Shown: positions 1-64,000 of the stretch, piece after piece
How positions within the stretch are numbered: the first letter of the stretch is position 1
Layout: each line of letters begins with the position of its first letter
Origin: Methylobacterium organophilum
GTDB taxonomy: Bacteria > Pseudomonadota > Alphaproteobacteria > Rhizobiales > Beijerinckiaceae
Direction of reading: 5' to 3'
DNA: 64,000 nt
NCBI RefSeq assembly: GCF_022179465.1
Contig: NZ_BPQV01000011.1
Location: forward strand, 124,001 to 188,000
Translations under genes and position numbers: made by a program
Notes under the pieces: generated by a model
What the model saw: the letters and a program-made list of their open reading frames with translations, nothing else
Database searches by the model: none
What the model was told of the DNA's origin: nothing

Positions 1-369
1 ATTCCTGAAGGCATCGGCAGAGGTTTCCGTGATGCCGTCACGCTTGGCAGGCAGCGCGAACACCTGACGCGCCCGGTGCGCTTGCTTTCAACAGGAGGGT
101 TCGACTTCAGGAAGAGGCAAATCCGTTCGCCCTTCCCCAGCAACACCTGACCGACATCACGCCCGGCCAGAGCCATAGCCCGGAACATCCTGGGCTCCAC
201 TGTCCCTCTTCACCGAACCGATGGTCCCTCGCGCAGCGGCCTCGGAAACATCAGGCGGCGCGCCGCCTCGGGCCGGATCCGCTCGGATTGCCTCGGATCG
301 TCGGCTCTCGGTCCTGGCGACAACCGGGCCTTCCTTCAACGAACCGGATCCGATTCGTCGGAATGCGCT
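1..369. other. Left-edge stretch without a confident gene
   Basis: I see no convincing gene here. A forward frame is open from base 1 to a stop near 150, and a reverse-strand frame is open across the same bases, but neither has a recognisable domain and both run off the edge. The rest, up to the stop codon of the YbdD-like gene at 370, has only short overlapping frames. No clear terminator hairpin was found. Confidence 0.4.
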
Positions 370-600
370 CTAGCAGCAACGGAAGCCGCCGGTATTGCCG
401 ACGCCGAAGCGCGCATTCTCCCGGTTCCGGAAGAACTCGCGCTCGGTCATCGGCGTCTGGTCGGGGTGGGTCTTGGCGATGTGGGCGACATAAGCCCCAT
501 AGTCGCCCTGTCCCACCATCAGGCGCGCACCGTCGCAGACGCATTTGCTGAACGCCTTGAAGCGTGCGCGAAAGTCCTGCGAGGATGCGGCCGTGGCCAT
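370..600 (-). CDS. YbdD/YjiX family small protein (CstA partner)
   Basis: A 76-residue protein of the YbdD/YjiX family, which is typically encoded directly downstream of a CstA/BtsT pyruvate-peptide transporter and is thought to support transport. The family look is clear in the C-terminal part: an ERxFFRxRxxxRF segment around residues 53-65 and a Gly-Cys tail ending GGFRCC. The gene starts 8 bases after the cstA stop on the same strand, so the two are surely one operon. A longer upstream start in the same frame would lie inside cstA and is unlikely; the ATG at 598-600 gives normal family length. Confidence 0.85.
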   Translation of the reverse strand: MATAASSQDFRARFKAFSKCVCDGARLMVGQGDYGAYVAHIAKTHPDQTPMTEREFFRNRENARFGVGNTGGFRCC

Positions 601-608
601 GGCTTGTC

Positions 609-2666
609 CTACTCCGCAGGCGCCAGCTTGGGATCGGCCTCGAGGGCCGTCCAGCGATCGGCGCGGTAAGCCTTGACGCAGGCCATGATGCCGAAGGCCG
701 CGATCGCCACCACGAGCCCCACGAACATCACGGCGAGCACCGCGTCGACGCGATCGTTGAAGACGATCTTGTGCATGTCGGCCATGTTCTTGGCCGGGCC
801 CAGGACCTTGCCCTCCGCGATCGCGGTCGAGAAGCGGTCTGCATGGGCGAGGAAGCCGATCTTCGCGTCGGGCGAGAAGATCTTCTGCCAGCCCGCCGTC
901 AGCGTGCAGACGCACAGCCACACGGTGGGGATGATCGTGACGAAGGCGTAGCGCTCGCGCTTCATCTTGAAGATCACCACGGTGGCGAGCGTCAGCGCCA
1001 CGGCCGCGAGCATCTGGTTCGAGATGCCGAAGAGCGGCCACAGGGTGTAGATGCCGCCGAGCGGGTCGGTGACGCCCTGGTAGAGGAAGTAGCCCCAGGC
1101 GCCGACGCAGAGCGCGGTCGCGAACACGCTCGGCACCCAGGACGAGGTGTTCTTGAAGGCCGGCGAGACGAGGCCGAGCAGGTCCTGCAGCATGAAGCGG
1201 CCCGCCCGCGTGCCCGCATCCACCGCGGTGAGGATGAAGAGCGCCTCGAACAGGATCGCGAAGTGGTACCAGAAGGCCATCATCGCCTTGCCGCCGATGG
1301 CCGAGGAGATGATGTGCGCCATGCCGACGGCGAGCGTCGGGGCGCCGCCTGCGCGGGAGATGATCGAGTGCTCGCCGACATCCTGTGCGGTCTGGGCGAG
1401 GATCTCGGGCGCGATCGGGAAGCCGAGCTTGGTCACGGCCGCGGCCGCGGTCTCCGGCGTGGTACCGACCAGGGCGCCCGGCGAGTTCATGGTGAAGTAG
1501 ACGCCCGGATCGATCACGCTCGCGGCCACCAGCGCCATGATGGCGACGAAGCTCTCCATGAGCATGCCGCCATAGCCGATGAAGCGCGTGTCGATCTCAT
1601 TGTCGACGAGCTTCGGGGTGGTGCCCGAAGCGATCAGGGAGTGGAAGCCCGAGACGGCGCCGCAGGCGATGGTGATGAACAGGAACGGGAACAGGCCGCC
1701 CGCCCAGACCGGGCCCGTGCCGTCCACGAACTTCGTGACCGCCGGCATCTGCATCTGCGGAGCGACGAAGACGATACCGATGGCAAGGCCGACGATGGTG
1801 CCGATCTTGAGGAAGGTGGAGAGGTAGTCGCGCGGCGCGAGGAGCAGCCAGACGGGCAGGATCGCGGCGACGAAGCCGTAGCCGATCAGCATCCAGGTGA
1901 GCTGCGTGCCGGTGAAGGTGAAGGCCGGGCCCCAGAAGGGATCAGCCGCGATCCGGCCGCCATAGACGATGGCGGCCATGAGCAGGATGAAGCCGATGAC
2001 CGAGACCTCGCCGACCTTGCCGGGGCGGATGTAGCGCGCATAGAGGCCCATCAGGATCGCGATCGGGATCGTCGCCGCGACGGTGAAGCTGCCCCAGGGG
2101 CTCTCGGCCAACGCCTTGACCACCACCATCGCCAGCACGGCGAGCAGGATGATCATGATCATGAAGGTGCCGAACAACGCGATCACGCCGGGGATCACAC
2201 CGAGCTCGGCCCGGATCAACTCGCCCAGCGAGCGCCCGTCGCGCCGCATCGAGATGAACAGGACCATGAAGTCCTGCACGGCGCCGGCGAGCACGACGCC
2301 GGCCAGGATCCAGAGCATGCCCGGCAGGTAGCCCATCTGCGCGGCGAGCACCGGGCCGACCAGCGGACCGGCGCCGGCGATGGCGGCGAAGTGGTGGCCG
2401 AACAGGACGGTCCTGTTGGTGGGGACGAAATCGAGCCCGTCGTTGTGACGGTGGGCCGGGGTCTGGCGCTTCGGATCGAGGCGCATGACCTTGTCGGCGA
2501 TGAAGAGCGAGTAATAGCGATAGGCGATCAAGTAGACGCAGACCGCAGCGACGACGACCCAGAGGGCGTTGATGCTTTCACCACGCTGCGTGGCGACGAT
2601 CGCGAGAGCCGCGGCGCCCAGGGCGCCGACAAGGGCCCAGGGGCCGTGTTTCTGTACCGCGCCCAT
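609..2666 (-). CDS. cstA: Carbon starvation protein CstA-type transporter
   Basis: A 685-residue polytopic inner-membrane protein of the CstA/BtsT family, proton-coupled importers of pyruvate and possibly peptides induced in carbon limitation. The frame shows more than fifteen hydrophobic segments. It also has family-typical stretches such as the early DGxDFVPTNRxVLFGHHFAAIAGAGPLVGP region (residues ~70-100), where I read the sequence as canonical and unbroken. The start chosen is the ATG at 2664-2666, preceded by a GGAGAG ribosome site; the open frame extends 22 codons further without a better start. The small YbdD-like gene follows 8 bases downstream. Confidence 0.93.
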   Translation of the reverse strand: MGAVQKHGPWALVGALGAAALAIVATQRGESINALWVVVAAVCVYLIAYRYYSLFIADKVMRLDPKRQTPAHRHNDGLDFVPTNRTVLFGHHFAAIAGAGPLVGPVLAAQMGYLPGMLWILAGVVLAGAVQDFMVLFISMRRDGRSLGELIRAELGVIPGVIALFGTFMIMIILLAVLAMVVVKALAESPWGSFTVAATIPIAILMGLYARYIRPGKVGEVSVIGFILLMAAIVYGGRIAADPFWGPAFTFTGTQLTWMLIGYGFVAAILPVWLLLAPRDYLSTFLKIGTIVGLAIGIVFVAPQMQMPAVTKFVDGTGPVWAGGLFPFLFITIACGAVSGFHSLIASGTTPKLVDNEIDTRFIGYGGMLMESFVAIMALVAASVIDPGVYFTMNSPGALVGTTPETAAAAVTKLGFPIAPEILAQTAQDVGEHSIISRAGGAPTLAVGMAHIISSAIGGKAMMAFWYHFAILFEALFILTAVDAGTRAGRFMLQDLLGLVSPAFKNTSSWVPSVFATALCVGAWGYFLYQGVTDPLGGIYTLWPLFGISNQMLAAVALTLATVVIFKMKRERYAFVTIIPTVWLCVCTLTAGWQKIFSPDAKIGFLAHADRFSTAIAEGKVLGPAKNMADMHKIVFNDRVDAVLAVMFVGLVVAIAAFGIMACVKAYRADRWTALEADPKLAPAE

Positions 2667-2835
2667 TGACGCTTCTCTCCGTGCTCGGCCGCATTTTTGA
2701 CTCAGACGGCCTTCGCGGCTGGTTTGACGCAAATTCCCGCCGAAGGCCAGTTGCCGCGATTACACACGGAGCGATCCGTGAGTCATCCCCGTGACATCGG
2801 CGGGGAACGCCGTCTCCGGAAGAGACGCGCGAAAC

Positions 2836-3465
2836 TCAATCGAGCAGGATGACGCGGTTCGGGATCTCGTCGCCGGCCGTGTCGCCGGGCAGCTCCGCGG
2901 CGAGCACCGCGCCGACCCGCTCCACCGCCGCGACCAACCCGGCGGCGAGGTCGCCCCGAGCCGCCTGGGCGAGCAGGGCCGCGACCGCGCCCCGCCAGGT
3001 TTCCTCCGGCACCCGGGCGCGCACGCCCGCATCCGCCACGATCTCGGCGTAGCGCTCGGCCAAGGAGACGTAGATCAGCACGCCGGTGCGCGCCCGCGTC
3101 CGCGTCAGGCCGTGGGCATGGAATTCCCGCCGGGCCGCCTCGTGCGCCCGCGCCCTCCGGATGCGGCGCGGGACGAGGAACGGGCGCAGGCGCTCGGCGG
3201 AGGAGAGCGCCAGCACCGCGAGGACGAACCCGGCCTGCGCCAGGGCAATCTCCGCCGCGCTCAGATCCGTCGCCAGGATCAGCGGCCAGGGCACCGCGAG
3301 GGCGACGAGGAGCGCCAGGGCGAGCCCGGCGGAGCGGTAGAGCCCGGCCCGGGCGGAGACCAGCACCACGATCTCGCCGCTGGTGCCGCGCTCCGCCCGG
3401 CCGATCGCCGCCGTGACGCGGGCGCATTCCGCCGCCGACAGGGGCGAGACCCTTCTACCAGTCAC
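2836..3465 (-). CDS. TPM-domain membrane protein
   Basis: About 209 residues. A short soluble N-terminus is followed by two close hydrophobic segments (roughly residues 45-90) and then a TPM-type domain with the TGVLIYVSLAERYAEIVAD stretch. TPM domains (YgcG/psb32-like) are phosphatase-like modules of membrane-associated proteins; the bacterial role is uncertain. I chose the GTG at 3463-3465, which overlaps the upstream stop by 11 bases and implies translational coupling. The frame is open further upstream inside the preceding gene, but that reading is Gly/Ala-rich shadow. It ends a three-gene run with the larger TPM protein and LemA. Confidence 0.8.
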   Translation of the reverse strand: MTGRRVSPLSAAECARVTAAIGRAERGTSGEIVVLVSARAGLYRSAGLALALLVALAVPWPLILATDLSAAEIALAQAGFVLAVLALSSAERLRPFLVPRRIRRARAHEAARREFHAHGLTRTRARTGVLIYVSLAERYAEIVADAGVRARVPEETWRGAVAALLAQAARGDLAAGLVAAVERVGAVLAAELPGDTAGDEIPNRVILLD

Positions 3466-4258
3466 CGGAGGCCCCTCCCCCGCCCGAGGATCCGCCGCCG
3501 CCGGAGAAACCGCCCCCGGAGAAGCCGCCGCCATCGGAGAAGCCGCCGCCCCAACCGCCGGAGGGACCCGGCACCACGATGAAGCCGCCGCCGCGCCCGA
3601 GACGCCCGGAGCGGGCGCTCATGCGCCAGACCAGGAAGACGAGGACGAGGATCACCACGATCCAGACCACCACGAGGGCGGGATCGACCGCGTCCTCGCG
3701 CACCTGGGCCCGGCGCTGCCATTCCTCGGCGTCGCCGGTGAGGATCGAGAGCATGGCGTCGACCCCGGCCTCGATCCCGCCGGCGAAGTCGTTCTGCTTG
3801 AAGCGCGGCGTGATCGCCGTGGTGATGATGACCTTGGTCAGCGCGTCGGTGAGCGCACCTTCGAGCCCGTAACCGACCTCGATCCGCACCTTGCGCTCGG
3901 AGGGGGCGACGAGGAGCAGGGCGCCGTTGTTCGTCTTCTTCTGCCCGAGGCCCCAGGCCCGGAACAGGCGGTTGGCGTAATCCTCGACCGTGAGGCCCTG
4001 CAGGCTCGGCACGGTGGCGACGACGAGCTGGTCCGTCGTCTTGTCCTCGTGCGCCTTGAGCTTGCCCTCGATGCGGGCGCGCGCCTCCGGAGCGAGGAGA
4101 TGAGCGTCGTCGACGACGCGGCCGGTCAGCTTCGGCCAGTCCGGCTCCGCGGCGGAGGCAAGGCTCGAGGCGACGACGAGCAGCACCAGCACGAGCGGCG
4201 CGATCAGGAGCCGCCCGATCTCCCTCGCCCCGATCCTCGGCTGGCGCGTGTTGTCCAC
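3455..4258 (-). CDS. YgcG-type TPM-domain protein with Gly/Ser-rich tail
   Basis: A 267-residue exported membrane protein. Residues ~17-37 form a hydrophobic signal or anchor ending in ASA. The TPM domain occupies ~45-170 and contains the VVDDAHLLAPEARARIE start, NNGALLLVAPSERKVRIEVG core and a late GIEAGVDAML helix. A second membrane span follows at ~195-215. The last 45 residues are almost only Gly and Ser, ending GASGDW, as in many YgcG homologues. It lies 10 bases downstream of lemA on the same strand; LemA plus TPM pairs are common. Confidence 0.88.
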   Translation of the reverse strand: MDNTRQPRIGAREIGRLLIAPLVLVLLVVASSLASAAEPDWPKLTGRVVDDAHLLAPEARARIEGKLKAHEDKTTDQLVVATVPSLQGLTVEDYANRLFRAWGLGQKKTNNGALLLVAPSERKVRIEVGYGLEGALTDALTKVIITTAITPRFKQNDFAGGIEAGVDAMLSILTGDAEEWQRRAQVREDAVDPALVVVWIVVILVLVFLVWRMSARSGRLGRGGGFIVVPGPSGGWGGGFSDGGGFSGGGFSGGGGSSGGGGASGDW

Positions 4259-4268
4259 GGCGTCGCAG

Positions 4269-4904
4269 CTAGAACTTCACGTTCGGCGGCCGGTCGGCAT
4301 TGGGCGTGGCCGAGAAGGTCTCCATCGGCTTCGCCTCGGGGTAGAACCAGCCTGCGATCCAGCGGCCGGGAATGGTCCGGATCTCGGTGTTGTAGGCCTG
4401 GACGGCCTGGATGTAGTCGCGCCGCGCCACGGCGATGCGGTTCTCGGTGCCCTCGAGCTGCGATTGCAAGGCGAGGAAGTTCTGGTTCGACTTCAGGTCC
4501 GGATAGGCCTCGACGCTGGCGAGCAGCCGCCCGAGGGCGCCGGAGAGCTGGTTCTGCGCGTCCTGGAACTGCTTGAACTTCGCCGGATCGGTCACGGTCG
4601 AGGCATCGACCTGCACGCTGGTGGCTTTGGCGCGGGCCTCGGTCACCTTGGTCAGGGTCTCCTGCTCCTGCTTGGCGTAGCCCTTCACCGTCTCGACGAG
4701 GTTCGGGATCAGGTCGGCCCGGCGCTGGTACTGGTTCTGCACCTCGCTCCAGGCGGATTTCGCCTGCTCCTCCAGGGTCGGCACGCGGTTGACGGCGCCG
4801 CAGCCCGAGAGGCAGCCGGCGAAGAGCGCCACGATGAGGGCGCTGAGCAGGCGGCCGATCACCGGCACCCGAGAGGAGAGGCCGGAATCCGCAGTCGAAC
4901 GCAT
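4269..4904 (-). CDS. lemA: LemA family protein
   Basis: A 211-residue LemA-family protein: short cytoplasmic N-terminus, a hydrophobic segment with a lipobox-like LSGC around residue 33, then a long helical bundle. The family signature QYQRRADLIPNLVETVKGY is intact near residues 60-78. The C-terminal WFYPEAKPMETF block is also typical. LemA proteins are membrane-anchored helical proteins of uncertain function, often beside TPM proteins as here. The open frame extends to 5591 in-frame, but the ATG at 4902-4904 gives the family's normal length; the upstream part would overlap the forward SelW-like gene. Confidence 0.9.
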   Translation of the reverse strand: MRSTADSGLSSRVPVIGRLLSALIVALFAGCLSGCGAVNRVPTLEEQAKSAWSEVQNQYQRRADLIPNLVETVKGYAKQEQETLTKVTEARAKATSVQVDASTVTDPAKFKQFQDAQNQLSGALGRLLASVEAYPDLKSNQNFLALQSQLEGTENRIAVARRDYIQAVQAYNTEIRTIPGRWIAGWFYPEAKPMETFSATPNADRPPNVKF

Positions 4905-5078
4905 CGGGATATCCTCGTGGACGAAGCCGCCCGCCCCGGCACGGCCGGAGCGAGCTTGACGGGAGCGCCGCCTGCCGGCGGAGATAGGTGCGACATCGCG
5001 CCAGGGAAAGGGCTGGGCGGGACGGACCCGATGAAAGGCGGCGCGTCCTGGGACGGCCTCACCATCGATTGAGCCCCC

Positions 5079-5423
5079 ATGCCATTGACAATGACGGGGT
5101 ATCCGGGCGCTTTCCCGGACATGGACGGAACGCCCCCCGCACAGGCCCCGAAGCCGCGGATCGCCATCACCTATTGCACGCAGTGCCAGTGGCTTCTGCG
5201 CTCGGCCTGGATGGCGCAGGAGCTGCTCTCGACTTTCCGCGACGATCTCGGCGAGGTCGCCCTGCGGCCGGGCACCGGCGGGATCTTCGTGATCACCTTC
5301 GGCGAGGAGACGCTCTGGGACCGCACCCGCGACGGCGGCTTCCCCGACGTGAAGACGCTGAAGCAGCGGGTCCGGGACCGGCTCGATCCGGGCCGCGATC
5401 TCGGCCATGTGGATCGGCCATGA
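5079..5423 (+). CDS. SelT/SelW/SelH (Rdx) family redox protein
   Basis: A 114-residue protein with an Rdx-type thioredoxin-like fold. The core starts near residue 27 with RIAITYCTQCQWLLRSAW, which carries the CxxC redox motif (both cysteines, no selenocysteine). A GTGGIFVITFGEETLWDR strand-turn region and a basic C-terminal helix follow. Bacterial SelW-like proteins are small cytosolic thiol oxidoreductases. Later in-frame ATGs at 5091 and 5121 are possible starts because the first ~25 residues are outside the domain. It is read away from lemA and lies just upstream of the sensor kinase. Confidence 0.87.
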   Translation: MPLTMTGYPGAFPDMDGTPPAQAPKPRIAITYCTQCQWLLRSAWMAQELLSTFRDDLGEVALRPGTGGIFVITFGEETLWDRTRDGGFPDVKTLKQRVRDRLDPGRDLGHVDRP

Positions 5424-5472
5424 GCGTGGCGATACACGTATTAGTTGTATCGCACGCCATCCCGGCTTTGCG

Positions 5473-7704
5473 ATGACGCTTGCCATGCGCCATGATGGGG
5501 CGGAGCCGGTTCCGACCGACCGAGCGCGCGAGCCCCGTCCCGCCTTGATTCGTCGCCTCTTCTCCCGGTTCGGCCAGCGCGGGTTCTCCACGCAGGTCTA
5601 CCTCGTGATGCTGGTGATCGCGTTGATCGGCCCCGGGCTGGTCTTCACGGCGATCCTGCTCGCCCGCTACGCGGCGACCGAGCGCTCCCGCTTCGAGCAG
5701 GATGCCCGCGAGAACGTGCGCGGCATCGCCCTCTCGATCGACCGCGACACCGCCGGCCTCATCTCCGTGCTGCAGACACTCGCCACCTCGCCGCGCCTGA
5801 AGGAAGGCGAGCTGCCCGGCTTCGACCTGCAGGCGCGGGCCGTGCGCGACGCGGTCGGCCTCGAGATCATGCTGCGGCGGCCCGACGGGCAGCAACTCGT
5901 GAACACGGCCCTGGCGCCGGGCGCGCCCCTGCCGGTCACCAGCCTGCCCTTCGACCGCGAGGTGCTGAACGGCGGCCAGCGCAGCTCCCTCGTCTCCGGC
6001 TACCTGCCGGCCGCCAATCCCGCCAAGGCGACCTACGCCGTGGCGGTGCCGGTGCGGAACGACGACGCCGTCGCCTACATCCTCAGCTTCTCCGTGCCGA
6101 TCCAGCGGCTCGACGGCCTGCTGGAGCGCGAGCGGGTCGAGGGTTGGACCAGCGGCGTGTCCGATCGCGACGGCATCGTGCTGGCGCGCCTGCCGCAGAT
6201 GGCCGGAGTGGTCGGCCATCCCCGCCTCGCGACCCTGCGCCAACGCCCGACCGAGACGCCCGGCGTGTGGGAAGGCAAGGACCGGGACCTGCACCCGGTC
6301 ACGGTGGTCGAGGCCCGCTCCCGCCTCAACGGCTGGACGGTCATCGCGAGCGTGCCCCGGGAACTCGTGAACTCGCGGACGCAGCGCTGGATCTGGGCCT
6401 TCGGCGGGTTCGGGCTCCTCGTGCTGGCGACCTCCTCCACCCTCACGGTCCATCTCTGGTCCCGGGTCGCGCGGCCGCTCCGGCAGCTCGCCGCCTCCGG
6501 GCCGGCCCTGTCCCGCGGGCAGGCGATTCCCCGCGTCGCCTCGCCGATCCACGAGATCCGCCGCCTCGGCGACGTGCTGTCGGAGGCCTCCCAGCGCCTG
6601 CGCACGCGGAGCGAGGAGCGCGACAAGGCCCTGGCCGAGACGCAGCGCGGCCTCTCGGCCCTGCGCGAGAGCGAGGCCCGCTTCCGCCACATGGCGGATT
6701 CGGCGCCGGCCCTGATCTGGATGACGGACGAGAAGGCGGAGATCGTCTTCGCCAACATGCATTTCGACCACCTGTTCGGGCGGCCGGCCTCGGACCTCTC
6801 CGGCGAAGGCTGGCGCCAGATCGTGCATCCGCCGGACCTGCCGGCTTTCTCCTCCCTGTTCCGGGAAGCCTTCGAGAATCGGGAGCCGTTCCGGGCGGAG
6901 ATGCGGGTGATCGACCGGGCCGGGGACGTGCGCTGGCTGCGCTGCGAGGGCGTGCCGCGCCTCGACGACCACGGCACCTTCCTCGGCTTCACCGGCTGCA
7001 ACGTCGACATCACCGATGCCAAACGCGCCGAGGAGCACCTGCTGCTCCTGATCCACGAGCTGAACCACCGGGTGAAGAACACCCTCGCCACGGTGCAGTC
7101 CATCGCCCTGCAATCCCTGCGCGGCCTCGACGGCGAGGAGGCGGAAACGGCCAAGAGCGCCTTCGAGGCCCGTCTGATCGCGCTCGCGCGCGCCCATGAC
7201 GTGCTGACCCGGGAGAGCTGGGAGGGCGCGGAGCTCGGCACGATCGTGGCCGACGCCATCCGGCCGCTGGAAGCGCCGGAGGGGCAGAAGGCGCGCTTCC
7301 TCGTCTCGGGGCCGCCCCTGCGCCTGCCGCCGCGCCTCGCCCTCTCCATCGCCATGGCCCTGCACGAACTCGGCACCAATGCCGTGAAATACGGCGCGCT
7401 CTCGCGGGAGGGCGGCCGAGTGCACATCGCCTGGAGCGTGCAGCGCGGCCCCGAGATCCGGCTCTCCCTGCGCTGGAGCGAGAGCGGCGGCCCACCGGTG
7501 ATGCCGCCCACGCGAACCGGCTTCGGCTCGCGCCTGATCGAGCGCAGCCTCGCCCGGGAGCTCGCCGGCGAGGTGAAGCTTGCCTACGAGCCGACCGGCG
7601 TGGTGTGCACGATCGATGCCCCAGTGCCGCCCCCGGGCCTGCTGGAGCGCCGCAGCGGTGTCAACGGCGCCACGACCCCTCCGCCCTTGCCGCTGGCCGG
7701 CTGA
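5473..7704 (+). CDS. HWE-family sensor histidine kinase with PAS domain
   Basis: About 743 residues. A first membrane helix (~43-69) precedes a periplasmic sensor region of ~235 residues resembling a Cache domain; a second helix lies at ~307-330. A PAS domain (~400-525) follows, then the phosphoacceptor block HELNHRVKNTLATVQS and an ATPase domain with LHELGTNAVKYGALS and a WSE motif. The His in the N-box plus WxE mark the HWE subfamily, common in alphaproteobacteria, where such kinases often feed the general stress response. I chose the ATG at 5473; the frame opens at 5407 inside the SelW-like gene. The following Crp/Fnr gene is convergent. Confidence 0.9.
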   Translation: MTLAMRHDGAEPVPTDRAREPRPALIRRLFSRFGQRGFSTQVYLVMLVIALIGPGLVFTAILLARYAATERSRFEQDARENVRGIALSIDRDTAGLISVLQTLATSPRLKEGELPGFDLQARAVRDAVGLEIMLRRPDGQQLVNTALAPGAPLPVTSLPFDREVLNGGQRSSLVSGYLPAANPAKATYAVAVPVRNDDAVAYILSFSVPIQRLDGLLERERVEGWTSGVSDRDGIVLARLPQMAGVVGHPRLATLRQRPTETPGVWEGKDRDLHPVTVVEARSRLNGWTVIASVPRELVNSRTQRWIWAFGGFGLLVLATSSTLTVHLWSRVARPLRQLAASGPALSRGQAIPRVASPIHEIRRLGDVLSEASQRLRTRSEERDKALAETQRGLSALRESEARFRHMADSAPALIWMTDEKAEIVFANMHFDHLFGRPASDLSGEGWRQIVHPPDLPAFSSLFREAFENREPFRAEMRVIDRAGDVRWLRCEGVPRLDDHGTFLGFTGCNVDITDAKRAEEHLLLLIHELNHRVKNTLATVQSIALQSLRGLDGEEAETAKSAFEARLIALARAHDVLTRESWEGAELGTIVADAIRPLEAPEGQKARFLVSGPPLRLPPRLALSIAMALHELGTNAVKYGALSREGGRVHIAWSVQRGPEIRLSLRWSESGGPPVMPPTRTGFGSRLIERSLARELAGEVKLAYEPTGVVCTIDAPVPPPGLLERRSGVNGATTPPPLPLAG

Positions 7705-7713
7705 CCCGTCGCC

Positions 7714-8457
7714 CTACTCGTCGGCCGCGTCGAGGTGCCGGCCCTCGTGGCCGAGATGCAGGTAATGCGGGTTGAACAGGGAATTGGCGGCGAGCGCCTG
7801 GAAATCGGGGATGGTCAGGTGCCGGCCCCGCAGCACGATCAGCCCGTTCGCCCGCAATTCCTGCAGCACCCGGTTGACGTGCACGTTCGACAGGCCGAGG
7901 GCGTCGGCGAGATCGACCTGGGTCACGGGCAGGTCGCAGGAGGTCGCGTCGGCCAGCCCCACGGCCTGCATGCGCAGGAACAGCTCGCACAGGAGATGGC
8001 CGAGCCGCTCGGCGGCGGTCCGCTGACCGATGCTGACGGTCCATTCCCGCTGGATCGAGAACCGGACCGCGATCTCCCAGGACAGGCTCTGGGCGATCCG
8101 CGGGTGCCGCTCGGCCAGGGCCAGGAGCCCCTCCCGGCCGAGCTCCGCCAGGGTGACCGCGTTCATCGTGCCGATCGAGTGATCCATCTCGCGCAGCGAG
8201 AAGACGTGGCTGTCGAAATGATCGCCGGGCACGAAGAAGGCGATGATCTGGCGCCGCCCATCCTCGAGCTGCTTGTAGCGGCAGGCCCAGCCTTCGAGGA
8301 TCAGGTTGATGTTCTCGAGCGTATCGCCTTCGCGGATGATGTCTTCCCGGGCGCCGACACGACGGATCTTGACGCGGGAGATCTCGTTCAGAGCCTTCGT
8401 TTCCTCGGCCGAGAGGCGCGTGAAGCACCCGAGTTTTCGGACAAGGGGACTTTCCAT
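7714..8457 (-). CDS. Crp/Fnr family transcriptional regulator
   Basis: A 247-residue regulator with an N-terminal cyclic-nucleotide-binding-like beta-roll (~15-130, including IIREGDTLENINLILEG and the PGDHFDSHVF turn). A long dimer helix and a C-terminal winged helix-turn-helix follow, with LPVTQVDLADALGLSNVHVN as the recognition region. The N-terminal cysteine pattern of oxygen-sensing Fnr is absent, so the signal is unknown. This compact class is frequent in Methylobacterium and rhizobia. It is convergent with the HWE kinase gene; a functional link is not shown. Confidence 0.88.
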   Translation of the reverse strand: MESPLVRKLGCFTRLSAEETKALNEISRVKIRRVGAREDIIREGDTLENINLILEGWACRYKQLEDGRRQIIAFFVPGDHFDSHVFSLREMDHSIGTMNAVTLAELGREGLLALAERHPRIAQSLSWEIAVRFSIQREWTVSIGQRTAAERLGHLLCELFLRMQAVGLADATSCDLPVTQVDLADALGLSNVHVNRVLQELRANGLIVLRGRHLTIPDFQALAANSLFNPHYLHLGHEGRHLDAADE

Positions 8458-8594
8458 CGAACTCCGAGACTCCTCTCCCGGGGTCCGTCATAGCCGTGCC
8501 TCGGCCGGCCCGAGTTAACGCACGATAACTTCCGGAGTGCCACGAACCGTAAAGTAAAGCTTTTTTCTCGCGGAATGGTTGCATCGCTGGATCG

Positions 8595-9479
8595 TCAGCG
8601 GGGCGGCTCGGGACGCCGGGCCGCGACCATGCGGGCTACCGCGGCGATCGCAGCGTCCCGGGGCTCCAGGCCGAGGGAGCTTCCCGTGAGAAAGACCGCA
8701 ACGACGAGAGGAGCCTTGCCCGGCGGCTGGAGGAGTCCGACATCGTTCGCGCTGCCCCGCTCGCCGGTTCCGGTCTTGTCGCCGACGCGCCAATCCTCCG
8801 GCACCCCGGCGCGCAGCCGCGCCGCCCCCGTACGGCACGCCTCCAGCCATCCGATCAGCCGCGCGCGGGACCCGGACGCCAGGGCATCGCCCAGGAGCAG
8901 CGCCCGGAGGGTCTCGGCCATGGCTTCCGGCGTGGTGGTGTCGCGGGGATCGCCGGACAACGCCTCGTTGAGATCGGGCTCGGTCCGGTCGAGCCGTGTC
9001 GTGGCGTCGCCGATCCCACGCAGGAAGGCGGTGAGCCCGGCCGGACCGCCGATGGCGGCGAGCAGCAGGTTGCCGGCGGTGTTGTCGCTCAGGGTGATCG
9101 CCGCCGCGCAGAGATCCGCCAGGGTCATCCCCTCCCCCACATGCGTGCCGGTGACGGGGGAATACGGGACGAGGGCCTCCGGGCCGTAGGCGACGCGGCG
9201 ATCGAGGCTGTCCCGCCCGGCCTCGACGGCCTTGAGGACGGCGGCAGCCGCAAGCGGCTTGAACGTGCTGCAGAGGGGGAAGCGCTCGCTGGCCCGCCAG
9301 CCGAGACGGCTGCCGTCCCCGGTATCGAGGACGAAGGCGCCGAGCCGGCCGCCGGAGGCGGCCTCGATCGCCGCGAAGCCCTCCGGCGCCTCCCCCGCCG
9401 CCGCGATCGCCCGGAGCGGCGGGAGAGCCGACAGGCTCCCGGCCAAGCCGCCCGCCAGCAGGTGCCGTCTGCCGATCAT
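8595..9479 (-). CDS. bla: Class A beta-lactamase with Tat-type signal
   Basis: A 294-residue serine beta-lactamase. All class A motifs can be read: the active-site STFK, the SDN loop in TLSDNTAGNLL, the omega-loop EPDLNEA with the general-base Glu, and KTGTG near the C-terminus. The N-terminus MIGRRHLLAGGLAGSL carries a twin-arginine pair before a hydrophobic stretch, indicating Tat export to the periplasm. The open frame extends to 9671, but that part overlaps the divergent acyl-CoA synthetase promoter; the ATG at 9477-9479 starts the signal peptide. No LysR-type ampR neighbour is present, so regulation is not evident. Confidence 0.92.
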   Translation of the reverse strand: MIGRRHLLAGGLAGSLSALPPLRAIAAAGEAPEGFAAIEAASGGRLGAFVLDTGDGSRLGWRASERFPLCSTFKPLAAAAVLKAVEAGRDSLDRRVAYGPEALVPYSPVTGTHVGEGMTLADLCAAAITLSDNTAGNLLLAAIGGPAGLTAFLRGIGDATTRLDRTEPDLNEALSGDPRDTTTPEAMAETLRALLLGDALASGSRARLIGWLEACRTGAARLRAGVPEDWRVGDKTGTGERGSANDVGLLQPPGKAPLVVAVFLTGSSLGLEPRDAAIAAVARMVAARRPEPPR

Positions 9480-9633
9480 GGCCTTCCTCCCTTCGCTTCC
9501 TGCCCGTCGCGTCCTCGGCCGGGCGGGCTTGCGCGGCCGCGCGGAGCCCCTCTCCGGACGCGTCGCTTGACGTGGGGCGGCCCGGTGCGGACAGGGTCTG
9601 GAAAAACCTAGAAAACCCTCGAGGACGACGCCC

Positions 9634-11157
9634 TTGCCCCCCGACGACCGCTCGCCGCCCGCCCGCTTCAACGCCGCCCGCTACTGCCTGGCCGAGAATG
9701 CACGCCTTCGCGGCGACAAGACGGCCTTGGTGATGGTTGGCGAGGGCGGTGTCGCCCGGCTCACCTATGCCGAGGCGGACCGCGCGGTGCGCGGCATCGC
9801 CGCCGGTCTGCTGGATCTCGGGCTCTCCCCCGGCGACCGGGTGATGATCCGGATGGGCAACGAGGCCGATTACGTCCTCGTCTATTTCGGGGCGCTCGCC
9901 GCGGGCCTCGTTGCCCTGCCCTCCTCGCCGCAGCTCACCCCCGGCGAGGCCGCCTTCCTCATGGAAAATGCCGGCGTCGCGGCTTTGGTGGTGGGCGACG
10001 GCTGCCCCATCGACCGCGACAGCCTCGGCGACCGCATCCTTCTCGACGCCCCGGCGGTGGCGGCGCTGAAGGCGGGCACGCCGCTGACGGATTATGCCGA
10101 CACCGCCGCCGAGGATCCGGCAACGCTGGTCTACACCTCCGGCACCACGAGCCGGCCCAAGGGCGTGCTGCACGCCCACCGGGCGATCTGGGGCCGCCGG
10201 CCCATGCATGCCCACTGGCTCGGGCTGACCGAGACCGACGTGATGCTGCATGCCGGCACTATGAACTGGACCTACACGCTGGGTGTGGGCATCACCGATC
10301 CCTGGGCCTGCGGCGCCACCACGGTGCTCTATAACGGCCCACGCGACCGCGGCATCTGGCCGGCGCTGATCGCCCAGCACGGCGCCACGCTCTTCGCCGC
10401 CGTGCCGAGCGTCTACCGCCAGATCCTGAAATATGCCGATCTCGGCGCCCACGACCTGTCGCGCCTGCGCCACGGCGTCACCGCGGGGGAGGCACTGCCC
10501 CCGGACCTGCTCGAGGCTTGGCGAGCGGCCACCGGCAAGCCCCTCTACGAGGCCCTGGGGATGAGCGAGATCTCCACCTACGTCTCGAGCGGCCCCACCA
10601 TTCCCGTGCGCCCCGGCTCCCCCGGCAAGCCGCAGCCCGGGCGGCGCGTGGCGATCCTGCCGGTGGAGGGGGAGCCCGCGCCCTTGCCCACCGGCGAGAT
10701 CGGCCTCCTCGCCATCCACCGCTCGGAGCCGGGGCTGATGCTCGGCTACTGGAACCGGCCGGAGGAGGAGGAAGCGGTGATGCGCGGGGACTGGTTCGCC
10801 GGCGGCGACCTCGCGAGCCTCGACGCGGAGGGCTACCTGCGCTTCCACGGCCGCAACGACGACATGATGAACGCCATGGGCTACCGCGTCTCGCCCGTGG
10901 AGGTGGAGGCGACGCTCGCCGAGCATCCCGACGTCGCCGATGTCGGTGTCACGGAGCTTGCGGTGCGCGCCGACCTCCGCGTCATCGCCGCCTTCGTGGT
11001 GCGCCGGGCCGGCGCGGCCATCGAGGCGCCCGACCTGCTCGCCTGGTGCGGGCAGCGGCTCGCCGCCTACAAATGCCCGAAGGAGATCCGCTTCCTCGAC
11101 GCCCTACCGCGCACGTCCAACGGGAAGGTGCAGCGCAAGCGGCTCGCCGAGGCATGA
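9634..11157 (+). CDS. AMP-forming acyl-CoA synthetase (benzoate-CoA ligase-like)
   Basis: A 507-residue adenylate-forming enzyme of the ANL superfamily, activating a carboxylic acid with ATP and CoA. Motifs seen: the P-loop-like YTSGTTSRPKG near residues 167-177, an ALGMSEIS stretch, GYRVSPVEVEATL in the hinge region, and the C-terminal catalytic Lys in RTSNGKVQRKRL. The start is a TTG at 9634 preceded by a GAGG element; no ATG fits the domain start. The sequence resembles benzoate or medium-chain acyl-CoA ligases, but the substrate cannot be told. A glycosyltransferase gene follows in the same direction. Confidence 0.88.
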   Translation: MPPDDRSPPARFNAARYCLAENARLRGDKTALVMVGEGGVARLTYAEADRAVRGIAAGLLDLGLSPGDRVMIRMGNEADYVLVYFGALAAGLVALPSSPQLTPGEAAFLMENAGVAALVVGDGCPIDRDSLGDRILLDAPAVAALKAGTPLTDYADTAAEDPATLVYTSGTTSRPKGVLHAHRAIWGRRPMHAHWLGLTETDVMLHAGTMNWTYTLGVGITDPWACGATTVLYNGPRDRGIWPALIAQHGATLFAAVPSVYRQILKYADLGAHDLSRLRHGVTAGEALPPDLLEAWRAATGKPLYEALGMSEISTYVSSGPTIPVRPGSPGKPQPGRRVAILPVEGEPAPLPTGEIGLLAIHRSEPGLMLGYWNRPEEEEAVMRGDWFAGGDLASLDAEGYLRFHGRNDDMMNAMGYRVSPVEVEATLAEHPDVADVGVTELAVRADLRVIAAFVVRRAGAAIEAPDLLAWCGQRLAAYKCPKEIRFLDALPRTSNGKVQRKRLAEA

Positions 11158-11234
11158 GCCCCCGCGACGGGGCCGCCGCCTTGTCCGCGCGCGCCGTGCC
11201 CGATAGAGCGGGCCGCCCTTGCCCGCCGAGCCCC

Positions 11235-12020
11235 ATGTCCCCGCTTCCGCTTTCCGTCTTCATCATCGCCAAGAACGAGGCCGACCGCATCGGCGCCACG
11301 ATCCGGGCGGTGCGCGACCTGACCGACGACCTCGTCGTCGTCGATTCCGGCTCGACCGACGGCACCCAGGCCCTCGCGACGGAGCTCGGCGCGCGGGTGA
11401 TCCACAACGACTGGCCGGGCTACGGCCCGCAGAAGCGCTTCGCGGAAGATGCCTGCCGCCACGTCTGGCTGCTCAATGTGGATGCCGACGAGGTGGTGCC
11501 CCCCGACCTCGCCCAGGCGATCCGCGCGGTCTTCGCCCAGGGCGAGCCGGCCCATCCCGCCTGGCGCATCGGCATCGCGGAGATCTTCCCCGGCGAGGCC
11601 AAGCCCCATCCCTGGGCCTATACCCTGACGCCGGTGCGCCTCTACCGGAAGGACCGCGGCCGCTATGTGCCCTCGACAGTGCATGATCGGGTCGCCATGG
11701 AGCCGGGGGCGAGCGTGGGCCAGCTCAAGGGCGTGATCCACCATTTCTCCGTGCGATCCCTCGGGGACCAGCTCGACAAGCTCAACCGCTATTCCGACCA
11801 GCAGGCCGACGACCTCGCCGCCCGCGGCGTCTCGATCCCGACCTGGCGGGTCTTCGTGGAGCTGCCCGGCAACTTCCTGAAGGCCTATTTCGGCCGCCGC
11901 CATTGCGTGCGCGGGGTCTACGGTTTCCTGACCGCGATGAACTACGCGATCTCCCGCCACCTGCGCGTGGCGAAACATTACGAGCGCCGTCTTTCCGGCA
12001 CACCGCGCAGACCGGGTTGA
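11235..12020 (+). CDS. Family 2 glycosyltransferase (WaaE/KdtX-like)
   Basis: A 261-residue GT-A fold glycosyltransferase. The N-terminus SVFIIAKNEADRIGATI and VVVDSGSTDGT form the nucleotide-sugar site. A DADE element follows at ~87-90, and the C-terminal part has the RLYRKDRGRY and TVHDRV stretches usual for LPS-core WaaE-like enzymes. It is probably a cytosolic, membrane-associated enzyme adding a sugar to lipopolysaccharide core or another glycolipid. The ATG at 11235 fits the domain start. It is 78 bases downstream of the acyl-CoA synthetase, and tRNA-Ser follows 35 bases later. Confidence 0.88.
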   Translation: MSPLPLSVFIIAKNEADRIGATIRAVRDLTDDLVVVDSGSTDGTQALATELGARVIHNDWPGYGPQKRFAEDACRHVWLLNVDADEVVPPDLAQAIRAVFAQGEPAHPAWRIGIAEIFPGEAKPHPWAYTLTPVRLYRKDRGRYVPSTVHDRVAMEPGASVGQLKGVIHHFSVRSLGDQLDKLNRYSDQQADDLAARGVSIPTWRVFVELPGNFLKAYFGRRHCVRGVYGFLTAMNYAISRHLRVAKHYERRLSGTPRRPG

Positions 12021-12055
12021 CCCGCCCTCGGAGAGCTTCTAGAGCCGGTGGGCGT

Positions 12056-12148
12056 GGAGACGTGGCCGAGAGGCTGAAGGCACTCGTTTGCTAAATGAGC
12101 ATACCCCTAAAAAGGGTATCGAGGGTTCGAATCCCTCCGTCTCCGCCA
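12056..12148 (+). tRNA. tRNA-Ser (anticodon GCU)
   Basis: A 93-base class II tRNA including an encoded CCA. The acceptor arm GGAGACG pairs with CGTCTCC. The anticodon stem CTCGT/ATGAG encloses loop TTGCTAA with anticodon GCT. A long variable arm (TACCCCTAAAAAGGGTA) and the T-arm GAGGG-TTCGAAT-CCCTC are intact. The gene is directly followed by a tyrosine integrase, so its 3' end is the likely attachment site of the island. Confidence 0.95.
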
Positions 12149-12198
12149 CATTCCTGACCAGCGCTTCCGCTCTGGGAGCCGACCCGACGATCCCGTCA

Positions 12199-12218
12199 TG
12201 TACACGGGATTGTACACG
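12199..12218. promoter_or_regulatory. Paired TGTACACG repeats at the integrase start
   Basis: Two identical TGTACACG octamers (12199-12206 and 12211-12218), each with the palindromic core TGTACA, lie 12 bases apart. The second reaches the GTG start of the integrase. They could be an operator or arm-type integrase sites; this is inference from position and symmetry. Confidence 0.35.
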
Positions 12219-13888
12219 TGCGCTCGCGCCACCTCACCCGCAACGGCACCGCTCGCGTCTTTCAGATCCGCCTTCCGAAGCGCCTCGATCCGGACTTCCA
12301 CCTCGCACCGATTCGCATCACACTCGGCCCCACGCCGAATTCGCGGGCACGTCGGGTCGCCGACATCCTCGCGGGTCTGGCGAGGATCGAGTTCGAACGC
12401 ATCGGAGCGCAACCCATTCTCCCCGAACCCGCCGCCGCACGCCGATCCGTGGAGCAGCTCCTTGCCCTGACCGTGCCGACGCTGCTCGGCATGAACGCGC
12501 TGGCGGACAGCCGCTTATCGGACGAGATCCGCGAACCAGCGACCGAGGCTGCGTTCGATGCCCTGGCGCAGCTCGGGCTGGATCGCGCCACAGGACGCGG
12601 GGTGTTCGCGAACGGAGCGATCCGCTTCGAGGCGCCTTTCGTCGCAGCGCTTCGTGAAGAGAACCCAGCACGCGCCCTCATCGGGCAGCCGTTGCTGCCG
12701 ACAAAGGAAGCTGATCCGATCCAGAATCAGCTCGACGCGATCCAGGCCCAGCAGGCCGAACTGCTCGCCCGTCTCGCCCCTCAGATGCCCGGACCGAAAG
12801 GTTCGCTGTTCAGCCTCGCGGCGGACAAGGCCATCGCCGCCAAGCGCGAGACCCACGGACCTACCGATCCTGAGATCGGTTCTCTCGACCACCGCAAGAC
12901 CGTGTTCGTCGGCATCGTCGGCGACAAGCCGGTCGACGCCTACAGCCGAGAGGATCTACAAACTTTCGCCAATGCCCTGGCGTGGCTGCCACCCAACATT
13001 TCCAAGCAGAGCGGCTGTGATCTTTCGCAGATCAAAGAGATTATCGCAACCAACCGGGAAAAGAAGGCACCCGGACTCTCTCAGAATTCGATCAAGAGTT
13101 ACCTGAACCGGATCAAGGGCATTCTGCGTCAGGCTTGCACCGACGCCCGTGTTCCGATCGGTTTCGCTGGCAGAATCGTCATTCCGAAGCGCGCGGCCCC
13201 GCCCAAACGTCGGACCGCGCCTGCCCACGACGAACTGGGGCGGGTCGTGGCAGCAGGCGTCGCTTCCGGCATCCTGTCGGACGCCCTCCTCGTGCCGCTC
13301 GGCCTTCTGACGGGTCGACGCATCGGTCTTCTCGCTCACATGCGGCGCGAGAATATCAAACGCTACAATGGCGCCTGGGTCTGCTTCCCGCAATCGCACG
13401 AATGGCGTGATGGAGCATGGTGCCCGATCCCGTTCAAGACGGACGAGTCGCTCTCGTTCTTCGTCCTGCACGACATCTTCGCCGAATGCGGTTTCATCGA
13501 TTGGGCGCAGCGTGAATGCGGCCCCGTCTTCCCGGCCCTGATGATGGCAAAAGATCCTGCGGATGCCGCGCAGAAGCGGATGGGACGCCTGTATCGGACG
13601 GCGGAAGCCGATCCGCAGCGCTCCGGAACTTTTCATGCGCTCAGGACCGGCAAAATCCGCAACGATCGTGAATTGCGTCTCGATCCCCGCGCAGTCCGAC
13701 TCCAGGTTGGCCACGAGCTTGGCGATACACACGAACGCTACGACGGCCAACTCACCGATGCCGAACTCGCGGCTTATGCCACCGCGCCACTGCCACCGGG
13801 CGTTGACTGGACGCTCCTCAAGACGATTGATTTCGAAGCCTACGCTCGCTGCCAGCCCAAAGGAGGACGCCGGAAGAAAACTTCGTGA
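12218..13888 (+). CDS. Tyrosine site-specific integrase of the tRNA-Ser island
   Basis: A 556-residue phage-integrase-family protein. The first ~200 residues form an arm/core-binding-like region. The C-terminal catalytic domain shows the first Arg in LLTGRRIGLLA, the H-x-x-R box as FHALRTGKIR, and the late His and nucleophilic Tyr in VGHELGDTHERYDGQL. It starts with GTG at 12218, 69 bases after tRNA-Ser and in the same direction, the classic layout of an integrase using the tRNA 3' end as attP/attB. No second copy of the tRNA 3' end was found in the window, so the right border is unknown. Confidence 0.87.
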   Translation: MRSRHLTRNGTARVFQIRLPKRLDPDFHLAPIRITLGPTPNSRARRVADILAGLARIEFERIGAQPILPEPAAARRSVEQLLALTVPTLLGMNALADSRLSDEIREPATEAAFDALAQLGLDRATGRGVFANGAIRFEAPFVAALREENPARALIGQPLLPTKEADPIQNQLDAIQAQQAELLARLAPQMPGPKGSLFSLAADKAIAAKRETHGPTDPEIGSLDHRKTVFVGIVGDKPVDAYSREDLQTFANALAWLPPNISKQSGCDLSQIKEIIATNREKKAPGLSQNSIKSYLNRIKGILRQACTDARVPIGFAGRIVIPKRAAPPKRRTAPAHDELGRVVAAGVASGILSDALLVPLGLLTGRRIGLLAHMRRENIKRYNGAWVCFPQSHEWRDGAWCPIPFKTDESLSFFVLHDIFAECGFIDWAQRECGPVFPALMMAKDPADAAQKRMGRLYRTAEADPQRSGTFHALRTGKIRNDRELRLDPRAVRLQVGHELGDTHERYDGQLTDAELAAYATAPLPPGVDWTLLKTIDFEAYARCQPKGGRRKKTS

Positions 13889-13950
13889 GTGGCGAGATGG
13901 ATCGCGCTCCCAGTGACCGAACTATCTATACCAAGGTTCAACAGTTGGTA

Positions 13951-13972
13951 TGGCTGGGGCGCCAGGATTCGA
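13951..13972 (-). other. tRNA 3'-end-like fragment
   Basis: On the reverse strand these 22 bases read like the end of a tRNA: TTCGAAT T-loop remnant (first base missing), CCTGG T-stem half, CGCCCCA acceptor half, G and CCA. The 5' half does not continue as a tRNA. It may be an att-site remnant of an element that once used a Gln-type tRNA, or chance similarity. Confidence 0.35.
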
Positions 13973-14109
13973 GGCTGCCTCCAGATCACCCGCTAACTAT
14001 CTGAAAACGCTCACCCGCGAAGTGAGGCGTGCTGGGGATGTGCTACATGCTCGTGCGCCATCGCGCAACGGTCAGTCGCCTCGATGCCGAACCGTCGTTA
14101 ACAACCTGC

Positions 14110-14281
14110 TCACCTGAAGGACATGCCCGAGTCCTCAGCCTCACGATCTCGCAGCAGAGCTGTCAGGCGGGCAACTTCGGACGAGAGCCGCTCGTTTTCG
14201 GACCTGCGCTCCCGGTTAGCGAGGCTCATTTTTTTGATCGTGCCGACCGCATTCTCAATGATGCGATCCTTGTCCGCCAAC
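14110..14281 (-). pseudogene. C-terminal fragment of a coiled-coil protein cut by the IS3 element
   Basis: On the reverse strand a frame comes out of the IS end and runs 57 codons to a TGA at 14110-14112. It reads as a charged heptad-like helix (LADKDRIIENAVG, then ERLSSEVARLTALL) and ends SGMSFR. The composition looks like the tail of a KfrA-like or other coiled-coil protein, but no family can be named. The 5' part is missing at the IS boundary, so it is a decayed remnant. Confidence 0.5.
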
Positions 14282-14319
14282 TGACCTGACCGGTATTTTA
14301 GACCGAGCCGAGTGAGAGG

Positions 14320-15072
14320 CTACTGCATGGCCGCGGCCATGGGTAGCCGGTAGGCCAGATCCGGGAAGCTGACGGGTGCAGGCGGCCGATAACCTAAGGA
14401 TGAGTGCGGCCGAACGCGGTTGTATGTGTTCTGCCATAGACTGATCATGACCTGCGCCTCTCTCAGTGAGTAGAAGATCTCCTGGTACAGGCACTCGTCG
14501 CGCAGCTTGCCGTTGAAGCTCTCGCAATATCCGTTCTCCCACGGCGAGCCCGGTGCGATGTACTGGATCTGCGGCCCCGTCTCGGCGACCCACTTGCGGA
14601 GTGCCTTCGAGATCATCTCAGGGCCGTTGTCGCAGCGGATGTGCTCGGGGATGCCGTGCAAGCACATGGCGTCGGCCAACGCCTCGATCACACCCACGCT
14701 GTTGATGCGCCGAGCCACCTTCAGCGTCAGACACGCCCGGCTGTGCTCGTCGATCAACGTCAGGATCCGTAGACTCCGCCCGTCGTGGGTCTGGCCCTGG
14801 ACGAAGTCGAAGCTCCAGACGTGGTTGCGGTGGAGCGGACGCAGCCGCACGCACGAGCCGTCGTTGAGCCAGAGGCGGCTGCGCGGTCGATGCTTCTGCG
14901 GGACCTTCAGCCCCTCGCGACGCCAGATACGCTGAACCCGATCTTTGCCTACCTGCCAGCCAGCCGCCTGCAGCAGCGCGGTGACGCGGCGGTAGCCATA
15001 GCGCCCGTACTCGGATGCTAAGCCAATAATGGCGCGGGTCAGCCCATCCTCATCGGCCGGCACAGTGGGCAC
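14320..15072 (-). CDS. IS3-family transposase OrfB (DDE catalytic part)
   Basis: The listed frame is 250 residues. It holds an HTH_21-like N-terminus (YGRYGYRRVTALL) and an rve-type integrase core with the catalytic acids readable in WSFDFVQG, CDNGPE and GYCESFNGKLRDE. It ends with the conserved PHSSLGYRPPAP block. The same frame continues upstream of 15072 into the end of orfA (VAPERRRQAVDGIREKYRLS), so the active protein is probably made by a -1 frameshift as OrfAB. Confidence 0.88.
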   Translation of the reverse strand: MPTVPADEDGLTRAIIGLASEYGRYGYRRVTALLQAAGWQVGKDRVQRIWRREGLKVPQKHRPRSRLWLNDGSCVRLRPLHRNHVWSFDFVQGQTHDGRSLRILTLIDEHSRACLTLKVARRINSVGVIEALADAMCLHGIPEHIRCDNGPEMISKALRKWVAETGPQIQYIAPGSPWENGYCESFNGKLRDECLYQEIFYSLREAQVMISLWQNTYNRVRPHSSLGYRPPAPVSFPDLAYRLPMAAAMQ

Positions 15073-15179
15073 GTAGCGTTGCGTGCCACGGTGCTGACCG
15101 ACGATCCGGCAGGCGTGACGCTCCGAGAGACGGTACTTCTCCCGGATGCCGTCAACCGCCTGCCGGCGTCGTTCGGGGG

Positions 15180-15461
15180 CTACAAGTTTCCCGAGGCGAC
15201 GTCCGCCAGCACCTGCTTCTCAAGGGACAGGTCCGCCACGAGCCGCCGCAATCGAGCGTTCTCGCGCTCCAGATCCTTCATCTTCCTGGCCTGATCGACT
15301 TGGAGGCCGCCGTACTCCTTGCGCCAGCGGTAATAGCTCTGCTCGGAGATCTCCGCCTCCTTGCACGCCAGCGCCAAACTCTTGCCCTGTGCCGTCTGCA
15401 CGTCAATCTGGCGCAGCTTCAGCACAACCTGCTCCGCACTCGTCTTCTGACCTCGTCGCAT
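15180..15461 (-). CDS. IS3-family transposase OrfA (HTH)
   Basis: A 93-residue helix-turn-helix protein with ISEQSYYRWRKEYGG as recognition region, then a leucine-zipper-like ENARLRRLVADLSLEKQVL. It is the N-terminal half of the IS transposase; its end overlaps the upstream extension of the orfB frame, as needed for programmed -1 frameshifting. Confidence 0.9.
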   Translation of the reverse strand: MRRGQKTSAEQVVLKLRQIDVQTAQGKSLALACKEAEISEQSYYRWRKEYGGLQVDQARKMKDLERENARLRRLVADLSLEKQVLADVASGNL

Positions 15462-15528
15462 GTCCGACTCCTCCGGTCCTGGCTGATCCTCTCAATCAGC
15501 CCGGTCCAAAGCCAGCCGGTCAGGTCAC

Positions 15529-15786
15529 GCTGACGTCCTCAGCGAGGGGGACATCCCACCCGTCGACATCGACGCATGCCTTCGAAACGGTACGGCTCGG
15601 GCGGCCCTCCAACGTCAGCACGACGACATCATAGTGGCGACGGGGCTGAAGGCTCAGCCGATCCTATTCATCGGCGGCGAGAGGAGCGAGGAGGCCGATG
15701 CTCTTCCCGCGGACGAACTGCGCTGGCTCATCCTCGCCCAGCTGCCGCCGGCGAGGCGCGTCGGATCGCGCGGCCCAACGCCATAG
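15529..15786 (+). pseudogene. C-terminal fragment of a thioredoxin-fold (DsbA-like) protein
   Basis: A forward frame emerges from the right IS end and runs 85 codons to TAG at 15784-15786. It includes a helix around NGTARAALQRQHDDIIVA, then GLKAQPILFIGGER, where the Pro occupies the place of the cis-Pro of DsbA-like folds, and a final ELRWLILAQLP helix. The pattern resembles the last third of a DsbA-type oxidoreductase. The 5' part, with any CxxC, is lost at the IS boundary. Confidence 0.45.
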
Positions 15787-15799
15787 ATCGAAGGTCCGG

Positions 15800-16246
15800 T
15801 CACGATGCTCTGCCGGCCGGCCACCGCCCATCGTAGATCCGCTCCACAAAGAGCCTCCACGTCACGAAGAAGCATAGGAAGCCGGTGAAGAGCATGAGAC
15901 AGCCGAAGACGATGCCCGGCCAGACCATCACCACGCTTGCGACGGTCGCTGCGAGCTCATGAGCGAGCCAGGACGCGGCGAAGCCGACATCCTGCACAAT
16001 GTCCCAGTGGTTCTGCGGCGGCCGCGGCTCCGGGAAATCCCGCACGAGCCACGCGACGGAGGGATGATAGGGGGCGCCGGGCTTCAGCCACGGTTCCGGG
16101 AAGAGGAAGTCGGTCGCCGCCCTGGCGATCCAGAGGCCCGCCGCCATCGAGATCGCGCCGCAGACGATGAACAGCAGGTTCCCGGACCGGCCGAGTTCCT
16201 TCTGCGCGGCGGGGGGCTCAGCCCCAGGGTTCTGCTGAAGATCCAT
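15800..16246 (-). CDS. Two-TM membrane protein of unknown function
   Basis: A 148-residue protein starting MDLQQNPGAEPPA at the ATG 16244-16246, with a strong GAAGGAGAA ribosome site. Residues ~22-42 are one membrane helix (LLFIVCGAISMAAGLWIA). A ~60-residue Pro/Trp-rich loop follows, then a long hydrophobic region at ~95-130 that could span once or twice. I do not recognise the family. It is divergent from the small exported protein at 16552 and lies at the left edge of accessory cluster A. Confidence 0.7.
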   Translation of the reverse strand: MDLQQNPGAEPPAAQKELGRSGNLLFIVCGAISMAAGLWIARAATDFLFPEPWLKPGAPYHPSVAWLVRDFPEPRPPQNHWDIVQDVGFAASWLAHELAATVASVVMVWPGIVFGCLMLFTGFLCFFVTWRLFVERIYDGRWPAGRAS

Positions 16247-16551
16247 GACGTTCTCCTTCGCGCTGATGATGTCCTGTACCGGGTGGCCCGTGGCGACCGC
16301 TGATCTGTTTTCCGAATATACAGCTTTGATCGCTCGGCGACGATTGCGCCTGCTTGCGCTGGGTTGCGGTTCGCCGTGAGACAGGATTCGCGAGGAAGGG
16401 GTGGCCGCATCCTCTTTGACGCCGCCATGCTCTTTGCCCGCGCCCGCTGAGGCGGCTCGCCAACGGCAAGGCCCGGCAACCGGAAGCAATCGACAGATGC
16501 CGGCCCGGTGGCAAAAGTAAACGAGATCTTCTTCGATCGGCCGAGGGACCC
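16247..16551. other. Divergent intergenic region
   Basis: 305 bases between the reverse two-TM gene and the forward exported-protein gene. Frames here are shadows. It presumably holds promoters for both directions; no operator-like repeat or hairpin was recognised. Confidence 0.4.
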
Positions 16552-16908
16552 ATGTCGATCAACATACCGAGACATCCACGACTCGGCCGGTCGTTGGCGC
16601 GAGCCGGACTGGCGCTGTGCCTCCTCTGCGCGGCGACGGCGGCCCGGAGCGCGGTGCTGCGCCTGAACGGCGCGGGCGGCCTGTCCTGCCGCGTGCTGGC
16701 CTCCCCCGCCAAGGCGCGTCTGCCGGAGGGGCGCGCCGCGCTGCAACGGAGCTTCGGCTACCTCACCGGCCGCGTCCAGTCGGGCGCCGGAGAGCCTCAC
16801 CAGCGCTTCGCGGGCCCGGACGGCATCGCCGCCGCGATCATCGCCTATTGCCGGGCGCACCCGAAGCGGCAGGTCGCCGACGCCGCGGCGGATTTCTTCG
16901 GGCCTTGA
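16552..16908 (+). CDS. Small exported protein, weakly Rap1a/Tai-like
   Basis: 118 residues with a clear signal peptide (positive start, hydrophobic ~14-32, AARSA cleavage-like site). The mature part has SFGYLTGRV and later AAIIAYCRAHPKRQVADAAADFF, a layout reminiscent of Rap1a/Tai immunity-type or HdeA-like small periplasmic proteins (GYLxG, then YC...P...A..F). Two cysteines remain in the mature chain. The family link is inferred from pattern only. It opens the run of small exported genes of cluster A. Confidence 0.6.
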   Translation: MSINIPRHPRLGRSLARAGLALCLLCAATAARSAVLRLNGAGGLSCRVLASPAKARLPEGRAALQRSFGYLTGRVQSGAGEPHQRFAGPDGIAAAIIAYCRAHPKRQVADAAADFFGP

Positions 16909-16989
16909 CGGCCTCTCCTCCGGTTCGACGCGGCATCGTGCGGGCCAGTCGATCGCTTGGTATTTCAGGTTCTCACAGGGGGTATCGCG

Positions 16990-17505
16990 ATGTCCATGAT
17001 CACCCGGTTTTGCCTCGCGAGCGCTGCCGTCGCTGCGGCGCTTCTGCTGGCCTTCCCGGCCGCGGCCCAGAACAATCGGTGCTCGGTGATGTGCAACGGC
17101 ATCGACAACCAATGCTACAGGTCCTGCGCCGGATCGAATGACGGCCTCTCGCCCTTTGGAGCGGCGCCCGGCAGCGGTCCCGGCCGGTCAGGTGGCGGCT
17201 ATGGCGCCATCGCGATCTCCGACAGCGACAAGGGCTCCCTGCGATGGGGAACATCCTATGATTACGAATCTCGCGGGCGCGCGGAAGCCGCGGCGATGCG
17301 AAACTGCATCGCCGGAGGGCTTCCGGGCTGCCGGGTGCGGCTCTGGTTCTCCAACGCCTGCGCCGCCCTCGTGACCGCCGGCAAAGGCCATTGGTGGGCA
17401 TCTTGGCGCGGTTCGCTTGCGGCCGCACGCCGTGCGGCACTGGCGGAGTGCGGGCAGGACGGTGAGAGCCGCTGCAGGGTGAGCGAGGCCTTCTGCTCGT
17501 CCTGA
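16990..17505 (+). CDS. Exported DUF4189-domain protein
   Basis: 171 residues from the ATG at 16990 (CAGGGGG upstream; an in-frame start at 16957 would precede the signal peptide needlessly). A signal peptide ends near AAAQ. A Cys-rich segment (RCSVMCNGIDNQCYRSC) is followed by a DUF4189-type domain from GGGYGAIAISDSDKG to the C-terminus, with paired cysteines likely forming disulphides. DUF4189 proteins are small secreted proteins of unknown role. A paralogue with the same N-terminal Cys cluster lies at 50123-50710 in cluster B. Confidence 0.75.
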   Translation: MSMITRFCLASAAVAAALLLAFPAAAQNNRCSVMCNGIDNQCYRSCAGSNDGLSPFGAAPGSGPGRSGGGYGAIAISDSDKGSLRWGTSYDYESRGRAEAAAMRNCIAGGLPGCRVRLWFSNACAALVTAGKGHWWASWRGSLAAARRAALAECGQDGESRCRVSEAFCSS

Positions 17506-17633
17506 GCAAACCTTTCTCTTGATCGGCACAGGGCCGGTAATGCCGAGCAACCGCCCGCAATTCCCTCGACCTGTTCATCGTGATCGCAATCGGCCCGCGT
17601 GCGATCGGCACGCCCGTCCGCCAGGAGCGTTCG

Positions 17634-18062
17634 ATGCGACACTGTTTCGCCTATGCCTTCCTCATAGTCTCGACACTCGGCTTTCTGGCCTTGCCTGCCG
17701 GCGCCGAGCCCCGCGCGCCGCTAGCCGCCGGCGGCTGCTGGATGGTGCTGCCCAAGGGCGAGAAGCCCGAACGCGGCAACGCCGCCGAAGTCTTGTGCCT
17801 CCGCCGGAACGGCTATGGCCGTGTCCGCGAAAGCTCCTTCTACGGCGATGTCGCCGGCTGCGGCCGGGTGACCTACCGCACGAGCAACGGCCCGACCCTG
17901 GTCGAGATCGACTTCAGCGCCTGCACCAACGGCGCGCCGAACCACAGCCTGCTTTGCGCGAGCGGCTCCGGGCGCAACCCTGTGCCCTGTCTCCAGAGGG
18001 TGCCCGGCGACGACGAGCCGGTGGAGATGGAGCTTTATCCGCTGGAAGGAGCAGGCTCGTGA
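17634..18062 (+). CDS. Small exported Cys-containing protein
   Basis: 142 residues from the ATG at 17634 (CAGGAGCG ribosome site). A signal peptide ends around PAGAEP. The mature protein of ~118 residues holds several cysteines (GGCWMVLPKG, EVLCLRRNGYG, VAGCGRVTY, LLCASGSG, PCLQ) suggesting a disulphide-bonded beta-rich fold. I do not recognise the family. Its TGA overlaps the GTG of the next gene (GTGA), so the two are translationally coupled. Confidence 0.72.
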   Translation: MRHCFAYAFLIVSTLGFLALPAGAEPRAPLAAGGCWMVLPKGEKPERGNAAEVLCLRRNGYGRVRESSFYGDVAGCGRVTYRTSNGPTLVEIDFSACTNGAPNHSLLCASGSGRNPVPCLQRVPGDDEPVEMELYPLEGAGS

Positions 18063-18517
18063 GACTCGCTTCCCGTCTCGCCGCCGTGCTCGGTCCGCTG
18101 CTCCTGCAGCCTGTCGCGGGGCACGCTTCCGATTGCCCGGAGGGCGTGGCCCGACCGCGTCCGGTGAAGGCCCCGATCGAACACCGGTTCGGGCACCGCC
18201 TGCATCCCGTCATCGGCATGGCGGTCTTCCAGCCGAACATGGTCTTCCGCACGCTCAGCGGCCAGGCCGTCGTGACGGTGCGAGCCGGCCGGGTCGAGCC
18301 CGTCGAAGCCACGCGGATCGGCCGCTTCGTGCGGATCCGGCAGCGCGACGGCAGCGAGCTGCGCTACGGGCCGCTGTCGCAGCTCCGCGTCCGTGCCGGG
18401 CGCTGCGTCGCGGCGGGCGCCAGGCTGGGCTGGACGACCTCGTCCCCGTTTACGCTCGCCCTGCGCCGAAACGAGGCATGGATCGATCCCGCGCCCCTGT
18501 TGGGAGGGGGCCGTTGA
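18059..18517 (+). CDS. Degenerate LytM/M23-like exported protein
   Basis: 152 residues starting with the GTG at 18059, coupled to the preceding gene. After a signal peptide (to ~GHAS) the chain has the M23 outline: APIEHRFGHRLHPVIG, a beta-turn region, VRIRQRDGSELRYGPLSQL and a final VAAGARLGW. In active M23 enzymes this has HxxxD and HxH zinc ligands. Here the metal positions are replaced (for example RYGPLS in place of YAHLS), so it should not be a peptidase and may be a peptidoglycan- or partner-binding LytM domain. A second such protein lies at 53056-53529. Confidence 0.68.
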   Translation: MRLASRLAAVLGPLLLQPVAGHASDCPEGVARPRPVKAPIEHRFGHRLHPVIGMAVFQPNMVFRTLSGQAVVTVRAGRVEPVEATRIGRFVRIRQRDGSELRYGPLSQLRVRAGRCVAAGARLGWTTSSPFTLALRRNEAWIDPAPLLGGGR

Positions 18518-18633
18518 CCAACGTGTCGCTGGAGCGGCTCACCGCAAGAGGGGGCAATCGACGTCAAGCGGGCGCAATGGTGCGAACGGCTCGGCCGGGG
18601 GAAGAAGACAGCGAGTCTTGTTCGAGGCCCGCC

Positions 18634-19125
18634 ATGCCGACACGCCGCTTCCTGTTGTCCCTGCTGAGCCTGCCGCTGCTGTCCTCGGTTTCCGTGGCGG
18701 AGGTGCCATGCAACCCGCACGGCGGGGCGTTGATCGTCCGGCCGCGCCGGCCGGCGCAGCCGCTCTCGGCGCAGCTCGATGCGCTGGGTCCGCTGGTCCA
18801 TGACGCCGCGCTTGGCCTCGCTTTGCAGCGGGCCTGGCGCTGCTTCACGCCGGAGGAGGCCGTGCGAATGCGCTCGACGCTCGCCTGGGCGCGGGACGCA
18901 CTGTCCCGCCCCGGCTTTAGCGAGGCCAGTCCGGCGCTGCTGAGGGCACCCCGGCGGCGCGGCAGGCGAGCGGCCGCGCGGCTGGTCGCGATGGGCACCG
19001 ACAGCGACGAGGCACGCGCCATGCAGGCCTCGTTGCGGTATGTTTTTGCGAGGGACAAGCTTGGGGGGACGGGCGCCCGTCGGATCTGTGATGGCGATCG
19101 CTCGATCAGGGGGATCTCACGATGA
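18634..19125 (+). CDS. Exported helical protein of unknown function
   Basis: 163 residues from ATG 18634: signal peptide MPTRRFLLSLLSLPLL, then a short Pro-rich part and Arg-rich helices (HDAALGLALQRAWRC, EEAVRMRSTLAWARDAL). The mature part has few cysteines. Not recognised. An upstream in-frame ATG at 18577 is possible but would bury the signal peptide. Its TGA overlaps the start of the next gene (ATGA at 19122-19125), indicating coupling to the two-TM protein. Confidence 0.65.
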   Translation: MPTRRFLLSLLSLPLLSSVSVAEVPCNPHGGALIVRPRRPAQPLSAQLDALGPLVHDAALGLALQRAWRCFTPEEAVRMRSTLAWARDALSRPGFSEASPALLRAPRRRGRRAAARLVAMGTDSDEARAMQASLRYVFARDKLGGTGARRICDGDRSIRGISR

Positions 19126-19754
19126 CAGAGCAGACTGTTGCCGAAGGCGGCGGGACCTTCAGGGATGCTTTCGGCGGTTCGCTCAAGCGGCCCACCAAGC
19201 CTTTGAAAATCGCGATGTTCGTCGCAATCGGCGCCTTCGCCGCCGTCGCGGCGATGTATCTCATGTTCGTGTTCGTGCCGCAAAACGGGCTCCCGGCGAT
19301 CCGCGACTGGTGGGCCGGGCTCGGAACACGATCCCTGCGCGGCGAATCCGCCGCCTTCTCTTCGATCGTGATGGGCGCGGTCGCGACGATTGTCGTCGCC
19401 TCCTTCGCAACCTTCACGCTGACGGAGGCCATTGCGGATCTGCGCAAGGAGAGGCCGTTGCGGAGCCTCGGCCGGGAGCTCGTCGTCATTCGCGAGCTGA
19501 CGGAAGAAGGCGTCGGCTATCGGGAGGGCGACATCCGGACGGTGCACGTGCCCTGGGTGCAGGTGCAGGAGCTGCGCTCGATGGATCTGCCGGCCTTCGA
19601 GGGCAGGCTCTTCTTCGTCATCGAGCTGAAGAGCCCGATCCACGAACGCGGCCGTCTCGTCTTCTGGGACGGGCAGGATCGTCACAACAGCATCGCCGGG
19701 CGTCTCCGCGAGCGCCTGGCGGCGTATCGCGCGGCGCAAGCCGCTGCCGGCTGA
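19122..19754 (+). CDS. Two-TM membrane protein with PH-like C-terminal domain
   Basis: 210 residues. Two membrane helices (~30-52 and ~82-105) are followed by ~100 cytosolic residues with alternating strands (IRTVHVPWVQVQELRSMD, LFFVIELKSP, GRLVFWDGQD) and a final helix. This is the layout of a bacterial PH-like domain: a Trp-x-x-Val/Ile strand followed by four or five more strands and a helix. Similar soluble parts occur in the proteins at 23353, 24530 and 49344. It is coupled to the preceding gene and lies 18 bases before the octapeptide-repeat gene. Confidence 0.68.
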   Translation: MTEQTVAEGGGTFRDAFGGSLKRPTKPLKIAMFVAIGAFAAVAAMYLMFVFVPQNGLPAIRDWWAGLGTRSLRGESAAFSSIVMGAVATIVVASFATFTLTEAIADLRKERPLRSLGRELVVIRELTEEGVGYREGDIRTVHVPWVQVQELRSMDLPAFEGRLFFVIELKSPIHERGRLVFWDGQDRHNSIAGRLRERLAAYRAAQAAAG

Positions 19755-19772
19755 AGAGAAGGAGGGGCACCG

Positions 19773-22040
19773 ATGCAAACATTGCGTGATTTTCCTTTCT
19801 TCGTCCTGTGCGGTTCGACCCAAGACGATTATGTCCACCTGCCGGCGTTCGGGCGCTTCGAACGGATCGAGTGGCCGATGTTTTCCCGGGGAGACTTCAC
19901 CCGGCCGCCTCGCTACATCGGGCTTCTCGACCTCGACGGCCCGCCGCCGCTGGCTCATCTCGAAGCGGATGTTTGGGCCGTTGTCCGGATCGATCGGGAT
20001 GATCCTTGCGAACAGGAGACGCGGGAGGATGGGTCGGTCGTACCCGGCGTGGTGCGCTTCGCCTCCGGCTTCGTGCTGTTTCGCGGCCCGAAACGGATCG
20101 CGCTGAGCATCTTCTCCGCCTGCAACGCCGGCATGCCCCTGAAGACGCCGCTATCGGCCTTGCAGGATGACTCCGGCGTCGCCTTCGCCGGCGACTACGG
20201 CGCGGCGATCGCCGGCGACGAAGGTTTTGCCCGCGCCGGCGCCTACGGCATCGCCCAGGCCGGGGTGCCGGAGCAATGGGCCAGCCTGGACCTGCATGGG
20301 CGGCCCAAATGGGATGGATACAACTCCTTCGGCCTGGCGCTGGCGGGCGTAGATGGCTCGGCCTTCTGCGGCACCGAGGGTCTTGCCGTGGCAGAGAGCC
20401 GCGGCCGGGTGCGCGCGGCAGGTCTTGGCGTGGCGATCGGCCGAGGCACTCTCGGCGAACGCTGTGTCGTCGAGACGGGTTATAAAGGCGTCGCCATCTC
20501 GCAGGCTGCGAACGGGTACCTGACCGCTGGCAAAGGGTCCGTCGCAGTGGCCACCGGCAGCAGCCGCTGGTTCGAGATCGGCCACGGGGGGATCGGCGTC
20601 TCACGCAGGCATGTGGAGGTGCTGGACATCGGCGACGAGGCCGTCGTGATCGCGCCTGAACTCGGGGAAGAGACCCTGCTCCGTCTGGGCCGGGACGCGA
20701 CACTGATCTGCCGTCAGCAGTCGTTCCCCTTGCGGTCCGGTGTTGTCCGCGTGTTCACGACCTGCGGCGGCGAGCTTCAGCCTGGCGTCTACGCGCATTC
20801 GAAAGGCTGTCTTGAAATGCGTTTCGCCGAAGAGCTCAAGCCTCACTTCGTGCTCTTCGAGGAATCACTGGAAGAGCCGGAGGAGAGCGCTCCCACGGCC
20901 CCGGCTCCCGCCTTCCCATCCGGCGTGCTGTGGTGGGAGGCCGCGCACAGCCACGATCCGAAGGCCGATATCGTGGCGGAGCCGATGCTGCGGGAGCAGA
21001 TCATCGTTCTGTGCTCCAACATCCCGGCAGCCGAGCTCGAGGCGGGGCGACAGGAGGGTAAGGAGTGGCTCGGCGCCTTGTGGGGTCGCGGCGAGCTGCC
21101 CGTAAGCGATGGGGCGCCTTGTTGTCTGGTCCGGGTCGAGGGGGAGCACACGCCCGCACAGCAGCGCGGCGGGCCGATCGGCTTCCGGAGAGGAGCGGCG
21201 CTTTATCGTGGCACCTTGCGGGGAGCGGTCGCCGCCTTGCGCGCCCTCGGCGAGGACACGGTGCTTGACGGCAGCATCGCTTTGGCGGGGCATGGGGGCG
21301 TCGCGCGCGTACCGTCGCGCATGCAGTCCATGCCGCTGCCTCCAGCACATCCCGAAGACACGCACGAACGCTCCTACTTCACTCCGTACGACGTCCTGCG
21401 CGGTGACCGGGCCATCGGGCGCAACCCCACGCTGGCGATCGCAGGCGACGAGGGTTTTGCGATCTGCGACGGCGAGGCGCATGCGGGCAGGCGCGGCGTC
21501 GCCTGCGTCTCTGGCCTCGGCGTCGCCCGGGCGGGATTTCTTGGGATCGCCCTTTGCGAAAACGGCCGCGCGATCGCCGGCGACTTCGGCATTTCCATGT
21601 GCCGCCTGGTCAAAGGCCTCGGTGACGAAAGCTATCCGATCAGAGGGGGACAGGCTGTCGCGGGCTTATTCGGCATCGCCTTCGCGGATCTGCCCGGTTC
21701 CGACGTGATCGCCAGCGACTATGGCATCGCTATACTCCGGGATGCCGGACGGGCCCGGACGGGGAGCTTCGGTGTGGCGATCGGCATCGGTTCGGACCAG
21801 GCCGATGTCCAGGGCGGCGCCGACGCCGTCGTCGTCTCACGCGAGGGGCGTGTCAGCGGGGGAGAAGGTGCGCTGCTGGTCGTCTGGGATGCCGGCACAA
21901 AGCGATGGATCCACGCCATGGTCGGCCGGGACGGCATCGAGCGCGGCGTCGCCTATGTCGCCCGCAACGGCCGGTTCGAGCCCTGGACCAGCACCATCGT
22001 GACGGAGGTCCGCCGCAAGCGCCGACGATGGCTGCACTGA
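19773..22040 (+). CDS. Octapeptide-repeat (beta-solenoid) protein A
   Basis: 755 residues, no signal peptide, strong GGAGG ribosome site. The ~115-residue N-terminal domain starts DFPFFVLCGSTQDDY. A first repeat array (~130-300) consists of eight-residue units such as GDYGAAIA, GDEGFARA, GAYGIAQA, with Gly at 1 and 4 and small residues at 6 and 8. A ~230-residue middle domain (with WWEAAHSHDP and GRGELPV blocks) follows, then a second array (~550-700) and a cap GALLVVWD...GRDGIERG...NGRFEP. Such units should stack as a beta-solenoid. Domain order is the same in the protein at 53586. The cap resembles those of GDGA-type repeat proteins of phages and bacteria. Function unknown. Confidence 0.8.
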   Translation: MQTLRDFPFFVLCGSTQDDYVHLPAFGRFERIEWPMFSRGDFTRPPRYIGLLDLDGPPPLAHLEADVWAVVRIDRDDPCEQETREDGSVVPGVVRFASGFVLFRGPKRIALSIFSACNAGMPLKTPLSALQDDSGVAFAGDYGAAIAGDEGFARAGAYGIAQAGVPEQWASLDLHGRPKWDGYNSFGLALAGVDGSAFCGTEGLAVAESRGRVRAAGLGVAIGRGTLGERCVVETGYKGVAISQAANGYLTAGKGSVAVATGSSRWFEIGHGGIGVSRRHVEVLDIGDEAVVIAPELGEETLLRLGRDATLICRQQSFPLRSGVVRVFTTCGGELQPGVYAHSKGCLEMRFAEELKPHFVLFEESLEEPEESAPTAPAPAFPSGVLWWEAAHSHDPKADIVAEPMLREQIIVLCSNIPAAELEAGRQEGKEWLGALWGRGELPVSDGAPCCLVRVEGEHTPAQQRGGPIGFRRGAALYRGTLRGAVAALRALGEDTVLDGSIALAGHGGVARVPSRMQSMPLPPAHPEDTHERSYFTPYDVLRGDRAIGRNPTLAIAGDEGFAICDGEAHAGRRGVACVSGLGVARAGFLGIALCENGRAIAGDFGISMCRLVKGLGDESYPIRGGQAVAGLFGIAFADLPGSDVIASDYGIAILRDAGRARTGSFGVAIGIGSDQADVQGGADAVVVSREGRVSGGEGALLVVWDAGTKRWIHAMVGRDGIERGVAYVARNGRFEPWTSTIVTEVRRKRRRWLH

Positions 22041-22149
22041 GCGCCGGCATCCATCGGCAAGGCCGGGCAAGTTCGCGCAATATCGCGGCCGGCGGGTCGC
22101 GGCTATCCCTTCGTCCATCGGATCACCCCGACGGAACGGAGTCTGAGCC

Positions 22150-22611
22150 ATGAAGAAACACCTCGCCCTCGCCGCCGTGGTCCTGCTCGCCGCGACAGGC
22201 GCGCAGGCTCAGCAGAGCCAGCAGAAGATCGCCGTCAAGAACCGCGACATGATCGTCGCCATCACGAGCGAGCAGCTGGAGGACAAGATCGTCGGCAAGC
22301 CCGAGATCTTCCAGCGGCGCAACATCGCCTACGCCATCGGCATGACGCGCAGCCTGCACCGGGCCTGCACCATCCTCTCGGCCGAGGACAGCGCGCGGCT
22401 GGAGCGGCTCGAGCGGGCCTACCGGACGAGGAAGGCAAGCAACGAGATCGACGCGGCGATGCAGGCCATGGTGCTGGGCGAACTCGACAACGGCGCCTCC
22501 GACACGGCCGCCCTGCTCGGCCGCTACGACTGCGCTGCGCTGGAGCGCGCCAAGCTGACCGGCCCGCTGCTCGCCTTCTGGAACAAATATCTCCCCCGGC
22601 TCGCCGGCTGA
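22150..22611 (+). CDS. Small exported protein of unknown function
   Basis: 153 residues with a signal peptide MKKHLALAAVVLLAATGAQAQ and a mostly helical mature chain (LEDKIVGKPEIFQRRN, LHRACTILSAEDSARLERL, FWNKYLPRLAG end). Two cysteines (LHRAC and RYDCAAL) could pair. Not recognised. It lies 34 bases upstream of the next exported gene, so both are probably co-transcribed. Confidence 0.7.
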   Translation: MKKHLALAAVVLLAATGAQAQQSQQKIAVKNRDMIVAITSEQLEDKIVGKPEIFQRRNIAYAIGMTRSLHRACTILSAEDSARLERLERAYRTRKASNEIDAAMQAMVLGELDNGASDTAALLGRYDCAALERAKLTGPLLAFWNKYLPRLAG

Positions 22612-22644
22612 GCCGCCGCATGCAGCAAGCACGAGGAGGTCTCG

Positions 22645-23214
22645 ATGTCGCTTCGCTTTCCTCGATCCTTCGTTGCGGCGCTGATCGCCGCGGCGGGCCT
22701 GCTCGCGGCCCACGCGGCCTCGGCGCAGACCGCGCCCGCGCCGCGCCTCGAAGCCCAGCGTCTGGCCAATGCGCAGTTCGAGACGTTTCGGACCCGCTGC
22801 GGCAAGGGCTATGTCGTCGCCGCCGACGTCACGCCGCCGCCGCGGGGCGGCTTCACCGCCACACTGGGGACGCCTGCGCCCGGAGCCTCCTCCGGCCATA
22901 CGCTCTATGTCGCCTATGCCGATGTCCGCCTCGACGGGCGCGAGATCACGACCGATATCGACCGTCGCAATGGGATCGCCTGGCGCGGAACGCTGGCCTA
23001 CAGCGCCGCCGCTCTGCGCCAGATCTCGGTCGGCCATGACGGGACCAGAGGCGCCTGGAGCCCGTGGCAGCCCGCCGGACCGATCTATACGGTGACGCTG
23101 GAGCTCAAGAACGGGAGCTGGTCGAGCCGCGGGCAAGAGATGTCGCTTCTGGGTGCGCTGGGGCGCTACGCCAAGCTGAGGCGTCCGGCCTGTGCAGAGA
23201 TTCCAGCAGGCTGA
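22645..23214 (+). CDS. Exported protein of the 22645/56497 family
   Basis: 189 residues: signal peptide ending ASAQ, helix (LEAQRLANAQFETFRTRCG) then a beta-rich domain with HTLYVAYADVRLDGRE, RRNGIAWRG, LRQISVGHDGT, WSPWQPAGPIYTV and GRYAKLRRPAC. Two Cys bracket the domain. The whole C-terminal two thirds align with the frameshifted gene at 56497-57083, so this is a conserved member of the two clusters. Family not recognised. Start at ATG 22645 with GAGGAGG upstream. Confidence 0.75.
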   Translation: MSLRFPRSFVAALIAAAGLLAAHAASAQTAPAPRLEAQRLANAQFETFRTRCGKGYVVAADVTPPPRGGFTATLGTPAPGASSGHTLYVAYADVRLDGREITTDIDRRNGIAWRGTLAYSAAALRQISVGHDGTRGAWSPWQPAGPIYTVTLELKNGSWSSRGQEMSLLGALGRYAKLRRPACAEIPAG

Positions 23215-23352
23215 TCCGGCGATGGCGGCGGCTTTCGCACCGCGAAGATCGGCCGATCCCGCTTTCCGGCGGAGCCAACCATAAGATAATCTCGAAACCG
23301 AGGCGCGCGGCGGTGATGTCTCGCCCGTTGCCCGACGAATGCGGGGGATGAC

Positions 23353-24453
23353 ATGGACGAACCAAGCGTCGCCTTCAGTGTCGAGGGCAAAACCTTTCGC
23401 AGACCGATCGGCGTGTTTTCCATCCTCGGCGTCTGCGCTCTCGCGGGCGCCATTCTCTGCCTGTTGCAACTCGTGACCAGGCCTTTGACGCTGTCGAACG
23501 CCGTGCCGCTGCTCTTCGGCGGCGTCGGAGGACTGATCGGGCTCGCGGCAGGCCTCGGTTTTACCGCCATGCATCTCAACGCATGGCGGGCCGGGCGTGA
23601 TCCGGATGCCACCGCAAGGCGGATCACGCCTCTCGTCGTCACGGCCGGCGGGATCTTCATCGACCCCTATCCCTATGCCGGTCCCGGACCTCTGGGAGCG
23701 CGCCGCCGCCGCTTCGTGCCCTTGCGGGACGTCGCCGCGATCGGGCCGGTCAAGGAAACGGGCCTGTTTCCCGTGACGGTGGCGGAGAAGGACGGGGTTC
23801 AGAAGACCGTCTACGAAATCCCCGAACAGGCGCGCGGCGAGGCCGGTGCGACGCCGTACGCCACGCTCCTCGCCGCTCGGCAGCGCTATCTGGCCGGGCT
23901 TTCATCCGCGGCCCGGGCCGCGACGGGGACGTTCCTCGTTCCGGTCGTAAGGGCGGCGCCGCCGATCTGGCGCGTGCTCGGTGGCGGCGTGCTGCTCGCG
24001 GGCGCGGCCGTCTTCGCTCTCCTGCTGACCGCGACAGCCGCGGCGACGAAGAGCGCCAATCTCGACCTCAAGGCCTTTCTCACGCTTCTGGGCTGGAGCG
24101 CGATTATCGCGTTCGTCGCCCTTGCGATCGTCGCCGCCGCGATCGGGGCCTGGCGCGCCCGAGGCCAGCAGATCGCCTGGCCCGTCGCGACGATCGAGGC
24201 GGACGGCTTCACCGCCACCGCCCTGCCGAATGCGGCAGGCGACCTCTTCGGCGATCTTGAAGGCCGCAGCGGCCGCGTCGCCTGGCCTGAGGTTCGAAGC
24301 ATAGGGCCGCCGCTCCCCGGCGAAAACGACTTTACCGTCGACATCGGCGAGCGCCACCCACTGCGTCTGCCGGCCTCGGCCAGAGCTGAAGACGGGCGGA
24401 CGCTTCATCCGGCGCTCGCCGAGGCATGGCGATCATCGCGCTCGGAAAGCTGA
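23353..24453 (+). CDS. Four-TM membrane protein with two PH-like domains
   Basis: 366 residues. Helices lie at ~20-45 and ~50-75, followed by a soluble ~120-residue part starting RRITPLVVTAGGIFID and containing RRRFVPLRDVAAIG. Two more helices lie at ~210-235 and ~245-270. A second soluble part has QQIAWPVATIEADGF, VAWPEVRSIGPPLPG and ends PLRLPASARAEDGRTLHPAL. Both soluble parts look like PH-like beta domains repeating the same [2 TM + PH] unit. The next gene is a paralogue carrying a frameshift. Confidence 0.7.
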   Translation: MDEPSVAFSVEGKTFRRPIGVFSILGVCALAGAILCLLQLVTRPLTLSNAVPLLFGGVGGLIGLAAGLGFTAMHLNAWRAGRDPDATARRITPLVVTAGGIFIDPYPYAGPGPLGARRRRFVPLRDVAAIGPVKETGLFPVTVAEKDGVQKTVYEIPEQARGEAGATPYATLLAARQRYLAGLSSAARAATGTFLVPVVRAAPPIWRVLGGGVLLAGAAVFALLLTATAAATKSANLDLKAFLTLLGWSAIIAFVALAIVAAAIGAWRARGQQIAWPVATIEADGFTATALPNAAGDLFGDLEGRSGRVAWPEVRSIGPPLPGENDFTVDIGERHPLRLPASARAEDGRTLHPALAEAWRSSRSES

Positions 24454-24529
24454 GGTCGAGGCGGAACAGCTCTTCGCCGCCTCGGCTCGCGCCGCCGCGC
24501 CATCCGGATCGGACACCAGGAACGCCACT

Positions 24530-25658
24530 ATGAACGCCACGATGACGGAGCCCATCGACGGAACGCGCATCGTCTTCAGCATGGAGGCCAGGCCCATTCG
24601 CGCGATCAGCCGGCTCTTCCTGGCGATGGGCACTCTCTTCGTCGTTAGTGGAACCCAGATGGGATGGGTGGCGCTGAGCCAAGCGAGCGCCCCCGGATCT
24701 GAGACGACATTCTTGCTGGGGTTTGCGGCGATCGCTCTTGCGGCAGGCCTGGCGCAGATTGCGGTCTATCTGTCCATGCGTCGCAAGGCCCGCAGCGCCG
24801 ATCCTTCCGTGCGGCGGATCACGCCGCTCACCGTCACCGCCGAAGGGCTGATCCATGACGCGCATCTGCATGCGGGTGATCGGATTCTTTTGGGGGAACC
24901 GGCCGCCCCACTTCATCGCCTGGCGCGACCTCGTCGGGATCGGCGAGGTGGGGAAGGACGGGATGTTCGCGCTTCGCTGCACGGATGAGCGCGGTCAGCC
25001 CTGTTCCCGCGACGTCCCGGAGTGCGCCCGGGGCCCGGGCGGAGAGACGCCCCATGCCACGCTGGTCGCCGCCCTCGCCGGATATTGCGCGGGCCTCCCG
25101 GCCGCATCGCTTTCTACCGTCGGCACCTTTGTCGCGACGGTGGTCCGGACGAAGCCGCCGATCCGGCGCACGGTCTTCGGCGCGGTGCTTGCGATCGCCG
25201 CCGTCGGCTTCGCCGCGTGGCTGCTTCTGGAGAAACCGGCCGACCGCCGAGAATGGCGGACGATCTATTATGCTGCTGTCGTCAGCGCACTTTTCGCGTT
25301 CTTCTTTCTGCGCGGCGTCTTCAAGGGATGGCGCGCGCAGGGCCAGCAGATCTCCTGGCCGGCCGTGGTCATTCGGCCCGAAGGTTTCGTGACGAAGGCC
25401 TTGCCGGATCCGGCCGGCAACGACAACGGCGATCTCGAAGAGGAAGGCCACAACGTCACCTGGCAACAGGTGCGGAACATCGAGCCGCCGATTGCAGACG
25501 AGGACAGCTTCGCCGTCGATGTCGGCTGGCGCCAGCCGCTGCGCCTGCCGACCTCGGCGAGGTCGGAGGATGGCCGCACCCTTTACCCGGCCCTCCTCGA
25601 AGCGTGGCAGGCCTGGCGCGATTCTGCCGAACTAAGAGACGGGCCTGGGCCTGCTTAA
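24530..25658 (+). pseudogene. Frameshifted paralogue of the four-TM/PH-like protein
   Basis: Two overlapping frames together rebuild a homologue of the gene at 23353. The first (from ATG 24530) gives the TM pair and RRITPLTVTAEGLIHD up to ~24895. The second, +1 relative to it, continues with RPPHFIAWRDLVGIGEVG through the second TM pair, VTWQQVRNIEPPIAD and PLRLPTSARSEDGRTLYPAL to 25658. The switch falls in TTTTGGGGG at 24888-24896, so one extra base in that homopolymer run explains it. Removing one base gives 375 residues, close to the 366 of the intact copy. True mutation, programmed slippage or a sequencing error cannot be separated here. Confidence 0.72.
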
Positions 25659-26482
25659 ATGAAGCCGACCGGGGCGCCGAGCCGCGTGGGCGGCCATTTG
25701 AGATCGAACATCAGGAACATGGCCGTCTGGACGGCATTCGGGAAATCCCCGACCGACCCGCCGGCCGCCGGGCAAGGCAACTCGCCGATGGCGGGATCGT
25801 CGAGCGAGCGCAGCAGGGCAAGGCAGGCGAGGACGAGCGTATGAGCCGGCAGGGCCACGCCGAGCTCGTAAAGCAGAGTCGCATCGGCGCGCTCGCGCGC
25901 CCGATCGACCAGCTCGCGCAGCATCGGTTGCGGCGTCCAGACCTGATCCACAAGACCTCGCCGCAACTCCGGATCGCTCCAGTCGAGCCGAGGGGCGAGG
26001 GTCAGCAGAAGCGAGCCGGGCGATGGGCCCGGCTCGGCGATGTCCCTCGGCCGGGCGAAATCGGCCCAGTCCAGGCCGAGCGTGGGGAACAGCCGCTCCG
26101 GCAATCCGGAGACGCGGGCCCCCCGCCAGGCATCCGGAACTCGGCCGAAGGCAATCATATGCAGCGCGCCGAGGAGAAGCTGCGAGGGGCTCCGACGATG
26201 CTCCTGACAGGCCTCGCGAAACCGATCGGAATGTTCCGCGCGCTCATGGAGCGCCCCGAACGAAGCCGGCGCCTCGGGCCAATCCTCGCCGCGCAGAGCA
26301 GCCTGCAAGCCCGACGATCGCCAATCGAGAACGGAGGCGAGCGCGATGATGTCCGGCCCGAGGGGTGGATCGTATGGCTCCGGTGGGTAAAGGTCCGGCG
26401 CCGGCATGCCCGTCGGCCTCGGTTGCCGAAGGCCTGGGACGATGGCATGCAACCGGTCGAGCCAATCACTCCAAACGCTCAT
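25655..26482 (-). CDS. Partner-family protein A (homologue of 55844)
   Basis: 275 residues, no signal peptide or TM. The C-terminal half shares long blocks with the protein at 55844: LAPRLDWSDPELRRGL, QVWTPQP, LLYELGVALPAHTLVLAC, CLALLRS and TAMFLMFDLKWPP. Both start with a short Arg/Trp-rich helix then HPTGMPAP-like or RPTGMPAPD text. The middle (LQAALRGEDWPEAPASF to FGRVPDAW) is unique to this copy. Family not recognised. The stop codon overlaps the stop of the convergent frameshifted gene by 4 bases. Confidence 0.72.
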   Translation of the reverse strand: MSVWSDWLDRLHAIVPGLRQPRPTGMPAPDLYPPEPYDPPLGPDIIALASVLDWRSSGLQAALRGEDWPEAPASFGALHERAEHSDRFREACQEHRRSPSQLLLGALHMIAFGRVPDAWRGARVSGLPERLFPTLGLDWADFARPRDIAEPGPSPGSLLLTLAPRLDWSDPELRRGLVDQVWTPQPMLRELVDRARERADATLLYELGVALPAHTLVLACLALLRSLDDPAIGELPCPAAGGSVGDFPNAVQTAMFLMFDLKWPPTRLGAPVGFI

Positions 26483-26598
26483 CGCCGCCTCCTTGAGCGG
26501 CCATCATGCCGTGCCGGTGCCGGCCCAGGCAATTGATGCCGATTGCATCGCATTGCGATCGGCATCCTGCCCTGCGCGATCGATCATGACCCTGTGCG

Positions 26599-27048
26599 CT
26601 ATGGCCTTCGGATCGGCTCCGGCTGCTGTGAGTGGACGGCGCTCTGTTCTCTGATTGCCGTCGGGCCTTGCTCGGACCCGGGATCAATGATCGTGACGCT
26701 GACGCAGACCAACAGGAAGACCAGGATGATATTGGCGCCGCCGATCACCGATGCGAGCCGCCTCGCACCCCGCGCCCGAACGATGCCGATTGCCGCAACA
26801 CCACAAAGAAGCGCCATAGAAGTGTACTGGCCGGTTATCATCCATCCTCGGATTTCCGTGCCGGCCGCATGATGGTCGATCATGAAGGGGCCCGAGAGGA
26901 TCATAAGACCCCAGGGTATGATCATGAACGACAGTGCGCCCAAACGACGGCGGACTTCTGACCCACTCGGAAAGGAGCGGACGACGAGCACAGCAATCAC
27001 AACGGATACCGATGCGACCAACGCGAGAAGCGGGATCAAATTGAGCAT
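26599..27048 (-). CDS. Four-TM membrane protein of unknown function
   Basis: 149 residues from the ATG 27046-27048 (GGAGAGA upstream). Hydrophobic stretches lie at ~3-22, ~37-55, ~72-90 and ~105-125, then a polar tail with a Q/P-rich end. The frame is open upstream to 27195 but that part is polar and lacks a ribosome site. No known family was recognised. It may close cluster A or belong to the following mobile region. Confidence 0.6.
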   Translation of the reverse strand: MLNLIPLLALVASVSVVIAVLVVRSFPSGSEVRRRLGALSFMIIPWGLMILSGPFMIDHHAAGTEIRGWMITGQYTSMALLCGVAAIGIVRARGARRLASVIGGANIILVFLLVCVSVTIIDPGSEQGPTAIREQSAVHSQQPEPIRRP

Positions 27049-27272
27049 CGGAAGCTCTCTCCTTGCTGTCCTCGGCGCGCCGGCCGGCCCCAGTTTCACG
27101 AAAGAAATTAGTGCATCGAAAAGTGGTGCGGAATTGCTCGGCATTGCACCGGAACCCAGTCGCCGCGCCGCTGTCACCACGGATCTGTTGCTCAAGCAGA
27201 TTCACTCCAACGGGCTCGTTGAGCACGAAGGCGCGCCCAGCGGCTGCGTGAGCCCTGCCGCCAGGCGCCTCT

Positions 27273-27899
27273 TCAAAGGTCGGTCTGTTCAGAGAGAATC
27301 AAGGCGTCGTCGACCTCGATGCCGAGGTATCTGACCGTGCTCTCCAACTTCGAATGGCCGAGCAGGAGCTGGCATGCTCGCAAGTTGCCGGTCCGCTTAT
27401 AGATCAGCGCGACTTTGGTCCGTCTCAGGCTATGGGTCCCATACAGAGCGGGGTCGAGCCCGATCAGCGAAACCCAGTCGTCGAGCAGGCGCCCATATTG
27501 GCGGGTGGTGACGTGATCGCCTTTATGGCTCCGGCTAGGAAAGAGCCAGTCAGCATCGCCGGATGGTCGACGCCTGAGCCAAGCGGTCAAGGCCTCCCGC
27601 GTCGGGTCGGTCAGCTCGAAGGGCACTGGCCGACCTGTTTTCTGCTGGATGATCGAGGTCCGCAGTCTGACCGTGCCGCCCAGCACCACATCGCTGATCC
27701 GCAAGCGAACGAGATCGCAGCCTCGCAACTTGCTGTCGATCGCCAGATTGAACATGGCGAGGTCTCGTACGCGCTGATCATGCTGCAGTCGCGTTCGGAT
27801 CGCCCAGATATGACGAGGTTTCAGCGGCGGCTTGGGCCCGATAAGGCGACCCGCGTTCCAGGCGGGACGCTGGTCACGTTGATGATGTTCGATCGGCAT
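27273..27899 (-). CDS. Stand-alone tyrosine recombinase
   Basis: 208 residues, a compact phage-integrase-family recombinase. Catalytic residues: first Arg in DSKLRGCDLVRLRI, H-x-x-R in YGTHSLRRTKVAL, then LLGHSKLESTVRYLG with the late His and the Tyr. It ends with VDDALILSEQTDL. It is much shorter than canonical integrases and lacks an arm-binding domain. A truncated, clearly related copy lies at 32666-33064 in the same orientation, so the two bracket a 5-kb segment with a protease, a nucleotide enzyme and an IS element. Confidence 0.83.
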   Translation of the reverse strand: MPIEHHQRDQRPAWNAGRLIGPKPPLKPRHIWAIRTRLQHDQRVRDLAMFNLAIDSKLRGCDLVRLRISDVVLGGTVRLRTSIIQQKTGRPVPFELTDPTREALTAWLRRRPSGDADWLFPSRSHKGDHVTTRQYGRLLDDWVSLIGLDPALYGTHSLRRTKVALIYKRTGNLRACQLLLGHSKLESTVRYLGIEVDDALILSEQTDL

Positions 27900-28307
27900 A
27901 GCGTGTCCTCCTTTGGAGGCCGCATCCGGATTGATATTATCACGAATGATGTTGAGCTGCGCTGCGCCACGAGCGGACTTCGACGCACCGCCCGGAAGCG
28001 GACGTTCACTTGTAAGGCTACCTTCCGGTGTCGACCCTTCTCGGGCGTGCGGAAGGTCTGCTTACCAGCGGTCCGATTGGCCCTGAAAGATCGGGGCTGT
28101 CCGGAAGCCGCTGATCCGTTTCGGAGTGGGCAAAATGGCGAAGTGGACATTCTGCGCGGTTCAGAGGAATGCCCCAGATGATCCGTGGCTGAACTTCAGA
28201 AGGTCCGGTTGCGCCGCGCCTGGGAATCGCAGGGGCAACGGAGGCCGCGCCACTTCGGATCCACGTGGTCGATCACCCGGGAGCGCACTGCGCCTCGTGC
28301 CGAGACA
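27900..28307. other. Gene-poor stretch between recombinase and protease genes
   Basis: 408 bases with only weak frames on both strands. None shows a domain, good start or neighbour coupling. The upstream side of the recombinase promoter should be at the left end. No repeats or hairpins of note were recognised. Confidence 0.4.
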
Positions 28308-29108
28308 TCAAGCGTTTGGCGGAAAAGGATTGTGACCCCGCTCTCCGGAACTAAGCAGTCGCTCCACGAAAGAGACTGGGAACGCCCTGCCGAGCCGTAG
28401 CTCCTGCAAGCTCCTCTCTCCGATCGCGCCCGCGTAAATCGCAAGCAGTTCGAGTTCAACTTCCTGGCCGACTGGCATGAGAGGCTCGCCGAGGGACGGC
28501 ATACTTCCCGTCGAGCGACGATAGACAGGCGACCCGGACATACCGGGTACGCCCGGCGCGTCGAGCAGGATCCAGGGCCGTCCGCTCGCCAGCGATCCTG
28601 GTTCGGATGCGATCATCGCCCCTTTCCATATGGGCGAGTTCGCGTGCACGCCGAGCATGAAAGGATGACCGATGAGCACGACATCGGTGCCGGGCTGCAA
28701 GGGTGCGGACGAGTTTCTGGCGAAGGTCTGCGTGAGCGGCAGGGGAAACCGCGGGGCCTCAAACAGCCTGACGAGTGCTAGGTCGAGACCGCCTTCGCGG
28801 TCGCCCTCGATCCAAACCGGTCCCTCGATATCGTAAAGCGCCACCTCCATCTGCTGACGACCGGAGCCACGCGGGTCCTCAACGGTGAAGCGAAGCCAGC
28901 TCGGGCTTTGGGGCTTTCCGCCGATCAAAGCGCCCGGTTCGTCGGGTCTCCGGCCGGTCACGACGTGCCAGTTCGTCACCAGCCAACGTGTGGCCGCTGG
29001 CCCCGCGTAGAGGAACCCGGTAGCGAAGCCGAATGCCGTCGGCCCACTGGGCGTTTCCACGATACTTTCGACGAAGACGCTGCAACAGGATGCGGGCGAT
29101 GGGCTCAT
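28308..29108 (-). CDS. Trypsin-like serine protease domain protein
   Basis: 266 residues from the ATG at 29106-29108. The chymotrypsin-fold triad can be read: His in LVTNWHVVTG (~48), Asp in GGLDLALVRL (~108) and Ser in GVPGMSGSPVYRR (~196), the last being a textbook GxSGSP. No signal peptide or TM is visible, so it is probably cytosolic, as in defence-associated trypsin-like peptidases. The frame is open upstream to 29666, but that part lies antisense to the dCTP-deaminase-like gene. It is divergent from the DCD-MazG gene (48-base gap), so both may share a promoter region. Confidence 0.82.
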   Translation of the reverse strand: MSPSPASCCSVFVESIVETPSGPTAFGFATGFLYAGPAATRWLVTNWHVVTGRRPDEPGALIGGKPQSPSWLRFTVEDPRGSGRQQMEVALYDIEGPVWIEGDREGGLDLALVRLFEAPRFPLPLTQTFARNSSAPLQPGTDVVLIGHPFMLGVHANSPIWKGAMIASEPGSLASGRPWILLDAPGVPGMSGSPVYRRSTGSMPSLGEPLMPVGQEVELELLAIYAGAIGERSLQELRLGRAFPVSFVERLLSSGERGHNPFPPNA

Positions 29109-29156
29109 AATGGCGTGTAGCGCTGCGTCGGCGAACCAGGAAGCCCAGGAGCGGAT

Positions 29157-30089
29157 TTGATGAAGGTGCTCGCGGATCACGAGATCGAGGCTGCCATCGT
29201 GCGCGGCGAACTCATCCTCGACGCGCTGGCGGGCGGATGCAGGGGCGCCTGCTACGAGCTTCGAATGGGCAACGTCTACTACGACTTGACCGACGGGGGC
29301 AGGCGGTTGGAGGTTGACCCGGGTGGCGACGCGCTGATCGAGCCCGGGCATCGGGTCGTCTTGATTACGCACGAGAGGCTCTCGCTCGGCACGAACATCT
29401 TCGCGCGCATCGTCAGCAAGGGGGCCCTCTTCAGCATCGGACTGAGCGCCGTCGCCACCTACGCCGACCCGGGCTTTCACGGACGTCTGGGAATCGTGAC
29501 GCAAAACATCAGCGATAAGTACATCCTGCTGCCGGCGTTCGAACCGATCGCAAAAGTGGACTTCACGGTGCTGGAAACCGCGGCCAGCCATCCCTACCGG
29601 GGCCAGCATGGCTACGAAACCCAGATCTGGCCTATCCGGCATCAGCTGCAGAAGACCAGGGAGCAACTACGTGGCGATCCTCGGCTGGGCCCCGTCGAGG
29701 CGCCCCCGCCTGCCGAGCAAATCGCGTCACCCACGTCACTCGGTGAGCTTGGGCGCCGCCAGATCGCGGCGGATCGCGCCCACGGCTTTCCCGTGGACGC
29801 ACCTGATGACGAGATGCGACGAGCTCAGCTCGCCAATGACCTAGTCGGACTCATCGGTGAGGTTGGCGAATTTGCGAACCTCCTGAAGAAGGTTCATCTG
29901 GGCAGCACGCGACCGGGCTACGGGGCGCCGAGCCTCGTCGAGGCGACGCCAGAGCTGCGCCTCGAACTCGCGGACGCACAAATATACATGCTGCGGCTCG
30001 CTCATTTGCTGCGCGTCGACCTGACCGAGGCGGTGTTGGAGAAGATGCGGACGAACGATGAGCGGTACGGACATCTCGACCAACAGTAG
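29157..30089 (+). CDS. dCTP deaminase-like / MazG-like fusion protein
   Basis: 310 residues. Residues ~1-160 match the dCTP deaminase/dUTPase trimer fold: YELRMGNVYYDLTD, EPGHRVVLITHERLSLG, ARIVSKGALFSIGLS and YADPGFHGRLGIVTQN, where the deaminase family has its nucleotide-binding SxxR and substrate-loop features. After a Pro-rich linker (~190-215), residues ~220-305 look like a MazG-type pyrophosphohydrolase with GLIGEVGEFANLL and ELRLELADAQIYML, the metal-binding ExxE...ExxD pattern. A protein with both parts would convert and hydrolyse dNTPs, consistent with nucleotide-depletion defence. The next gene overlaps its end by 32 bases. Confidence 0.78.
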   Translation: MMKVLADHEIEAAIVRGELILDALAGGCRGACYELRMGNVYYDLTDGGRRLEVDPGGDALIEPGHRVVLITHERLSLGTNIFARIVSKGALFSIGLSAVATYADPGFHGRLGIVTQNISDKYILLPAFEPIAKVDFTVLETAASHPYRGQHGYETQIWPIRHQLQKTREQLRGDPRLGPVEAPPPAEQIASPTSLGELGRRQIAADRAHGFPVDAPDDEMRRAQLANDLVGLIGEVGEFANLLKKVHLGSTRPGYGAPSLVEATPELRLELADAQIYMLRLAHLLRVDLTEAVLEKMRTNDERYGHLDQQ

Positions 30090-31047
30090 AAGGACGTTCC
30101 TGCTCGGGCTCAACACCGGCTTCGTAACCGACGGGGTGCCGGACAGGCGGATGGTCGACTTCTACGGTGCCCGCAGCTCACCGCAGCTATCGTGCGCCAT
30201 CGTCGGAAACGTTGTGATACCGTCCGGTCATGCGAGCAACGCGGTGACGCCGCGGATCTCCAACGATCCGATCTGGCGCACGCTGGCGGCCGCCGTCACT
30301 GTGCGCGGAACGAGCCCGGGCATCCAACTGGCGACGGCATGGGAGGACTATGCGGGAGCCATCAGCTTCCGACCCAAGAGCTGGAGCGAAACGATCGCGC
30401 GCAGTCGCGAGATCGCAGCGACGGTGACGAGTTCCCGCTTGCAGAAGCTCTTCAACGACCTGCGGGAGGGCACCGAGCTCGCGGCCGAGGCGGGGTTCCG
30501 GCACGTACAGCTTCACGCTGCGCACGGCTACCTGTTCAGTCTGCTGGTTGACGACAGGATCTACGATGGAGCCAGCGACAGCCTCGCCCTCGTTGCACGA
30601 TGGGCCGAGGAGAGTCGCGCCGCCGGCCTAGAAACCTCACTTCGTATCTCGCTGCGCACCGGCGACACATTGTTCGACCAGGATGGCACTGAGCGCTTCC
30701 AGGACCGGGCAAGCGCGTCACCGGTCGAGCTGATTGACTTGTCCTCGGGGTTCTACAACATCGACAAGCGCCTGATCTATCCGAGCATCGCCGCGACGCT
30801 GGCGCAGCGGTGGTGCGAGAGCGCCGCAGTCGCCGCACGTCATCCGTCGCGGAACTTCATCCTCTCGGGACGGGCGTCGGCCTCAGTTATGACCTTGCCC
30901 GACAACGTTCACCTCGGCCTGTGTCGCGACCTCATCGCAAACCCGAACTTCCTTGACGATCCGGCAAGGGGGTGCGCGAACTCGGGCAAGTGCCACTATT
31001 ATTCCCGCGGTGCTGCGCACGTGACATGCCCACAATGGGGCGACTGA
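30058..31047 (+). CDS. Old Yellow Enzyme-like TIM-barrel protein
   Basis: 329 residues. The fold resembles NADH:flavin oxidoreductases of the OYE family. AAEAGFRHVQLHAAHGYLFS corresponds to the GFDGVEIHxAHGYL strand and helix, followed by LVDDRIYDG. The N-terminal FLLGLNTGFVTDG and mid PGIQLATAW strands fit barrel strands 1 and 3. The end carries Cys residues (RGCANSGKCHYYSRGAAHVTCPQ) that could bind metal or form a redox site; in OYE relatives with Fe-S a CxxCxxC motif sits near there. It is probably translated together with the DCD-MazG gene (32-base overlap). Catalysis is not assured. Confidence 0.65.
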   Translation: MSGTDISTNSRRTFLLGLNTGFVTDGVPDRRMVDFYGARSSPQLSCAIVGNVVIPSGHASNAVTPRISNDPIWRTLAAAVTVRGTSPGIQLATAWEDYAGAISFRPKSWSETIARSREIAATVTSSRLQKLFNDLREGTELAAEAGFRHVQLHAAHGYLFSLLVDDRIYDGASDSLALVARWAEESRAAGLETSLRISLRTGDTLFDQDGTERFQDRASASPVELIDLSSGFYNIDKRLIYPSIAATLAQRWCESAAVAARHPSRNFILSGRASASVMTLPDNVHLGLCRDLIANPNFLDDPARGCANSGKCHYYSRGAAHVTCPQWGD

Positions 31048-31067
31048 ACGCGATGGCCGCGCCACTC

Positions 31068-32494
31068 GGTCGCGTCCCTTGGAGTGGTGTCGCTCGACGG
31101 TAGCGAGGGAGGCCGCCTGCACGCATTCGACAGCGCTGTATCAGGTGGGCTCTCTCGCGGGGTGGTCATCGGCGGTTGCCGGGTAGGGTCGGGTTGCGAG
31201 TGCCAACCCCGAACCGAGAGACCCCCGATGACCGACGCGATGATGAGCCTGCGCGGCGTGCTGGAGAAGAGCGCCGACGCGGATCTGCTGCGGGAGATGA
31301 TCGGCTTTGCGGCCGAGCGGTTGATGGAACTGGAGGTGGGCGGCCTGACGGGTGCCGCCCACGGCGAGAAGAGCGCCGAGCGTCTGGTCCAGCGCAACGG
31401 CTATCGCGACCGGGACTGGCAGACCCGCGCCGGGACGGTCGAACTGCGCATCCCCAAGCTGAGGAAGGGCTCATACTTCCCCGGCTTCCTTGAGCCGCGC
31501 CGGATGGCGGAGAAGGCGCTCACCGCGGTGATCCAGGAGGCCTACATCCAAGGCATCTCGACCCGCTCCGTGGACGACCTCGTCCAGGCGATGGGCGGCA
31601 CCGGCGTGTCGAAGAGCCAGGTCAGCCGCCTGTGCCAGGAGATCGACGAGCGCGTGAACGCCTTCCTCGACCGTCCCATCGAGGGGGAGTGGCCCTACCT
31701 CTGGATCGACGCGACCTACGTGACGGTCAGAAGCGAGGGGCGCATCGTCTCGGTCGCCGTCATCGTGGCGGTGGGCGTGAACACCGACGCGCGGCGTGAG
31801 GTGCTCGGCATGGACATCGGCCCGTCCGAGGCAGAGACGTTCTGGACAGCGTTCCTGCGCAAGCTCGCCCGGCGCGGCCTGCGCGGGGTCAAGTTGGTGA
31901 TCTCGGACGCCCACGAGGGCATCAAGGCCTCGGTGGCCAAAGTCATGAATGCGACCTGGCAGCGCTGCCGCGTCCACTTCATGAGGAACGTGCTCGCCCA
32001 CGCCGGGCGCAGCGGGCGGCGCGTCGTGTCGGCCTTCATCGCCACCGCCTTCACCCAGGACGATGCGGAGGCGGCCAAGGCACAGTGGCGGCGGGTGGCC
32101 GACCAGATCCGGCCCAAGGTGCCCAAGCTCGCCGCCCCGCTGGACGCTGCCGAGCCCGACGTGCTGGCCTACATGAGCTTCCCGGTCGCCCATCGGGTCA
32201 AGCTACACTCCACGAACCCCCTGGAGCGCCTCAACGGCGAGATCAAGCGCCGCACCGAGGTGGTGGGCATCTTCCCCAACGAAGCCGCCATCACCCGCCT
32301 CGTCGGCGCGATCCTCCTCGAACAAAATGACGAGTGGGCCGTTCAGCGATCCCGCTACATCACCCTGGAAAGCATCGCCCCGATCGGCGATGATCCCCTC
32401 GTCAGCTTGCCGACCCTGGCAGCCTGATCGTCCCGGCCCAAGCCGGTGACCGTGGTGGCTTCGTCAAAGCTACACCACACCAGGGGACACGACC
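31068..32494 (+). mobile_element. Complete IS256-family insertion sequence
   Basis: A 1427-bp element. The left end GGTCGCGTCCCTTGGAGTGG (31068 onward) and the complement of the right end (GGTCGTGTCCCCTGGTGTGG) are imperfect inverted repeats of ~30 bases. Eight-base direct repeats CGCCACTC flank it at 31060-31067 and 32495-32502, the size expected for IS256-type insertion. Carries one transposase gene. The intact duplication points to simple, fairly recent insertion. Confidence 0.88.
31228..32427 (+). CDS. IS256-family transposase (Mutator-type)
   Basis: 399 residues from ATG 31228 (an in-frame GTG at 31084 would lie in the terminal repeat). Catalytic acids: Asp in [10 protein letters not shown], Asp in [11 protein letters not shown] and Glu in [14 protein letters not shown]. 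The [11 protein letters not shown] block is the family's C/H motif. The frame is intact, so the element may be active. Confidence 0.93.
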
Positions 32495-32665
32495 CGCCAC
32501 TCCGCCAAGTGTCCGCTATGAGGTGGCGACTGAAGCCGATTGAACGACCGCAGCGGGCCAAAGCCGAATGTCGGCTTTCCGGCGGCAACTCAATGAAGGC
32601 TCAGCACCCTTCTCGGACGGTGGGGGGCTGGGTGCGGCGGCCCGCGCAGGCCGCCGCGGTAATGA

Positions 32666-33064
32666 TCAGATGTCGGTCTGCTCCGACATTACGAGCGCAT
32701 CGTCCGCCTCGATGCCGAGATAGCGCACCGTGCTTTCCAGTTTCGTATGGCCCAGCAGCAGCTGACAAGCTCGCAGGTTGCCGGTCCGCCGGTAGATCAG
32801 CGCCACCTTCGTCCGGCGCAGGCTATGCGTGCCGTAGCCCGCCGGGTCGAGCCCGATCAACGTGACCCACTCGTCGACCAGGCGGCCGTACTGGCGCGTC
32901 GTCAGGTGCTCGCCCGGGCGGCTGCGGCTCGGAAACAGCCAATCGCTGGCTCGAAGGCCCCGCAGCTTCAGCCACGCCGCCAGCGTCTCACGGGTGGTCT
33001 CGGTCAGCTCGAACGGCACGGGCCGTCCGGTCTTCTGCTGGACGATGGTGGTGCGCAGGCGGAT
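32666..33064 (-). pseudogene. Truncated tyrosine recombinase (paralogue of 27273)
   Basis: The C-terminal ~133 codons of a recombinase closely related to the one at 27273-27899: QQKTGRPVPFELTETTRE, YGTHSLRRTKVALIYRRTG and LLGHTKLESTVRYLGIEADD. Homology stops at RLRT; the N-terminal part with the first catalytic Arg is absent. The frame is open to 33154 but the extra text does not match. It therefore cannot be an active recombinase on its own. Confidence 0.78.
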
Positions 33065-33211
33065 GCCTGCCCTCATTGGCGGCGGCGAAGGCGCCGCGAC
33101 CCTCGACACCTGGCACGAAGAGCCACCCCTTCGCCCGCACCGCCGCGAGCACACCCGTTAGGCTTCAATCGAGCGAGGCTCACTGCATCCAGCAGATAGT
33201 CTCGATGCCGG

Positions 33212-34714
33212 TCAGGTGTAGAATTTGTAAGAGGGATTTGGGTGCTGGTTGTCAGATAGTTCGGTCATGAGCATTCCGACCTTGCGGGCGAACGAAAGGG
33301 TGATAGGTGCCCGGGACATTCCGTCGGTCGAGTTCCAGTTCATCTTGGTCAAGGCGAGGATTTCGACCGCGCGCTGGCGCATGTCGGTTTCGCCGACTGC
33401 GCCGATCTGAATGGGCGCGGGGATGTGCGGTCCGGGATACTCGTTCCACCACTCGACATAGCCGCTGGTGAATAGAAAGTGGTCATCGCCGACCGTGCAC
33501 AGCGTGCCGCGAGCAGGCTCCTGCGTCCCCTTCTTAACGAGACGAAAAGACGTGCTGCGGATCCAGATCAGGTCGCAAGCAGGCACCTTTTTCGACGCCG
33601 CGCGCTGGAAGCCTTCTTCCTCCTCGGGTGCGTAGGCGGAGCTCTTGTGGATGACGACCCGACTCGGCAGCACGCCGGCGCGCGCCTCGTAGGCGCTGAG
33701 CACGTCCTCTAGAAGCCCCTCAGCCTGCTCTTGCGTAAGATAAGGTTGCTTGTTGCGCCGCTGATCTTTCGGGATCGTTGCTCCCTTGAGCGCGAAGGGT
33801 TCGACTTCTGTCGAGAACGCCTGCGCGACACTCGCGTAGACGAGATTGTCAGCGCCGCGCTTCATGTGGTGAAACGAGACACCGACGAAGCAGATGTTCG
33901 GCGGCAGGTCTGCCGGGCGCCACGGCAACCCACCGGCCTTGTAGTAGAGTGTGGTGGCGATGTTCCAAGCCCTGGTTGCGAAGCTCTGACCCTTGTCGTC
34001 GGGCCGATCGATGCTGTCACGCCGGAGGACCTGCAGGGGCACCGGACCTACATGCGTCATCTGCCGCGCCTTGAGCGCTCGGTAGAAGGTCCGAAACAGC
34101 AGGTCGTCGGCGCGCGTGCGCAGGTCCTCGGCGGCTTCGAGCTCCTCGGGCGTCGGCGCGAACAGCGCCAGCTGATCGGCCTCTTCCTCCTGGCGCAGAA
34201 CTTCCAATGCGCGTCGTTCCCTCGCGGTTAGCCCAGGATTGCTGATCCGAAGATCGGCGACGTCAGGCGCGAGGCAGACGATGATGCAGTCGGGCTGCAC
34301 GTCTCCGAACAAGCCGGAAATCTTGCTGTCGAAAAGGTCGAGCAGCTCGTCGAAGCCTTCCTTATCGCCGCGTTGCCGGGCGAGTTCGTACCGCGCTTGG
34401 TCGACTGGACGCAGGAACCTGGGTTCGATGATGAAACGGCAGCCCAGCACTCGTTCGGCGCCCAGCCAGTCGCGGTAGCGACGCGAATTACCCTCCTTTG
34501 CCGGGAGGTAACCGTTCAGCCGCTCCAGCCAAGCGCTCGCAGCCGTGACATCGGCCTCAGCGCCGACGATGCCGAGGCGGATTTCAGCGACACGCTTGTT
34601 ATCGACGGGCCCCGCATCCGACAGCAAACGCCGCGGCTCGATGCCGGTCTTGCCGTCGCCAAAGGCGAGCTTGGGCTCAGGCAGCCTTTGTATGCGAACG
34701 CTGATCGGCTGCAC
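33212..34714 (-). CDS. Short prokaryotic Argonaute (MID-PIWI only)
   Basis: 500 residues, the length of short pAgos, which consist only of MID and PIWI domains and bind a guide. The PIWI half is recognisable by TTLYYKAGGLPWRPADLP, the first strand ICFVGVSFHHMKRG, a PSRVVIHKSS strand, and the end SRAPITLSFARKVG. In slicing Agos the first strand carries GxD; here it is GVS, and the other acid positions are also not evident, so it should be catalytically dead, as short pAgos are. Its ATG lies 38 bases inside the end of the SIR2-APAZ gene, so translation is coupled. Together they resemble a SPARSA-type NAD+-depleting defence system. Confidence 0.8.
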   Translation of the reverse strand: MQPISVRIQRLPEPKLAFGDGKTGIEPRRLLSDAGPVDNKRVAEIRLGIVGAEADVTAASAWLERLNGYLPAKEGNSRRYRDWLGAERVLGCRFIIEPRFLRPVDQARYELARQRGDKEGFDELLDLFDSKISGLFGDVQPDCIIVCLAPDVADLRISNPGLTARERRALEVLRQEEEADQLALFAPTPEELEAAEDLRTRADDLLFRTFYRALKARQMTHVGPVPLQVLRRDSIDRPDDKGQSFATRAWNIATTLYYKAGGLPWRPADLPPNICFVGVSFHHMKRGADNLVYASVAQAFSTEVEPFALKGATIPKDQRRNKQPYLTQEQAEGLLEDVLSAYEARAGVLPSRVVIHKSSAYAPEEEEGFQRAASKKVPACDLIWIRSTSFRLVKKGTQEPARGTLCTVGDDHFLFTSGYVEWWNEYPGPHIPAPIQIGAVGETDMRQRAVEILALTKMNWNSTDGMSRAPITLSFARKVGMLMTELSDNQHPNPSYKFYT

Positions 34715-37244
34715 CGCCGGCCTCCTCGATAACTTCTACACTAACAAACGAGCCGCCGAGAATCAGATCCTCGACATGCTGCTGCCCAAGGTTGATCGTC
34801 TGCGCGCCCTGACTCAGGAACCTGCCCCAGAAGGTCAGATCGTTGTCGACGTTCTGATTTCGGTCGAGCTTCATGCGCCGGGTCGCCTTCGCTGTCCGGG
34901 CGAAGGAGGGCAGCGGCTTTTTCGCGTCGCGTCCGGTGAACATGTAGAAGGGCTTGATCCTGACGCCCCAAACCCCAGCCATCTGGATCACCTCGAAACC
35001 GAACCCCTCGTTCTCGAACCACGCCTTGTAGCCGTCCGGTCCGCGTTGTTTCACGACCCATCGTTGGATGTTCTTGCGGGCGGGAGAGTCGTAGACGTAG
35101 CAGCGGGCGCCGCCAGCGTTGCCCTCGAAGTAGGCGCGACGCCCTCGCTTCTTGCCTTCCTCGATGACCAGCCCGCGCAAACCGAACCCGCGCAGATGAC
35201 GCTCGAAGTGCTTTCGCAACAGCCAGGACAGCACCCGCCGACGATCGGGATCCGCTTCGATCTCGCTTCGTCGCCAGGCTCGGCCGGCACCCTGATGAGC
35301 GTATGAACCGAACACGGCGTGAAGGATCGGGAGAGGTGCGAAGCTCCAGATGTACTCGTCGCCCTGGACGATGAACGTGCCGGCCTCATTGATCGGCAGC
35401 TCCGTCGGCCGCGCTCGCCAGGGTCCGGTCAGCTTCACGACCGCGACAGTGTCGGGGATGCTGACGAAGGGGATGAAGTTCAGGACGTAGACTTCAGTCG
35501 GGCGTTCATCCCGTGCCACGGACTTTGATCCGGCCGACGCAATGGGCTGCTTGATCAACGCTGTGAAGCGCGCGCCCGGCGCGTCGTTTGTGAACTCGGC
35601 GCCGCCGCCATGGTCGGCCAGCATTTGCTCGACATCGACGAGACCCGTGCCCGCACGCTCCATCGCTCGGATGCCGAAGAAGATGTCGCAGAGCGCGCGA
35701 TTTCGCAGGCCGCTGACCTCGACGCGAGGCTTGAAGCGGCCGCCGTTATCGACTTCGAGCTGGGCGATGACCGAATCCGGCAGCCCCCCGGGGTTCGAGA
35801 AGCGCACGCTCTCGCCGGACGATACCGCGATGATGGCGGGATCGCTCCGGCTGTAGTCGCGGTGCACGAGCATGTTGACGAGCAATTCGACGAGCGCCCG
35901 TTCAGGGTAGGCTGGCCGTTCGTCGTGCGTCGTGCGCTTCTTGACCTTGAGGGTTGGGTTCGCGTCCCTCTGGCCTAGCCATTCAATCAGGTCGCGATGC
36001 TGCGCGATAAGATTGCCCTCGAAGACGCGACGCTTCTTTCCGCCAATGGATGTCGAAATCACGGCATGCGGAAACCAGCGTTGGGGCTCCCGGCCGAACA
36101 GAAGCACGCAGCCCGCAGTCGGCACTTCGCGGCCATCGCACTGAACGAGGAGACCCTGTTCTTTCAGCAGGCCGGGTAGCGTGTCGTGCATAACCGGGGG
36201 CCGCCCGAGCTTCTCGCAATATTCCTTCAGCGTTGCGATCATCAAGTCATGGTCGAGGTCCGCCACGGTGGCGTCCGGGACGACCTGGTCGTCGAACGCG
36301 GAAGTGGCTGCGCCGTCGCCCTTTGCCGTCGCGTGAAGATAGCGATCCTCGGCTTTGAGACCTCGCGCGAGTTGATCCATCAGTTCGTCGAAGCCCTCGA
36401 TCTCGTAGGGCTCGAAGTTGCTGCCGATCCGCCTCTTGAGCGCCTCGACGTTGGGGTGAAGGGTCTCGCCTTTACGGATACACCAGTAAACGCCGTTCTT
36501 GAAGTTGTTGGTTTGCGCGCCCCCGTCGCCGAGGAAGTGCTCCATGATTGATGGTTCGGAGCCTCGGTATCCGATCACCACCAGTGGGCTATCCGCGACT
36601 AGCGGGAGGAGCTTGCTTACCAGCTCAGCATCGAGTTTCTGGACCTCGTCGACGAGGTTCTGATCGGAGTACTGCTCGGCACGCCCGTGTAGCCACACAA
36701 TCTGAGCTTTGGCCTAGAGGCTGAACTCGTTGAGGTCGCCGGCTCGCCGGTTCACTTCTGCGATGTGCCCGATGTGCTGCCGAACCGCTCCGAGTGCGGT
36801 CGGCAAGCAGGTGTCGAAGTTTGTAGTCAAGACGGTCGAGACAAGCCCTTTGACGATGAGCTCCGCTAAGCGATGATAGCCCTTGCCGATGCCGTTTGTA
36901 GGCTGGATCAAGTCGAGCAAGAGCTGTTTGCGATATTCGGCTGGTTTCAGCAGGTTTTGGACAACGAGGGGAAAGTTCTCGGCCAGCCGGTCATCGCCTT
37001 TGAGGAACCACGGCTGTCCGTGCAACCAGGTCTGCCATTCGGTAAGCCGGACCTGCTCCGGTGGGACGGAACCGCCGAGAATCTGTTCGGCGTACACCCT
37101 CTTCGCCAGCCGCTTCACGCTCTCGGCAGCGGTGGGCACGCCGGAGCCGAAGCTCGCGCCAGCCCCCAGAAGCAGCACGGGGCGTGCGCTGTTGGTCGCG
37201 CGAAAGATGCGCGTCAACGTACGGATGGCATCTTGCTGCGACAT
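34677..37244 (-). pseudogene. SIR2-APAZ effector of the short-Argonaute system, interrupted by amber stop
   Basis: One continuous frame of ~855 codons from ATG 37242-37244 (GGAGGG ribosome site) to 34677, broken by a single TAG at 36714-36716. Before the stop: SIR2 NAD-binding text LLLGAGASFGSGVPTA and TVLTTNFDTCLP. After it, in the same frame: AKAQIVWLHGRAEQY, with the SIR2 His-Gly. The middle has an AlbA/HATPase_c_4-like block (YPERALVELLVNMLVHRDYS, RFSNPGGLPDSV). The C-terminal ~280 residues fit an APAZ domain that pairs with the Argonaute. A readthrough product or loss of function are both possible. The part after the stop has a GTG at 36696-36698 but would lack NAD binding. Confidence 0.75.
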
Positions 37245-37503
37245 CAGCCCTCCAGAGTCCCGAGCGGATAGCGGAGTGTGTCGACGTTCGCCAGAACAAT
37301 ACAAGAACTAACTTCGCTTTTCCAGTGATAAGAATAAAGCCCGCGGAGCGGTTGTCGCGACCGGCGCATTCGCTGCACCAGCGGGAGTCCGCTCTGACCG
37401 GCGCCTCCCGATCGGTGCGTGCCGTATGGCTTTTCAACAGATTCTTTCGTTGACGGTGAACGGGAGGCCCTAAAGCGGACGCGGTGAATGTCGGCTACGG
37501 GTC

Positions 37504-39037
37504 GATAGTGTTGAAAAAGGCGTCGTTGCTGCTGGCTTGAAGTAGTGATTCACTCCTTCCGAGCGGAGGGTGACGCGAATGATGGGCGATCGGGTCACGG
37601 TTCAGGACGCGTTGTTCTACGAGTTCAGCCTCGAACGGCATGTTCCGGCGAAGCACCTTCTTCGAGTGATTGATCGCTTCGTCGATTTGTCTGGCATCCG
37701 GCAGCATCTTGCCCCGCACTACAGCTCAATCGGCCGCCCTTCGATCGATCCCGAACTTCTGATCCGCATGCTGATCGTCGGCTACTGCTTCGGCATCCGC
37801 TCCGAGCGCCGGCTGTGCGAGGAGGTGCATCTCAACCTCGCCTATCGCTGGTTCTGCCGCCTCGGCCTCGAAGGCGACGTGCCCGATCATTCCACCTTCT
37901 CCAAGACCCGCCACGGCCGTTTCCGCGACGCCGACCTCCTGCGAGAGCTCTTCGAGACGGTCGTGCGGCGCTGCATGGCAGAAGGGTTGGTGGGCGGCGA
38001 GGGCTTCGCTGTCGATGCCAGCCTGATCGTGGCCGACGCCCAGCGCCAGCGGGGCGTGAAGTCGGGCGAGGATCTCGATCCGACGGCGCGGCGGGCGGTG
38101 GCCGAATATCTTGCGACGCTCGACGACGCTGCTTTCGGCGCGGCGACGCCGGTGGAACCGAAGTTCGTTTCGCCGGTCGATCCGGCGGCCCGCTGGACCG
38201 CCTCCTGGGGAGGGCCGGCCGTCTTCGCCTACTGCACCAACTACTTGGTCGACGTCGAGAATGCGATCATCGTCGACGTAGAGCCCTCGACCGCGGTGAG
38301 GCAGGCGGAGGTCGGGGCGGCCAAGACGATGATCGCGCGCGTCCATGACGATCTCGGCCTCTGGCCCGAGCGGCTGATCGCCGACACCGGCTACGGATCG
38401 GCCGAGATGCTGGACTGGCTCGTGCACGAACGCGGGATCGAGCCGCACATCCCGGTCTTCGACAAATCCCAGCGCAAGGACGGGACCTTCTCACGCGCGG
38501 ACTTCGCCTATGACCATGGCAGCGACAGCTACACCTGTCCGGACGGCAGGCAGCTCAAGCTCTACCGCCGCCGTTTTGCCGCCCCGCGCGATGGGATTAA
38601 TCAGGACAACACGCTGCGCTATCGGGCCAGCCAAGCCGACTGCCGAGCCTGCGCCCTGAAGGCGCAGTGCTGTCCGAACGCGCTGGCTCGCAAGGTAACG
38701 CGTTCGCTCTTCGAAGGCGCACGCGATATGGCGCGGGCGATTGCCGAAACCGACGCCTACCGAACGTCGCGAAGGCAGCGAAAGAAGGTCGAGATGCTAT
38801 TTGCGCATCTCAAGCGGATCCTGAAGCTCGACCGGTTGCGACTACGAGGGCCCAATGGTGCCCGCGACGAGTTCCACTTGGCAGCCACGGCGCAGAACTT
38901 GAGGAAGATGGCCAAGCTCTACGCCGCCAAGCAGCCGATCCCAGCCAGCTGAGAGCCGAGCGAGCACCGCGTCACCTCAAACGAAGGCTCAACGGCCAGC
39001 CAAGGGCGCTGCTCCAACCGCTTTTTTCAACACTATC
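37504..39037 (+). mobile_element. IS1182-type insertion sequence
   Basis: A ~1534-bp element with inverted ends GATAGTGTTGAAAAA (37504-37518) and TTTTTTCAACACTATC (39022-39037). It carries one transposase. The four bases just outside are GGTC and CACC, so no target duplication is visible; the insertion may have been followed by rearrangement. A truncated gene lies on its right. Confidence 0.8.
37570..38952 (+). CDS. IS1182-family transposase
   Basis: 460 residues if started at the GTG 37570; ATGs at 37579 and 37582 are likelier and shorten it by 3-4 residues. A DUF772-like N-terminal part (LIRMLIVGYCFGIRSERRL) is followed by a DDE core: Asp in GFAVDASLIVADAQ, Asp in LIADTGYGSAEML, Glu in RRQRKKVEMLFAHLKRI. 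Four Cys in the ADCRACALKAQCCPN zinc-like region are typical. The frame is intact. Confidence 0.9.
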   Translation: MTRMMGDRVTVQDALFYEFSLERHVPAKHLLRVIDRFVDLSGIRQHLAPHYSSIGRPSIDPELLIRMLIVGYCFGIRSERRLCEEVHLNLAYRWFCRLGLEGDVPDHSTFSKTRHGRFRDADLLRELFETVVRRCMAEGLVGGEGFAVDASLIVADAQRQRGVKSGEDLDPTARRAVAEYLATLDDAAFGAATPVEPKFVSPVDPAARWTASWGGPAVFAYCTNYLVDVENAIIVDVEPSTAVRQAEVGAAKTMIARVHDDLGLWPERLIADTGYGSAEMLDWLVHERGIEPHIPVFDKSQRKDGTFSRADFAYDHGSDSYTCPDGRQLKLYRRRFAAPRDGINQDNTLRYRASQADCRACALKAQCCPNALARKVTRSLFEGARDMARAIAETDAYRTSRRQRKKVEMLFAHLKRILKLDRLRLRGPNGARDEFHLAATAQNLRKMAKLYAAKQPIPAS

Positions 39038-39119
39038 CACCCATCTCGGACATTCGATCAGTCGAAGCGTATCGCTCGAAGCAGTGCAGAAATGGTCAGG
39101 ACTGGCCCACGTCGTTGGC

Positions 39120-39323
39120 TATCTCTATACCCCCCCCGGCGAGGAGGGAGAATGGGGGCTGTCGCGGTACGGGGCCCTGTTCCGGAGCCTGGGCGGGCGG
39201 CGCATCTTCTACGCGTCCGGCGAGGTCGTGTCGCTCTCGGACAAGGTCAGCTTCACGGTCAAGCGTGGCATGGGCGAGGACGAGCTGCGCCAGCTCTTCG
39301 CGGCCGCCGCCACCGGCCGGTAG
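39120..39323 (+). pseudogene. C-terminal remnant of an unknown gene right of the IS element
   Basis: A forward frame coming out of the IS region ends with ~65 residues that look like real protein: GLSRYGALFRSLGGRRIFYA, then SLSDKVSFTVKRGMGEDELRQLF and a stop at 39321-39323. No start, signal or family could be found; upstream bases belong to the IS end and a short junction. Probably the tail of a gene cut when the region was rearranged. Confidence 0.45.
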
Positions 39324-39341
39324 CTGGTGGGTGGGGATCGC

Positions 39342-41468
39342 ATGCGCAGGGTTTTCCTCTTCCTCGTGTGGCTCGCCGTCGTCGGACCGGCGGTGGCCGA
39401 TCCTCGCGACGACCTCGTCGCCGCCTTCGGCCGTGGCGACCGCGAGACCGCCTTGCGCACGGCGCGGCCCTTGGCCGAACGAGACGATGTCCTCGCCCAG
39501 TATCTGCTCGGCAAGCTCCTGCGGGAGGATGCTGGGACACGCCAGGAGGCGGCCGTCTGGCTGCGGAAGGCCGCTGAGAAAGGCCATGTCGCCGCACAAG
39601 GAGAGCTCGGCTACCTCCTGGCCTTCGACCTGCGCAAGCTGGCGGAAGGCCGCACCTGGATCGAGCGCGCTGTGCAGGCCAACAATCCGCCTTCGTTCAG
39701 GGATCTCGGCTGGATCCAGGAAAACGAGGGGCGGGGCGAGGCCGGGCTGAAGGACGCCGCCGAATCCTATCGGCGCGGCGCGGAACTGAACGACCGCAAC
39801 GCGAAGCTGCTCTACGCCAACGCGCTTCTTCACGGGCGAGGCGTCGGCAGGGATCCCGCCGCGGCGGCGGCGCTGTACTGCACGGTCGGGACCGTCCCGG
39901 GCGACCTGCAATGCGCCAAGCTTCTGCTCAAGGGCTCCGTACCGGGGCGAGGGCCGGCCGAGGGGATCGCCCTCCTGCGGCGCCTGTCCGAACGGGGCAG
40001 CGCCGACGCGCGAGTGGTCCTCGCCGAGTATCTCCTCGACGCGCCGCCCGGCACCCGCGACATCGAAGAGGCGGTGAGGCTCCTGCACCTCGCGGCCGAC
40101 CAGGGCCACGCCGATGCCCTGTTCGATCTCGGTTGGCTGGCGAGCCGGGGAATCGGCGGCCCGAAAGACCTGCGCGCGGCCTTCGACTGGTACGGCAAGG
40201 CCGCGGCAGCCGGACAGATCTACGCCTATGGGCGCATGGGCATGCTCGCCGCCGCCGGCCTCGACGGCAAGCCCGACCCTGCCGAGGCATTGCGGCTCTT
40301 CCGGCTCGGGGCAGAGCACGATGACCCGGCGGCGCAGGAACGCCTCGCGATCCGCCTCTGGGACGATGCGCCGCCGACCCGGGACCGGGCCGCCGCCGCG
40401 GCGCTGTTCTGCCGGCTCGACAGCGCGGTCGCGGCCTATGGCTGCGCGCGGGCGATCACCGAGGGAGAGGCCGTGGAGAAGGACAGGACCGTCGCGGTGC
40501 GCCTTTTCCGCAAGGCCGCCGCCGCAGGGCACGTGGCGGCCCAGGCCGAACTCGGGCACCGCCTTCTCTCCGGAATCGATGTCGACAAGGACGTTGCCGA
40601 GGGCGTGCGGCTGACCAAGCTCGCGGCCGAACGCGGCTCGGCCATCGCATACTTCAACATGGGCGCCATCCGTTCTTCCGGCCTCGACGGACCTCCGGAC
40701 TTCAGCGAGGCTCTGCGATGGTACGGGCAGGCAGCGGCGGCGGGGATCGTCGAAGCGCATGCGCGGGTCGGCCGGCTTCAAAAGTACGGTCCAGCCGAGT
40801 TGCGCAACCTGCCGGCCGCCTATGCCGCCTTCAAGACGGGCGCGGACCTGGGAAGCGCCGACGCGCTTGTCCAGCAGGGCGTGTCGTTGCGCGATGGGAC
40901 CGGCGTCGCACGGGACGAGGCAGCGGCCGCAGAGCTTCTCTGTCGGAACACGACGGCGTTCGGCCGCCAGAACTGCGCGCGGCTCGCCATCGCCGGCAAG
41001 GCGCGCGGCCGCGACAAGGCCGCCGGCTTCGCGATGCTCGACGCTCTCGTGAAGGAGGGCGACGCAGGGGCGATGACCGCGATGGCCTATTACACGCTCA
41101 ACGGCATCGGGACCCGGAAGGACGTTCCCGAAGCGAAGCGTTACGTCGAGCTGGCCGTGGCACAAGGCGATGCCGCCGCGATGTTCACCAAGGGCGCGAT
41201 GATCGAGCGCGGCCTCGGTTACAAGCGGGATTTCGCCGAGGCGGTGCGCTGGTACGAACGCGCCGCCGAGCAGGACCGGCCCGAGGCCCTCCTGACGCTC
41301 GGTCGGATCTACGAAAAGGGTCGGTTCGGGAAGGCCGACGCCAATCTCGCGCTCGGGTTCTATCGCCGGGCGGCGGAGAAGGGGAACGCCGAGGCCGAGG
41401 CGGCGGCGAGGCGCCTTTCGCGGCGCCCCGGCGAATCGACGGTTCTCGATTTCCGGCCGCCACCTTAG
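39342..41468 (+). CDS. Exported Sel1-repeat protein
   Basis: 708 residues from the ATG 39342 (in-frame GTG at 39327 is less likely). A signal peptide of ~19 residues ends AVAD. The rest is a long run of Sel1/TPR-like helix pairs, each with an AxxxLG..xxxGxGxxxDxxxAxxWYxxAAxxG pattern, such as KDLRAAFDWYGKAAAAG and RDFAEAVRWYERAAEQ. I count roughly fifteen repeats. Several repeats have a Cys-containing half (ALYCTVGT, ALFCRLD, ELLCRNT). Such proteins are periplasmic scaffolds. It opens cluster B and may hold the envelope complex together. Confidence 0.82.
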   Translation: MRRVFLFLVWLAVVGPAVADPRDDLVAAFGRGDRETALRTARPLAERDDVLAQYLLGKLLREDAGTRQEAAVWLRKAAEKGHVAAQGELGYLLAFDLRKLAEGRTWIERAVQANNPPSFRDLGWIQENEGRGEAGLKDAAESYRRGAELNDRNAKLLYANALLHGRGVGRDPAAAAALYCTVGTVPGDLQCAKLLLKGSVPGRGPAEGIALLRRLSERGSADARVVLAEYLLDAPPGTRDIEEAVRLLHLAADQGHADALFDLGWLASRGIGGPKDLRAAFDWYGKAAAAGQIYAYGRMGMLAAAGLDGKPDPAEALRLFRLGAEHDDPAAQERLAIRLWDDAPPTRDRAAAAALFCRLDSAVAAYGCARAITEGEAVEKDRTVAVRLFRKAAAAGHVAAQAELGHRLLSGIDVDKDVAEGVRLTKLAAERGSAIAYFNMGAIRSSGLDGPPDFSEALRWYGQAAAAGIVEAHARVGRLQKYGPAELRNLPAAYAAFKTGADLGSADALVQQGVSLRDGTGVARDEAAAAELLCRNTTAFGRQNCARLAIAGKARGRDKAAGFAMLDALVKEGDAGAMTAMAYYTLNGIGTRKDVPEAKRYVELAVAQGDAAAMFTKGAMIERGLGYKRDFAEAVRWYERAAEQDRPEALLTLGRIYEKGRFGKADANLALGFYRRAAEKGNAEAEAAARRLSRRPGESTVLDFRPPP

Positions 41469-41660
41469 CCGACCGAAGTCTCGAACTGCGATGCTGCCCC
41501 CATCGCCGGCCGAGATTGAAAAGGGCTGAGGGTCCGCGAAGTCCCGTCGTCCATTGATGAGGGACTACCCATTCAGGGAAATCGTCTGGATACGAGTGTG
41601 AAGATGAACTAGGCTGCTTCATAGGTTCGACGGAATTATTGTCGTTCTGGGCCGGGTGGC

Positions 41661-43454
41661 ATGGCCGGACACCTCATCGCGACGACGGGCAAGGCATTGC
41701 CGGGGGACGAGGCGCCGGCGACCCTGCGGCGCGAGCAGGTCGACGCCGTCTTCCGCGTGGTGGTCCCCGGTGTTGCCGGGGCTGCCCTCGCTGCGGTGAT
41801 CCTCGCCACGATTCTCGTGAAGCTCGGCGCGGCCGATCCTCGGACGGCGACGGGCTGGACGGCCTCCGTCGTGGCCTGTGCCGTCGCTCACACGTGTCTT
41901 GCCCGCGCCTATCGGCGGCCCGGCCTCCCGAGCAGGGACGCCTCCCGATGGCCCCGCGTCTTCACGCTGATCGCCGGGCTGGAAGGCATCGCCTGGGGAT
42001 TCGCCGCCGTGGGCCTGACGCCGGGCGCGCCTTTCGACGTGCGGTTTCTCGCCATCGCCGTGACGATCGGGGTGACGGCCGGCGCGATCCCGGCCTTCGG
42101 GCCTCACCTGCCGGCTTTCCTGGCGCTGTTCCTGCCCGCGACGCTGCCTTACGTGGCGGCCAACCTCTTCGCCTCCACCCTCGTCGAGCGGGCGAGCGCG
42201 CTCCTGATGCTGGTCTACGCCGCGGTGATGGGCGGCCTCGGACTTCGCAGCCACCGCGCCTTCGCCGCGATGGTCGGCCTGCGGCTGCGCACCGAGGCGC
42301 TGGCCGAGGCCCTGCGGCGGGAGCGGGATGCGGCCGAGGCCGCCAACCGTGCAAAATCGAGCTTCCTCGCCGCGGCGAGCCACGACCTGCGCCAGCCGGT
42401 GCATGCGCTCGGCCTGTTCGCGGGCGCCCTGCGCCGCCTGGACCTGCCCGACGAGGCGCGCCTCCTCGTGGAGCGGATCGAAGCCTCGGCAGGGGCCATG
42501 GACGGGCTGTTCAACGCGATCCTCGATATCTCGCGGCTCGATGCCGGCGTGGTCGAGGTCGAGCCGCGCGCGTTCCGGATCGGCCTCGCTCTTGACCGCA
42601 TCTGCCGCGACCTCGGCCCCGAAGCGGAGGCCAAGGGCCTCCGGCTGCGATGCCGCCCCTCCGGCGCGATCGCATGGACGGATCCGATCCTGCTCGAGCG
42701 CGTGCTGCGCAACCTGGTCTCGAACGCGGTGCGCTACACGGATCGCGGCGGCGTCCTCGTCGCCTGCCGCCTCCGCGGTGGCCGCCTCGCGGTCCAGGTC
42801 TGGGATACGGGACCCGGCATCGCGCCCGACGACCGCGAGCGCATCTTCCAGGAATACGTGCAGATCGGGAATGCCGAGCGGGACCGCGCCAGGGGGCTCG
42901 GCCTGGGGCTCGCAATCGTCCTGCGGACCTGCGCCGTCCTCGGTGCGCCGCTCGCGTTGCGTTCACGAGTCGGGCGCGGCTCGTGCTTCGAGGTCGTGGT
43001 CGCCATGGCCGAGGAGGCGGCGCCGGCCGAGGAGCCGGCCGAGGCGGTGCCGGGCGCGACCGCACGGGCGCTCGTGGTGGTCATCGACGACGAGGCGCCG
43101 ATCCGCGAGGCGATGGAGCGCCTGCTTGCCGGCTGGGGCCACGCGGTGATCGCGGCGGCCTCGGGCGAGGAGGCGGTGGGGCGGCTGGCCTCCCATCCGG
43201 AACGGCCGGACCTGATCGTCTCCGACTACCGGCTGCGGGACGGCGAGACGGGCCTCGACGCGATTGAGCGCCTGCGCTCCGAATACAACGAGACGATCCC
43301 GGCGCTGCTCGTGACCGGCGATACCGCGCCGGACCGGCTGATCGAGGCCAGAGCGAGCGGGCTCGTGCTGCTGCACAAGCCGGTGCCGAACGGAAAGCTG
43401 CGCGCCGCGATGCGCAACCTGATGGCCGGCGCCCTCGATTCCGGAGGCGGATGA
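41661..43454 (+). CDS. Hybrid histidine kinase with C-terminal receiver
   Basis: 597 residues. An N-terminal membrane part with about five or six helices (~30-205) is followed by a HisKA dimer helix with SHDLRQPVHALGL holding the phospho-His, an ATPase with LRNLVSNAVRYTDRGG and DTGPGIAPDDRERIF, and a receiver domain with the phospho-Asp in DLIVSDYRLRDGETG and Lys in LLHKPVPN. No periplasmic sensor domain is visible, so it probably senses a membrane or intracellular signal. A convergent NarL-type regulator gene follows after 7 bases; the pair may control cluster B genes. Confidence 0.9.
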   Translation: MAGHLIATTGKALPGDEAPATLRREQVDAVFRVVVPGVAGAALAAVILATILVKLGAADPRTATGWTASVVACAVAHTCLARAYRRPGLPSRDASRWPRVFTLIAGLEGIAWGFAAVGLTPGAPFDVRFLAIAVTIGVTAGAIPAFGPHLPAFLALFLPATLPYVAANLFASTLVERASALLMLVYAAVMGGLGLRSHRAFAAMVGLRLRTEALAEALRRERDAAEAANRAKSSFLAAASHDLRQPVHALGLFAGALRRLDLPDEARLLVERIEASAGAMDGLFNAILDISRLDAGVVEVEPRAFRIGLALDRICRDLGPEAEAKGLRLRCRPSGAIAWTDPILLERVLRNLVSNAVRYTDRGGVLVACRLRGGRLAVQVWDTGPGIAPDDRERIFQEYVQIGNAERDRARGLGLGLAIVLRTCAVLGAPLALRSRVGRGSCFEVVVAMAEEAAPAEEPAEAVPGATARALVVVIDDEAPIREAMERLLAGWGHAVIAAASGEEAVGRLASHPERPDLIVSDYRLRDGETGLDAIERLRSEYNETIPALLVTGDTAPDRLIEARASGLVLLHKPVPNGKLRAAMRNLMAGALDSGGG

Positions 43455-43461
43455 GGCGGCC

Positions 43462-44106
43462 TCAGATCAGGCCCGCCGCTCGGGCGGCCACCGCGGCCTG
43501 GGTCCGGTTGATGGCGCCGAGCAGCTTGAAGATCGCCGTGACGTGCGCCTTCACCGTCTTCTCCGAGAGATCGAGTTCGTAGGCGATGATCTTGTTGGGC
43601 TGGCCGGCGCTCAGGCGGCGCAGCACCTCTACCTGACGGGCGGTGAGCGCCGGGGCGGCGGTGTCCGTCCGGCGCGCCGGAACCGGCATCGGCGCCGTCG
43701 ATCGGGTCGCCTCCCCGATGATCAGGGGCGGTACGTACACGTCCCCGTCCATCACCAGGCGGATCGCGGCGAGCAGGGTGTTGTGGCTCGCCGATTTCGG
43801 GACGTAGCCGAGGGCTCCGTTGCCGAGGGCGCGGCGCGCGTCCCCCGCATCCTCGGACGAGGACAGGACGATCACCGGCACTTCCGGCCGCACCCGGCCG
43901 AACTCGCCGATCGCGGTGAGCCCATCCATTCCGGGCAGGACCATGTCGAGGATCACGACGTCGAGGTCGTCGTGCGCTTGCGCGAGAGGCAGGGCGTCTG
44001 CCACGGTTCCGGCTTCGAGGATCGCGACATCGGGTCCCGCCCGCCGGAGCAGGGCGGCGATCCCCTCGCGCAGCACCGGATGATCGTCGACGATCAGGAA
44101 CTTCAT
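43462..44106 (-). CDS. NarL/FixJ-type response regulator
   Basis: 214 residues from the ATG at 44104-44106. The receiver domain (FLIVDDHPVLREGI, phospho-Asp in DVVILDMVLPGMDGL, Lys in GYVPKSAS) is followed by a LuxR-type helix-turn-helix (LTARQVEVLRRLSAGQPNK, LSEKTVKAHVTAIFKLL). The frame opens at 44196 but the extra part is non-conserved. It is convergent with the hybrid kinase and divergent from the MotA-like gene, so it may regulate the channel operon. Confidence 0.9.
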   Translation of the reverse strand: MKFLIVDDHPVLREGIAALLRRAGPDVAILEAGTVADALPLAQAHDDLDVVILDMVLPGMDGLTAIGEFGRVRPEVPVIVLSSSEDAGDARRALGNGALGYVPKSASHNTLLAAIRLVMDGDVYVPPLIIGEATRSTAPMPVPARRTDTAAPALTARQVEVLRRLSAGQPNKIIAYELDLSEKTVKAHVTAIFKLLGAINRTQAAVAARAAGLI

Positions 44107-44228
44107 CGCAGGAGTATCGCCGGGTTCCGCGTCGCCCGAAAGGGTCCGGACGTCCCGCGACCAAGGTCCTACCGGACTCGACTCGCCGTCGACCATCGGT
44201 CAGCTTACGCGAAGCTTCCGCTCTCTCC

Positions 44229-45086
44229 ATGCTCGTCGCCATGACGGATTCTTCAGCGAACACCGGGCTAGGTGACGCCGCGGGACGGGTGCGGAGCGGC
44301 GTGCGTCCCTGGCCGACCGTCCCCGGGATCTGGCGGGTGCGGCTTACGGCGCTCGCAATCGCCGCGGCCGCGATCCTCGCCATGACCGTGATGACGATGC
44401 CCGATTCGCCGACGGCCGCCCTGCTGCTCGACCGGCAGCGCTACAGCGTCTTTCCCTATCCCTTCACCATCCAGAACCTGATCTACCTCGCGCTCGCCTG
44501 GGCGATGGGCGAGCTCTACCGGCGCTGGCGGGCGGCCCGGCGCGAGCGGGCCTTCCTCCGGGCCGGGTTGCTGCCCGAGGATCCGAACTCCATGCTCGAA
44601 CTGCACGAGCTCGGACCGATCCGGCGGCGCGTCGCCGACCTGCACGATGCCGAGAGCGGCTTCCTGCCCGCCCTGATGGACCTGACGATCCTCCAGCTCC
44701 AGGCGAGCCGCTCGGTCGATCAGGCGATCAACGTGTTGACGAATGCGCTGAGCCTGATGAGCGATCAGGTCGACCTGCGCTACCAGATGCTGCGCTACAT
44801 GGCGTGGCTGATCCCGACGATCGGCTTCCTCGGGACGGTCATCGGCCTGTCCCTCGCTCTCCACCTCATCGATCCCGCCAACATGGATCTCGGCAAGGTG
44901 GTGGGGGGCCTCTCGGTGTCGTTCTACACCACCCTCGTCGCCCTGATCGCCAGCGCCGTGCTCGCCTTCGTGCAGCATGCCGTCCAGGAGCAGGAGGAAC
45001 TCGCCCTCAACGCGGCCGGACAATATTGCCTCAAGAACCTGATCAACCGCGTCTATATCGACCACGAGAGCCGGGTGGAGCGGTGA
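44229..45086 (+). CDS. MotA/TolQ/ExbB-like channel protein
   Basis: 285 residues. Four membrane stretches (~36-56, ~80-98, ~195-217, ~228-250) in the MotA/ExbB arrangement, with a ~95-residue cytosolic loop between the second and third. The third helix region MAWLIPTIGFLGTVIGLSLAL and the fourth GLSVSFYTTLVALIASAVLAF are close to the TolQ/MotA core (GxxGTxxGL and the T-x-L-x-G-L pattern). The following gene encodes a single-TM MotB-like protein, so the two should form an ion-driven channel or motor. It is not flagellar: no other motility genes are near. Confidence 0.83.
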   Translation: MLVAMTDSSANTGLGDAAGRVRSGVRPWPTVPGIWRVRLTALAIAAAAILAMTVMTMPDSPTAALLLDRQRYSVFPYPFTIQNLIYLALAWAMGELYRRWRAARRERAFLRAGLLPEDPNSMLELHELGPIRRRVADLHDAESGFLPALMDLTILQLQASRSVDQAINVLTNALSLMSDQVDLRYQMLRYMAWLIPTIGFLGTVIGLSLALHLIDPANMDLGKVVGGLSVSFYTTLVALIASAVLAFVQHAVQEQEELALNAAGQYCLKNLINRVYIDHESRVER

Positions 45087-45111
45087 GCGCCGGCCGGACG
45101 AGGCCGCCGCG

Positions 45112-46938
45112 ATGAGACGGCGGAGGCGGCAGGCGGAGACCAGCGAGGTCGCGCTGATGGCCGTGATGACGAAGGCGATGGGCGCCTTCCTCATCCTGAT
45201 GGTGTTCGGGATGAAGTACTACATCCCCGACTTCACCTCCGAGCAGATCGCCGCCATCGTTCGCTCCTCCCTCGGCGGCGTGCGCACGCAGCTCGAAGCG
45301 TCCGGCCGCAAGCTCAAGTCCGGCGACTATACCCGGGAAGACCTCGACCGCCTCCAGGAGCAGATCGATGCGGCGGTGGCCAAGCTCGCGCAGGCCGAGC
45401 GGGACGTCTCGCGGCTCCAGACCCGGCTCGACCAAGCGGCCTCGCAGCTCCGCCGCGTGGAGGAAGAGCGCGGTCGCCTCCGGACCGAAGCCGAGGCGGC
45501 GCGCACCGAGATCGCGCGGCTGAAGGCGGCGCTGGCGGAGGCGGAGGCGCGGGCACGGCGGTTCGAGACCGAGGCGGAGACGCTGCGGGCCGAGGTCGCG
45601 CGGATGAAGGCGGAGGACACCGCCGCGCTCAAGTCCCGGATCGAGGCGCTCGCCCGCGAGAACGCGGACCTCGCGGCGCGCCGGACGGCGGTCGTGCAAT
45701 TGCGATACACCTGTGCCGACGCCGTGATCGTCGTCGGCGTCTCGCATCAGGAGACGCGCGAGCCGGGCAAGGCCGAACCCGTGATCCCCGGAGACGGCTC
45801 GCCCGGCTACGGACCGATCGTGCGCGGCCCGGACACGATGCGGCCCCAGGAGAGCCTGGACTTCAGTCCGCTGCGCGGCTCGCGCGAGGTGGCCTCGACC
45901 TGGATGGGACGCGCCCTTCACGCCGGCGATGCCCTGGCGGTCTACGCCAAGTACCTGAATGCGGTGCCGATGGACGGGAGCCAGGGGCCAAGCGGCGCGT
46001 CGATCTCCTGCGAGGTGACGAGCTTCCTGTCCTCCGGCGGCATTGCGGTGGGAGCTCCGCCCATCCGGGTCGGCCCGCAGCGGCCCTTCGCCTTCATCGG
46101 GCTCGTGCGCCTGGTGGGCGAACGGCTCCAGGCCGTGCGTCTCGACGAAGCGCAGACGCGCTGGTTCGCGGAACGTCTGTCCGCGGCACCGTGCAAGGCG
46201 CCGGTCTGCGACCCGTCGAGCGCCGCCGCCCGCGGGGCGCTGCGCGGCTATCTCGCCGACCTCTATGGCAGCCGTCTCGCCGAAACACCCATCGGCTCCC
46301 CCGGCGACGGCGCCGGCCCTGTCGTCGATGAGCTGCTTGACCGCTACGTCGCTGGCTCCCTCGATCAGCCGACTGTCACGCGCTGGATCGATCTCGTCGC
46401 GGCCGATCCCAAGCAGGCCGCCGGCGCTCCGTCGGGCCCATCCGATGCTCTCGCGGGTGAGATGCGGCCACGCCTCTCGGCGGCCGGCGTGCCTCAAGCC
46501 GTGGCCGATGCATTCTTGCGGCGTGCGTCCTTCGGCTGGTGGAGTCCGGCGGAGCGCGAGGCGCGCCTGCGCCGTGCCGGCATCGCGCCGCTGCCGGGCG
46601 AGTTAGAGGCGCAGGCCGCCGCCACGCGCGCGCTTCCCGGCCACGTCGCGCTCATCAAGCCGATGGTCGAGGAGGGCGCGATGACCGCCGCCCAGGGCCT
46701 CGAATGGCTGGCGCTCGTCACCCGCGCCCGCGAAGCCGGCCGCCCGCGGGAGGGCGCTGCCGGACCGCCAGTTCCCAACCCGCCGCCGCAGGTCCAGCGC
46801 CTCGCCGAGGGCCTCGGCGCCAAGGGCTTTCCCGAGCCGTTCATCCTGATCGTCCACGGCCTCGCCGATGCCGGTTCGCTCAAGGCCGCCGACGCCCTCG
46901 ACCTCCTGGCGCGCACGAAAGGACGCGAACGCCGATGA
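45112..46938 (+). CDS. MotB-like single-TM protein with long coiled coil
   Basis: 608 residues. A charged N-terminus is followed by one membrane helix (~15-35, ALMAVMTKAMGAFLILMVFG), a coiled coil (~75-190, Glu/Arg/Ala heptads) and ~400 residues of unknown periplasmic sequence with Cys residues (YTCADAV, APCKAPVCDP). The helix lacks the Asp that carries protons in MotB and ExbD; a Thr-Lys occupies that place. No OmpA-type peptidoglycan motif was recognised. Its TGA overlaps the ATG of the next gene (ATGA), so they are coupled. Confidence 0.7.
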   Translation: MRRRRRQAETSEVALMAVMTKAMGAFLILMVFGMKYYIPDFTSEQIAAIVRSSLGGVRTQLEASGRKLKSGDYTREDLDRLQEQIDAAVAKLAQAERDVSRLQTRLDQAASQLRRVEEERGRLRTEAEAARTEIARLKAALAEAEARARRFETEAETLRAEVARMKAEDTAALKSRIEALARENADLAARRTAVVQLRYTCADAVIVVGVSHQETREPGKAEPVIPGDGSPGYGPIVRGPDTMRPQESLDFSPLRGSREVASTWMGRALHAGDALAVYAKYLNAVPMDGSQGPSGASISCEVTSFLSSGGIAVGAPPIRVGPQRPFAFIGLVRLVGERLQAVRLDEAQTRWFAERLSAAPCKAPVCDPSSAAARGALRGYLADLYGSRLAETPIGSPGDGAGPVVDELLDRYVAGSLDQPTVTRWIDLVAADPKQAAGAPSGPSDALAGEMRPRLSAAGVPQAVADAFLRRASFGWWSPAEREARLRRAGIAPLPGELEAQAAATRALPGHVALIKPMVEEGAMTAAQGLEWLALVTRAREAGRPREGAAGPPVPNPPPQVQRLAEGLGAKGFPEPFILIVHGLADAGSLKAADALDLLARTKGRERR

Positions 46939-48353
46939 GCCGGCGCATGGTCCGCTGTCTCGACGGCCATCCCTACGACGCCAACGCGCATGATTCCTGC
47001 CCGGTCTGCGGGGCGGCGCCGATGCGCGTTGCGGGAGCGGGCGCGGCGTCGCGACCCGACGCCTCAGGCGAGGGCCGAAGCGAACCCGACCCGGCGCCGC
47101 CTCCGCCCTGGCGACGCCGGGCGGCGTTCGCCGTCCTCGGCCTCGGCCTCGTCGTCGGCGGCGGGCTCGCCATCGACCGGCTGCGGCCGGTGGATTGCGC
47201 ACGCCCCGACATGGCCGAGAGCGGTCGGTGCGCGGCCGAGACCCGGCAGCGCCGGGAGGCCGAGACCCGGGCACGCGAGGTGGCCGAGGAGGCGCGGCGG
47301 AAAGACGCCGCCGCCCGGCGCGAGACGGAGGCCCGCCAGGCGGATGCCTCGGCCCGTCAGGCCCGCGCCGAGGCGGATCGCGCGGTGGCTGCTTTCGCCG
47401 CCGCCGCCGGCTCGGCCGCCCGCGTGCGGGCCGCCTACGCCCCGCTCGATCCGGCCGATGTCGAACCGCTGCTCGACACGCTTTCGCCGCTGCCATTCGC
47501 GGAGGGACAGCTGCGCCTCTCGCGGGCCCTGCGCCATGGCCTCGTCCTGACCCGCGCTCTGCGGGCCTTCCGGGCCGGCCAGACGCCGGTGGCCCGCACG
47601 CTCCTCACGGGGCTGTCCAAGGCGGTGCCGCCCGAACCGGACCGGCCAGTGGCCTACGGGGCCTATGCCCTCGGCTTTATCCTCGCGACGACGGGCGGCG
47701 ACCCCGCCGATATGGCGGCGGCGGCCTTCCACCTGCGGGTCGCTTCGGAACTCGGCCTCGCCGGCGCGGTGATCGAGCTGCTGCGCCGTCCGAACCTCGT
47801 CACGGCGGCCAGGATCGACGATCCCGGCGCCGCGCGCCTGCTCGACACCGCCGCGATCCAGAACGGCCAGTCGGCCGCTTTGGAGGACCTCTACAAGCGG
47901 CGCGGCCTCAATCCGTTGCCGGCCGTCCTGCTGGCCAAGGCTTTTCGCGACGCATTGACGGCGGGAGACCGCCCGGCCCTGATCGCCGCCTATCGGGCGA
48001 TCGGTGAACGGCGCGCGCCTCTCATCGACGCCGACATGGCCTACGCGATCGCCAGCACGCCGGGCTTCGACGGACCCTACGAGCGGATCCTCGCGATGGC
48101 CGACGGCGGAGCCGCGGCGATGCAGCCGCGCTCCTACGCGGTGATCGGCTGGCTCTGCGAGACGGGCGGCGCCGGCCTGCCGAAGGACATCCCGAACGCC
48201 GCGCTCTGGACCGCGCTCGCGCTCGTCGGCACGAAGCCGGAGGAGCCCTCCTTCCCGGATTTGCGCAAGCGCTATGCCGGTCTCAAGGATGCGCTGCCTC
48301 CCGGCCAGCGGACTCTCGTGGAGCAGGTCGCCAAGGAAATCGGGCTGCCGTGA
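46935..48353 (+). CDS. Zinc-ribbon, membrane-anchored TPR-like protein
   Basis: 472 residues. The N-terminus has a zinc-ribbon-like motif, VRCLDGHPYDANAHDSCPVCG, of the CxxGHxYDxxxxxxCPxCG type. After a Pro-rich stretch a membrane helix follows at ~60-78. Next come ~80 residues of Arg/Glu coiled coil and a helical C-terminal domain resembling Sel1/TPR repeats (GYALGF-like AAYRAIGERRAP, CETGGAGLPKDIPNAALW). Translational coupling with the MotB-like gene points to one complex: channel, rod and a cytosolic zinc-ribbon sensor. Family not named. Confidence 0.72.
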   Translation: MSRRMVRCLDGHPYDANAHDSCPVCGAAPMRVAGAGAASRPDASGEGRSEPDPAPPPPWRRRAAFAVLGLGLVVGGGLAIDRLRPVDCARPDMAESGRCAAETRQRREAETRAREVAEEARRKDAAARRETEARQADASARQARAEADRAVAAFAAAAGSAARVRAAYAPLDPADVEPLLDTLSPLPFAEGQLRLSRALRHGLVLTRALRAFRAGQTPVARTLLTGLSKAVPPEPDRPVAYGAYALGFILATTGGDPADMAAAAFHLRVASELGLAGAVIELLRRPNLVTAARIDDPGAARLLDTAAIQNGQSAALEDLYKRRGLNPLPAVLLAKAFRDALTAGDRPALIAAYRAIGERRAPLIDADMAYAIASTPGFDGPYERILAMADGGAAAMQPRSYAVIGWLCETGGAGLPKDIPNAALWTALALVGTKPEEPSFPDLRKRYAGLKDALPPGQRTLVEQVAKEIGLP

Positions 48354-48425
48354 AGGCGCTCCGCAAGCTGGACGTTTCGGAGCCTCTCCCGGCATGGTGA
48401 GGCCGGCCCGGCGGAGCATCGCGGC

Positions 48426-49325
48426 ATGGCATCGATCCCGAATCTCTACCTCAAATGGCGCGCCTTCCGGGAACTGGTCGGGATGCCCCGTTCCGATGCC
48501 GAGATCGGCGTCGCGCTGTTCGGCGAAGACAAGGACGGGCCGCAGAAATTCTCGAAGCTGCTCTATGGGGACTACGGATGCTCGCCCGAGATCGGCGAGG
48601 CGCTGGCGGCCGTCCTCAACCGGCGGATCGAGACGGTGCGGCAGTCCCGCGGGTTGCCGAGGCTCAACCGGGACCCGTTCCGGGGTTCGGACCTCGACGC
48701 GTCGCTGCATGTGTTCCTGCGCCATCTCGCGGCGGCCGCGGCGGTCGCGGACGAAGAGGCGCTGGACCGGACGCAGCAGGCGCTGCTCGGGGAACTTGCT
48801 CCTGGGTTCGGCATCGACGGGACGATCCGCCTCGTCGTCGAGCGGTTCTTCGTGGACCGGACCTTCGCGCCGTTCCTACGCTCGGGGGGCGACGGCCCGG
48901 TGGTGTTCCAGGTCGGCAGACACAAGGGGCAACTGGCCGTCCTCGGCGTGACGGCGACGCCGGCCCTCGCCTACACCTTCGTCGTGCGCGACCCGCGGCC
49001 GACCGGGCATCGGAGCTGGGAACTCAACTGGAACGAGACGCTGTTCTGGCTGCCGTCTCCCTCCCGCCCCCGGATCGTCGATGGCGCCCTGCTGCTGATG
49101 CCGCCGTCGCCGCTCAGCCCGGAGCCGGGCCGCTTCCTCGTGACGACGGTGCTGGTCTGGGAGGAGGCGAGCCGGGCCCACCTCGATCCGCGGGGAGCGT
49201 CCGCCGCCGCGGCCGATCTGGACGAGGCCGAGACGAGCCGCTTCCTGACCAACCTGCGCCGCCTTCAGAGACGGCGCCCCGCCACCGTCACCGTGTCGAG
49301 CGCCGAGTACAGCGTCATCCTGTAG
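48426..49325 (+). CDS. Cytosolic protein of unknown function in cluster B
   Basis: 299 residues, no signal peptide or TM. The N-terminal ~75 residues are helical (AEIGVALFGEDKDGPQKFSKLLYGDYG, EIGEALAAVLNRR), like a small regulator or lambda-repressor-like fold, though no clear HTH is named. The C-terminal ~170 residues are beta-rich (AYTFVVRDPRP, LLLMPPSPLSPEPGRFL). It lies 72 bases after the zinc-ribbon gene in the same direction and is convergent with the PH-like gene. The family is not recognised. Confidence 0.65.
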   Translation: MASIPNLYLKWRAFRELVGMPRSDAEIGVALFGEDKDGPQKFSKLLYGDYGCSPEIGEALAAVLNRRIETVRQSRGLPRLNRDPFRGSDLDASLHVFLRHLAAAAAVADEEALDRTQQALLGELAPGFGIDGTIRLVVERFFVDRTFAPFLRSGGDGPVVFQVGRHKGQLAVLGVTATPALAYTFVVRDPRPTGHRSWELNWNETLFWLPSPSRPRIVDGALLLMPPSPLSPEPGRFLVTTVLVWEEASRAHLDPRGASAAAADLDEAETSRFLTNLRRLQRRRPATVTVSSAEYSVIL

Positions 49326-49343
49326 GACGCCTGTGATCCCCGC

Positions 49344-50126
49344 TTACGCCCCGTCCTGCGGCAGGCCGGGTCCGCCCCTGCTCCGCCTGAAGGCGAGATG
49401 GACCGGAAGGCGCACGCCGAGCGTCGTGTCGCCGACCGTCTGCCCCTCCCAGACGGCGACCTGCTCCGTCCGTGTTCCCACCGCCCTGTACGCGACGATC
49501 GAGAAGCCGTGCCCTTCCCAGGCGGCGTCGCGGATGAGCCGGACGTCCACGATGTCGTCCCAGTCGATGGTGAAGTCATTGCCCCGGGGCCATCGGCAGG
49601 CGATGCCCTGGTCGCCGAACCGTGTCACACGGACGCCCGAGCGCAGGTCCGGCCGCGCCAGGAGGCGGGTCAGCCGCGCCTTCTTCCGAAGTGCCCCGAA
49701 TCCGACGAGGGCGCCGACCAGCGGCGCGGAAGCGGGCAGGCAGATCACGAGGCGCGGCAGATCGCGAGCGGCCGCCAGCACGCCGCCGAGCTTCGACAGG
49801 ATCGGGGCATCGGATCGAGCCAGGGCGGCATAGGCTCCGCCCAGGAAGGGCAGGACCAGATCGGTGACGGCCCAGACCAGCGCCGTCAGGAGGAGCCAGA
49901 GACCGAGCAGCGCCCCCACGAGACTGGCCGCCATGCCGAGCCGCAAAAGCCAGAGTCGCGGGGGAGGCCACAGGCTCTCGCCGCCGACCGCCTCGTCTCC
50001 GGGCTCCGGCGCGGAGGAACGTGGCGATTCGGCTTTCGGCCGCGTCCCGACACGGAATGTCCGGTCCGGCTCGGGGCCGATGTCTTCACCGGTCGGTCTC
50101 GCCGTCATCGTTCCCTCCGCCGTCAT
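49344..50126 (-). CDS. Two-TM protein with PH-like C-terminal domain (cluster B)
   Basis: 260 residues from ATG 50124-50126, which overlaps the DUF4189 stop (ATGA). A polar ~65-residue N-terminus is followed by two long hydrophobic regions (~72-100 and ~130-150), then a soluble part with GDQGIACRWPRGNDFTIDW, DDIVDVRLIRDAAWEG, FSIVAYRAVG and EQVAVWEGQTV. The strand order and the W-D-D-I-V...R pattern match the PH-like part of the protein at 19122, so I treat it as the cluster B counterpart. Confidence 0.65.
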   Translation of the reverse strand: MTAEGTMTARPTGEDIGPEPDRTFRVGTRPKAESPRSSAPEPGDEAVGGESLWPPPRLWLLRLGMAASLVGALLGLWLLLTALVWAVTDLVLPFLGGAYAALARSDAPILSKLGGVLAAARDLPRLVICLPASAPLVGALVGFGALRKKARLTRLLARPDLRSGVRVTRFGDQGIACRWPRGNDFTIDWDDIVDVRLIRDAAWEGHGFSIVAYRAVGTRTEQVAVWEGQTVGDTTLGVRLPVHLAFRRSRGGPGLPQDGA

Positions 50127-50710
50127 TCTCTCCCCCATGAGCACAGCACCTCGTGCACCCGGCATTCCTCCGCCCCCTTGCTGCGGCAATAGGCGAGCGC
50201 GTTGTCCCGCGCCGCGAGGTTCGCGGCCCGCCGGTTCGGGCCATTGCCGTAGAAGACGCCGTGACCCCGCCGGCCGCGGCCGTCCGCGTAGGCGAGGCAG
50301 CCGTCCACGACCGTCGCCGGACCGTCGCAGGTCCGCCCGGCGAGGCGGATGCACTCCGACATGGCCCGCTGCCGTGCCTCGACCGCGTCGGGGAAGTTCC
50401 AGGCGAAGCCGGCCTTGCCCGTCTCGAAGTCGACCGCCATCGCGGCGAAGGAGCCGCCTTGTCGGGAGCGGGCCGCGGGACGGCCGCCGCCGCCCTGCCA
50501 GCGCCACGCGTTGGAATAGCAGGTCGATTCGCAGTCGCTCCGCCGGGATTCGCAGATCGGTTGCGCCGCCGGATCGTTCGAGAAGCAGGCCCGGTTGCAG
50601 GAATAGCGACAGGCGTCGAGGCTGCCGGCGCTCAGGTCCTGCGCCCCGGCGGACGCTGTCGCGAGGCAGAGCAGCAGGGCCGCCGCCGGACGAAGGGCTT
50701 CAGGACGCAA
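50123..50710 (-). CDS. Exported DUF4189-domain protein (cluster B)
   Basis: 195 residues. A signal peptide ends ASAGAQ. A Cys cluster follows (ACRYSCNRACFSNDPAAQPIC, SDCESTCYSN), then the DUF4189-like region GSFAAMAVDFETGKAGFAW to CRVHEVLCSWG. At least ten cysteines suggest several disulphides. The first ATG lies inside the end of the PDZ gene (11-base overlap) and the stop overlaps the next start, so 52235 to 49344 reads as one coupled operon. Counterpart of 16990-17505. Confidence 0.75.
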   Translation of the reverse strand: MRPEALRPAAALLLCLATASAGAQDLSAGSLDACRYSCNRACFSNDPAAQPICESRRSDCESTCYSNAWRWQGGGGRPAARSRQGGSFAAMAVDFETGKAGFAWNFPDAVEARQRAMSECIRLAGRTCDGPATVVDGCLAYADGRGRRGHGVFYGNGPNRRAANLAARDNALAYCRSKGAEECRVHEVLCSWGRE

Positions 50711-52235
50711 GGCGGTTGCTCCCCAGGCCGGCGAGGTTCGATTGCGCCGCCGCCTTCGGCCATGCGACCGCCGGCAGCATCACGCCCATGCGCCGGCCGC
50801 CGCGGAGGATGGAGGCGGCGTGGTCTCCGGGCTCGGCCCGTCCCACCGCCGACACCAGATCCTCCGCCGTACCGATCGGATGTCCGGCGAAGGCGACGAC
50901 AATATCCCCGACCCGGAGCATGCGGGAGGCCGGCGTTCCCTCGGCGAAGCCCACGACCAGCGCTCCGGCGGTTCCCGAGTCCGGCGTGGCGGCCCAACTC
51001 CCGCCGAGGTCGCTGACGAGCAGGCCCGCATAGCCGCTGCGGCGATCGCCCCCGGGCACGCCGGGCGGCAGCGGACGGTCCGGCCAGACCGCCCGGCGGG
51101 CGGGCTCCAGCGCGGCATAGGCCGCTTCCCCCACCTCGGCCGGCATCAGCGCCACGGCAGCGGCATATCGCTCCTGTGCGTCGCTGGTGAGGGTGGAGGT
51201 CGCGAAGTCCTCCGTGCGGCGCCGGTCGGCTTCCCCGCGCGCGGCTTCGGCCAGGATCCAGGCCGGCGCCTCCGGCCGCCGGGCCGAGACCGCGGGAAAA
51301 CGCGGCGTCAGTGCCAGATCGCCGAGACCGGGCCGGCCGAGGCGCGTGGTGCGCAGCGACGTCTCGATCAGCGCGTCGCGGGCGAGAGGGCCGACGAGGT
51401 CCGCCACCCAGGCCGGCGGATCGCTCGCCTCACCGGCGGGGAGGCTCCGCACGATCGCGGCCAGGGTCGACTGAACGAGGCATGATGCGGCATCCGGATC
51501 GGGCAGCGAGAGTGCCCGTTCCCGCAGCATCGTCTCCTGCGCCTCGCCGAGGGGCTCGCCTCGCTTGGCCGGCGCGCACAGGACGAAGGTCGCGGGTCCG
51601 GCGCCGCGGGCATCGAAGCCGAACCCGTCCCGCGCACGGGCGAGGGCGTCGGGGCGGCCCGCGTGCAAGTCGCCCGCGAGCCCCGGCGGCCGCTCGGCCG
51701 CGAGAAATAGCCGGGCGAGAGCCGACCTCCGCACCTCGGCCGGGACCGCGCCGGACGGCAGGACCACCGCGACGATATCGGCCTCCGTCGCGCCGCGACT
51801 GCCGGCGAGTCCCGCCCAGGCGGCGGCACGGCGGAGGTCGCCGGCCTCGAACCAATGCTCGGCGAGCGCCGCGGCGGCACCCATGTCGCCGAGGGAAGCG
51901 GCCTTCTCCAACAGGCCGACGCGGTCCGGTGCCGGTCCGGCGAGACCCTGGGCGCGCAGAAGTGCGGCCACCGCCTCCCGGCTCCAGCCCGCGCCCGCGG
52001 ACGTGGCGAGCAGGGCGGGAGGCAGATCCGCGGGGTCGGGAGGGCCGAGCGCCCAGCCGGCGAAATCCGCAGGGATCGCGGCGCGCCGCAGACGGCGCAG
52101 GGTATCGAGAACCGGCGCGATGCGGTCGAGACGGACCTGCGCATCGTCTCGGGCGGAGGGAGGGGCGGCCGAGGCGGGCAGGCATGGCGCGAGGCAGGAG
52201 AGAGCGACGACGACGCCCCGGATCATGCTGCGCAT
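50700..52235 (-). CDS. Exported protein with C-terminal PDZ domain
   Basis: 511 residues from ATG 52233-52235, chosen because of the strong GAGGAGGT site nine bases upstream. Signal peptide to ~PASA. The middle ~350 residues are helical with Sel1-like pieces (LLEKAASLGDMGAAAALAEH). The last ~90 residues form a PDZ domain: GTAGALVVGFAEGTPASRM, LRVGDIVVAFAGHPIGT and the DLVSAVGRAEPGDHAA helix. No protease domain is present; PDZ could bind exposed termini of envelope proteins. Head of the four-gene reverse operon or second after 52363. Confidence 0.8.
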   Translation of the reverse strand: MRSMIRGVVVALSCLAPCLPASAAPPSARDDAQVRLDRIAPVLDTLRRLRRAAIPADFAGWALGPPDPADLPPALLATSAGAGWSREAVAALLRAQGLAGPAPDRVGLLEKAASLGDMGAAAALAEHWFEAGDLRRAAAWAGLAGSRGATEADIVAVVLPSGAVPAEVRRSALARLFLAAERPPGLAGDLHAGRPDALARARDGFGFDARGAGPATFVLCAPAKRGEPLGEAQETMLRERALSLPDPDAASCLVQSTLAAIVRSLPAGEASDPPAWVADLVGPLARDALIETSLRTTRLGRPGLGDLALTPRFPAVSARRPEAPAWILAEAARGEADRRRTEDFATSTLTSDAQERYAAAVALMPAEVGEAAYAALEPARRAVWPDRPLPPGVPGGDRRSGYAGLLVSDLGGSWAATPDSGTAGALVVGFAEGTPASRMLRVGDIVVAFAGHPIGTAEDLVSAVGRAEPGDHAASILRGGRRMGVMLPAVAWPKAAAQSNLAGLGSNRLAS

Positions 52236-52362
52236 GGATACCTCCTCAAATGTGAGCGGAATCATTCGAAGCGCTTTCGGATACTCGGGTATAGTGCACA
52301 GACTTGTCGATGATTGACGGCAGCCAAGCGACGATGGCGACCGGCCTCACGGAGATTGGCGG

Positions 52363-52848
52363 CTAATGCGCGCGAAGGCGGCCTTCCGTGCGTCCTGTTC
52401 CACCGCCGAACCCAGGATCGACGCAGGCGGTCTCGCGGCGATTCGCGTAGATCCGCACGAGGCAGCCGAAGACCGGTTCGTCGCCGGGATCGGTCCAGGC
52501 ACTCCAGCGGCCGGAGGTCGAGCGGGTGCGGATGGCGCGCGCGTGAAACCAGAAGAGCTGACGCCAGCGCAGGCCGGCTCGGCTCTCCGCGCCGGACGGC
52601 GGCGCGATCGGCCCCGGCGTGATCGCGACGCCGCGCTCCTCCCGCAGCAGGCGGACGCCGCCGGCGCCGCGCGAGGCGGCCAGGAACCCGCCTCCGACAT
52701 GTTGCCGCTGTGCATGGTACCGGGCGATGGCGGTGCTGCGGGCGAGCGCCGGGTCGCTCGGCAGCGGCAGGCGGCGCGCCTCGGCGGCCGAGGCGAAGCC
52801 GATCGCCAACGCGGCGACGAGACATCGGCGGACGGGCTGGCAGGACAT
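52363..52848 (-). CDS. Small exported protein of unknown function
   Basis: 161 residues: a signal peptide MSCQPVRRCLVAALAIGFAS, then an Arg-rich mature chain with RWRQLFWFHARAIRTR, SGRWSAWTDPGDEPVFGCLVRIYANRRET and a GFGGG loop. Not recognised. It stands 127 bases before the PDZ gene on the same strand and is divergent from the LytM-like gene at 53056 (207-base gap, likely promoters). Confidence 0.6.
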   Translation of the reverse strand: MSCQPVRRCLVAALAIGFASAAEARRLPLPSDPALARSTAIARYHAQRQHVGGGFLAASRGAGGVRLLREERGVAITPGPIAPPSGAESRAGLRWRQLFWFHARAIRTRSTSGRWSAWTDPGDEPVFGCLVRIYANRRETACVDPGFGGGTGRTEGRLRAH

Positions 52849-53055
52849 GGGGTCGGCCCTCGTTCGAGCTGGACGATGCCGGACGGGGGAGGCCGCCGCC
52901 ATTGCGGATTGTTGCCTCTCGTTGCGCGCCGGCATCGGGCCGATCTCGCGACGCGCGTCGGCAAGCCGGAGCAAGCCCGCGCAGTTCCCTCTTCCCATCC
53001 GCCGGAGCAGGATCCGCAGATCGGTCCTGCCGCAGGACTGCCGGATCGGAGCACC

Positions 53056-53529
53056 ATGATGGAAAGTCCTGCCGGCTCTGTCCGGATCGCCCGGCGATTC
53101 TGCGCGGCGGCGCTCGTTCTGGCGACGCAGGACGCCGGTGCGCAGGCCGCGCCCTGTCCGCGACGCGTTCCCGTGGAGGCGCCGATCGCCCGGCCCTTCG
53201 GCATCGGGCTCCGCCCCTTGTCGCTGACGCCGGTGCTGCATGCCGGCGTGGTCTACGTGACGCGCCCCGGACTGACGGTGCGGGCCTTGGGAGACGGCTT
53301 GGTGGCATCCTGCAAAGCGGCCGGGAGGCGGGGAAGCCACCTCTGGATCACGCAGAGGGGCGGCCTGCGCCTGCGCTACGGCCCGCTGTCGACCAGGTTG
53401 CGCCCGCATGCCGTCGTCCAGGCGGGTGCCGTGCTGGGGACGACCCTGCGGACACCCCTGACGCTGCGCGGTCTCCGGCATGGCCGCTGGGTCGATCCGC
53501 TACGTGCCGCCTGCGGTCCGGTCGGATAA
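53056..53529 (+). CDS. Degenerate LytM/M23-like exported protein (cluster B)
   Basis: 157 residues from ATG 53056 (53059 also possible). Signal-like N-terminus, then VEAPIARPFGIGLRPLSLTPVLHAG, ITQRGGLRLRYGPLSTRL, VVQAGAVLGTTLRT. The RYGPLS strand matches the cluster A protein at 18059 exactly in position and again replaces the HxH zinc site; the first zinc His is also lost. So it is probably a non-catalytic LytM fold. It lies 56 bases before the octapeptide-repeat gene, as the counterpart lies upstream of the one in cluster A. Confidence 0.68.
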   Translation: MMESPAGSVRIARRFCAAALVLATQDAGAQAAPCPRRVPVEAPIARPFGIGLRPLSLTPVLHAGVVYVTRPGLTVRALGDGLVASCKAAGRRGSHLWITQRGGLRLRYGPLSTRLRPHAVVQAGAVLGTTLRTPLTLRGLRHGRWVDPLRAACGPVG

Positions 53530-53585
53530 CCGGCTCCCCTCGGCGGCAGATCACGCCGTAGTATTCCGTTCATACGGCAGGACCC

Positions 53586-55847
53586 ATGTCTGACGATATG
53601 GCTACGACAATTCCTTGGAGGATCTGGAACTTCGAGGACCGCCCGCTTCATCTGTTGTGCGGGTCCCGGCAGGATCTCGGGAAAGGGATCGCGACGCTGC
53701 CATCCTTCGGTCGATTCGCGCTCGCCGACGAACACTCGCACTATCGCGGGCTCGTAGGCTTACCGAAGGGGCTCGGCGATCCGGACCTGGCCGGGCTTCG
53801 CTCGGCGGTCTGGGCAATCGTCCGCCTCGACGCCGGAGACGCGGCCGAGGCCCTCTTCGCCGACGACGGTTCCTTCGAAGGCCTCCACTTTCGCTCAGGG
53901 TTCGTGGTCCATCGCGGCGGCCGCCGGAGTGCCCTCGACCTTCTGACCCGTCTTGGCTGCGATCCGGCGGGCTGGGCCGGCGGTCTGCTGCGCTTCTCCG
54001 GTGCGGACGGCGTGGCGGTGGCGGGCGCGGACGGCTTTGCTGAGGCCGGCGACGAGGCGTTGGCGTTCGCAGGACCGCGGGGCGAGGCCCGCTGCGGTCG
54101 CAGCGGGCTGGCCCGGGCGGGGGCCGGGGGAACGGCAGAAGGCGGCGACAGAGCCCTCGCCGTCGTCGATCGCTTGGGAAGCGCCCGCTGCGGTACGTGC
54201 GGACTTGCGGTAGCCCGGTCGGACGCTGTCGCCGCTGCCGGCGCGGATGGCGTCGCCGTGGCGCTCGGCCGGGACTGTGTGGTCGAAGCCGGTTGGGGCG
54301 GTGCGGCCATCGCCGCGGGTCCGGTCCGGCTGATCCGGGTCGGTAGGAGTGGGATCGGGATCGTGCGCGCGAGCGCCAAGGCGATCGCCGTCGATGAGGA
54401 CGGGCTCTGCCTTCACCCCCAGCCTCTGGCGAGGTACACGCTCGTGCGTCTCGGACGGGGCGCCGTCCTGTTGTACGGCGTGCAGGACGGTGGCCCGCTC
54501 CGGCAGCTGGTGGGCGGTTCGGACTGCGCGCCCGATGGCGGAACCTTCGTGTTCCGCGATGGGTCCTGGTATCCGGCCGCCTGGGAGATCGATATCTACG
54601 CCCTCGATCCCGATCGAGGCTGGGCCGTGACGGACGAGGGCGCCGAAGCGTCCCGGCGTCCGGCCGCGCCCGATTTACGTGCGCCGCCACAGGACCAGCC
54701 CTGGTGGCGCGTCGCAGCGTACCACGATCCCGCCAGCAGATGCACCGAGCGTTGGCCCGCACCCGGCGACACCGTGGTGCTGACCCGCCCGGTGCCGGAC
54801 GCTGCGCAGGATGAAGAAGGGCGCGTGGCGCGGGACTGGACGGGCTTGCCCTGGGGCCGAGGCGATCTCTCCCTTCCCGAGGGGAGCACCTGCATGTTGG
54901 TGCGGATCGAAACTCCTTCGGAGGCGGACGAGCGCGGGGCCGTGAGCTGTCGGGGAGGCGACATCCTCTATCACGGCAACCTGCGCGGCGCCGTCGCCGC
55001 TCTGGTGGCGATGGGGGCGGATCCCGAGGGGATGGGGCTCGACATCGCTCTCGCCGGCGAGGGTGGGGTCGCCCGCGTGAATCCGGGCCGCAATCCCGCG
55101 GGCGGCTCTCCGATGGCTTCGCAAGGGGTCATGGAGGAGGACGAGACCGATCCCGACAACTGGGCCGACGTCCCGATGCTGACGGGGGATCCGGCCCGGC
55201 CGATGCGCCCCTCCCTCGCCGTGGCCGGGCCTGCGGGCATCGCGATCTGTGCGGGCGAGGCGCATGCGGGCGCGGACGGCGTCGCCTGGGCTCTGGATCG
55301 GGGAAGCGCGCGGGTCCTCGGATGTGGCATCGCGGTCGGCGCCTTTGGCCAGGCTGTCGCCGGCTCCGACGGAATAGCCTGGATCCGCGATCCCACGGGC
55401 CGCTGGGGTCCGTTAGGTCGACGGTCGCTGGGTGTGCCGCCTCAAGCTGAGGTCGGCTCGCGAGGGCTCGCGGTCTGTGCGGCGCCTGGCGGTCGGGCCA
55501 CGGCGGCAGCCGCGGGGATCGCCGTGGTGGCCGAGGGCGGCAGCGCGACCTGCGGCGCGCTCGGTCTCGCGGTCTGCCTCCGCTCGGGCGGCCTAGCCTC
55601 CGCCGGTCGCGATGCGGTGGCGGTCGCAGCACGCGGCAATGTCTGCGGCCTGACGGGCGCTCTGCTCGTCGCCCGGGACGAGACCGGGCGCTGGGTCCAT
55701 GGGCGGGTCGGGGAAGACGGAATCGCGGAGAGCGTCCCCTACGTAGCGGCGGGCGGGCGGTTCCTGCCGCGCGTCGTCGTGCTCCCCCGTGCCGCGCGGC
55801 GCGGCGGCTCGGATCGGTCAGGGGCGACGAGGAGGAGACGCTCGTGA
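53586..55847 (+). CDS. Octapeptide-repeat (beta-solenoid) protein B
   Basis: 753 residues with the same order of parts as the protein at 19773: N-terminal domain (PLHLLCGSRQDLG, VWAIVRLDAGD, FRSGFVVHRGGRR), first array (~133-298, e.g. GADGVAVA, GADGFAEA, CGTCGLAVARS), a middle domain with PWGRGDLSLPEG, LRGAVAALVAMG, IALAGEGGVARVN, a second array (~543-692, GPAGIAICAGEAHAGADG) and a cap GALLVARD...GEDGIAES...GGRFLP. No signal peptide. Identity to copy A is moderate. Its TGA overlaps the GTG of the partner gene, so the repeat protein and the partner are likely made together. Confidence 0.8.
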   Translation: MSDDMATTIPWRIWNFEDRPLHLLCGSRQDLGKGIATLPSFGRFALADEHSHYRGLVGLPKGLGDPDLAGLRSAVWAIVRLDAGDAAEALFADDGSFEGLHFRSGFVVHRGGRRSALDLLTRLGCDPAGWAGGLLRFSGADGVAVAGADGFAEAGDEALAFAGPRGEARCGRSGLARAGAGGTAEGGDRALAVVDRLGSARCGTCGLAVARSDAVAAAGADGVAVALGRDCVVEAGWGGAAIAAGPVRLIRVGRSGIGIVRASAKAIAVDEDGLCLHPQPLARYTLVRLGRGAVLLYGVQDGGPLRQLVGGSDCAPDGGTFVFRDGSWYPAAWEIDIYALDPDRGWAVTDEGAEASRRPAAPDLRAPPQDQPWWRVAAYHDPASRCTERWPAPGDTVVLTRPVPDAAQDEEGRVARDWTGLPWGRGDLSLPEGSTCMLVRIETPSEADERGAVSCRGGDILYHGNLRGAVAALVAMGADPEGMGLDIALAGEGGVARVNPGRNPAGGSPMASQGVMEEDETDPDNWADVPMLTGDPARPMRPSLAVAGPAGIAICAGEAHAGADGVAWALDRGSARVLGCGIAVGAFGQAVAGSDGIAWIRDPTGRWGPLGRRSLGVPPQAEVGSRGLAVCAAPGGRATAAAAGIAVVAEGGSATCGALGLAVCLRSGGLASAGRDAVAVAARGNVCGLTGALLVARDETGRWVHGRVGEDGIAESVPYVAAGGRFLPRVVVLPRAARRGGSDRSGATRRRRS

Positions 55848-56500
55848 GGTGGTGGCGCGACGGGACGGATCGCCTCGCCTTCCGGCTCTGGCGGCTGCTC
55901 CGGCGCCATCCGACCGGCATGCCCGCGCCGCAGCCCTGGTCGGGACCGCCCGATCCGTCACCCGACCCCGCGCGCGAGCCCCCGGTCCGGGCCGCCGCGC
56001 GCCCGGCGCTTCCCTCCATCGGGGAGATGCTTCTCGCCCTCGCGCCCCGGCTCGACTGGACCGATCCGGTTCTGCGCCGGGGTTTGGCAGAGCCGGTATG
56101 GACGCCGCCGCCGGACTTGCGGGCGCTGATCGAGCGGGCCCGCGACGAGGCGGGGCAGATGCCCCTCTACGAACTCGGGATGAGCCTGCCCACGCATACG
56201 CTGGTGCTCGCCTGCCTCGCCCTCCTGCGCTCGCGAGAGGACGCGGCCATCGATGCGCTGCCGTGCCCGGAAGCGGGAGGGGCGGTGCGGGACATTCCCG
56301 GTTCGGTCCAGACGGCGATGTTCCTGGCCTTCGGTCTGATCTGGCCCCCACGAAGCGCCGATGCCCCGGTCGAGTTCGTCCGACCGAGCCCTGTCGCAAC
56401 GCCGGTCAACGCCGCGCAAGTGCCGCCGGTCCTGCGGCCTGAGAGATCTCCGACATCGGATCCCCCTCGGATCCCGACGATCGTGAGACCCGAGCCATGA
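55844..56500 (+). CDS. Partner-family protein B (homologue of 25655)
   Basis: 218 residues from the GTG 55844 (AGGAGGAG upstream), overlapping the repeat-protein stop. Conserved blocks with the protein at 25655: HPTGMPAPQ, LALAPRLDWTDPVLRRGL, PVWTPPP, LYELGMSLPTHTLVLAC, LALLRS, TAMFLAFGLIWPP. A Pro-rich tail of ~40 residues follows. No TM or signal. The next gene's ATG overlaps its stop (ATGA). Coupling to the repeat protein in this copy strengthens the view that the two work together. Confidence 0.75.
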   Translation: MRWWRDGTDRLAFRLWRLLRRHPTGMPAPQPWSGPPDPSPDPAREPPVRAAARPALPSIGEMLLALAPRLDWTDPVLRRGLAEPVWTPPPDLRALIERARDEAGQMPLYELGMSLPTHTLVLACLALLRSREDAAIDALPCPEAGGAVRDIPGSVQTAMFLAFGLIWPPRSADAPVEFVRPSPVATPVNAAQVPPVLRPERSPTSDPPRIPTIVRPEP

Positions 56501-57083
56501 AGACCGTCATCGCCGCTGCCACCTGCACTACCTTCGCCGTCCTGGCCTTCGGGCCGATGCCGCTGGTGGCAGGTCTCGCTGCACAGGCGCAGCATTCCGC
56601 CTTGGGTGATGCCAGGGGTGAGGCCGCGGATCGGGCCAACGCGCTGTTCGGCACCTATCGCGCCCGCTGCGGGTCGGTCGCCGTCGTCGCCATCGATGTC
56701 GCCGCCGCTCCTGCAGGAGCTTCGCGGGATCGCTGGAGAGCACGCAGGCACCTGTCCGGAACGGCCACACCCTCTACGTCGCCCTGGCCGACCTGCGCCT
56801 CGACGCCCGGGAAACTACCTCGCCCGCGGACCGCCGCAACGGTATCGACTGGTCGGGCCGCCTGACCTTCGGCGCCGGCTCCGTGCGCCAGATCTCGGTG
56901 GGTCGCGACGGGACCATGGGTCGCTGGACCCCCTGGCAGGCGGGCGGTCCGGTCTACGCGGTGGACCTCGCCCGGCGCGACGGCGGGTGGTCCCACCGGA
57001 TCGACGAGATGCCGGTTGTGACGGGACTCGGCCGCTACGGTCGCCTGCGCCGTCCGACCTGTTCCGAAGTGCCCGCAGGCTGA
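56497..57083 (+). pseudogene. Frameshifted exported protein of the 22645 family
   Basis: The frame from ATG 56497 gives a signal peptide and CGSVAVVAIDVAAAPAG, then turns to junk and stops at ~56865. A second frame carries the homologous rest: SFAGSLESTQAPVRNGHTLY, RRNGIDWSG, VRQISVGRDGT, WTPWQAGGPVYAV, GRYGRLRRPTC to 57083. Adding one G in GGAGCTTC near 56718 joins them as PAGGFAGSLES, parallel to PPRGGFTATLG in the copy at 22645, and gives 195 residues (copy A has 189). So the gene has lost one base, or the sequence has a one-base error. Confidence 0.78.
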
Positions 57084-57105
57084 CCGCGGAATGGTCGGGC
57101 GGCGA

Positions 57106-59919
57106 TCACGGCGGCAGCTGACTTGCGATCAGCGCCTTCAGCGCGTCCACCCACTCGGTGTCGCCGGCGGCACCACCGACGAACACCGAGGGCGTCGCGG
57201 CGATCGGCAGGGCGCGGAACCCGTCCCGCTGCCGGCCGAGAGCGGCGCGGGCTGCCTCGTCCGCGACGCAACGGGCCGGATCGTCGGGCGCTCCGGCAAG
57301 GCCGTCGAGCAGACGCGCGAAGGCCCCGAGCCGCTCCTGCGCGGTCGCCAGCCGCGCCCACTCCGCCTGGGCGTTCATCAGGGCGACGAACAGACGGAAG
57401 CGATCCGCCGGAATCGCCGCGCAGGCCGCCACCAGCGCGGCTTCGAGGGCGCCGGCATCGTCGTCGCGCCAGACCGGACGCACTTCGAAGCGGACCGTCG
57501 CCGGATCGGAGAAGGCCATGATCGCCGGCCGGAGCACGTCGTAGGCGAAGCGCTGGCAGGCCGGGCAATCCGCGGCGAGGAAGGCCGTCACCGTGACGGG
57601 CGCATTCGCATCTCCGCTCGCGAAGGCGTGGTTAGCGGCGCGGTCACGCGCGAGGCTCGCCTCCGTCCAGGCGCGATCGAGTTCCGTCCGCGCCCGCAGC
57701 GCGATTTCCGGGGCCGGGAGCCGCTGCTCGATGAAGCGCCAGATCGCGATGGCCTGCGCCGGATCGCGTTGCGCGAGCGCGCCGTAACGCAGCATGTCCG
57801 CACGCAGGGCGAGCGCCCAGGGCGCGTCGCGCAGGTCGTGACGCTCCGCCAGCGCCCGCGCGGCGGCGGGGTCGGGCGCGACGAGGATGGCACCGTCCGC
57901 ACCGCGGTAGCCATGCGCCAGGAGCGTGGCGAGCTGCTCGGCGGCCTTGCCGCTGCCGGCCGCCGCCGCCCGTCGCAGCCAGAGGAGGGCCTGTGCCATG
58001 TCCGGCGCGTGCCCGTCGCGGGGATCCAGCGCATCGTCGATGAAGACCTGGATCGCAGCGGGAAATCCGGCCTCCGCCGATCGCCGGAGAAGGCTGGCCG
58101 TCGGTTCGGAGCGCAGGGCCTTCGCACCGTCGAGGGCGTCGGCCTCCATGCGCAGGCGTGCACGCCAGTACAGGCCGGGCGGATCGTCCGCCCCGGCCGC
58201 GGCCGCCATCAGGTCGCGGCGTTCGGTTTCGGATAGCCGCAGGGCGGGATCGGACGGCGCGAGGTCGAGCCATTCCGCGGTGGCGGCCGGCAGCCCGGCG
58301 GATGCTGCACGGCGCAGCCATGCGTGGTAACGGGGGATCTGGACCTCTCCCCCGGCGAATGCCGATCCGCTGCGATAGAGCTGTGCCGCGGCATACGCGG
58401 CCTTGCCGCTCGGATCGGAGGCCGCCGCCTCCGAAAGGGCCGTGTCGAGCCCCTCGGCCGGATCGGCGGCGTCGCCGTGTCCCGTCAACACCGAGAAGCT
58501 CTTCGCCGCGCTCTCGCGCAGCAGCTTCGCGAGCAGCACGCCCCGTGCGCCGGCCGCGTCGAGGTCCCGCGCGAGATCGCGCAGGTTGACGTCGAGTCTC
58601 TGGAGACGGTCGCCGAGCATCCAGCCCAGGACTCGCCCACGCGGCAGATCCGTGGCGGCGGCGCGGCGGCCGAAGGCGGCCGCTTCGGCGAGAAGCCTTG
58701 CGCGGTCGTCTCCGGCTTCTGCCTGCCGCGCCTGTCTGTCGGCGGCCATGGCCTTCAGGGCGAGGGCCTTGGGATCGCCCGCGGCGAAGCCCGCCTCGAC
58801 GACCTGCCTCCGGTCGCGGTCGGCCATGCCCGTCTCGACGATGGCATCGTTGCTGAGGCTGAGGCACCAGTCGCGGCGGGTGAGGCCATACCGATCCAGT
58901 TGTCCGTCCCAAGGCGGCGCGCAGGCGAAGTCGTAGGCGCTGCCGTCGAGGAGCCCCGCCCTGAGGAGGAGCCCGGTGCGGGTCTCGGGATAGGCGGCGA
59001 ACCAGAAGCCGCCCGCCACGGTGAGGGACAGCGCCGCCGCGCCGGCCGCGATGCGCGCCGCGACCCGTCTCCGGCTCGGGCGGCGAGGCCGCCGGCTCCA
59101 GCTTCGGCGCCGGACCTCGTCCTCGGCCGTCAGGGTCAGCGGCGGCAGCGCGCCCTCGCGGTAGACCGCCACGGTCTGCGTGTTCGCGGTCCACAGGCTG
59201 ACCTTGGCGGCGACGGTATCGACCACGTCCTGGATGCGCGTGCCCGGCACGAGCAAGCCGGGCATCTCCTCGATCAGCGCGAGGGCGAAGGGACTGTGGT
59301 TCCCCCAGCCGTCCTCGGCGCTCGCGGTCGCGGCCGTGGAATAGACCAGTTCCGTCGGGCGCGGCAGGCGGCTGCGCACCATGCCTTGCGTGGCGGAGGC
59401 ATCGCCGGACCCGTCCTCCACGAATTCGTTCCGACAGGTATCGAGGACGATCACCGTCGCCTTGCGCGCGCGGCGCCCGAGTTCCCTGGCGAGGGTATCG
59501 AGCGGCATCGCGCGGGTGGCGAGATGGCGGAGGCCGGTGATCTCCGCGGCGATGGGGATGAGGAAGTTCGCTCCCTCCGCCTGGACCCCATGGCCCGCAT
59601 AGTAAACGAAGGCGACCGCATCGGATCCGGCCGCGTCGACGGCGTCGGCGTACGCGACGAGGGCCTCCTGCATGGCGGGCAGGGTCGCGTCCGTCAGGAG
59701 GCGGACGGAGAAGCCCAGCCCTTCCAGTCCCCACGCCACGTCCCGCGCATCGCGGACCGGGTTCGCCAGAGGTCGGTCGCGATACCGGGCGTTGCCGATG
59801 ACGAGAGCGAGACGCGGCTCATGGCGGGAAGCGGCCTCGACCGGCGCCCGCGCGGTCTTGAGCGGACGTGGAGATTCGGCCTCGCTCAGGCTCGACAGAT
59901 CGAACCGACGATGGGGCAT
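57106..59919 (-). CDS. Caspase-like peptidase / Sel1-like / DsbA-like fusion protein
   Basis: 937 residues. The N-terminal ~250 residues are a caspase-like (peptidase C14) domain: RLALVIGNARYRD, catalytic His110 in YYAGHGVQ and Cys162 in VLDTCRNEF. A membrane helix lies at ~286-308 (AAGAAALSLTVAGGFWFAA). The middle ~450 residues are helical with Sel1-like pieces (AQALLWLRRAAAAGSGKAAEQL). The last ~160 residues are a DsbA-like thioredoxin fold: NAPVTVTAFLAADCPACQRF with CPAC at 785-788, and ATPSVFVGG with the cis-Pro. Topology suggests caspase in the cytosol and the DsbA part in the periplasm. I know of no established family with this exact order. It is convergent with the frameshifted gene. 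Confidence 0.8.
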   Translation of the reverse strand: MPHRRFDLSSLSEAESPRPLKTARAPVEAASRHEPRLALVIGNARYRDRPLANPVRDARDVAWGLEGLGFSVRLLTDATLPAMQEALVAYADAVDAAGSDAVAFVYYAGHGVQAEGANFLIPIAAEITGLRHLATRAMPLDTLARELGRRARKATVIVLDTCRNEFVEDGSGDASATQGMVRSRLPRPTELVYSTAATASAEDGWGNHSPFALALIEEMPGLLVPGTRIQDVVDTVAAKVSLWTANTQTVAVYREGALPPLTLTAEDEVRRRSWSRRPRRPSRRRVAARIAAGAAALSLTVAGGFWFAAYPETRTGLLLRAGLLDGSAYDFACAPPWDGQLDRYGLTRRDWCLSLSNDAIVETGMADRDRRQVVEAGFAAGDPKALALKAMAADRQARQAEAGDDRARLLAEAAAFGRRAAATDLPRGRVLGWMLGDRLQRLDVNLRDLARDLDAAGARGVLLAKLLRESAAKSFSVLTGHGDAADPAEGLDTALSEAAASDPSGKAAYAAAQLYRSGSAFAGGEVQIPRYHAWLRRAASAGLPAATAEWLDLAPSDPALRLSETERRDLMAAAAGADDPPGLYWRARLRMEADALDGAKALRSEPTASLLRRSAEAGFPAAIQVFIDDALDPRDGHAPDMAQALLWLRRAAAAGSGKAAEQLATLLAHGYRGADGAILVAPDPAAARALAERHDLRDAPWALALRADMLRYGALAQRDPAQAIAIWRFIEQRLPAPEIALRARTELDRAWTEASLARDRAANHAFASGDANAPVTVTAFLAADCPACQRFAYDVLRPAIMAFSDPATVRFEVRPVWRDDDAGALEAALVAACAAIPADRFRLFVALMNAQAEWARLATAQERLGAFARLLDGLAGAPDDPARCVADEAARAALGRQRDGFRALPIAATPSVFVGGAAGDTEWVDALKALIASQLPP

Positions 59920-60139
59920 GTCTCACGATCGTGTGGGTCACGCCATCGACGGCGCGGCCCGGAGAGAACCGGAAGCCCAACGATAACGGGGATCGAGACC
60001 GGGCACCATCATGCGAGTTGCGGGCGGGAGGGTCTTTCTTAGGAATGGCATCGCTCGGTTCTGCTCAGCCACCAGCCCGGTCAGTTACCGGCAAGAGACT
60101 TCCGTGAAGTGGCCTGCCGCGGTCCTGTCAGGCAGGAGA

Positions 60140-60365
60140 TTCAGCAATCTGCCCGTCTACGTGGTTCCTGGCAATCACGATCGCCGGGAGCCTTTCCAGC
60201 AGGCATTCGCCGCGGAGTGGTATCTACCTGCGGTAGGATCTTCGAACTTCAGCGTCGATCGCGATCCGGTGCTGCTGATTGGTCTCGACCGCCTGCTCGC
60301 CGGAGATAGTTCCGGAAGCCTCGTGCCGGAGACTCTGGCCTTCCTGGAGGCCGCGCTTGCGGGGC
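60140..60365 (+). pseudogene. Metallophosphoesterase (CpdA-like) fragment
   Basis: About 75 codons in a longer random frame match the core of a calcineurin-like phosphoesterase: LPVYVVPGNHDRREPF with the GNHD metal motif, YLPAVGSSNFSVDRDP, LIGLDRLLAGDSSGSLVPE, LAFLEAAL. The N-terminal DxH and C-terminal GHxH parts are absent. A decayed remnant at the right border of cluster B. Confidence 0.65.
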
Positions 60366-60440
60366 GCCTCGGCACGCAGACTTGTCCCGTCCAGTCGGCT
60401 GAAACCGGAGATGGGTCGTGCGAGACCACGGTTAACGCAA

Positions 60441-61649
60441 CTATAAGTGTTGGCTCATCTTCGCGGCGGTCTCGGCAATTCCAGGTTCTCGCGAAATCAC
60501 GTCGCCGTCTTTCTTTACGGGAGCACGATCGTTTTCGCGAGAAGGCGTCCGGGTCCCGATCCCGCCCAGGACCTGTTCGGCACGGGCACGTTGGCGTGCG
60601 GCATAGTCGGCCCATAGGGAATCGCCTTCGCGGTGGGAACGCGCACCGGCGGCGGGACGAGGGGGCGGCGCGATCGGCGGGAGATCGCTCAGATCCTCGC
60701 CGGTCCCCGGTGGCGACGATGCCCCGACCCGTCGCTCGGCGCGCAGTGCGGCGCGCTCCTCCAGGAGAAGCACCCGAACGAGATCGGCCCGGGGCAGGCC
60801 GTCGACGGCCCATCCGCTGCCGGCTTCGGCGTAGTACCGGGGGGCGGAGCGGTCGGAGGCGTGCCCGGCCAGCGCGGCGATCACCCACGGCGCCAGTCCC
60901 GCCCGCTTCCAGGTCGCCAGTGCGACATGCCGCAGGGAGGTGAAGGCCACGCGCGCGATCCCGAGCCCCTCGCAGAGCCGGCCGAGTTGTTCGGCCGCCG
61001 CCCGGTACCAGCCGTCGTAGTCGCCATAACGCCCGACCATCTCGTCGCGCAGCCGGAGATAGGCACAGATCGCCCGGCGCACGAGGGGGCTCATCGCGCC
61101 GAGGTCGAGCCGGCGCTCTGGGGCGCCCGCCCTGTCGGCGTTGGCCTTGGCGTTGCGGAGCACGAGCCACGTCCCTTCGAGGCGTGCATCGCCGCCCTCG
61201 ATCGGACGATGGCCGATCCGCGAGTGGACGAAGACCGCCAGCGCCAGCATCGCAGGGGCCCGTTCCGCCGGGTTCGCCCATACGCGCTCCGCGAGGGCGG
61301 CCAGAAGCCGGCGAACCTCGTCGGCAGGGACGCTCCGGCGCTTGCGCGACGCGGTCCGCGGCCGGTCGGGACGGCCCCGCCGCCGCTGAAGCGCCGCCTC
61401 GACCCGCGCGTGCAGGGCATCGCGGCGGCCCGGATCGTCCGGGACGAGGCTGCGCAGCATGGCGGCGATCTGCGCGCGGTAGAGGCAGACGGTCCTCGTG
61501 ACCAAGACGCCGGGATCGGTCTCGATGGAGGTGACGAGGGCTTCGGCCCGATCGGCGATGTCCGGATGGGTGGACCGGGCCCGGCGCAGATGACGCTCCC
61601 CACCGTGGAGATAGGCTTCATGGGTCTCCGGCTTGGCCTGGGGCTTCAT
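60441..61649 (-). CDS. Plasmid-type tyrosine recombinase-like protein
   Basis: 402 residues. The catalytic domain is suggested by HSRIGHRPIEGG (first Arg), VAFTSLRHVALATWKRAG (second Arg; the preceding His of the usual HxLR is not present) and LAGHASDRSAPRYYAEAG (late His and Tyr). The N-terminal half is a helical core-binding-like region. A Pro/Arg-rich tail of ~90 residues extends beyond the domain. Its ATG overlaps the stop of a 21-codon reading frame made of three 21-base repeats. Confidence 0.65.
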   Translation of the reverse strand: MKPQAKPETHEAYLHGGERHLRRARSTHPDIADRAEALVTSIETDPGVLVTRTVCLYRAQIAAMLRSLVPDDPGRRDALHARVEAALQRRRGRPDRPRTASRKRRSVPADEVRRLLAALAERVWANPAERAPAMLALAVFVHSRIGHRPIEGGDARLEGTWLVLRNAKANADRAGAPERRLDLGAMSPLVRRAICAYLRLRDEMVGRYGDYDGWYRAAAEQLGRLCEGLGIARVAFTSLRHVALATWKRAGLAPWVIAALAGHASDRSAPRYYAEAGSGWAVDGLPRADLVRVLLLEERAALRAERRVGASSPPGTGEDLSDLPPIAPPPRPAAGARSHREGDSLWADYAARQRARAEQVLGGIGTRTPSRENDRAPVKKDGDVISREPGIAETAAKMSQHL

Positions 61650-61711
61650 TGCCTCTTACTCCACGCCATCTGCCTCTTACTCCACGGCATCATGGTCTTA
61701 TTCCACGCCAT
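61646..61711 (-). CDS. Possible 21-residue peptide encoded by 21-bp repeats
   Basis: The three repeats form a reverse-strand frame starting at ATG 61709-61711. It reads MAWNKTM, MPWSKRQ, MAWSKRQ and stops at TGA 61646-61648, overlapping the recombinase start. Each repeat begins with ATG. No good ribosome site precedes the first ATG. It may be a translated leader coupling the recombinase to the gene upstream, or only a by-product of the DNA repeats. Confidence 0.25.
   Translation of the reverse strand: MAWNKTMMPWSKRQMAWSKRQ
61654..61711. repeat. Three 21-bp direct repeats before the recombinase gene
   Basis: TCTTACTCCACGCCAT occurs three times with at most one mismatch each (61654-61669, 61675-61690, 61696-61711), in exact 21-base steps, two helical turns. 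The spacing suits a protein bound on one face of DNA. On the reverse strand it also reads as a coding repeat (7 codons each). Confidence 0.75.
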
Positions 61712-61753
61712 TGCCGACGATGCGGAGCCTGCCGTCAGCGTCGCCCGACGTCG

Positions 61754-62731
61754 TCACGGGATGTGCGCCGGCTTCCGTTCCTCACCCCTCTCGGACGACA
61801 ACGGCAGGCCGTCAGGCTCCACGGAGACCGGATTGGTCGACGCCGGATAGAGGATCCTGTTCAGCACCTGCTCCGACACGCCGAACGGCCGGCCGGGACG
61901 GCCATCTCCGCCGGTCGCTACGCCCATCGCCGCGGTTCGGACCGGAGTGTCGGCCTGATCGAGAGCAGGCTCATCCTCGACGGCGACCTCGCCCGGATCC
62001 GGGATGGTGAGGGAGGGCGTATCCAGCGGGAATACCGGATCGGCGTCCTCAGCCGCCGGACAGGACGCCGCATCGGCGGACATGTCATCCTCGTCCCCGT
62101 TCCCGACCGTCGCCCCATCCGACGCAGCGCCGACCAGCGAGGGCTGGTCCACGAAAACCTCACCGGTCTCCACCACCTCCGGTATGGACACCGTCTCGGG
62201 GCCAGCGGCGTCTTCATCGGACGCGGGCGGCGCGTATGCGTCGATCTCGTGCAGGCGATAGGCCCCCGCCCCGATTCCGAGATCGTCGAGGAGGGAGCGC
62301 GCCGCGTCCGCCGTGACCGGCCCGCGGAAGCCGGCCCAGCCCGCATGCCGGGGCGCCGGCTTGAGGCCCGCCCCCGCCAGGGCCATCGCGACCCGAGCCG
62401 CCTTGGTGGGATCGACGAGGAGGAGCGTCTCGCCGGCGGCCAGCGGCTGGGCGCCGCGGATCCCGGCATAGATCGTCTCGCCCCGTTCCAGGACGGACGC
62501 CCGCTTCCTGGGATCGCGCAGGACGTCCTCGATCAGGGCGGCGATACCGCAGCCCATCGCCGGGGTGTCGATGAACTCGCGCACGTCGCGGATCTTGCAC
62601 CCAAGCAGCAGGTTCTTCTGCCCCGTGCCGCGCATGGTCCGCAGGTTGGCGAGGGCGCCCTTGCGCTCTCTGTCGAGATTGGCCGCCTTCGGGGACCGGG
62701 TGACGGGATTGGCCTTGGGCTTGCGGGGCAT
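61754..62731 (-). CDS. Protein of unknown function in the plasmid-like operon
   Basis: 325 residues. A basic N-terminus (RKPKANPVTR) is followed by a compact ~170-residue domain (LLLGCKIRDVREFIDTPAMG, LRDPRKRASVLERGETIYAG, LLLVDPTKAARVAMAL, GWAGFRGPVTADAARSLLDD) and an acidic low-complexity C-terminus. I do not recognise it. It lies between the recombinase (104-base gap with the repeats) and the KfrA-like gene (45-base gap), all on one strand, so an operon is likely. Confidence 0.65.
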   Translation of the reverse strand: MPRKPKANPVTRSPKAANLDRERKGALANLRTMRGTGQKNLLLGCKIRDVREFIDTPAMGCGIAALIEDVLRDPRKRASVLERGETIYAGIRGAQPLAAGETLLLVDPTKAARVAMALAGAGLKPAPRHAGWAGFRGPVTADAARSLLDDLGIGAGAYRLHEIDAYAPPASDEDAAGPETVSIPEVVETGEVFVDQPSLVGAASDGATVGNGDEDDMSADAASCPAAEDADPVFPLDTPSLTIPDPGEVAVEDEPALDQADTPVRTAAMGVATGGDGRPGRPFGVSEQVLNRILYPASTNPVSVEPDGLPLSSERGEERKPAHIP

Positions 62732-62776
62732 GAAGCTATCTCCGGGAAAGGGGCGCGTGGGAAGGCGCGTGAAGGT

Positions 62777-63343
62777 CTACGAGGCGCGCTCGCCTCGTCC
62801 GGCCTCGCCCTCGATCACCCGCAGGCCGGCCACCGGTTCGGGACGGCTGCCGAGAAGCCCCCGCAGATCCCGGTTGACGCCGGCGAGTGCCGAGACCTCG
62901 CCCGAGAGCCTGGCCCGGTGCGCGGCCTCCTCCTGGCGGGCGGCTTCCGCCGCGGCGAGGCGCCGTTCCAGATCGGCGGCTCTCTCCGTCAGCTGCGCGA
63001 GCGCCACGTCGCGGGCGGCGAGTTCGGCCTCGACGTGGGCCAGGGCCGCCGTCAGCTCGCCGATCTCGGCCGCGGCGGCCTGGCGTTCGTCGCCGAAGGT
63101 GCCGGAGGCGAGCGGATAGGCCGTGCGCCACACTGCGGTCGCCACCGCCGTGACGTGGGCGTTGAGCTCCTCCGGGACGGGTGGGACCTCCTGCTCCCGG
63201 GCAATCCACGATTGCCGGTAGCGCTTGATCGTCGACCAACTCCCGCGATTGCCCAGCTCGGCGCGGATCGCCTCGTATTTGGGTTCCTCGCCGCGGCCAT
63301 CGAGCACGTCGCAGGCGTGATGGACTTCCGCTTCGGTGATCAC
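62777..63343 (-). CDS. KfrA-like DNA-binding coiled-coil protein
   Basis: 188 residues. Residues ~1-50 fit the KfrA N-terminal DNA-binding domain (VHHACDVLDGRGEEPKYEAI, GNRGSWSTIKRYRQSW). A long Ala/Glu/Arg coiled coil follows (~85-170). KfrA proteins are plasmid-encoded autoregulators of partition or stability operons. It is the first gene of the reverse operon and divergent from a ribbon-helix-helix gene; palindromes lie between the two. Confidence 0.78.
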   Translation of the reverse strand: MITEAEVHHACDVLDGRGEEPKYEAIRAELGNRGSWSTIKRYRQSWIAREQEVPPVPEELNAHVTAVATAVWRTAYPLASGTFGDERQAAAAEIGELTAALAHVEAELAARDVALAQLTERAADLERRLAAAEAARQEEAAHRARLSGEVSALAGVNRDLRGLLGSRPEPVAGLRVIEGEAGRGERAS

Positions 63344-63394
63344 GCCAGCATCTCCCGGGTGTAGGAACGACGAGCCGCTACGATTCTACGGCCC

Positions 63395-63412
63395 GTCCGG
63401 ATTCGTCCGGAC
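63395..63412. promoter_or_regulatory. Palindrome upstream of the KfrA-like gene
   Basis: GTCCGGATTCGTCCGGAC is a perfect 7-bp inverted repeat with a 4-base centre, 52 bases before the KfrA-like start. It may be an autoregulatory operator of the divergent promoters. Confidence 0.45.
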
Positions 63413-63441
63413 GCGCCGTCGCAGTCGCGTGGCACCAATCT

Positions 63442-63455
63442 GGAATATTCCGGAC
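63442..63455. promoter_or_regulatory. GGAATATTCC palindrome with a TCCGGAC half-site
   Basis: GGAATATTCC (63442-63451) is a perfect 10-base palindrome. It overlaps TCCGGAC (63449-63455), the same seven bases that form one arm of the palindrome at 63395-63412. Repetition of the motif in one divergent intergenic region suggests a regulator site. Confidence 0.4.
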
Positions 63456-63615
63456 TATGCTGTCAACCTGGCATGAATGGGACAGCCCGGTCATGGCTCC
63501 TTCGAATGCGGAAGATGACGCACGACCCTACGCCTTGCCGTCATGACAGGACGCCATCTTGACGGGATGCCGGCATCGCGCTCTCTACCCGCACGGAAGC
63601 CCGGGGACCGACGTG

Positions 63616-64000
63616 ATGGGACGCGACCGCGACACGGCAGGAGATGGCGGATCCGCCGAGACGGCCGAGCGCGGCATGACCAAGACCACGCTCTATGTCT
63701 CGCGATCCCTGCATCGCGCCATCAAGCGGGCCGCTCTCGACGAGGGTTTGAGCCTGAACGCTTTCCTCCTCGCCGCGATCGAGCATCGCCTCGGTTCCGG
63801 CGTCTCCGCCTCGCCGGGCTCTTCCGGCACGCCGGTTCGGCGGCCGGAAGAGCGGAGTGAGGCATCCCTCGGAACGCAGGGCGATCTGCACGCCGCCCTC
63901 GACCAGCTCAGGGACCGTCTCGCCGCCGTGGAACAGGCGCTGGCGCGGGGAGGACAATCGGATGGGCCCTCCCCCGCCCCGCCGCGCCGCCCCCTTTCCG
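63616..64000 (+). CDS. Ribbon-helix-helix protein (3' end outside window)
   Basis: The frame from ATG 63616 (a GTG just before it is also possible) is open for 128 codons and runs past the window end. After 20 loose residues comes MTKTTLYVSRSLHRAIKRAA and LDEGLSLNAFLLAAIEHRL, the strand-helix-helix of Arc/MetJ-type DNA-binding proteins, followed by a Pro/Ser-rich linker and a coiled-coil segment (LDQLRDRLAAVEQAL). Such proteins serve in plasmid partition (ParG-like) or antitoxins. It is divergent from the KfrA-like gene. Confidence 0.72.
   Translation, partial: MGRDRDTAGDGGSAETAERGMTKTTLYVSRSLHRAIKRAALDEGLSLNAFLLAAIEHRLGSGVSASPGSSGTPVRRPEERSEASLGTQGDLHAALDQLRDRLAAVEQALARGGQSDGPSPAPPRRPLS

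What the first reader, a model, noticed from the sequence alone, without database searches (positions are those of the whole stretch)
16552..57083. Two paralogous accessory clusters sharing at least five gene families
Cluster A (16.5-26.5 kb) and cluster B (39.3-60 kb) each contain a DUF4189 protein, a degenerate LytM protein, a two-TM/PH-like protein, an octapeptide-repeat protein, a partner-family protein (25655/55844) and a small exported protein (22645/56497). Order differs but several genes are coupled by ATGA/GTGA overlaps. Recurring sets of unknown genes usually mark one system.
Basis: partly seen in the sequence, partly recalled or inferred. Interest (0 to 1): 0.85.

Follow-up and report, generated by a model that had tools for sequence, protein, structure and literature searches.

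The report
Island gene system with divergent repeat protein
Two gene clusters in this bacterial genome are parts of one rare, mobile, membrane-linked gene system, found beside anti-virus genes, in which one repeat-protein gene differs sharply from its counterpart in another bacterium while its neighbours hardly do.

Summary
The clusters do share families: octapeptide protein (OCT), partner, dead LytM, DUF4189 and a small exported protein (frame-broken in B). The two-TM pair is only suggestive. Bosea sp. CRIB-10 carries cluster A's genes and cluster B's backbone (ExbB-like pair, kinase/regulator, Sel1, 48426, caspase) in one 24.7-kb locus, so A and B are parts of one system. My searches found relatives in three other genera: Bosea, Chelatococcus (plasmid-like contig) and Xanthobacter.

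New facts: (1) of 14 A-block genes compared with Bosea, 13 are 86-99% identical in DNA, OCT 70%, with edges within tens of bases of its start and stop. (2) OCT is modelled as two tandem beta-solenoid units resembling phage proteins of unknown function. (3) The ExbD-position subunit has Ala where seven of seven relatives from other loci have a membrane Asp, plus a new Lys. (4) A split SIR2-type gene with an Argonaute lies between A and B; IetA, DISARM- and Lamassu-type genes lie beside the Bosea copy.

Best reading: a mobile defence or conflict system, OCT the variable sensor, a membrane caspase the effector. One system: near certain. Defence: inferred, about 0.4.

The parts
16552..16908 (+). 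small probably exported protein (A); homologues in Bosea and Xanthobacter loci
   Evidence: N-terminal hydrophobic segment
16990..17505 (+). DUF4189 protein (A), 11 Cys, probably exported
   Evidence: Pfam PF13827 E 2e-20; 4 of 4 loci
17580..18062 (+). probably exported protein of unknown family (A)
   Evidence: 4 of 4 loci
18059..18517 (+). LytM/M23-fold protein with lost zinc ligands (A)
   Evidence: Pfam M23 E 3e-8; alignment with E. coli MepM: Asp and HxH lost in 5 of 5
18634..19125 (+). probably exported protein (A)
   Evidence: Bosea, Xanthobacter
19122..19754 (+). two-TM protein (A)
   Evidence: 2 TM segments; Bosea 92%, Chelatococcus 75%; a 44-aa piece in Xanthobacter
19773..22040 (+). 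OCT-A: tandem alpha/beta head plus octapeptide beta-solenoid, no signal peptide seen; gene-bounded divergence from Bosea
22150..22611 (+). small protein (A), signal-like N-terminus by eye
   Evidence: 4 of 4 loci
22645..23214 (+). small probably exported protein (A)
   Evidence: 4 of 4 loci; B copy 56497
23353..24453 (+). four-TM protein (A)
   Evidence: Bosea 96%, Chelatococcus 78%
24855..25658 (+). shortened tandem paralogue of 23353
   Evidence: 42%
25655..26482 (-). partner protein (A), predicted helical, poor model
39342..41468 (+). Sel1-repeat protein (B backbone)
   Evidence: Pfam Sel1 E 8e-53
41661..43454 (+). membrane hybrid histidine kinase (B backbone)
   Evidence: Pfam; TM segments
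43462..44106 (-). response regulator (B backbone), read from sequence
   Evidence: sequence; not sent to Pfam
44301..45086 (+). MotA/TolQ/ExbB-like subunit
   Evidence: Pfam E 3e-13; TolQ Thr pair kept
45112..46938 (+). ExbD/TolR-position subunit: one N-terminal TM plus long coiled coil; Ala where relatives have TM Asp, Lys added
46935..48353 (+). membrane protein with an N-terminal Cys cluster (zinc-ribbon-like, read from sequence)
   Evidence: no Pfam match
48426..49325 (+). protein with HTH-like N-terminus (inference, no Pfam match), next to the caspase gene in Bosea and Chelatococcus
49344..50126 (-). TM protein (B), weak counterpart of 19122
50123..50710 (-). DUF4189 protein (B)
   Evidence: Pfam E 8.5e-13
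50700..52235 (-). protein with N-terminal hydrophobic segment and C-terminal PDZ-like domain (B)
   Evidence: PDZ_2 E 1e-5, 26.1 bits under the cut-off of 27
52363..52848 (-). possible third copy of the small exported family
53053..53529 (+). LytM-fold protein with lost zinc ligands (B)
53586..55847 (+). OCT-B
   Evidence: 36% to OCT-A
55844..56500 (+). partner protein (B); GTG start overlaps the OCT-B stop
56497..56865 (+). small exported protein (B), frame-broken: C-terminal half lies downstream in another frame
57106..59919 (-). caspase domain (His-Cys dyad motifs), one TM, unassigned middle, C-terminal thioredoxin domain with CPAC
   Evidence: Pfam C14 E 1e-26, Thioredoxin_4 E 3e-17

Best explanation
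Clusters A and B are accessory sets of one horizontally moving system that spans cytosol, inner membrane and periplasm. Backbone (one copy, in B): ExbB-like ring protein with an ExbD-position coiled-coil protein, histidine kinase and response regulator, Sel1 and Cys-cluster membrane proteins, the HTH-like protein 48426 and a membrane caspase whose thioredoxin domain would lie in the periplasm. Each accessory set supplies a cytosolic beta-solenoid protein (OCT), its partner, and small, mostly exported proteins including a catalytically dead LytM. Proposed mechanism: OCT is the variable sensor (or decoy) for an invader- or neighbour-specific ligand; with its partner it releases the caspase and the envelope components (dead LytM as regulator of a wall hydrolase), giving growth arrest or lysis. 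Shown: gene set, co-occurrence, island or plasmid-like setting, gene-bounded OCT divergence in one pair, Asp loss, dead LytM, caspase motifs, nearby defence genes. Inferred: topology, sensing, caspase activation, envelope effect and the defence role.
For: One system: Bosea holds A genes and backbone in one locus; eight families in 4 of 4 loci. Variable OCT: 13 other A-block genes have nucleotide identity 0.856-0.987 and dS 0.02-0.27 to Bosea, OCT 0.696 and dS 0.73, with the change at the ends of the gene; OCT identity is 52-62% for all six species pairs, so it hardly follows species distance. Defence context: SIR2-type and Argonaute genes at 33212-37244 between A and B; IetA, DrmA, DrmB, type II methylase and LmuB within 25 kb right of the Bosea copy. 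Effector: AGHG and D[TA]C motifs in 3 of 3 proteins whose caspase part is held.
Against: No function is tested. Of the 10 cluster proteins given to PADLOC (of about 28), only weak ZorA, caspase and generic coiled-coil matches came back. Defence neighbours can be bystanders of an integration hot spot; Chelatococcus flanks show conjugation genes, no named defence system. Many accessory proteins look exported, which fits envelope upkeep equally well. OCT dS (0.73) equals that of the backbone (0.48-0.81; 48426 and caspase about 1.2), so the neighbours may be what moved. omega of OCT is 0.41: no positive selection shown. LytM is as divergent as OCT or more in pairs with Chelatococcus (44-45%). Short dips of identity also occur outside OCT, and only one close pair shows the pattern.
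Confidence: 0.4

Rival explanations
1. Envelope-stress or cell-cycle system: an ExbB/ExbD-like unit with Sel1, dead LytM, DUF4189 and kinase/regulator adjusts the cell wall; OCT is a scaffold; the defence neighbours are accidental.
For: ExbB-like relatives in other Alphaproteobacteria sit with Ser/Thr kinase, PP2C and FHA genes. Many accessory proteins have N-terminal hydrophobic segments. Dead LytM proteins elsewhere regulate amidases (recalled: EnvC, NlpD).
Against: Rare, island or plasmid-like distribution; caspase part in 4 of 4 loci except that Xanthobacter's caspase N-terminus is cut off; divergent OCT.
Confidence: 0.3
2. Kin- or neighbour-recognition system: OCT alleles are identity markers or polymorphic effectors, the partner their cognate immunity-like protein.
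For: Two OCT/partner pairs in one genome, overlapping genes in B; OCT alleles nearly equidistant between species; part of the partner gene (25961-26560) diverges more than the rest.
Against: No secretion signal or toxin domain found in OCT; Chelatococcus keeps only a fragment of the partner.
Confidence: 0.15
3. Unrelated cargo genes gathered on islands, alike only through shared mobility.
For: Transposases and integrase pieces lie at 14-15, 27-28, 31-33 and 37.6-39 kb; 24855 and 56497 look decayed.
Against: Largely the same set and order in four genera; omega below 1 in all 22 genes compared (0.07-0.76).
Confidence: 0.07
4. Not exclusive of the above: OCT is resident with the backbone, and the other A genes were exchanged around it.
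For: OCT dS 0.73 matches Sel1, kinase, coiled-coil and Cys-cluster protein dS 0.62-0.81.
Against: Needs exchanges on both sides ending at OCT's ends instead of one replacement.
Confidence: 0.3

Closest known systems
Ser/Thr kinase - PP2C - FHA - MotA/ExbB-like clusters of Alphaproteobacteria (e.g. Rhizobium leguminosarum pRlBT01d)
   Same: ExbB-like subunit (39-41% to the OCT-locus ones) and an ExbD-position protein with a related N-terminal TM; a distant Sel1-type neighbour
   Different: No kinase, PP2C or FHA family among the B proteins sent to Pfam; TM Asp lost; caspase, histidine kinase/regulator and OCT set instead
Zorya (ZorA/ZorB)
   Same: ZorA-like ring subunit (PADLOC E 1e-7; NCBIfam ZorA2 far under cut-off)
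   Different: ExbD-position protein has no TM Asp; no ZorC, D or E match among the 10 proteins given; pair not found in the Xanthobacter genome
Caspase-containing bacterial conflict systems (EACC1-associated caspases; eLife 2020, PMC7159879, one passage seen)
   Same: Caspase domain with His-Cys motifs
   Different: NCBIfam EACC1 caspase score 46.8 under its cut-off of 140; here fused to a TM and a thioredoxin domain
Phage octapeptide-repeat proteins (phrog_18079; DUF7666 phage protein A0A6J5LL01; phage EL Q2Z0Y1)
   Same: Eight-residue beta-solenoid; Foldseek E 5.6e-5 at best but low TM-scores; phrog_18079 E 1e-6 to 3e-11 in 5 of 5 OCTs given, of 6 held
   Different: Ten best phage matches are 221-480 aa; OCT is a tandem of two units, about 750 aa, with a partner gene. 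The matches lie mainly in the repeats, so common repeat make-up may add to them

Membership tests
Zorya | ZorA-type MotA/ExbB ring protein | tested here: inconclusive
   PADLOC ZorA2 E 1.4e-7 over 85 residues; NCBIfam ZorA2 16.6 bits, cut-off 700
Zorya | B subunit with ion-path Asp in its TM (recalled for ZorB) | tested here: not met
   Ala in 4 of 4 OCT-locus proteins, Asp in 7 of 7 relatives from other loci
Zorya | ZorC/ZorD/ZorE partners | tested here: inconclusive
   no match among the 10 proteins given, of about 28 in the clusters
Proton-driven ExbBD/TolQR/MotAB stators | Conserved Thr pair in ring subunit | tested here: met
   both kept against E. coli TolQ in 4 of 4
Proton-driven ExbBD/TolQR/MotAB stators | Protonatable TM Asp (ExbD Asp25) | tested here: not met
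   role of Asp25 from passages of PMC12905483. Alignment to TolR itself is gapped and ambiguous
Kinase-PP2C-FHA ExbB-like clusters | FHA gene near the ExbB-like gene | tested here: not met
   no FHA match among window B proteins sent to Pfam (43462 not sent); present in Rhizobium by Pfam and in 5 of 6 fetched relatives by similarity
EACC1-type caspase systems | NCBIfam caspase_w_EACC1 at cut-off | tested here: not met
   46.8 bits, cut-off 140
Bacterial caspase (Peptidase C14) | C14 domain with His-Cys dyad | tested here: met
   Pfam E 1e-26; AGHG and DTC
Active M23 endopeptidases | Zinc ligands HxxxD and HxH | tested here: not met
   Asp and HxH lost in 5 of 5; first His kept in 2 of 5
DUF7666 / phrog_18079 octapeptide proteins | Eight-residue beta-solenoid | tested here: met
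   period-8 signal in 6 of 6; model; PHROG
DUF7666 / phrog_18079 octapeptide proteins | Pfam match at cut-off | tested here: not met
   no Pfam family for 19773 or 53586

The most novel reading that the evidence does not exclude
A new type of bacterial immune machine: a cytosolic tandem beta-solenoid, built from a fold shared with phage proteins, is a swappable receptor replaced gene-for-gene between lineages, and it drives a membrane caspase with a periplasmic thioredoxin domain, in most carriers together with an ExbB/ExbD-like ring that has given up its proton-carrying Asp and so works as a mechanical or signalling coupler instead of a proton motor.
Probability: 0.15. Interest if true: 0.92.

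Novelty: categorically new. Interest (0 to 1): 0.66.

Why it matters
If right, it is a defence or recognition system that matches no named one as a whole, with a clear experimental handle: the OCT gene, which differs while its neighbours stay nearly the same. The Asp-less ExbD-position subunit would be a natural test of whether stator-type rings can work without proton flow. The gene set would also give a shared role to families that have none now (partner, 17580, 22150, 22645, with DUF4189 and dead LytM). The novelty rating concerns the gene set; single parts have known relatives, and only the family libraries named and open-access papers could be searched.

Tried and rejected

Literature: DUF4189 (3 papers listed, none on such a system by title and abstract); ZorA, MotA, caspase, defense (32 papers, 15 listed, mostly off-topic); EACC1 (2 listed, one passage of one seen); octapeptide repeat, beta-helix and others together (0); stator papers (3 listed, passages of PMC12905483 seen); DUF7666 (0); SPARSA (5 listed, abstracts' starts seen); FHA, PP2C, ExbB (1 listed, off-topic); caspase-like and defense island (2 listed). 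No paper was read whole.

Full report
Check of the observation. OCT 19773/53586 (E 3e-73), partner 25655/55844 (E 1e-48) and LytM 18059/53053-53529 (score 189 against at most 53 in 300 shuffles) are beyond doubt. DUF4189 is supported by Pfam on both sides. The small exported pair is real, but the B copy is frame-broken; a later stretch matches A at 73% in DNA (22960-23094 / 56829-56963). The two-TM pair stays suggestive.

One system. The search for related loci with the OCT pair found five loci: two in MAG AWTP1-6, 99.97% and 100% identical to the window over 18.6 and 20.4 kb (its record title says Mycobacterium), and one each in Xanthobacter aminoxidans, Bosea sp. CRIB-10 and Chelatococcus asaccharovorans. 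In Bosea the order is: 48426-like, caspase, 15800, 16552, DUF4189, Cys-cluster protein, coiled-coil protein, ExbB-like, regulator, kinase, Sel1, 17580, LytM, 18634, two-TM, OCT, 22150, 22645, 23353, shortened 24855-like, partner, 26599, integrase (28733-53430). This is cluster A with most of cluster B's backbone between DUF4189 and 17580. The two window clusters are therefore a split and partly doubled version of one locus. By tblastn (limit E 1e-4), OCT, LytM, DUF4189, 17580, 22150, 22645, 48426 and the caspase protein are in 4 of 4 loci, the Chelatococcus caspase matching only over 235 residues; ExbB-like, coiled-coil protein, kinase and regulator in 3 of 4; Sel1 in 2 of 4; the partner is reduced to a 23-residue match in Chelatococcus and the two-TM protein to 44 residues in Xanthobacter. 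The Xanthobacter contig is short, but a search of its genome also found no ExbB-like match.

Rarity and mobility. Coiled-coil protein and 48426 profile: 1 of 289 each, own. These searches score few candidates per genome, so distant relatives can be missed. The Chelatococcus contig (84.8 kb) has Trb conjugation, ParA and RepC genes beside the locus. In the window, A lies downstream of tRNA-Ser at 12056, in a stretch of lower G+C (0.61-0.69 at 12-38 kb) with transposases and integrase pieces.

Gene-bounded divergence. Window against Bosea, 14 genes of the A block: 13 have nucleotide identity 0.856-0.987 and dS 0.02-0.27; OCT has 0.696 and 0.73. In a DNA alignment identity is 0.97-0.98 per 100 bases up to 19696, 0.80-0.95 per 20 bases up to the OCT start at 19773, then 0.45-0.80 per 100 bases through most of the gene, 0.83 in the block over its end, and 0.93 or more from 22061 on. 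Other dips exist and are told here: 17500-17698 (0.51-0.75), 18499-18696 (0.69-0.76), 22561-22760 (0.73-0.76), 0.79-0.90 in 25961-26560 of the partner, and about 650 bases at 24761-25410 missing in Bosea; all but the partner stretch and the gap are at gene edges or between genes. Backbone genes have dS 0.48-0.81 (48426 and caspase about 1.2). So OCT has the divergence of the backbone while its neighbours are recent sharers. Either OCT was replaced, or the neighbours were exchanged around it; both mean that OCT moves or stays as a unit of its own. omega of 0.41 shows constraint, not positive selection. The pattern rests on one close pair. Pairwise identities of four species mostly agree: OCT 52-62% for all six pairs, but LytM is lower (44-45%) in the three pairs with Chelatococcus.

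The stator pair. The ExbB-like protein keeps the Thr pair of TolQ in 4 of 4. Its profile finds relatives in 8 of 289 class genomes, own included. Of six neighbourhoods fetched (of seven), five have an FHA gene near it, three a kinase and two PP2C by similarity to the Rhizobium plasmid locus, whose kinase, PP2C, FHA and ExbB identities come from Pfam. ExbD-position proteins were held from Rhizobium and four of these genomes: all 7 carry Asp in the TM. The 4 from OCT loci (window, Bosea, two in Chelatococcus) carry Ala there, a Lys four residues later and an acidic residue five earlier, in an alignment without gaps over the TM. The loss thus looks derived and specific to OCT loci.

Effector and envelope parts. 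57106 has a caspase domain with AGHG and DTC, one TM at about 290-308 and a thioredoxin domain with CPAC; Bosea has CASC and Xanthobacter (N-terminus not held) CADC; the Chelatococcus protein is a caspase with another C-terminus, no TM found and no CxxC. LytM proteins have lost Asp and HxH in 5 of 5.

Setting. Between A and B lie an Argonaute gene and a SIR2-type Argonaute-associated gene split in two ORFs (33212-37244; 'short Argonaute, SPARSA-like' is my reading from size and partner). Right of the Bosea copy: IetA, a type II methylase, DrmA, DrmB and LmuB. These are PADLOC matches, not proven systems. Two of the three loci with long flanks have such neighbours.

Verdict. I commit to a mobile defence or conflict system with OCT as variable sensor and a membrane caspase as effector (0.4), with an envelope system as main rival (0.3).

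Noticed in passing
window 33212-37244 (-): Argonaute gene with a SIR2-type partner (PADLOC pAgo_I E 1e-136, Aga_SIR2 E 3e-113); the SIR2 gene is split into two ORFs near 36.7 kb.
   Followed up: partly
window 56497-57083: Small exported gene of cluster B is frame-broken; an identical MAG contig shows the same.
   Followed up: partly
window 27273-27899 and 32666-33076: Two integrase-like genes, 79% alike over 132 aa; the first is 98.7% identical in DNA to one in Bosea, closer than any cluster A gene.
   Followed up: no
L005, L009 (RXJD01000025.1, RXJD01000053.1): Records titled Mycobacterium sp. MAG are 99.97-100% identical to parts of this window, whose relatives are Alphaproteobacteria, so the title looks wrong or the MAG mixed.
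   Followed up: no
L024 (Rhizobium leguminosarum pRlBT01d, 148390-179073): Kinase-PP2C-FHA-ExbB-like cluster with a 1610-aa protein beside it, without annotation in the collection; relatives in several Alphaproteobacteria.
   Followed up: partly
OCT residues 1-109 (window 19773-20099): Head domain aligns weakly with two ADP-ribosyltransferase-fold proteins (Tpt1, Arr).
   Followed up: no
window 29160-31047: dCTP-deaminase-like protein and a partly FMN-oxidoreductase-like protein inside the island.
   Followed up: no
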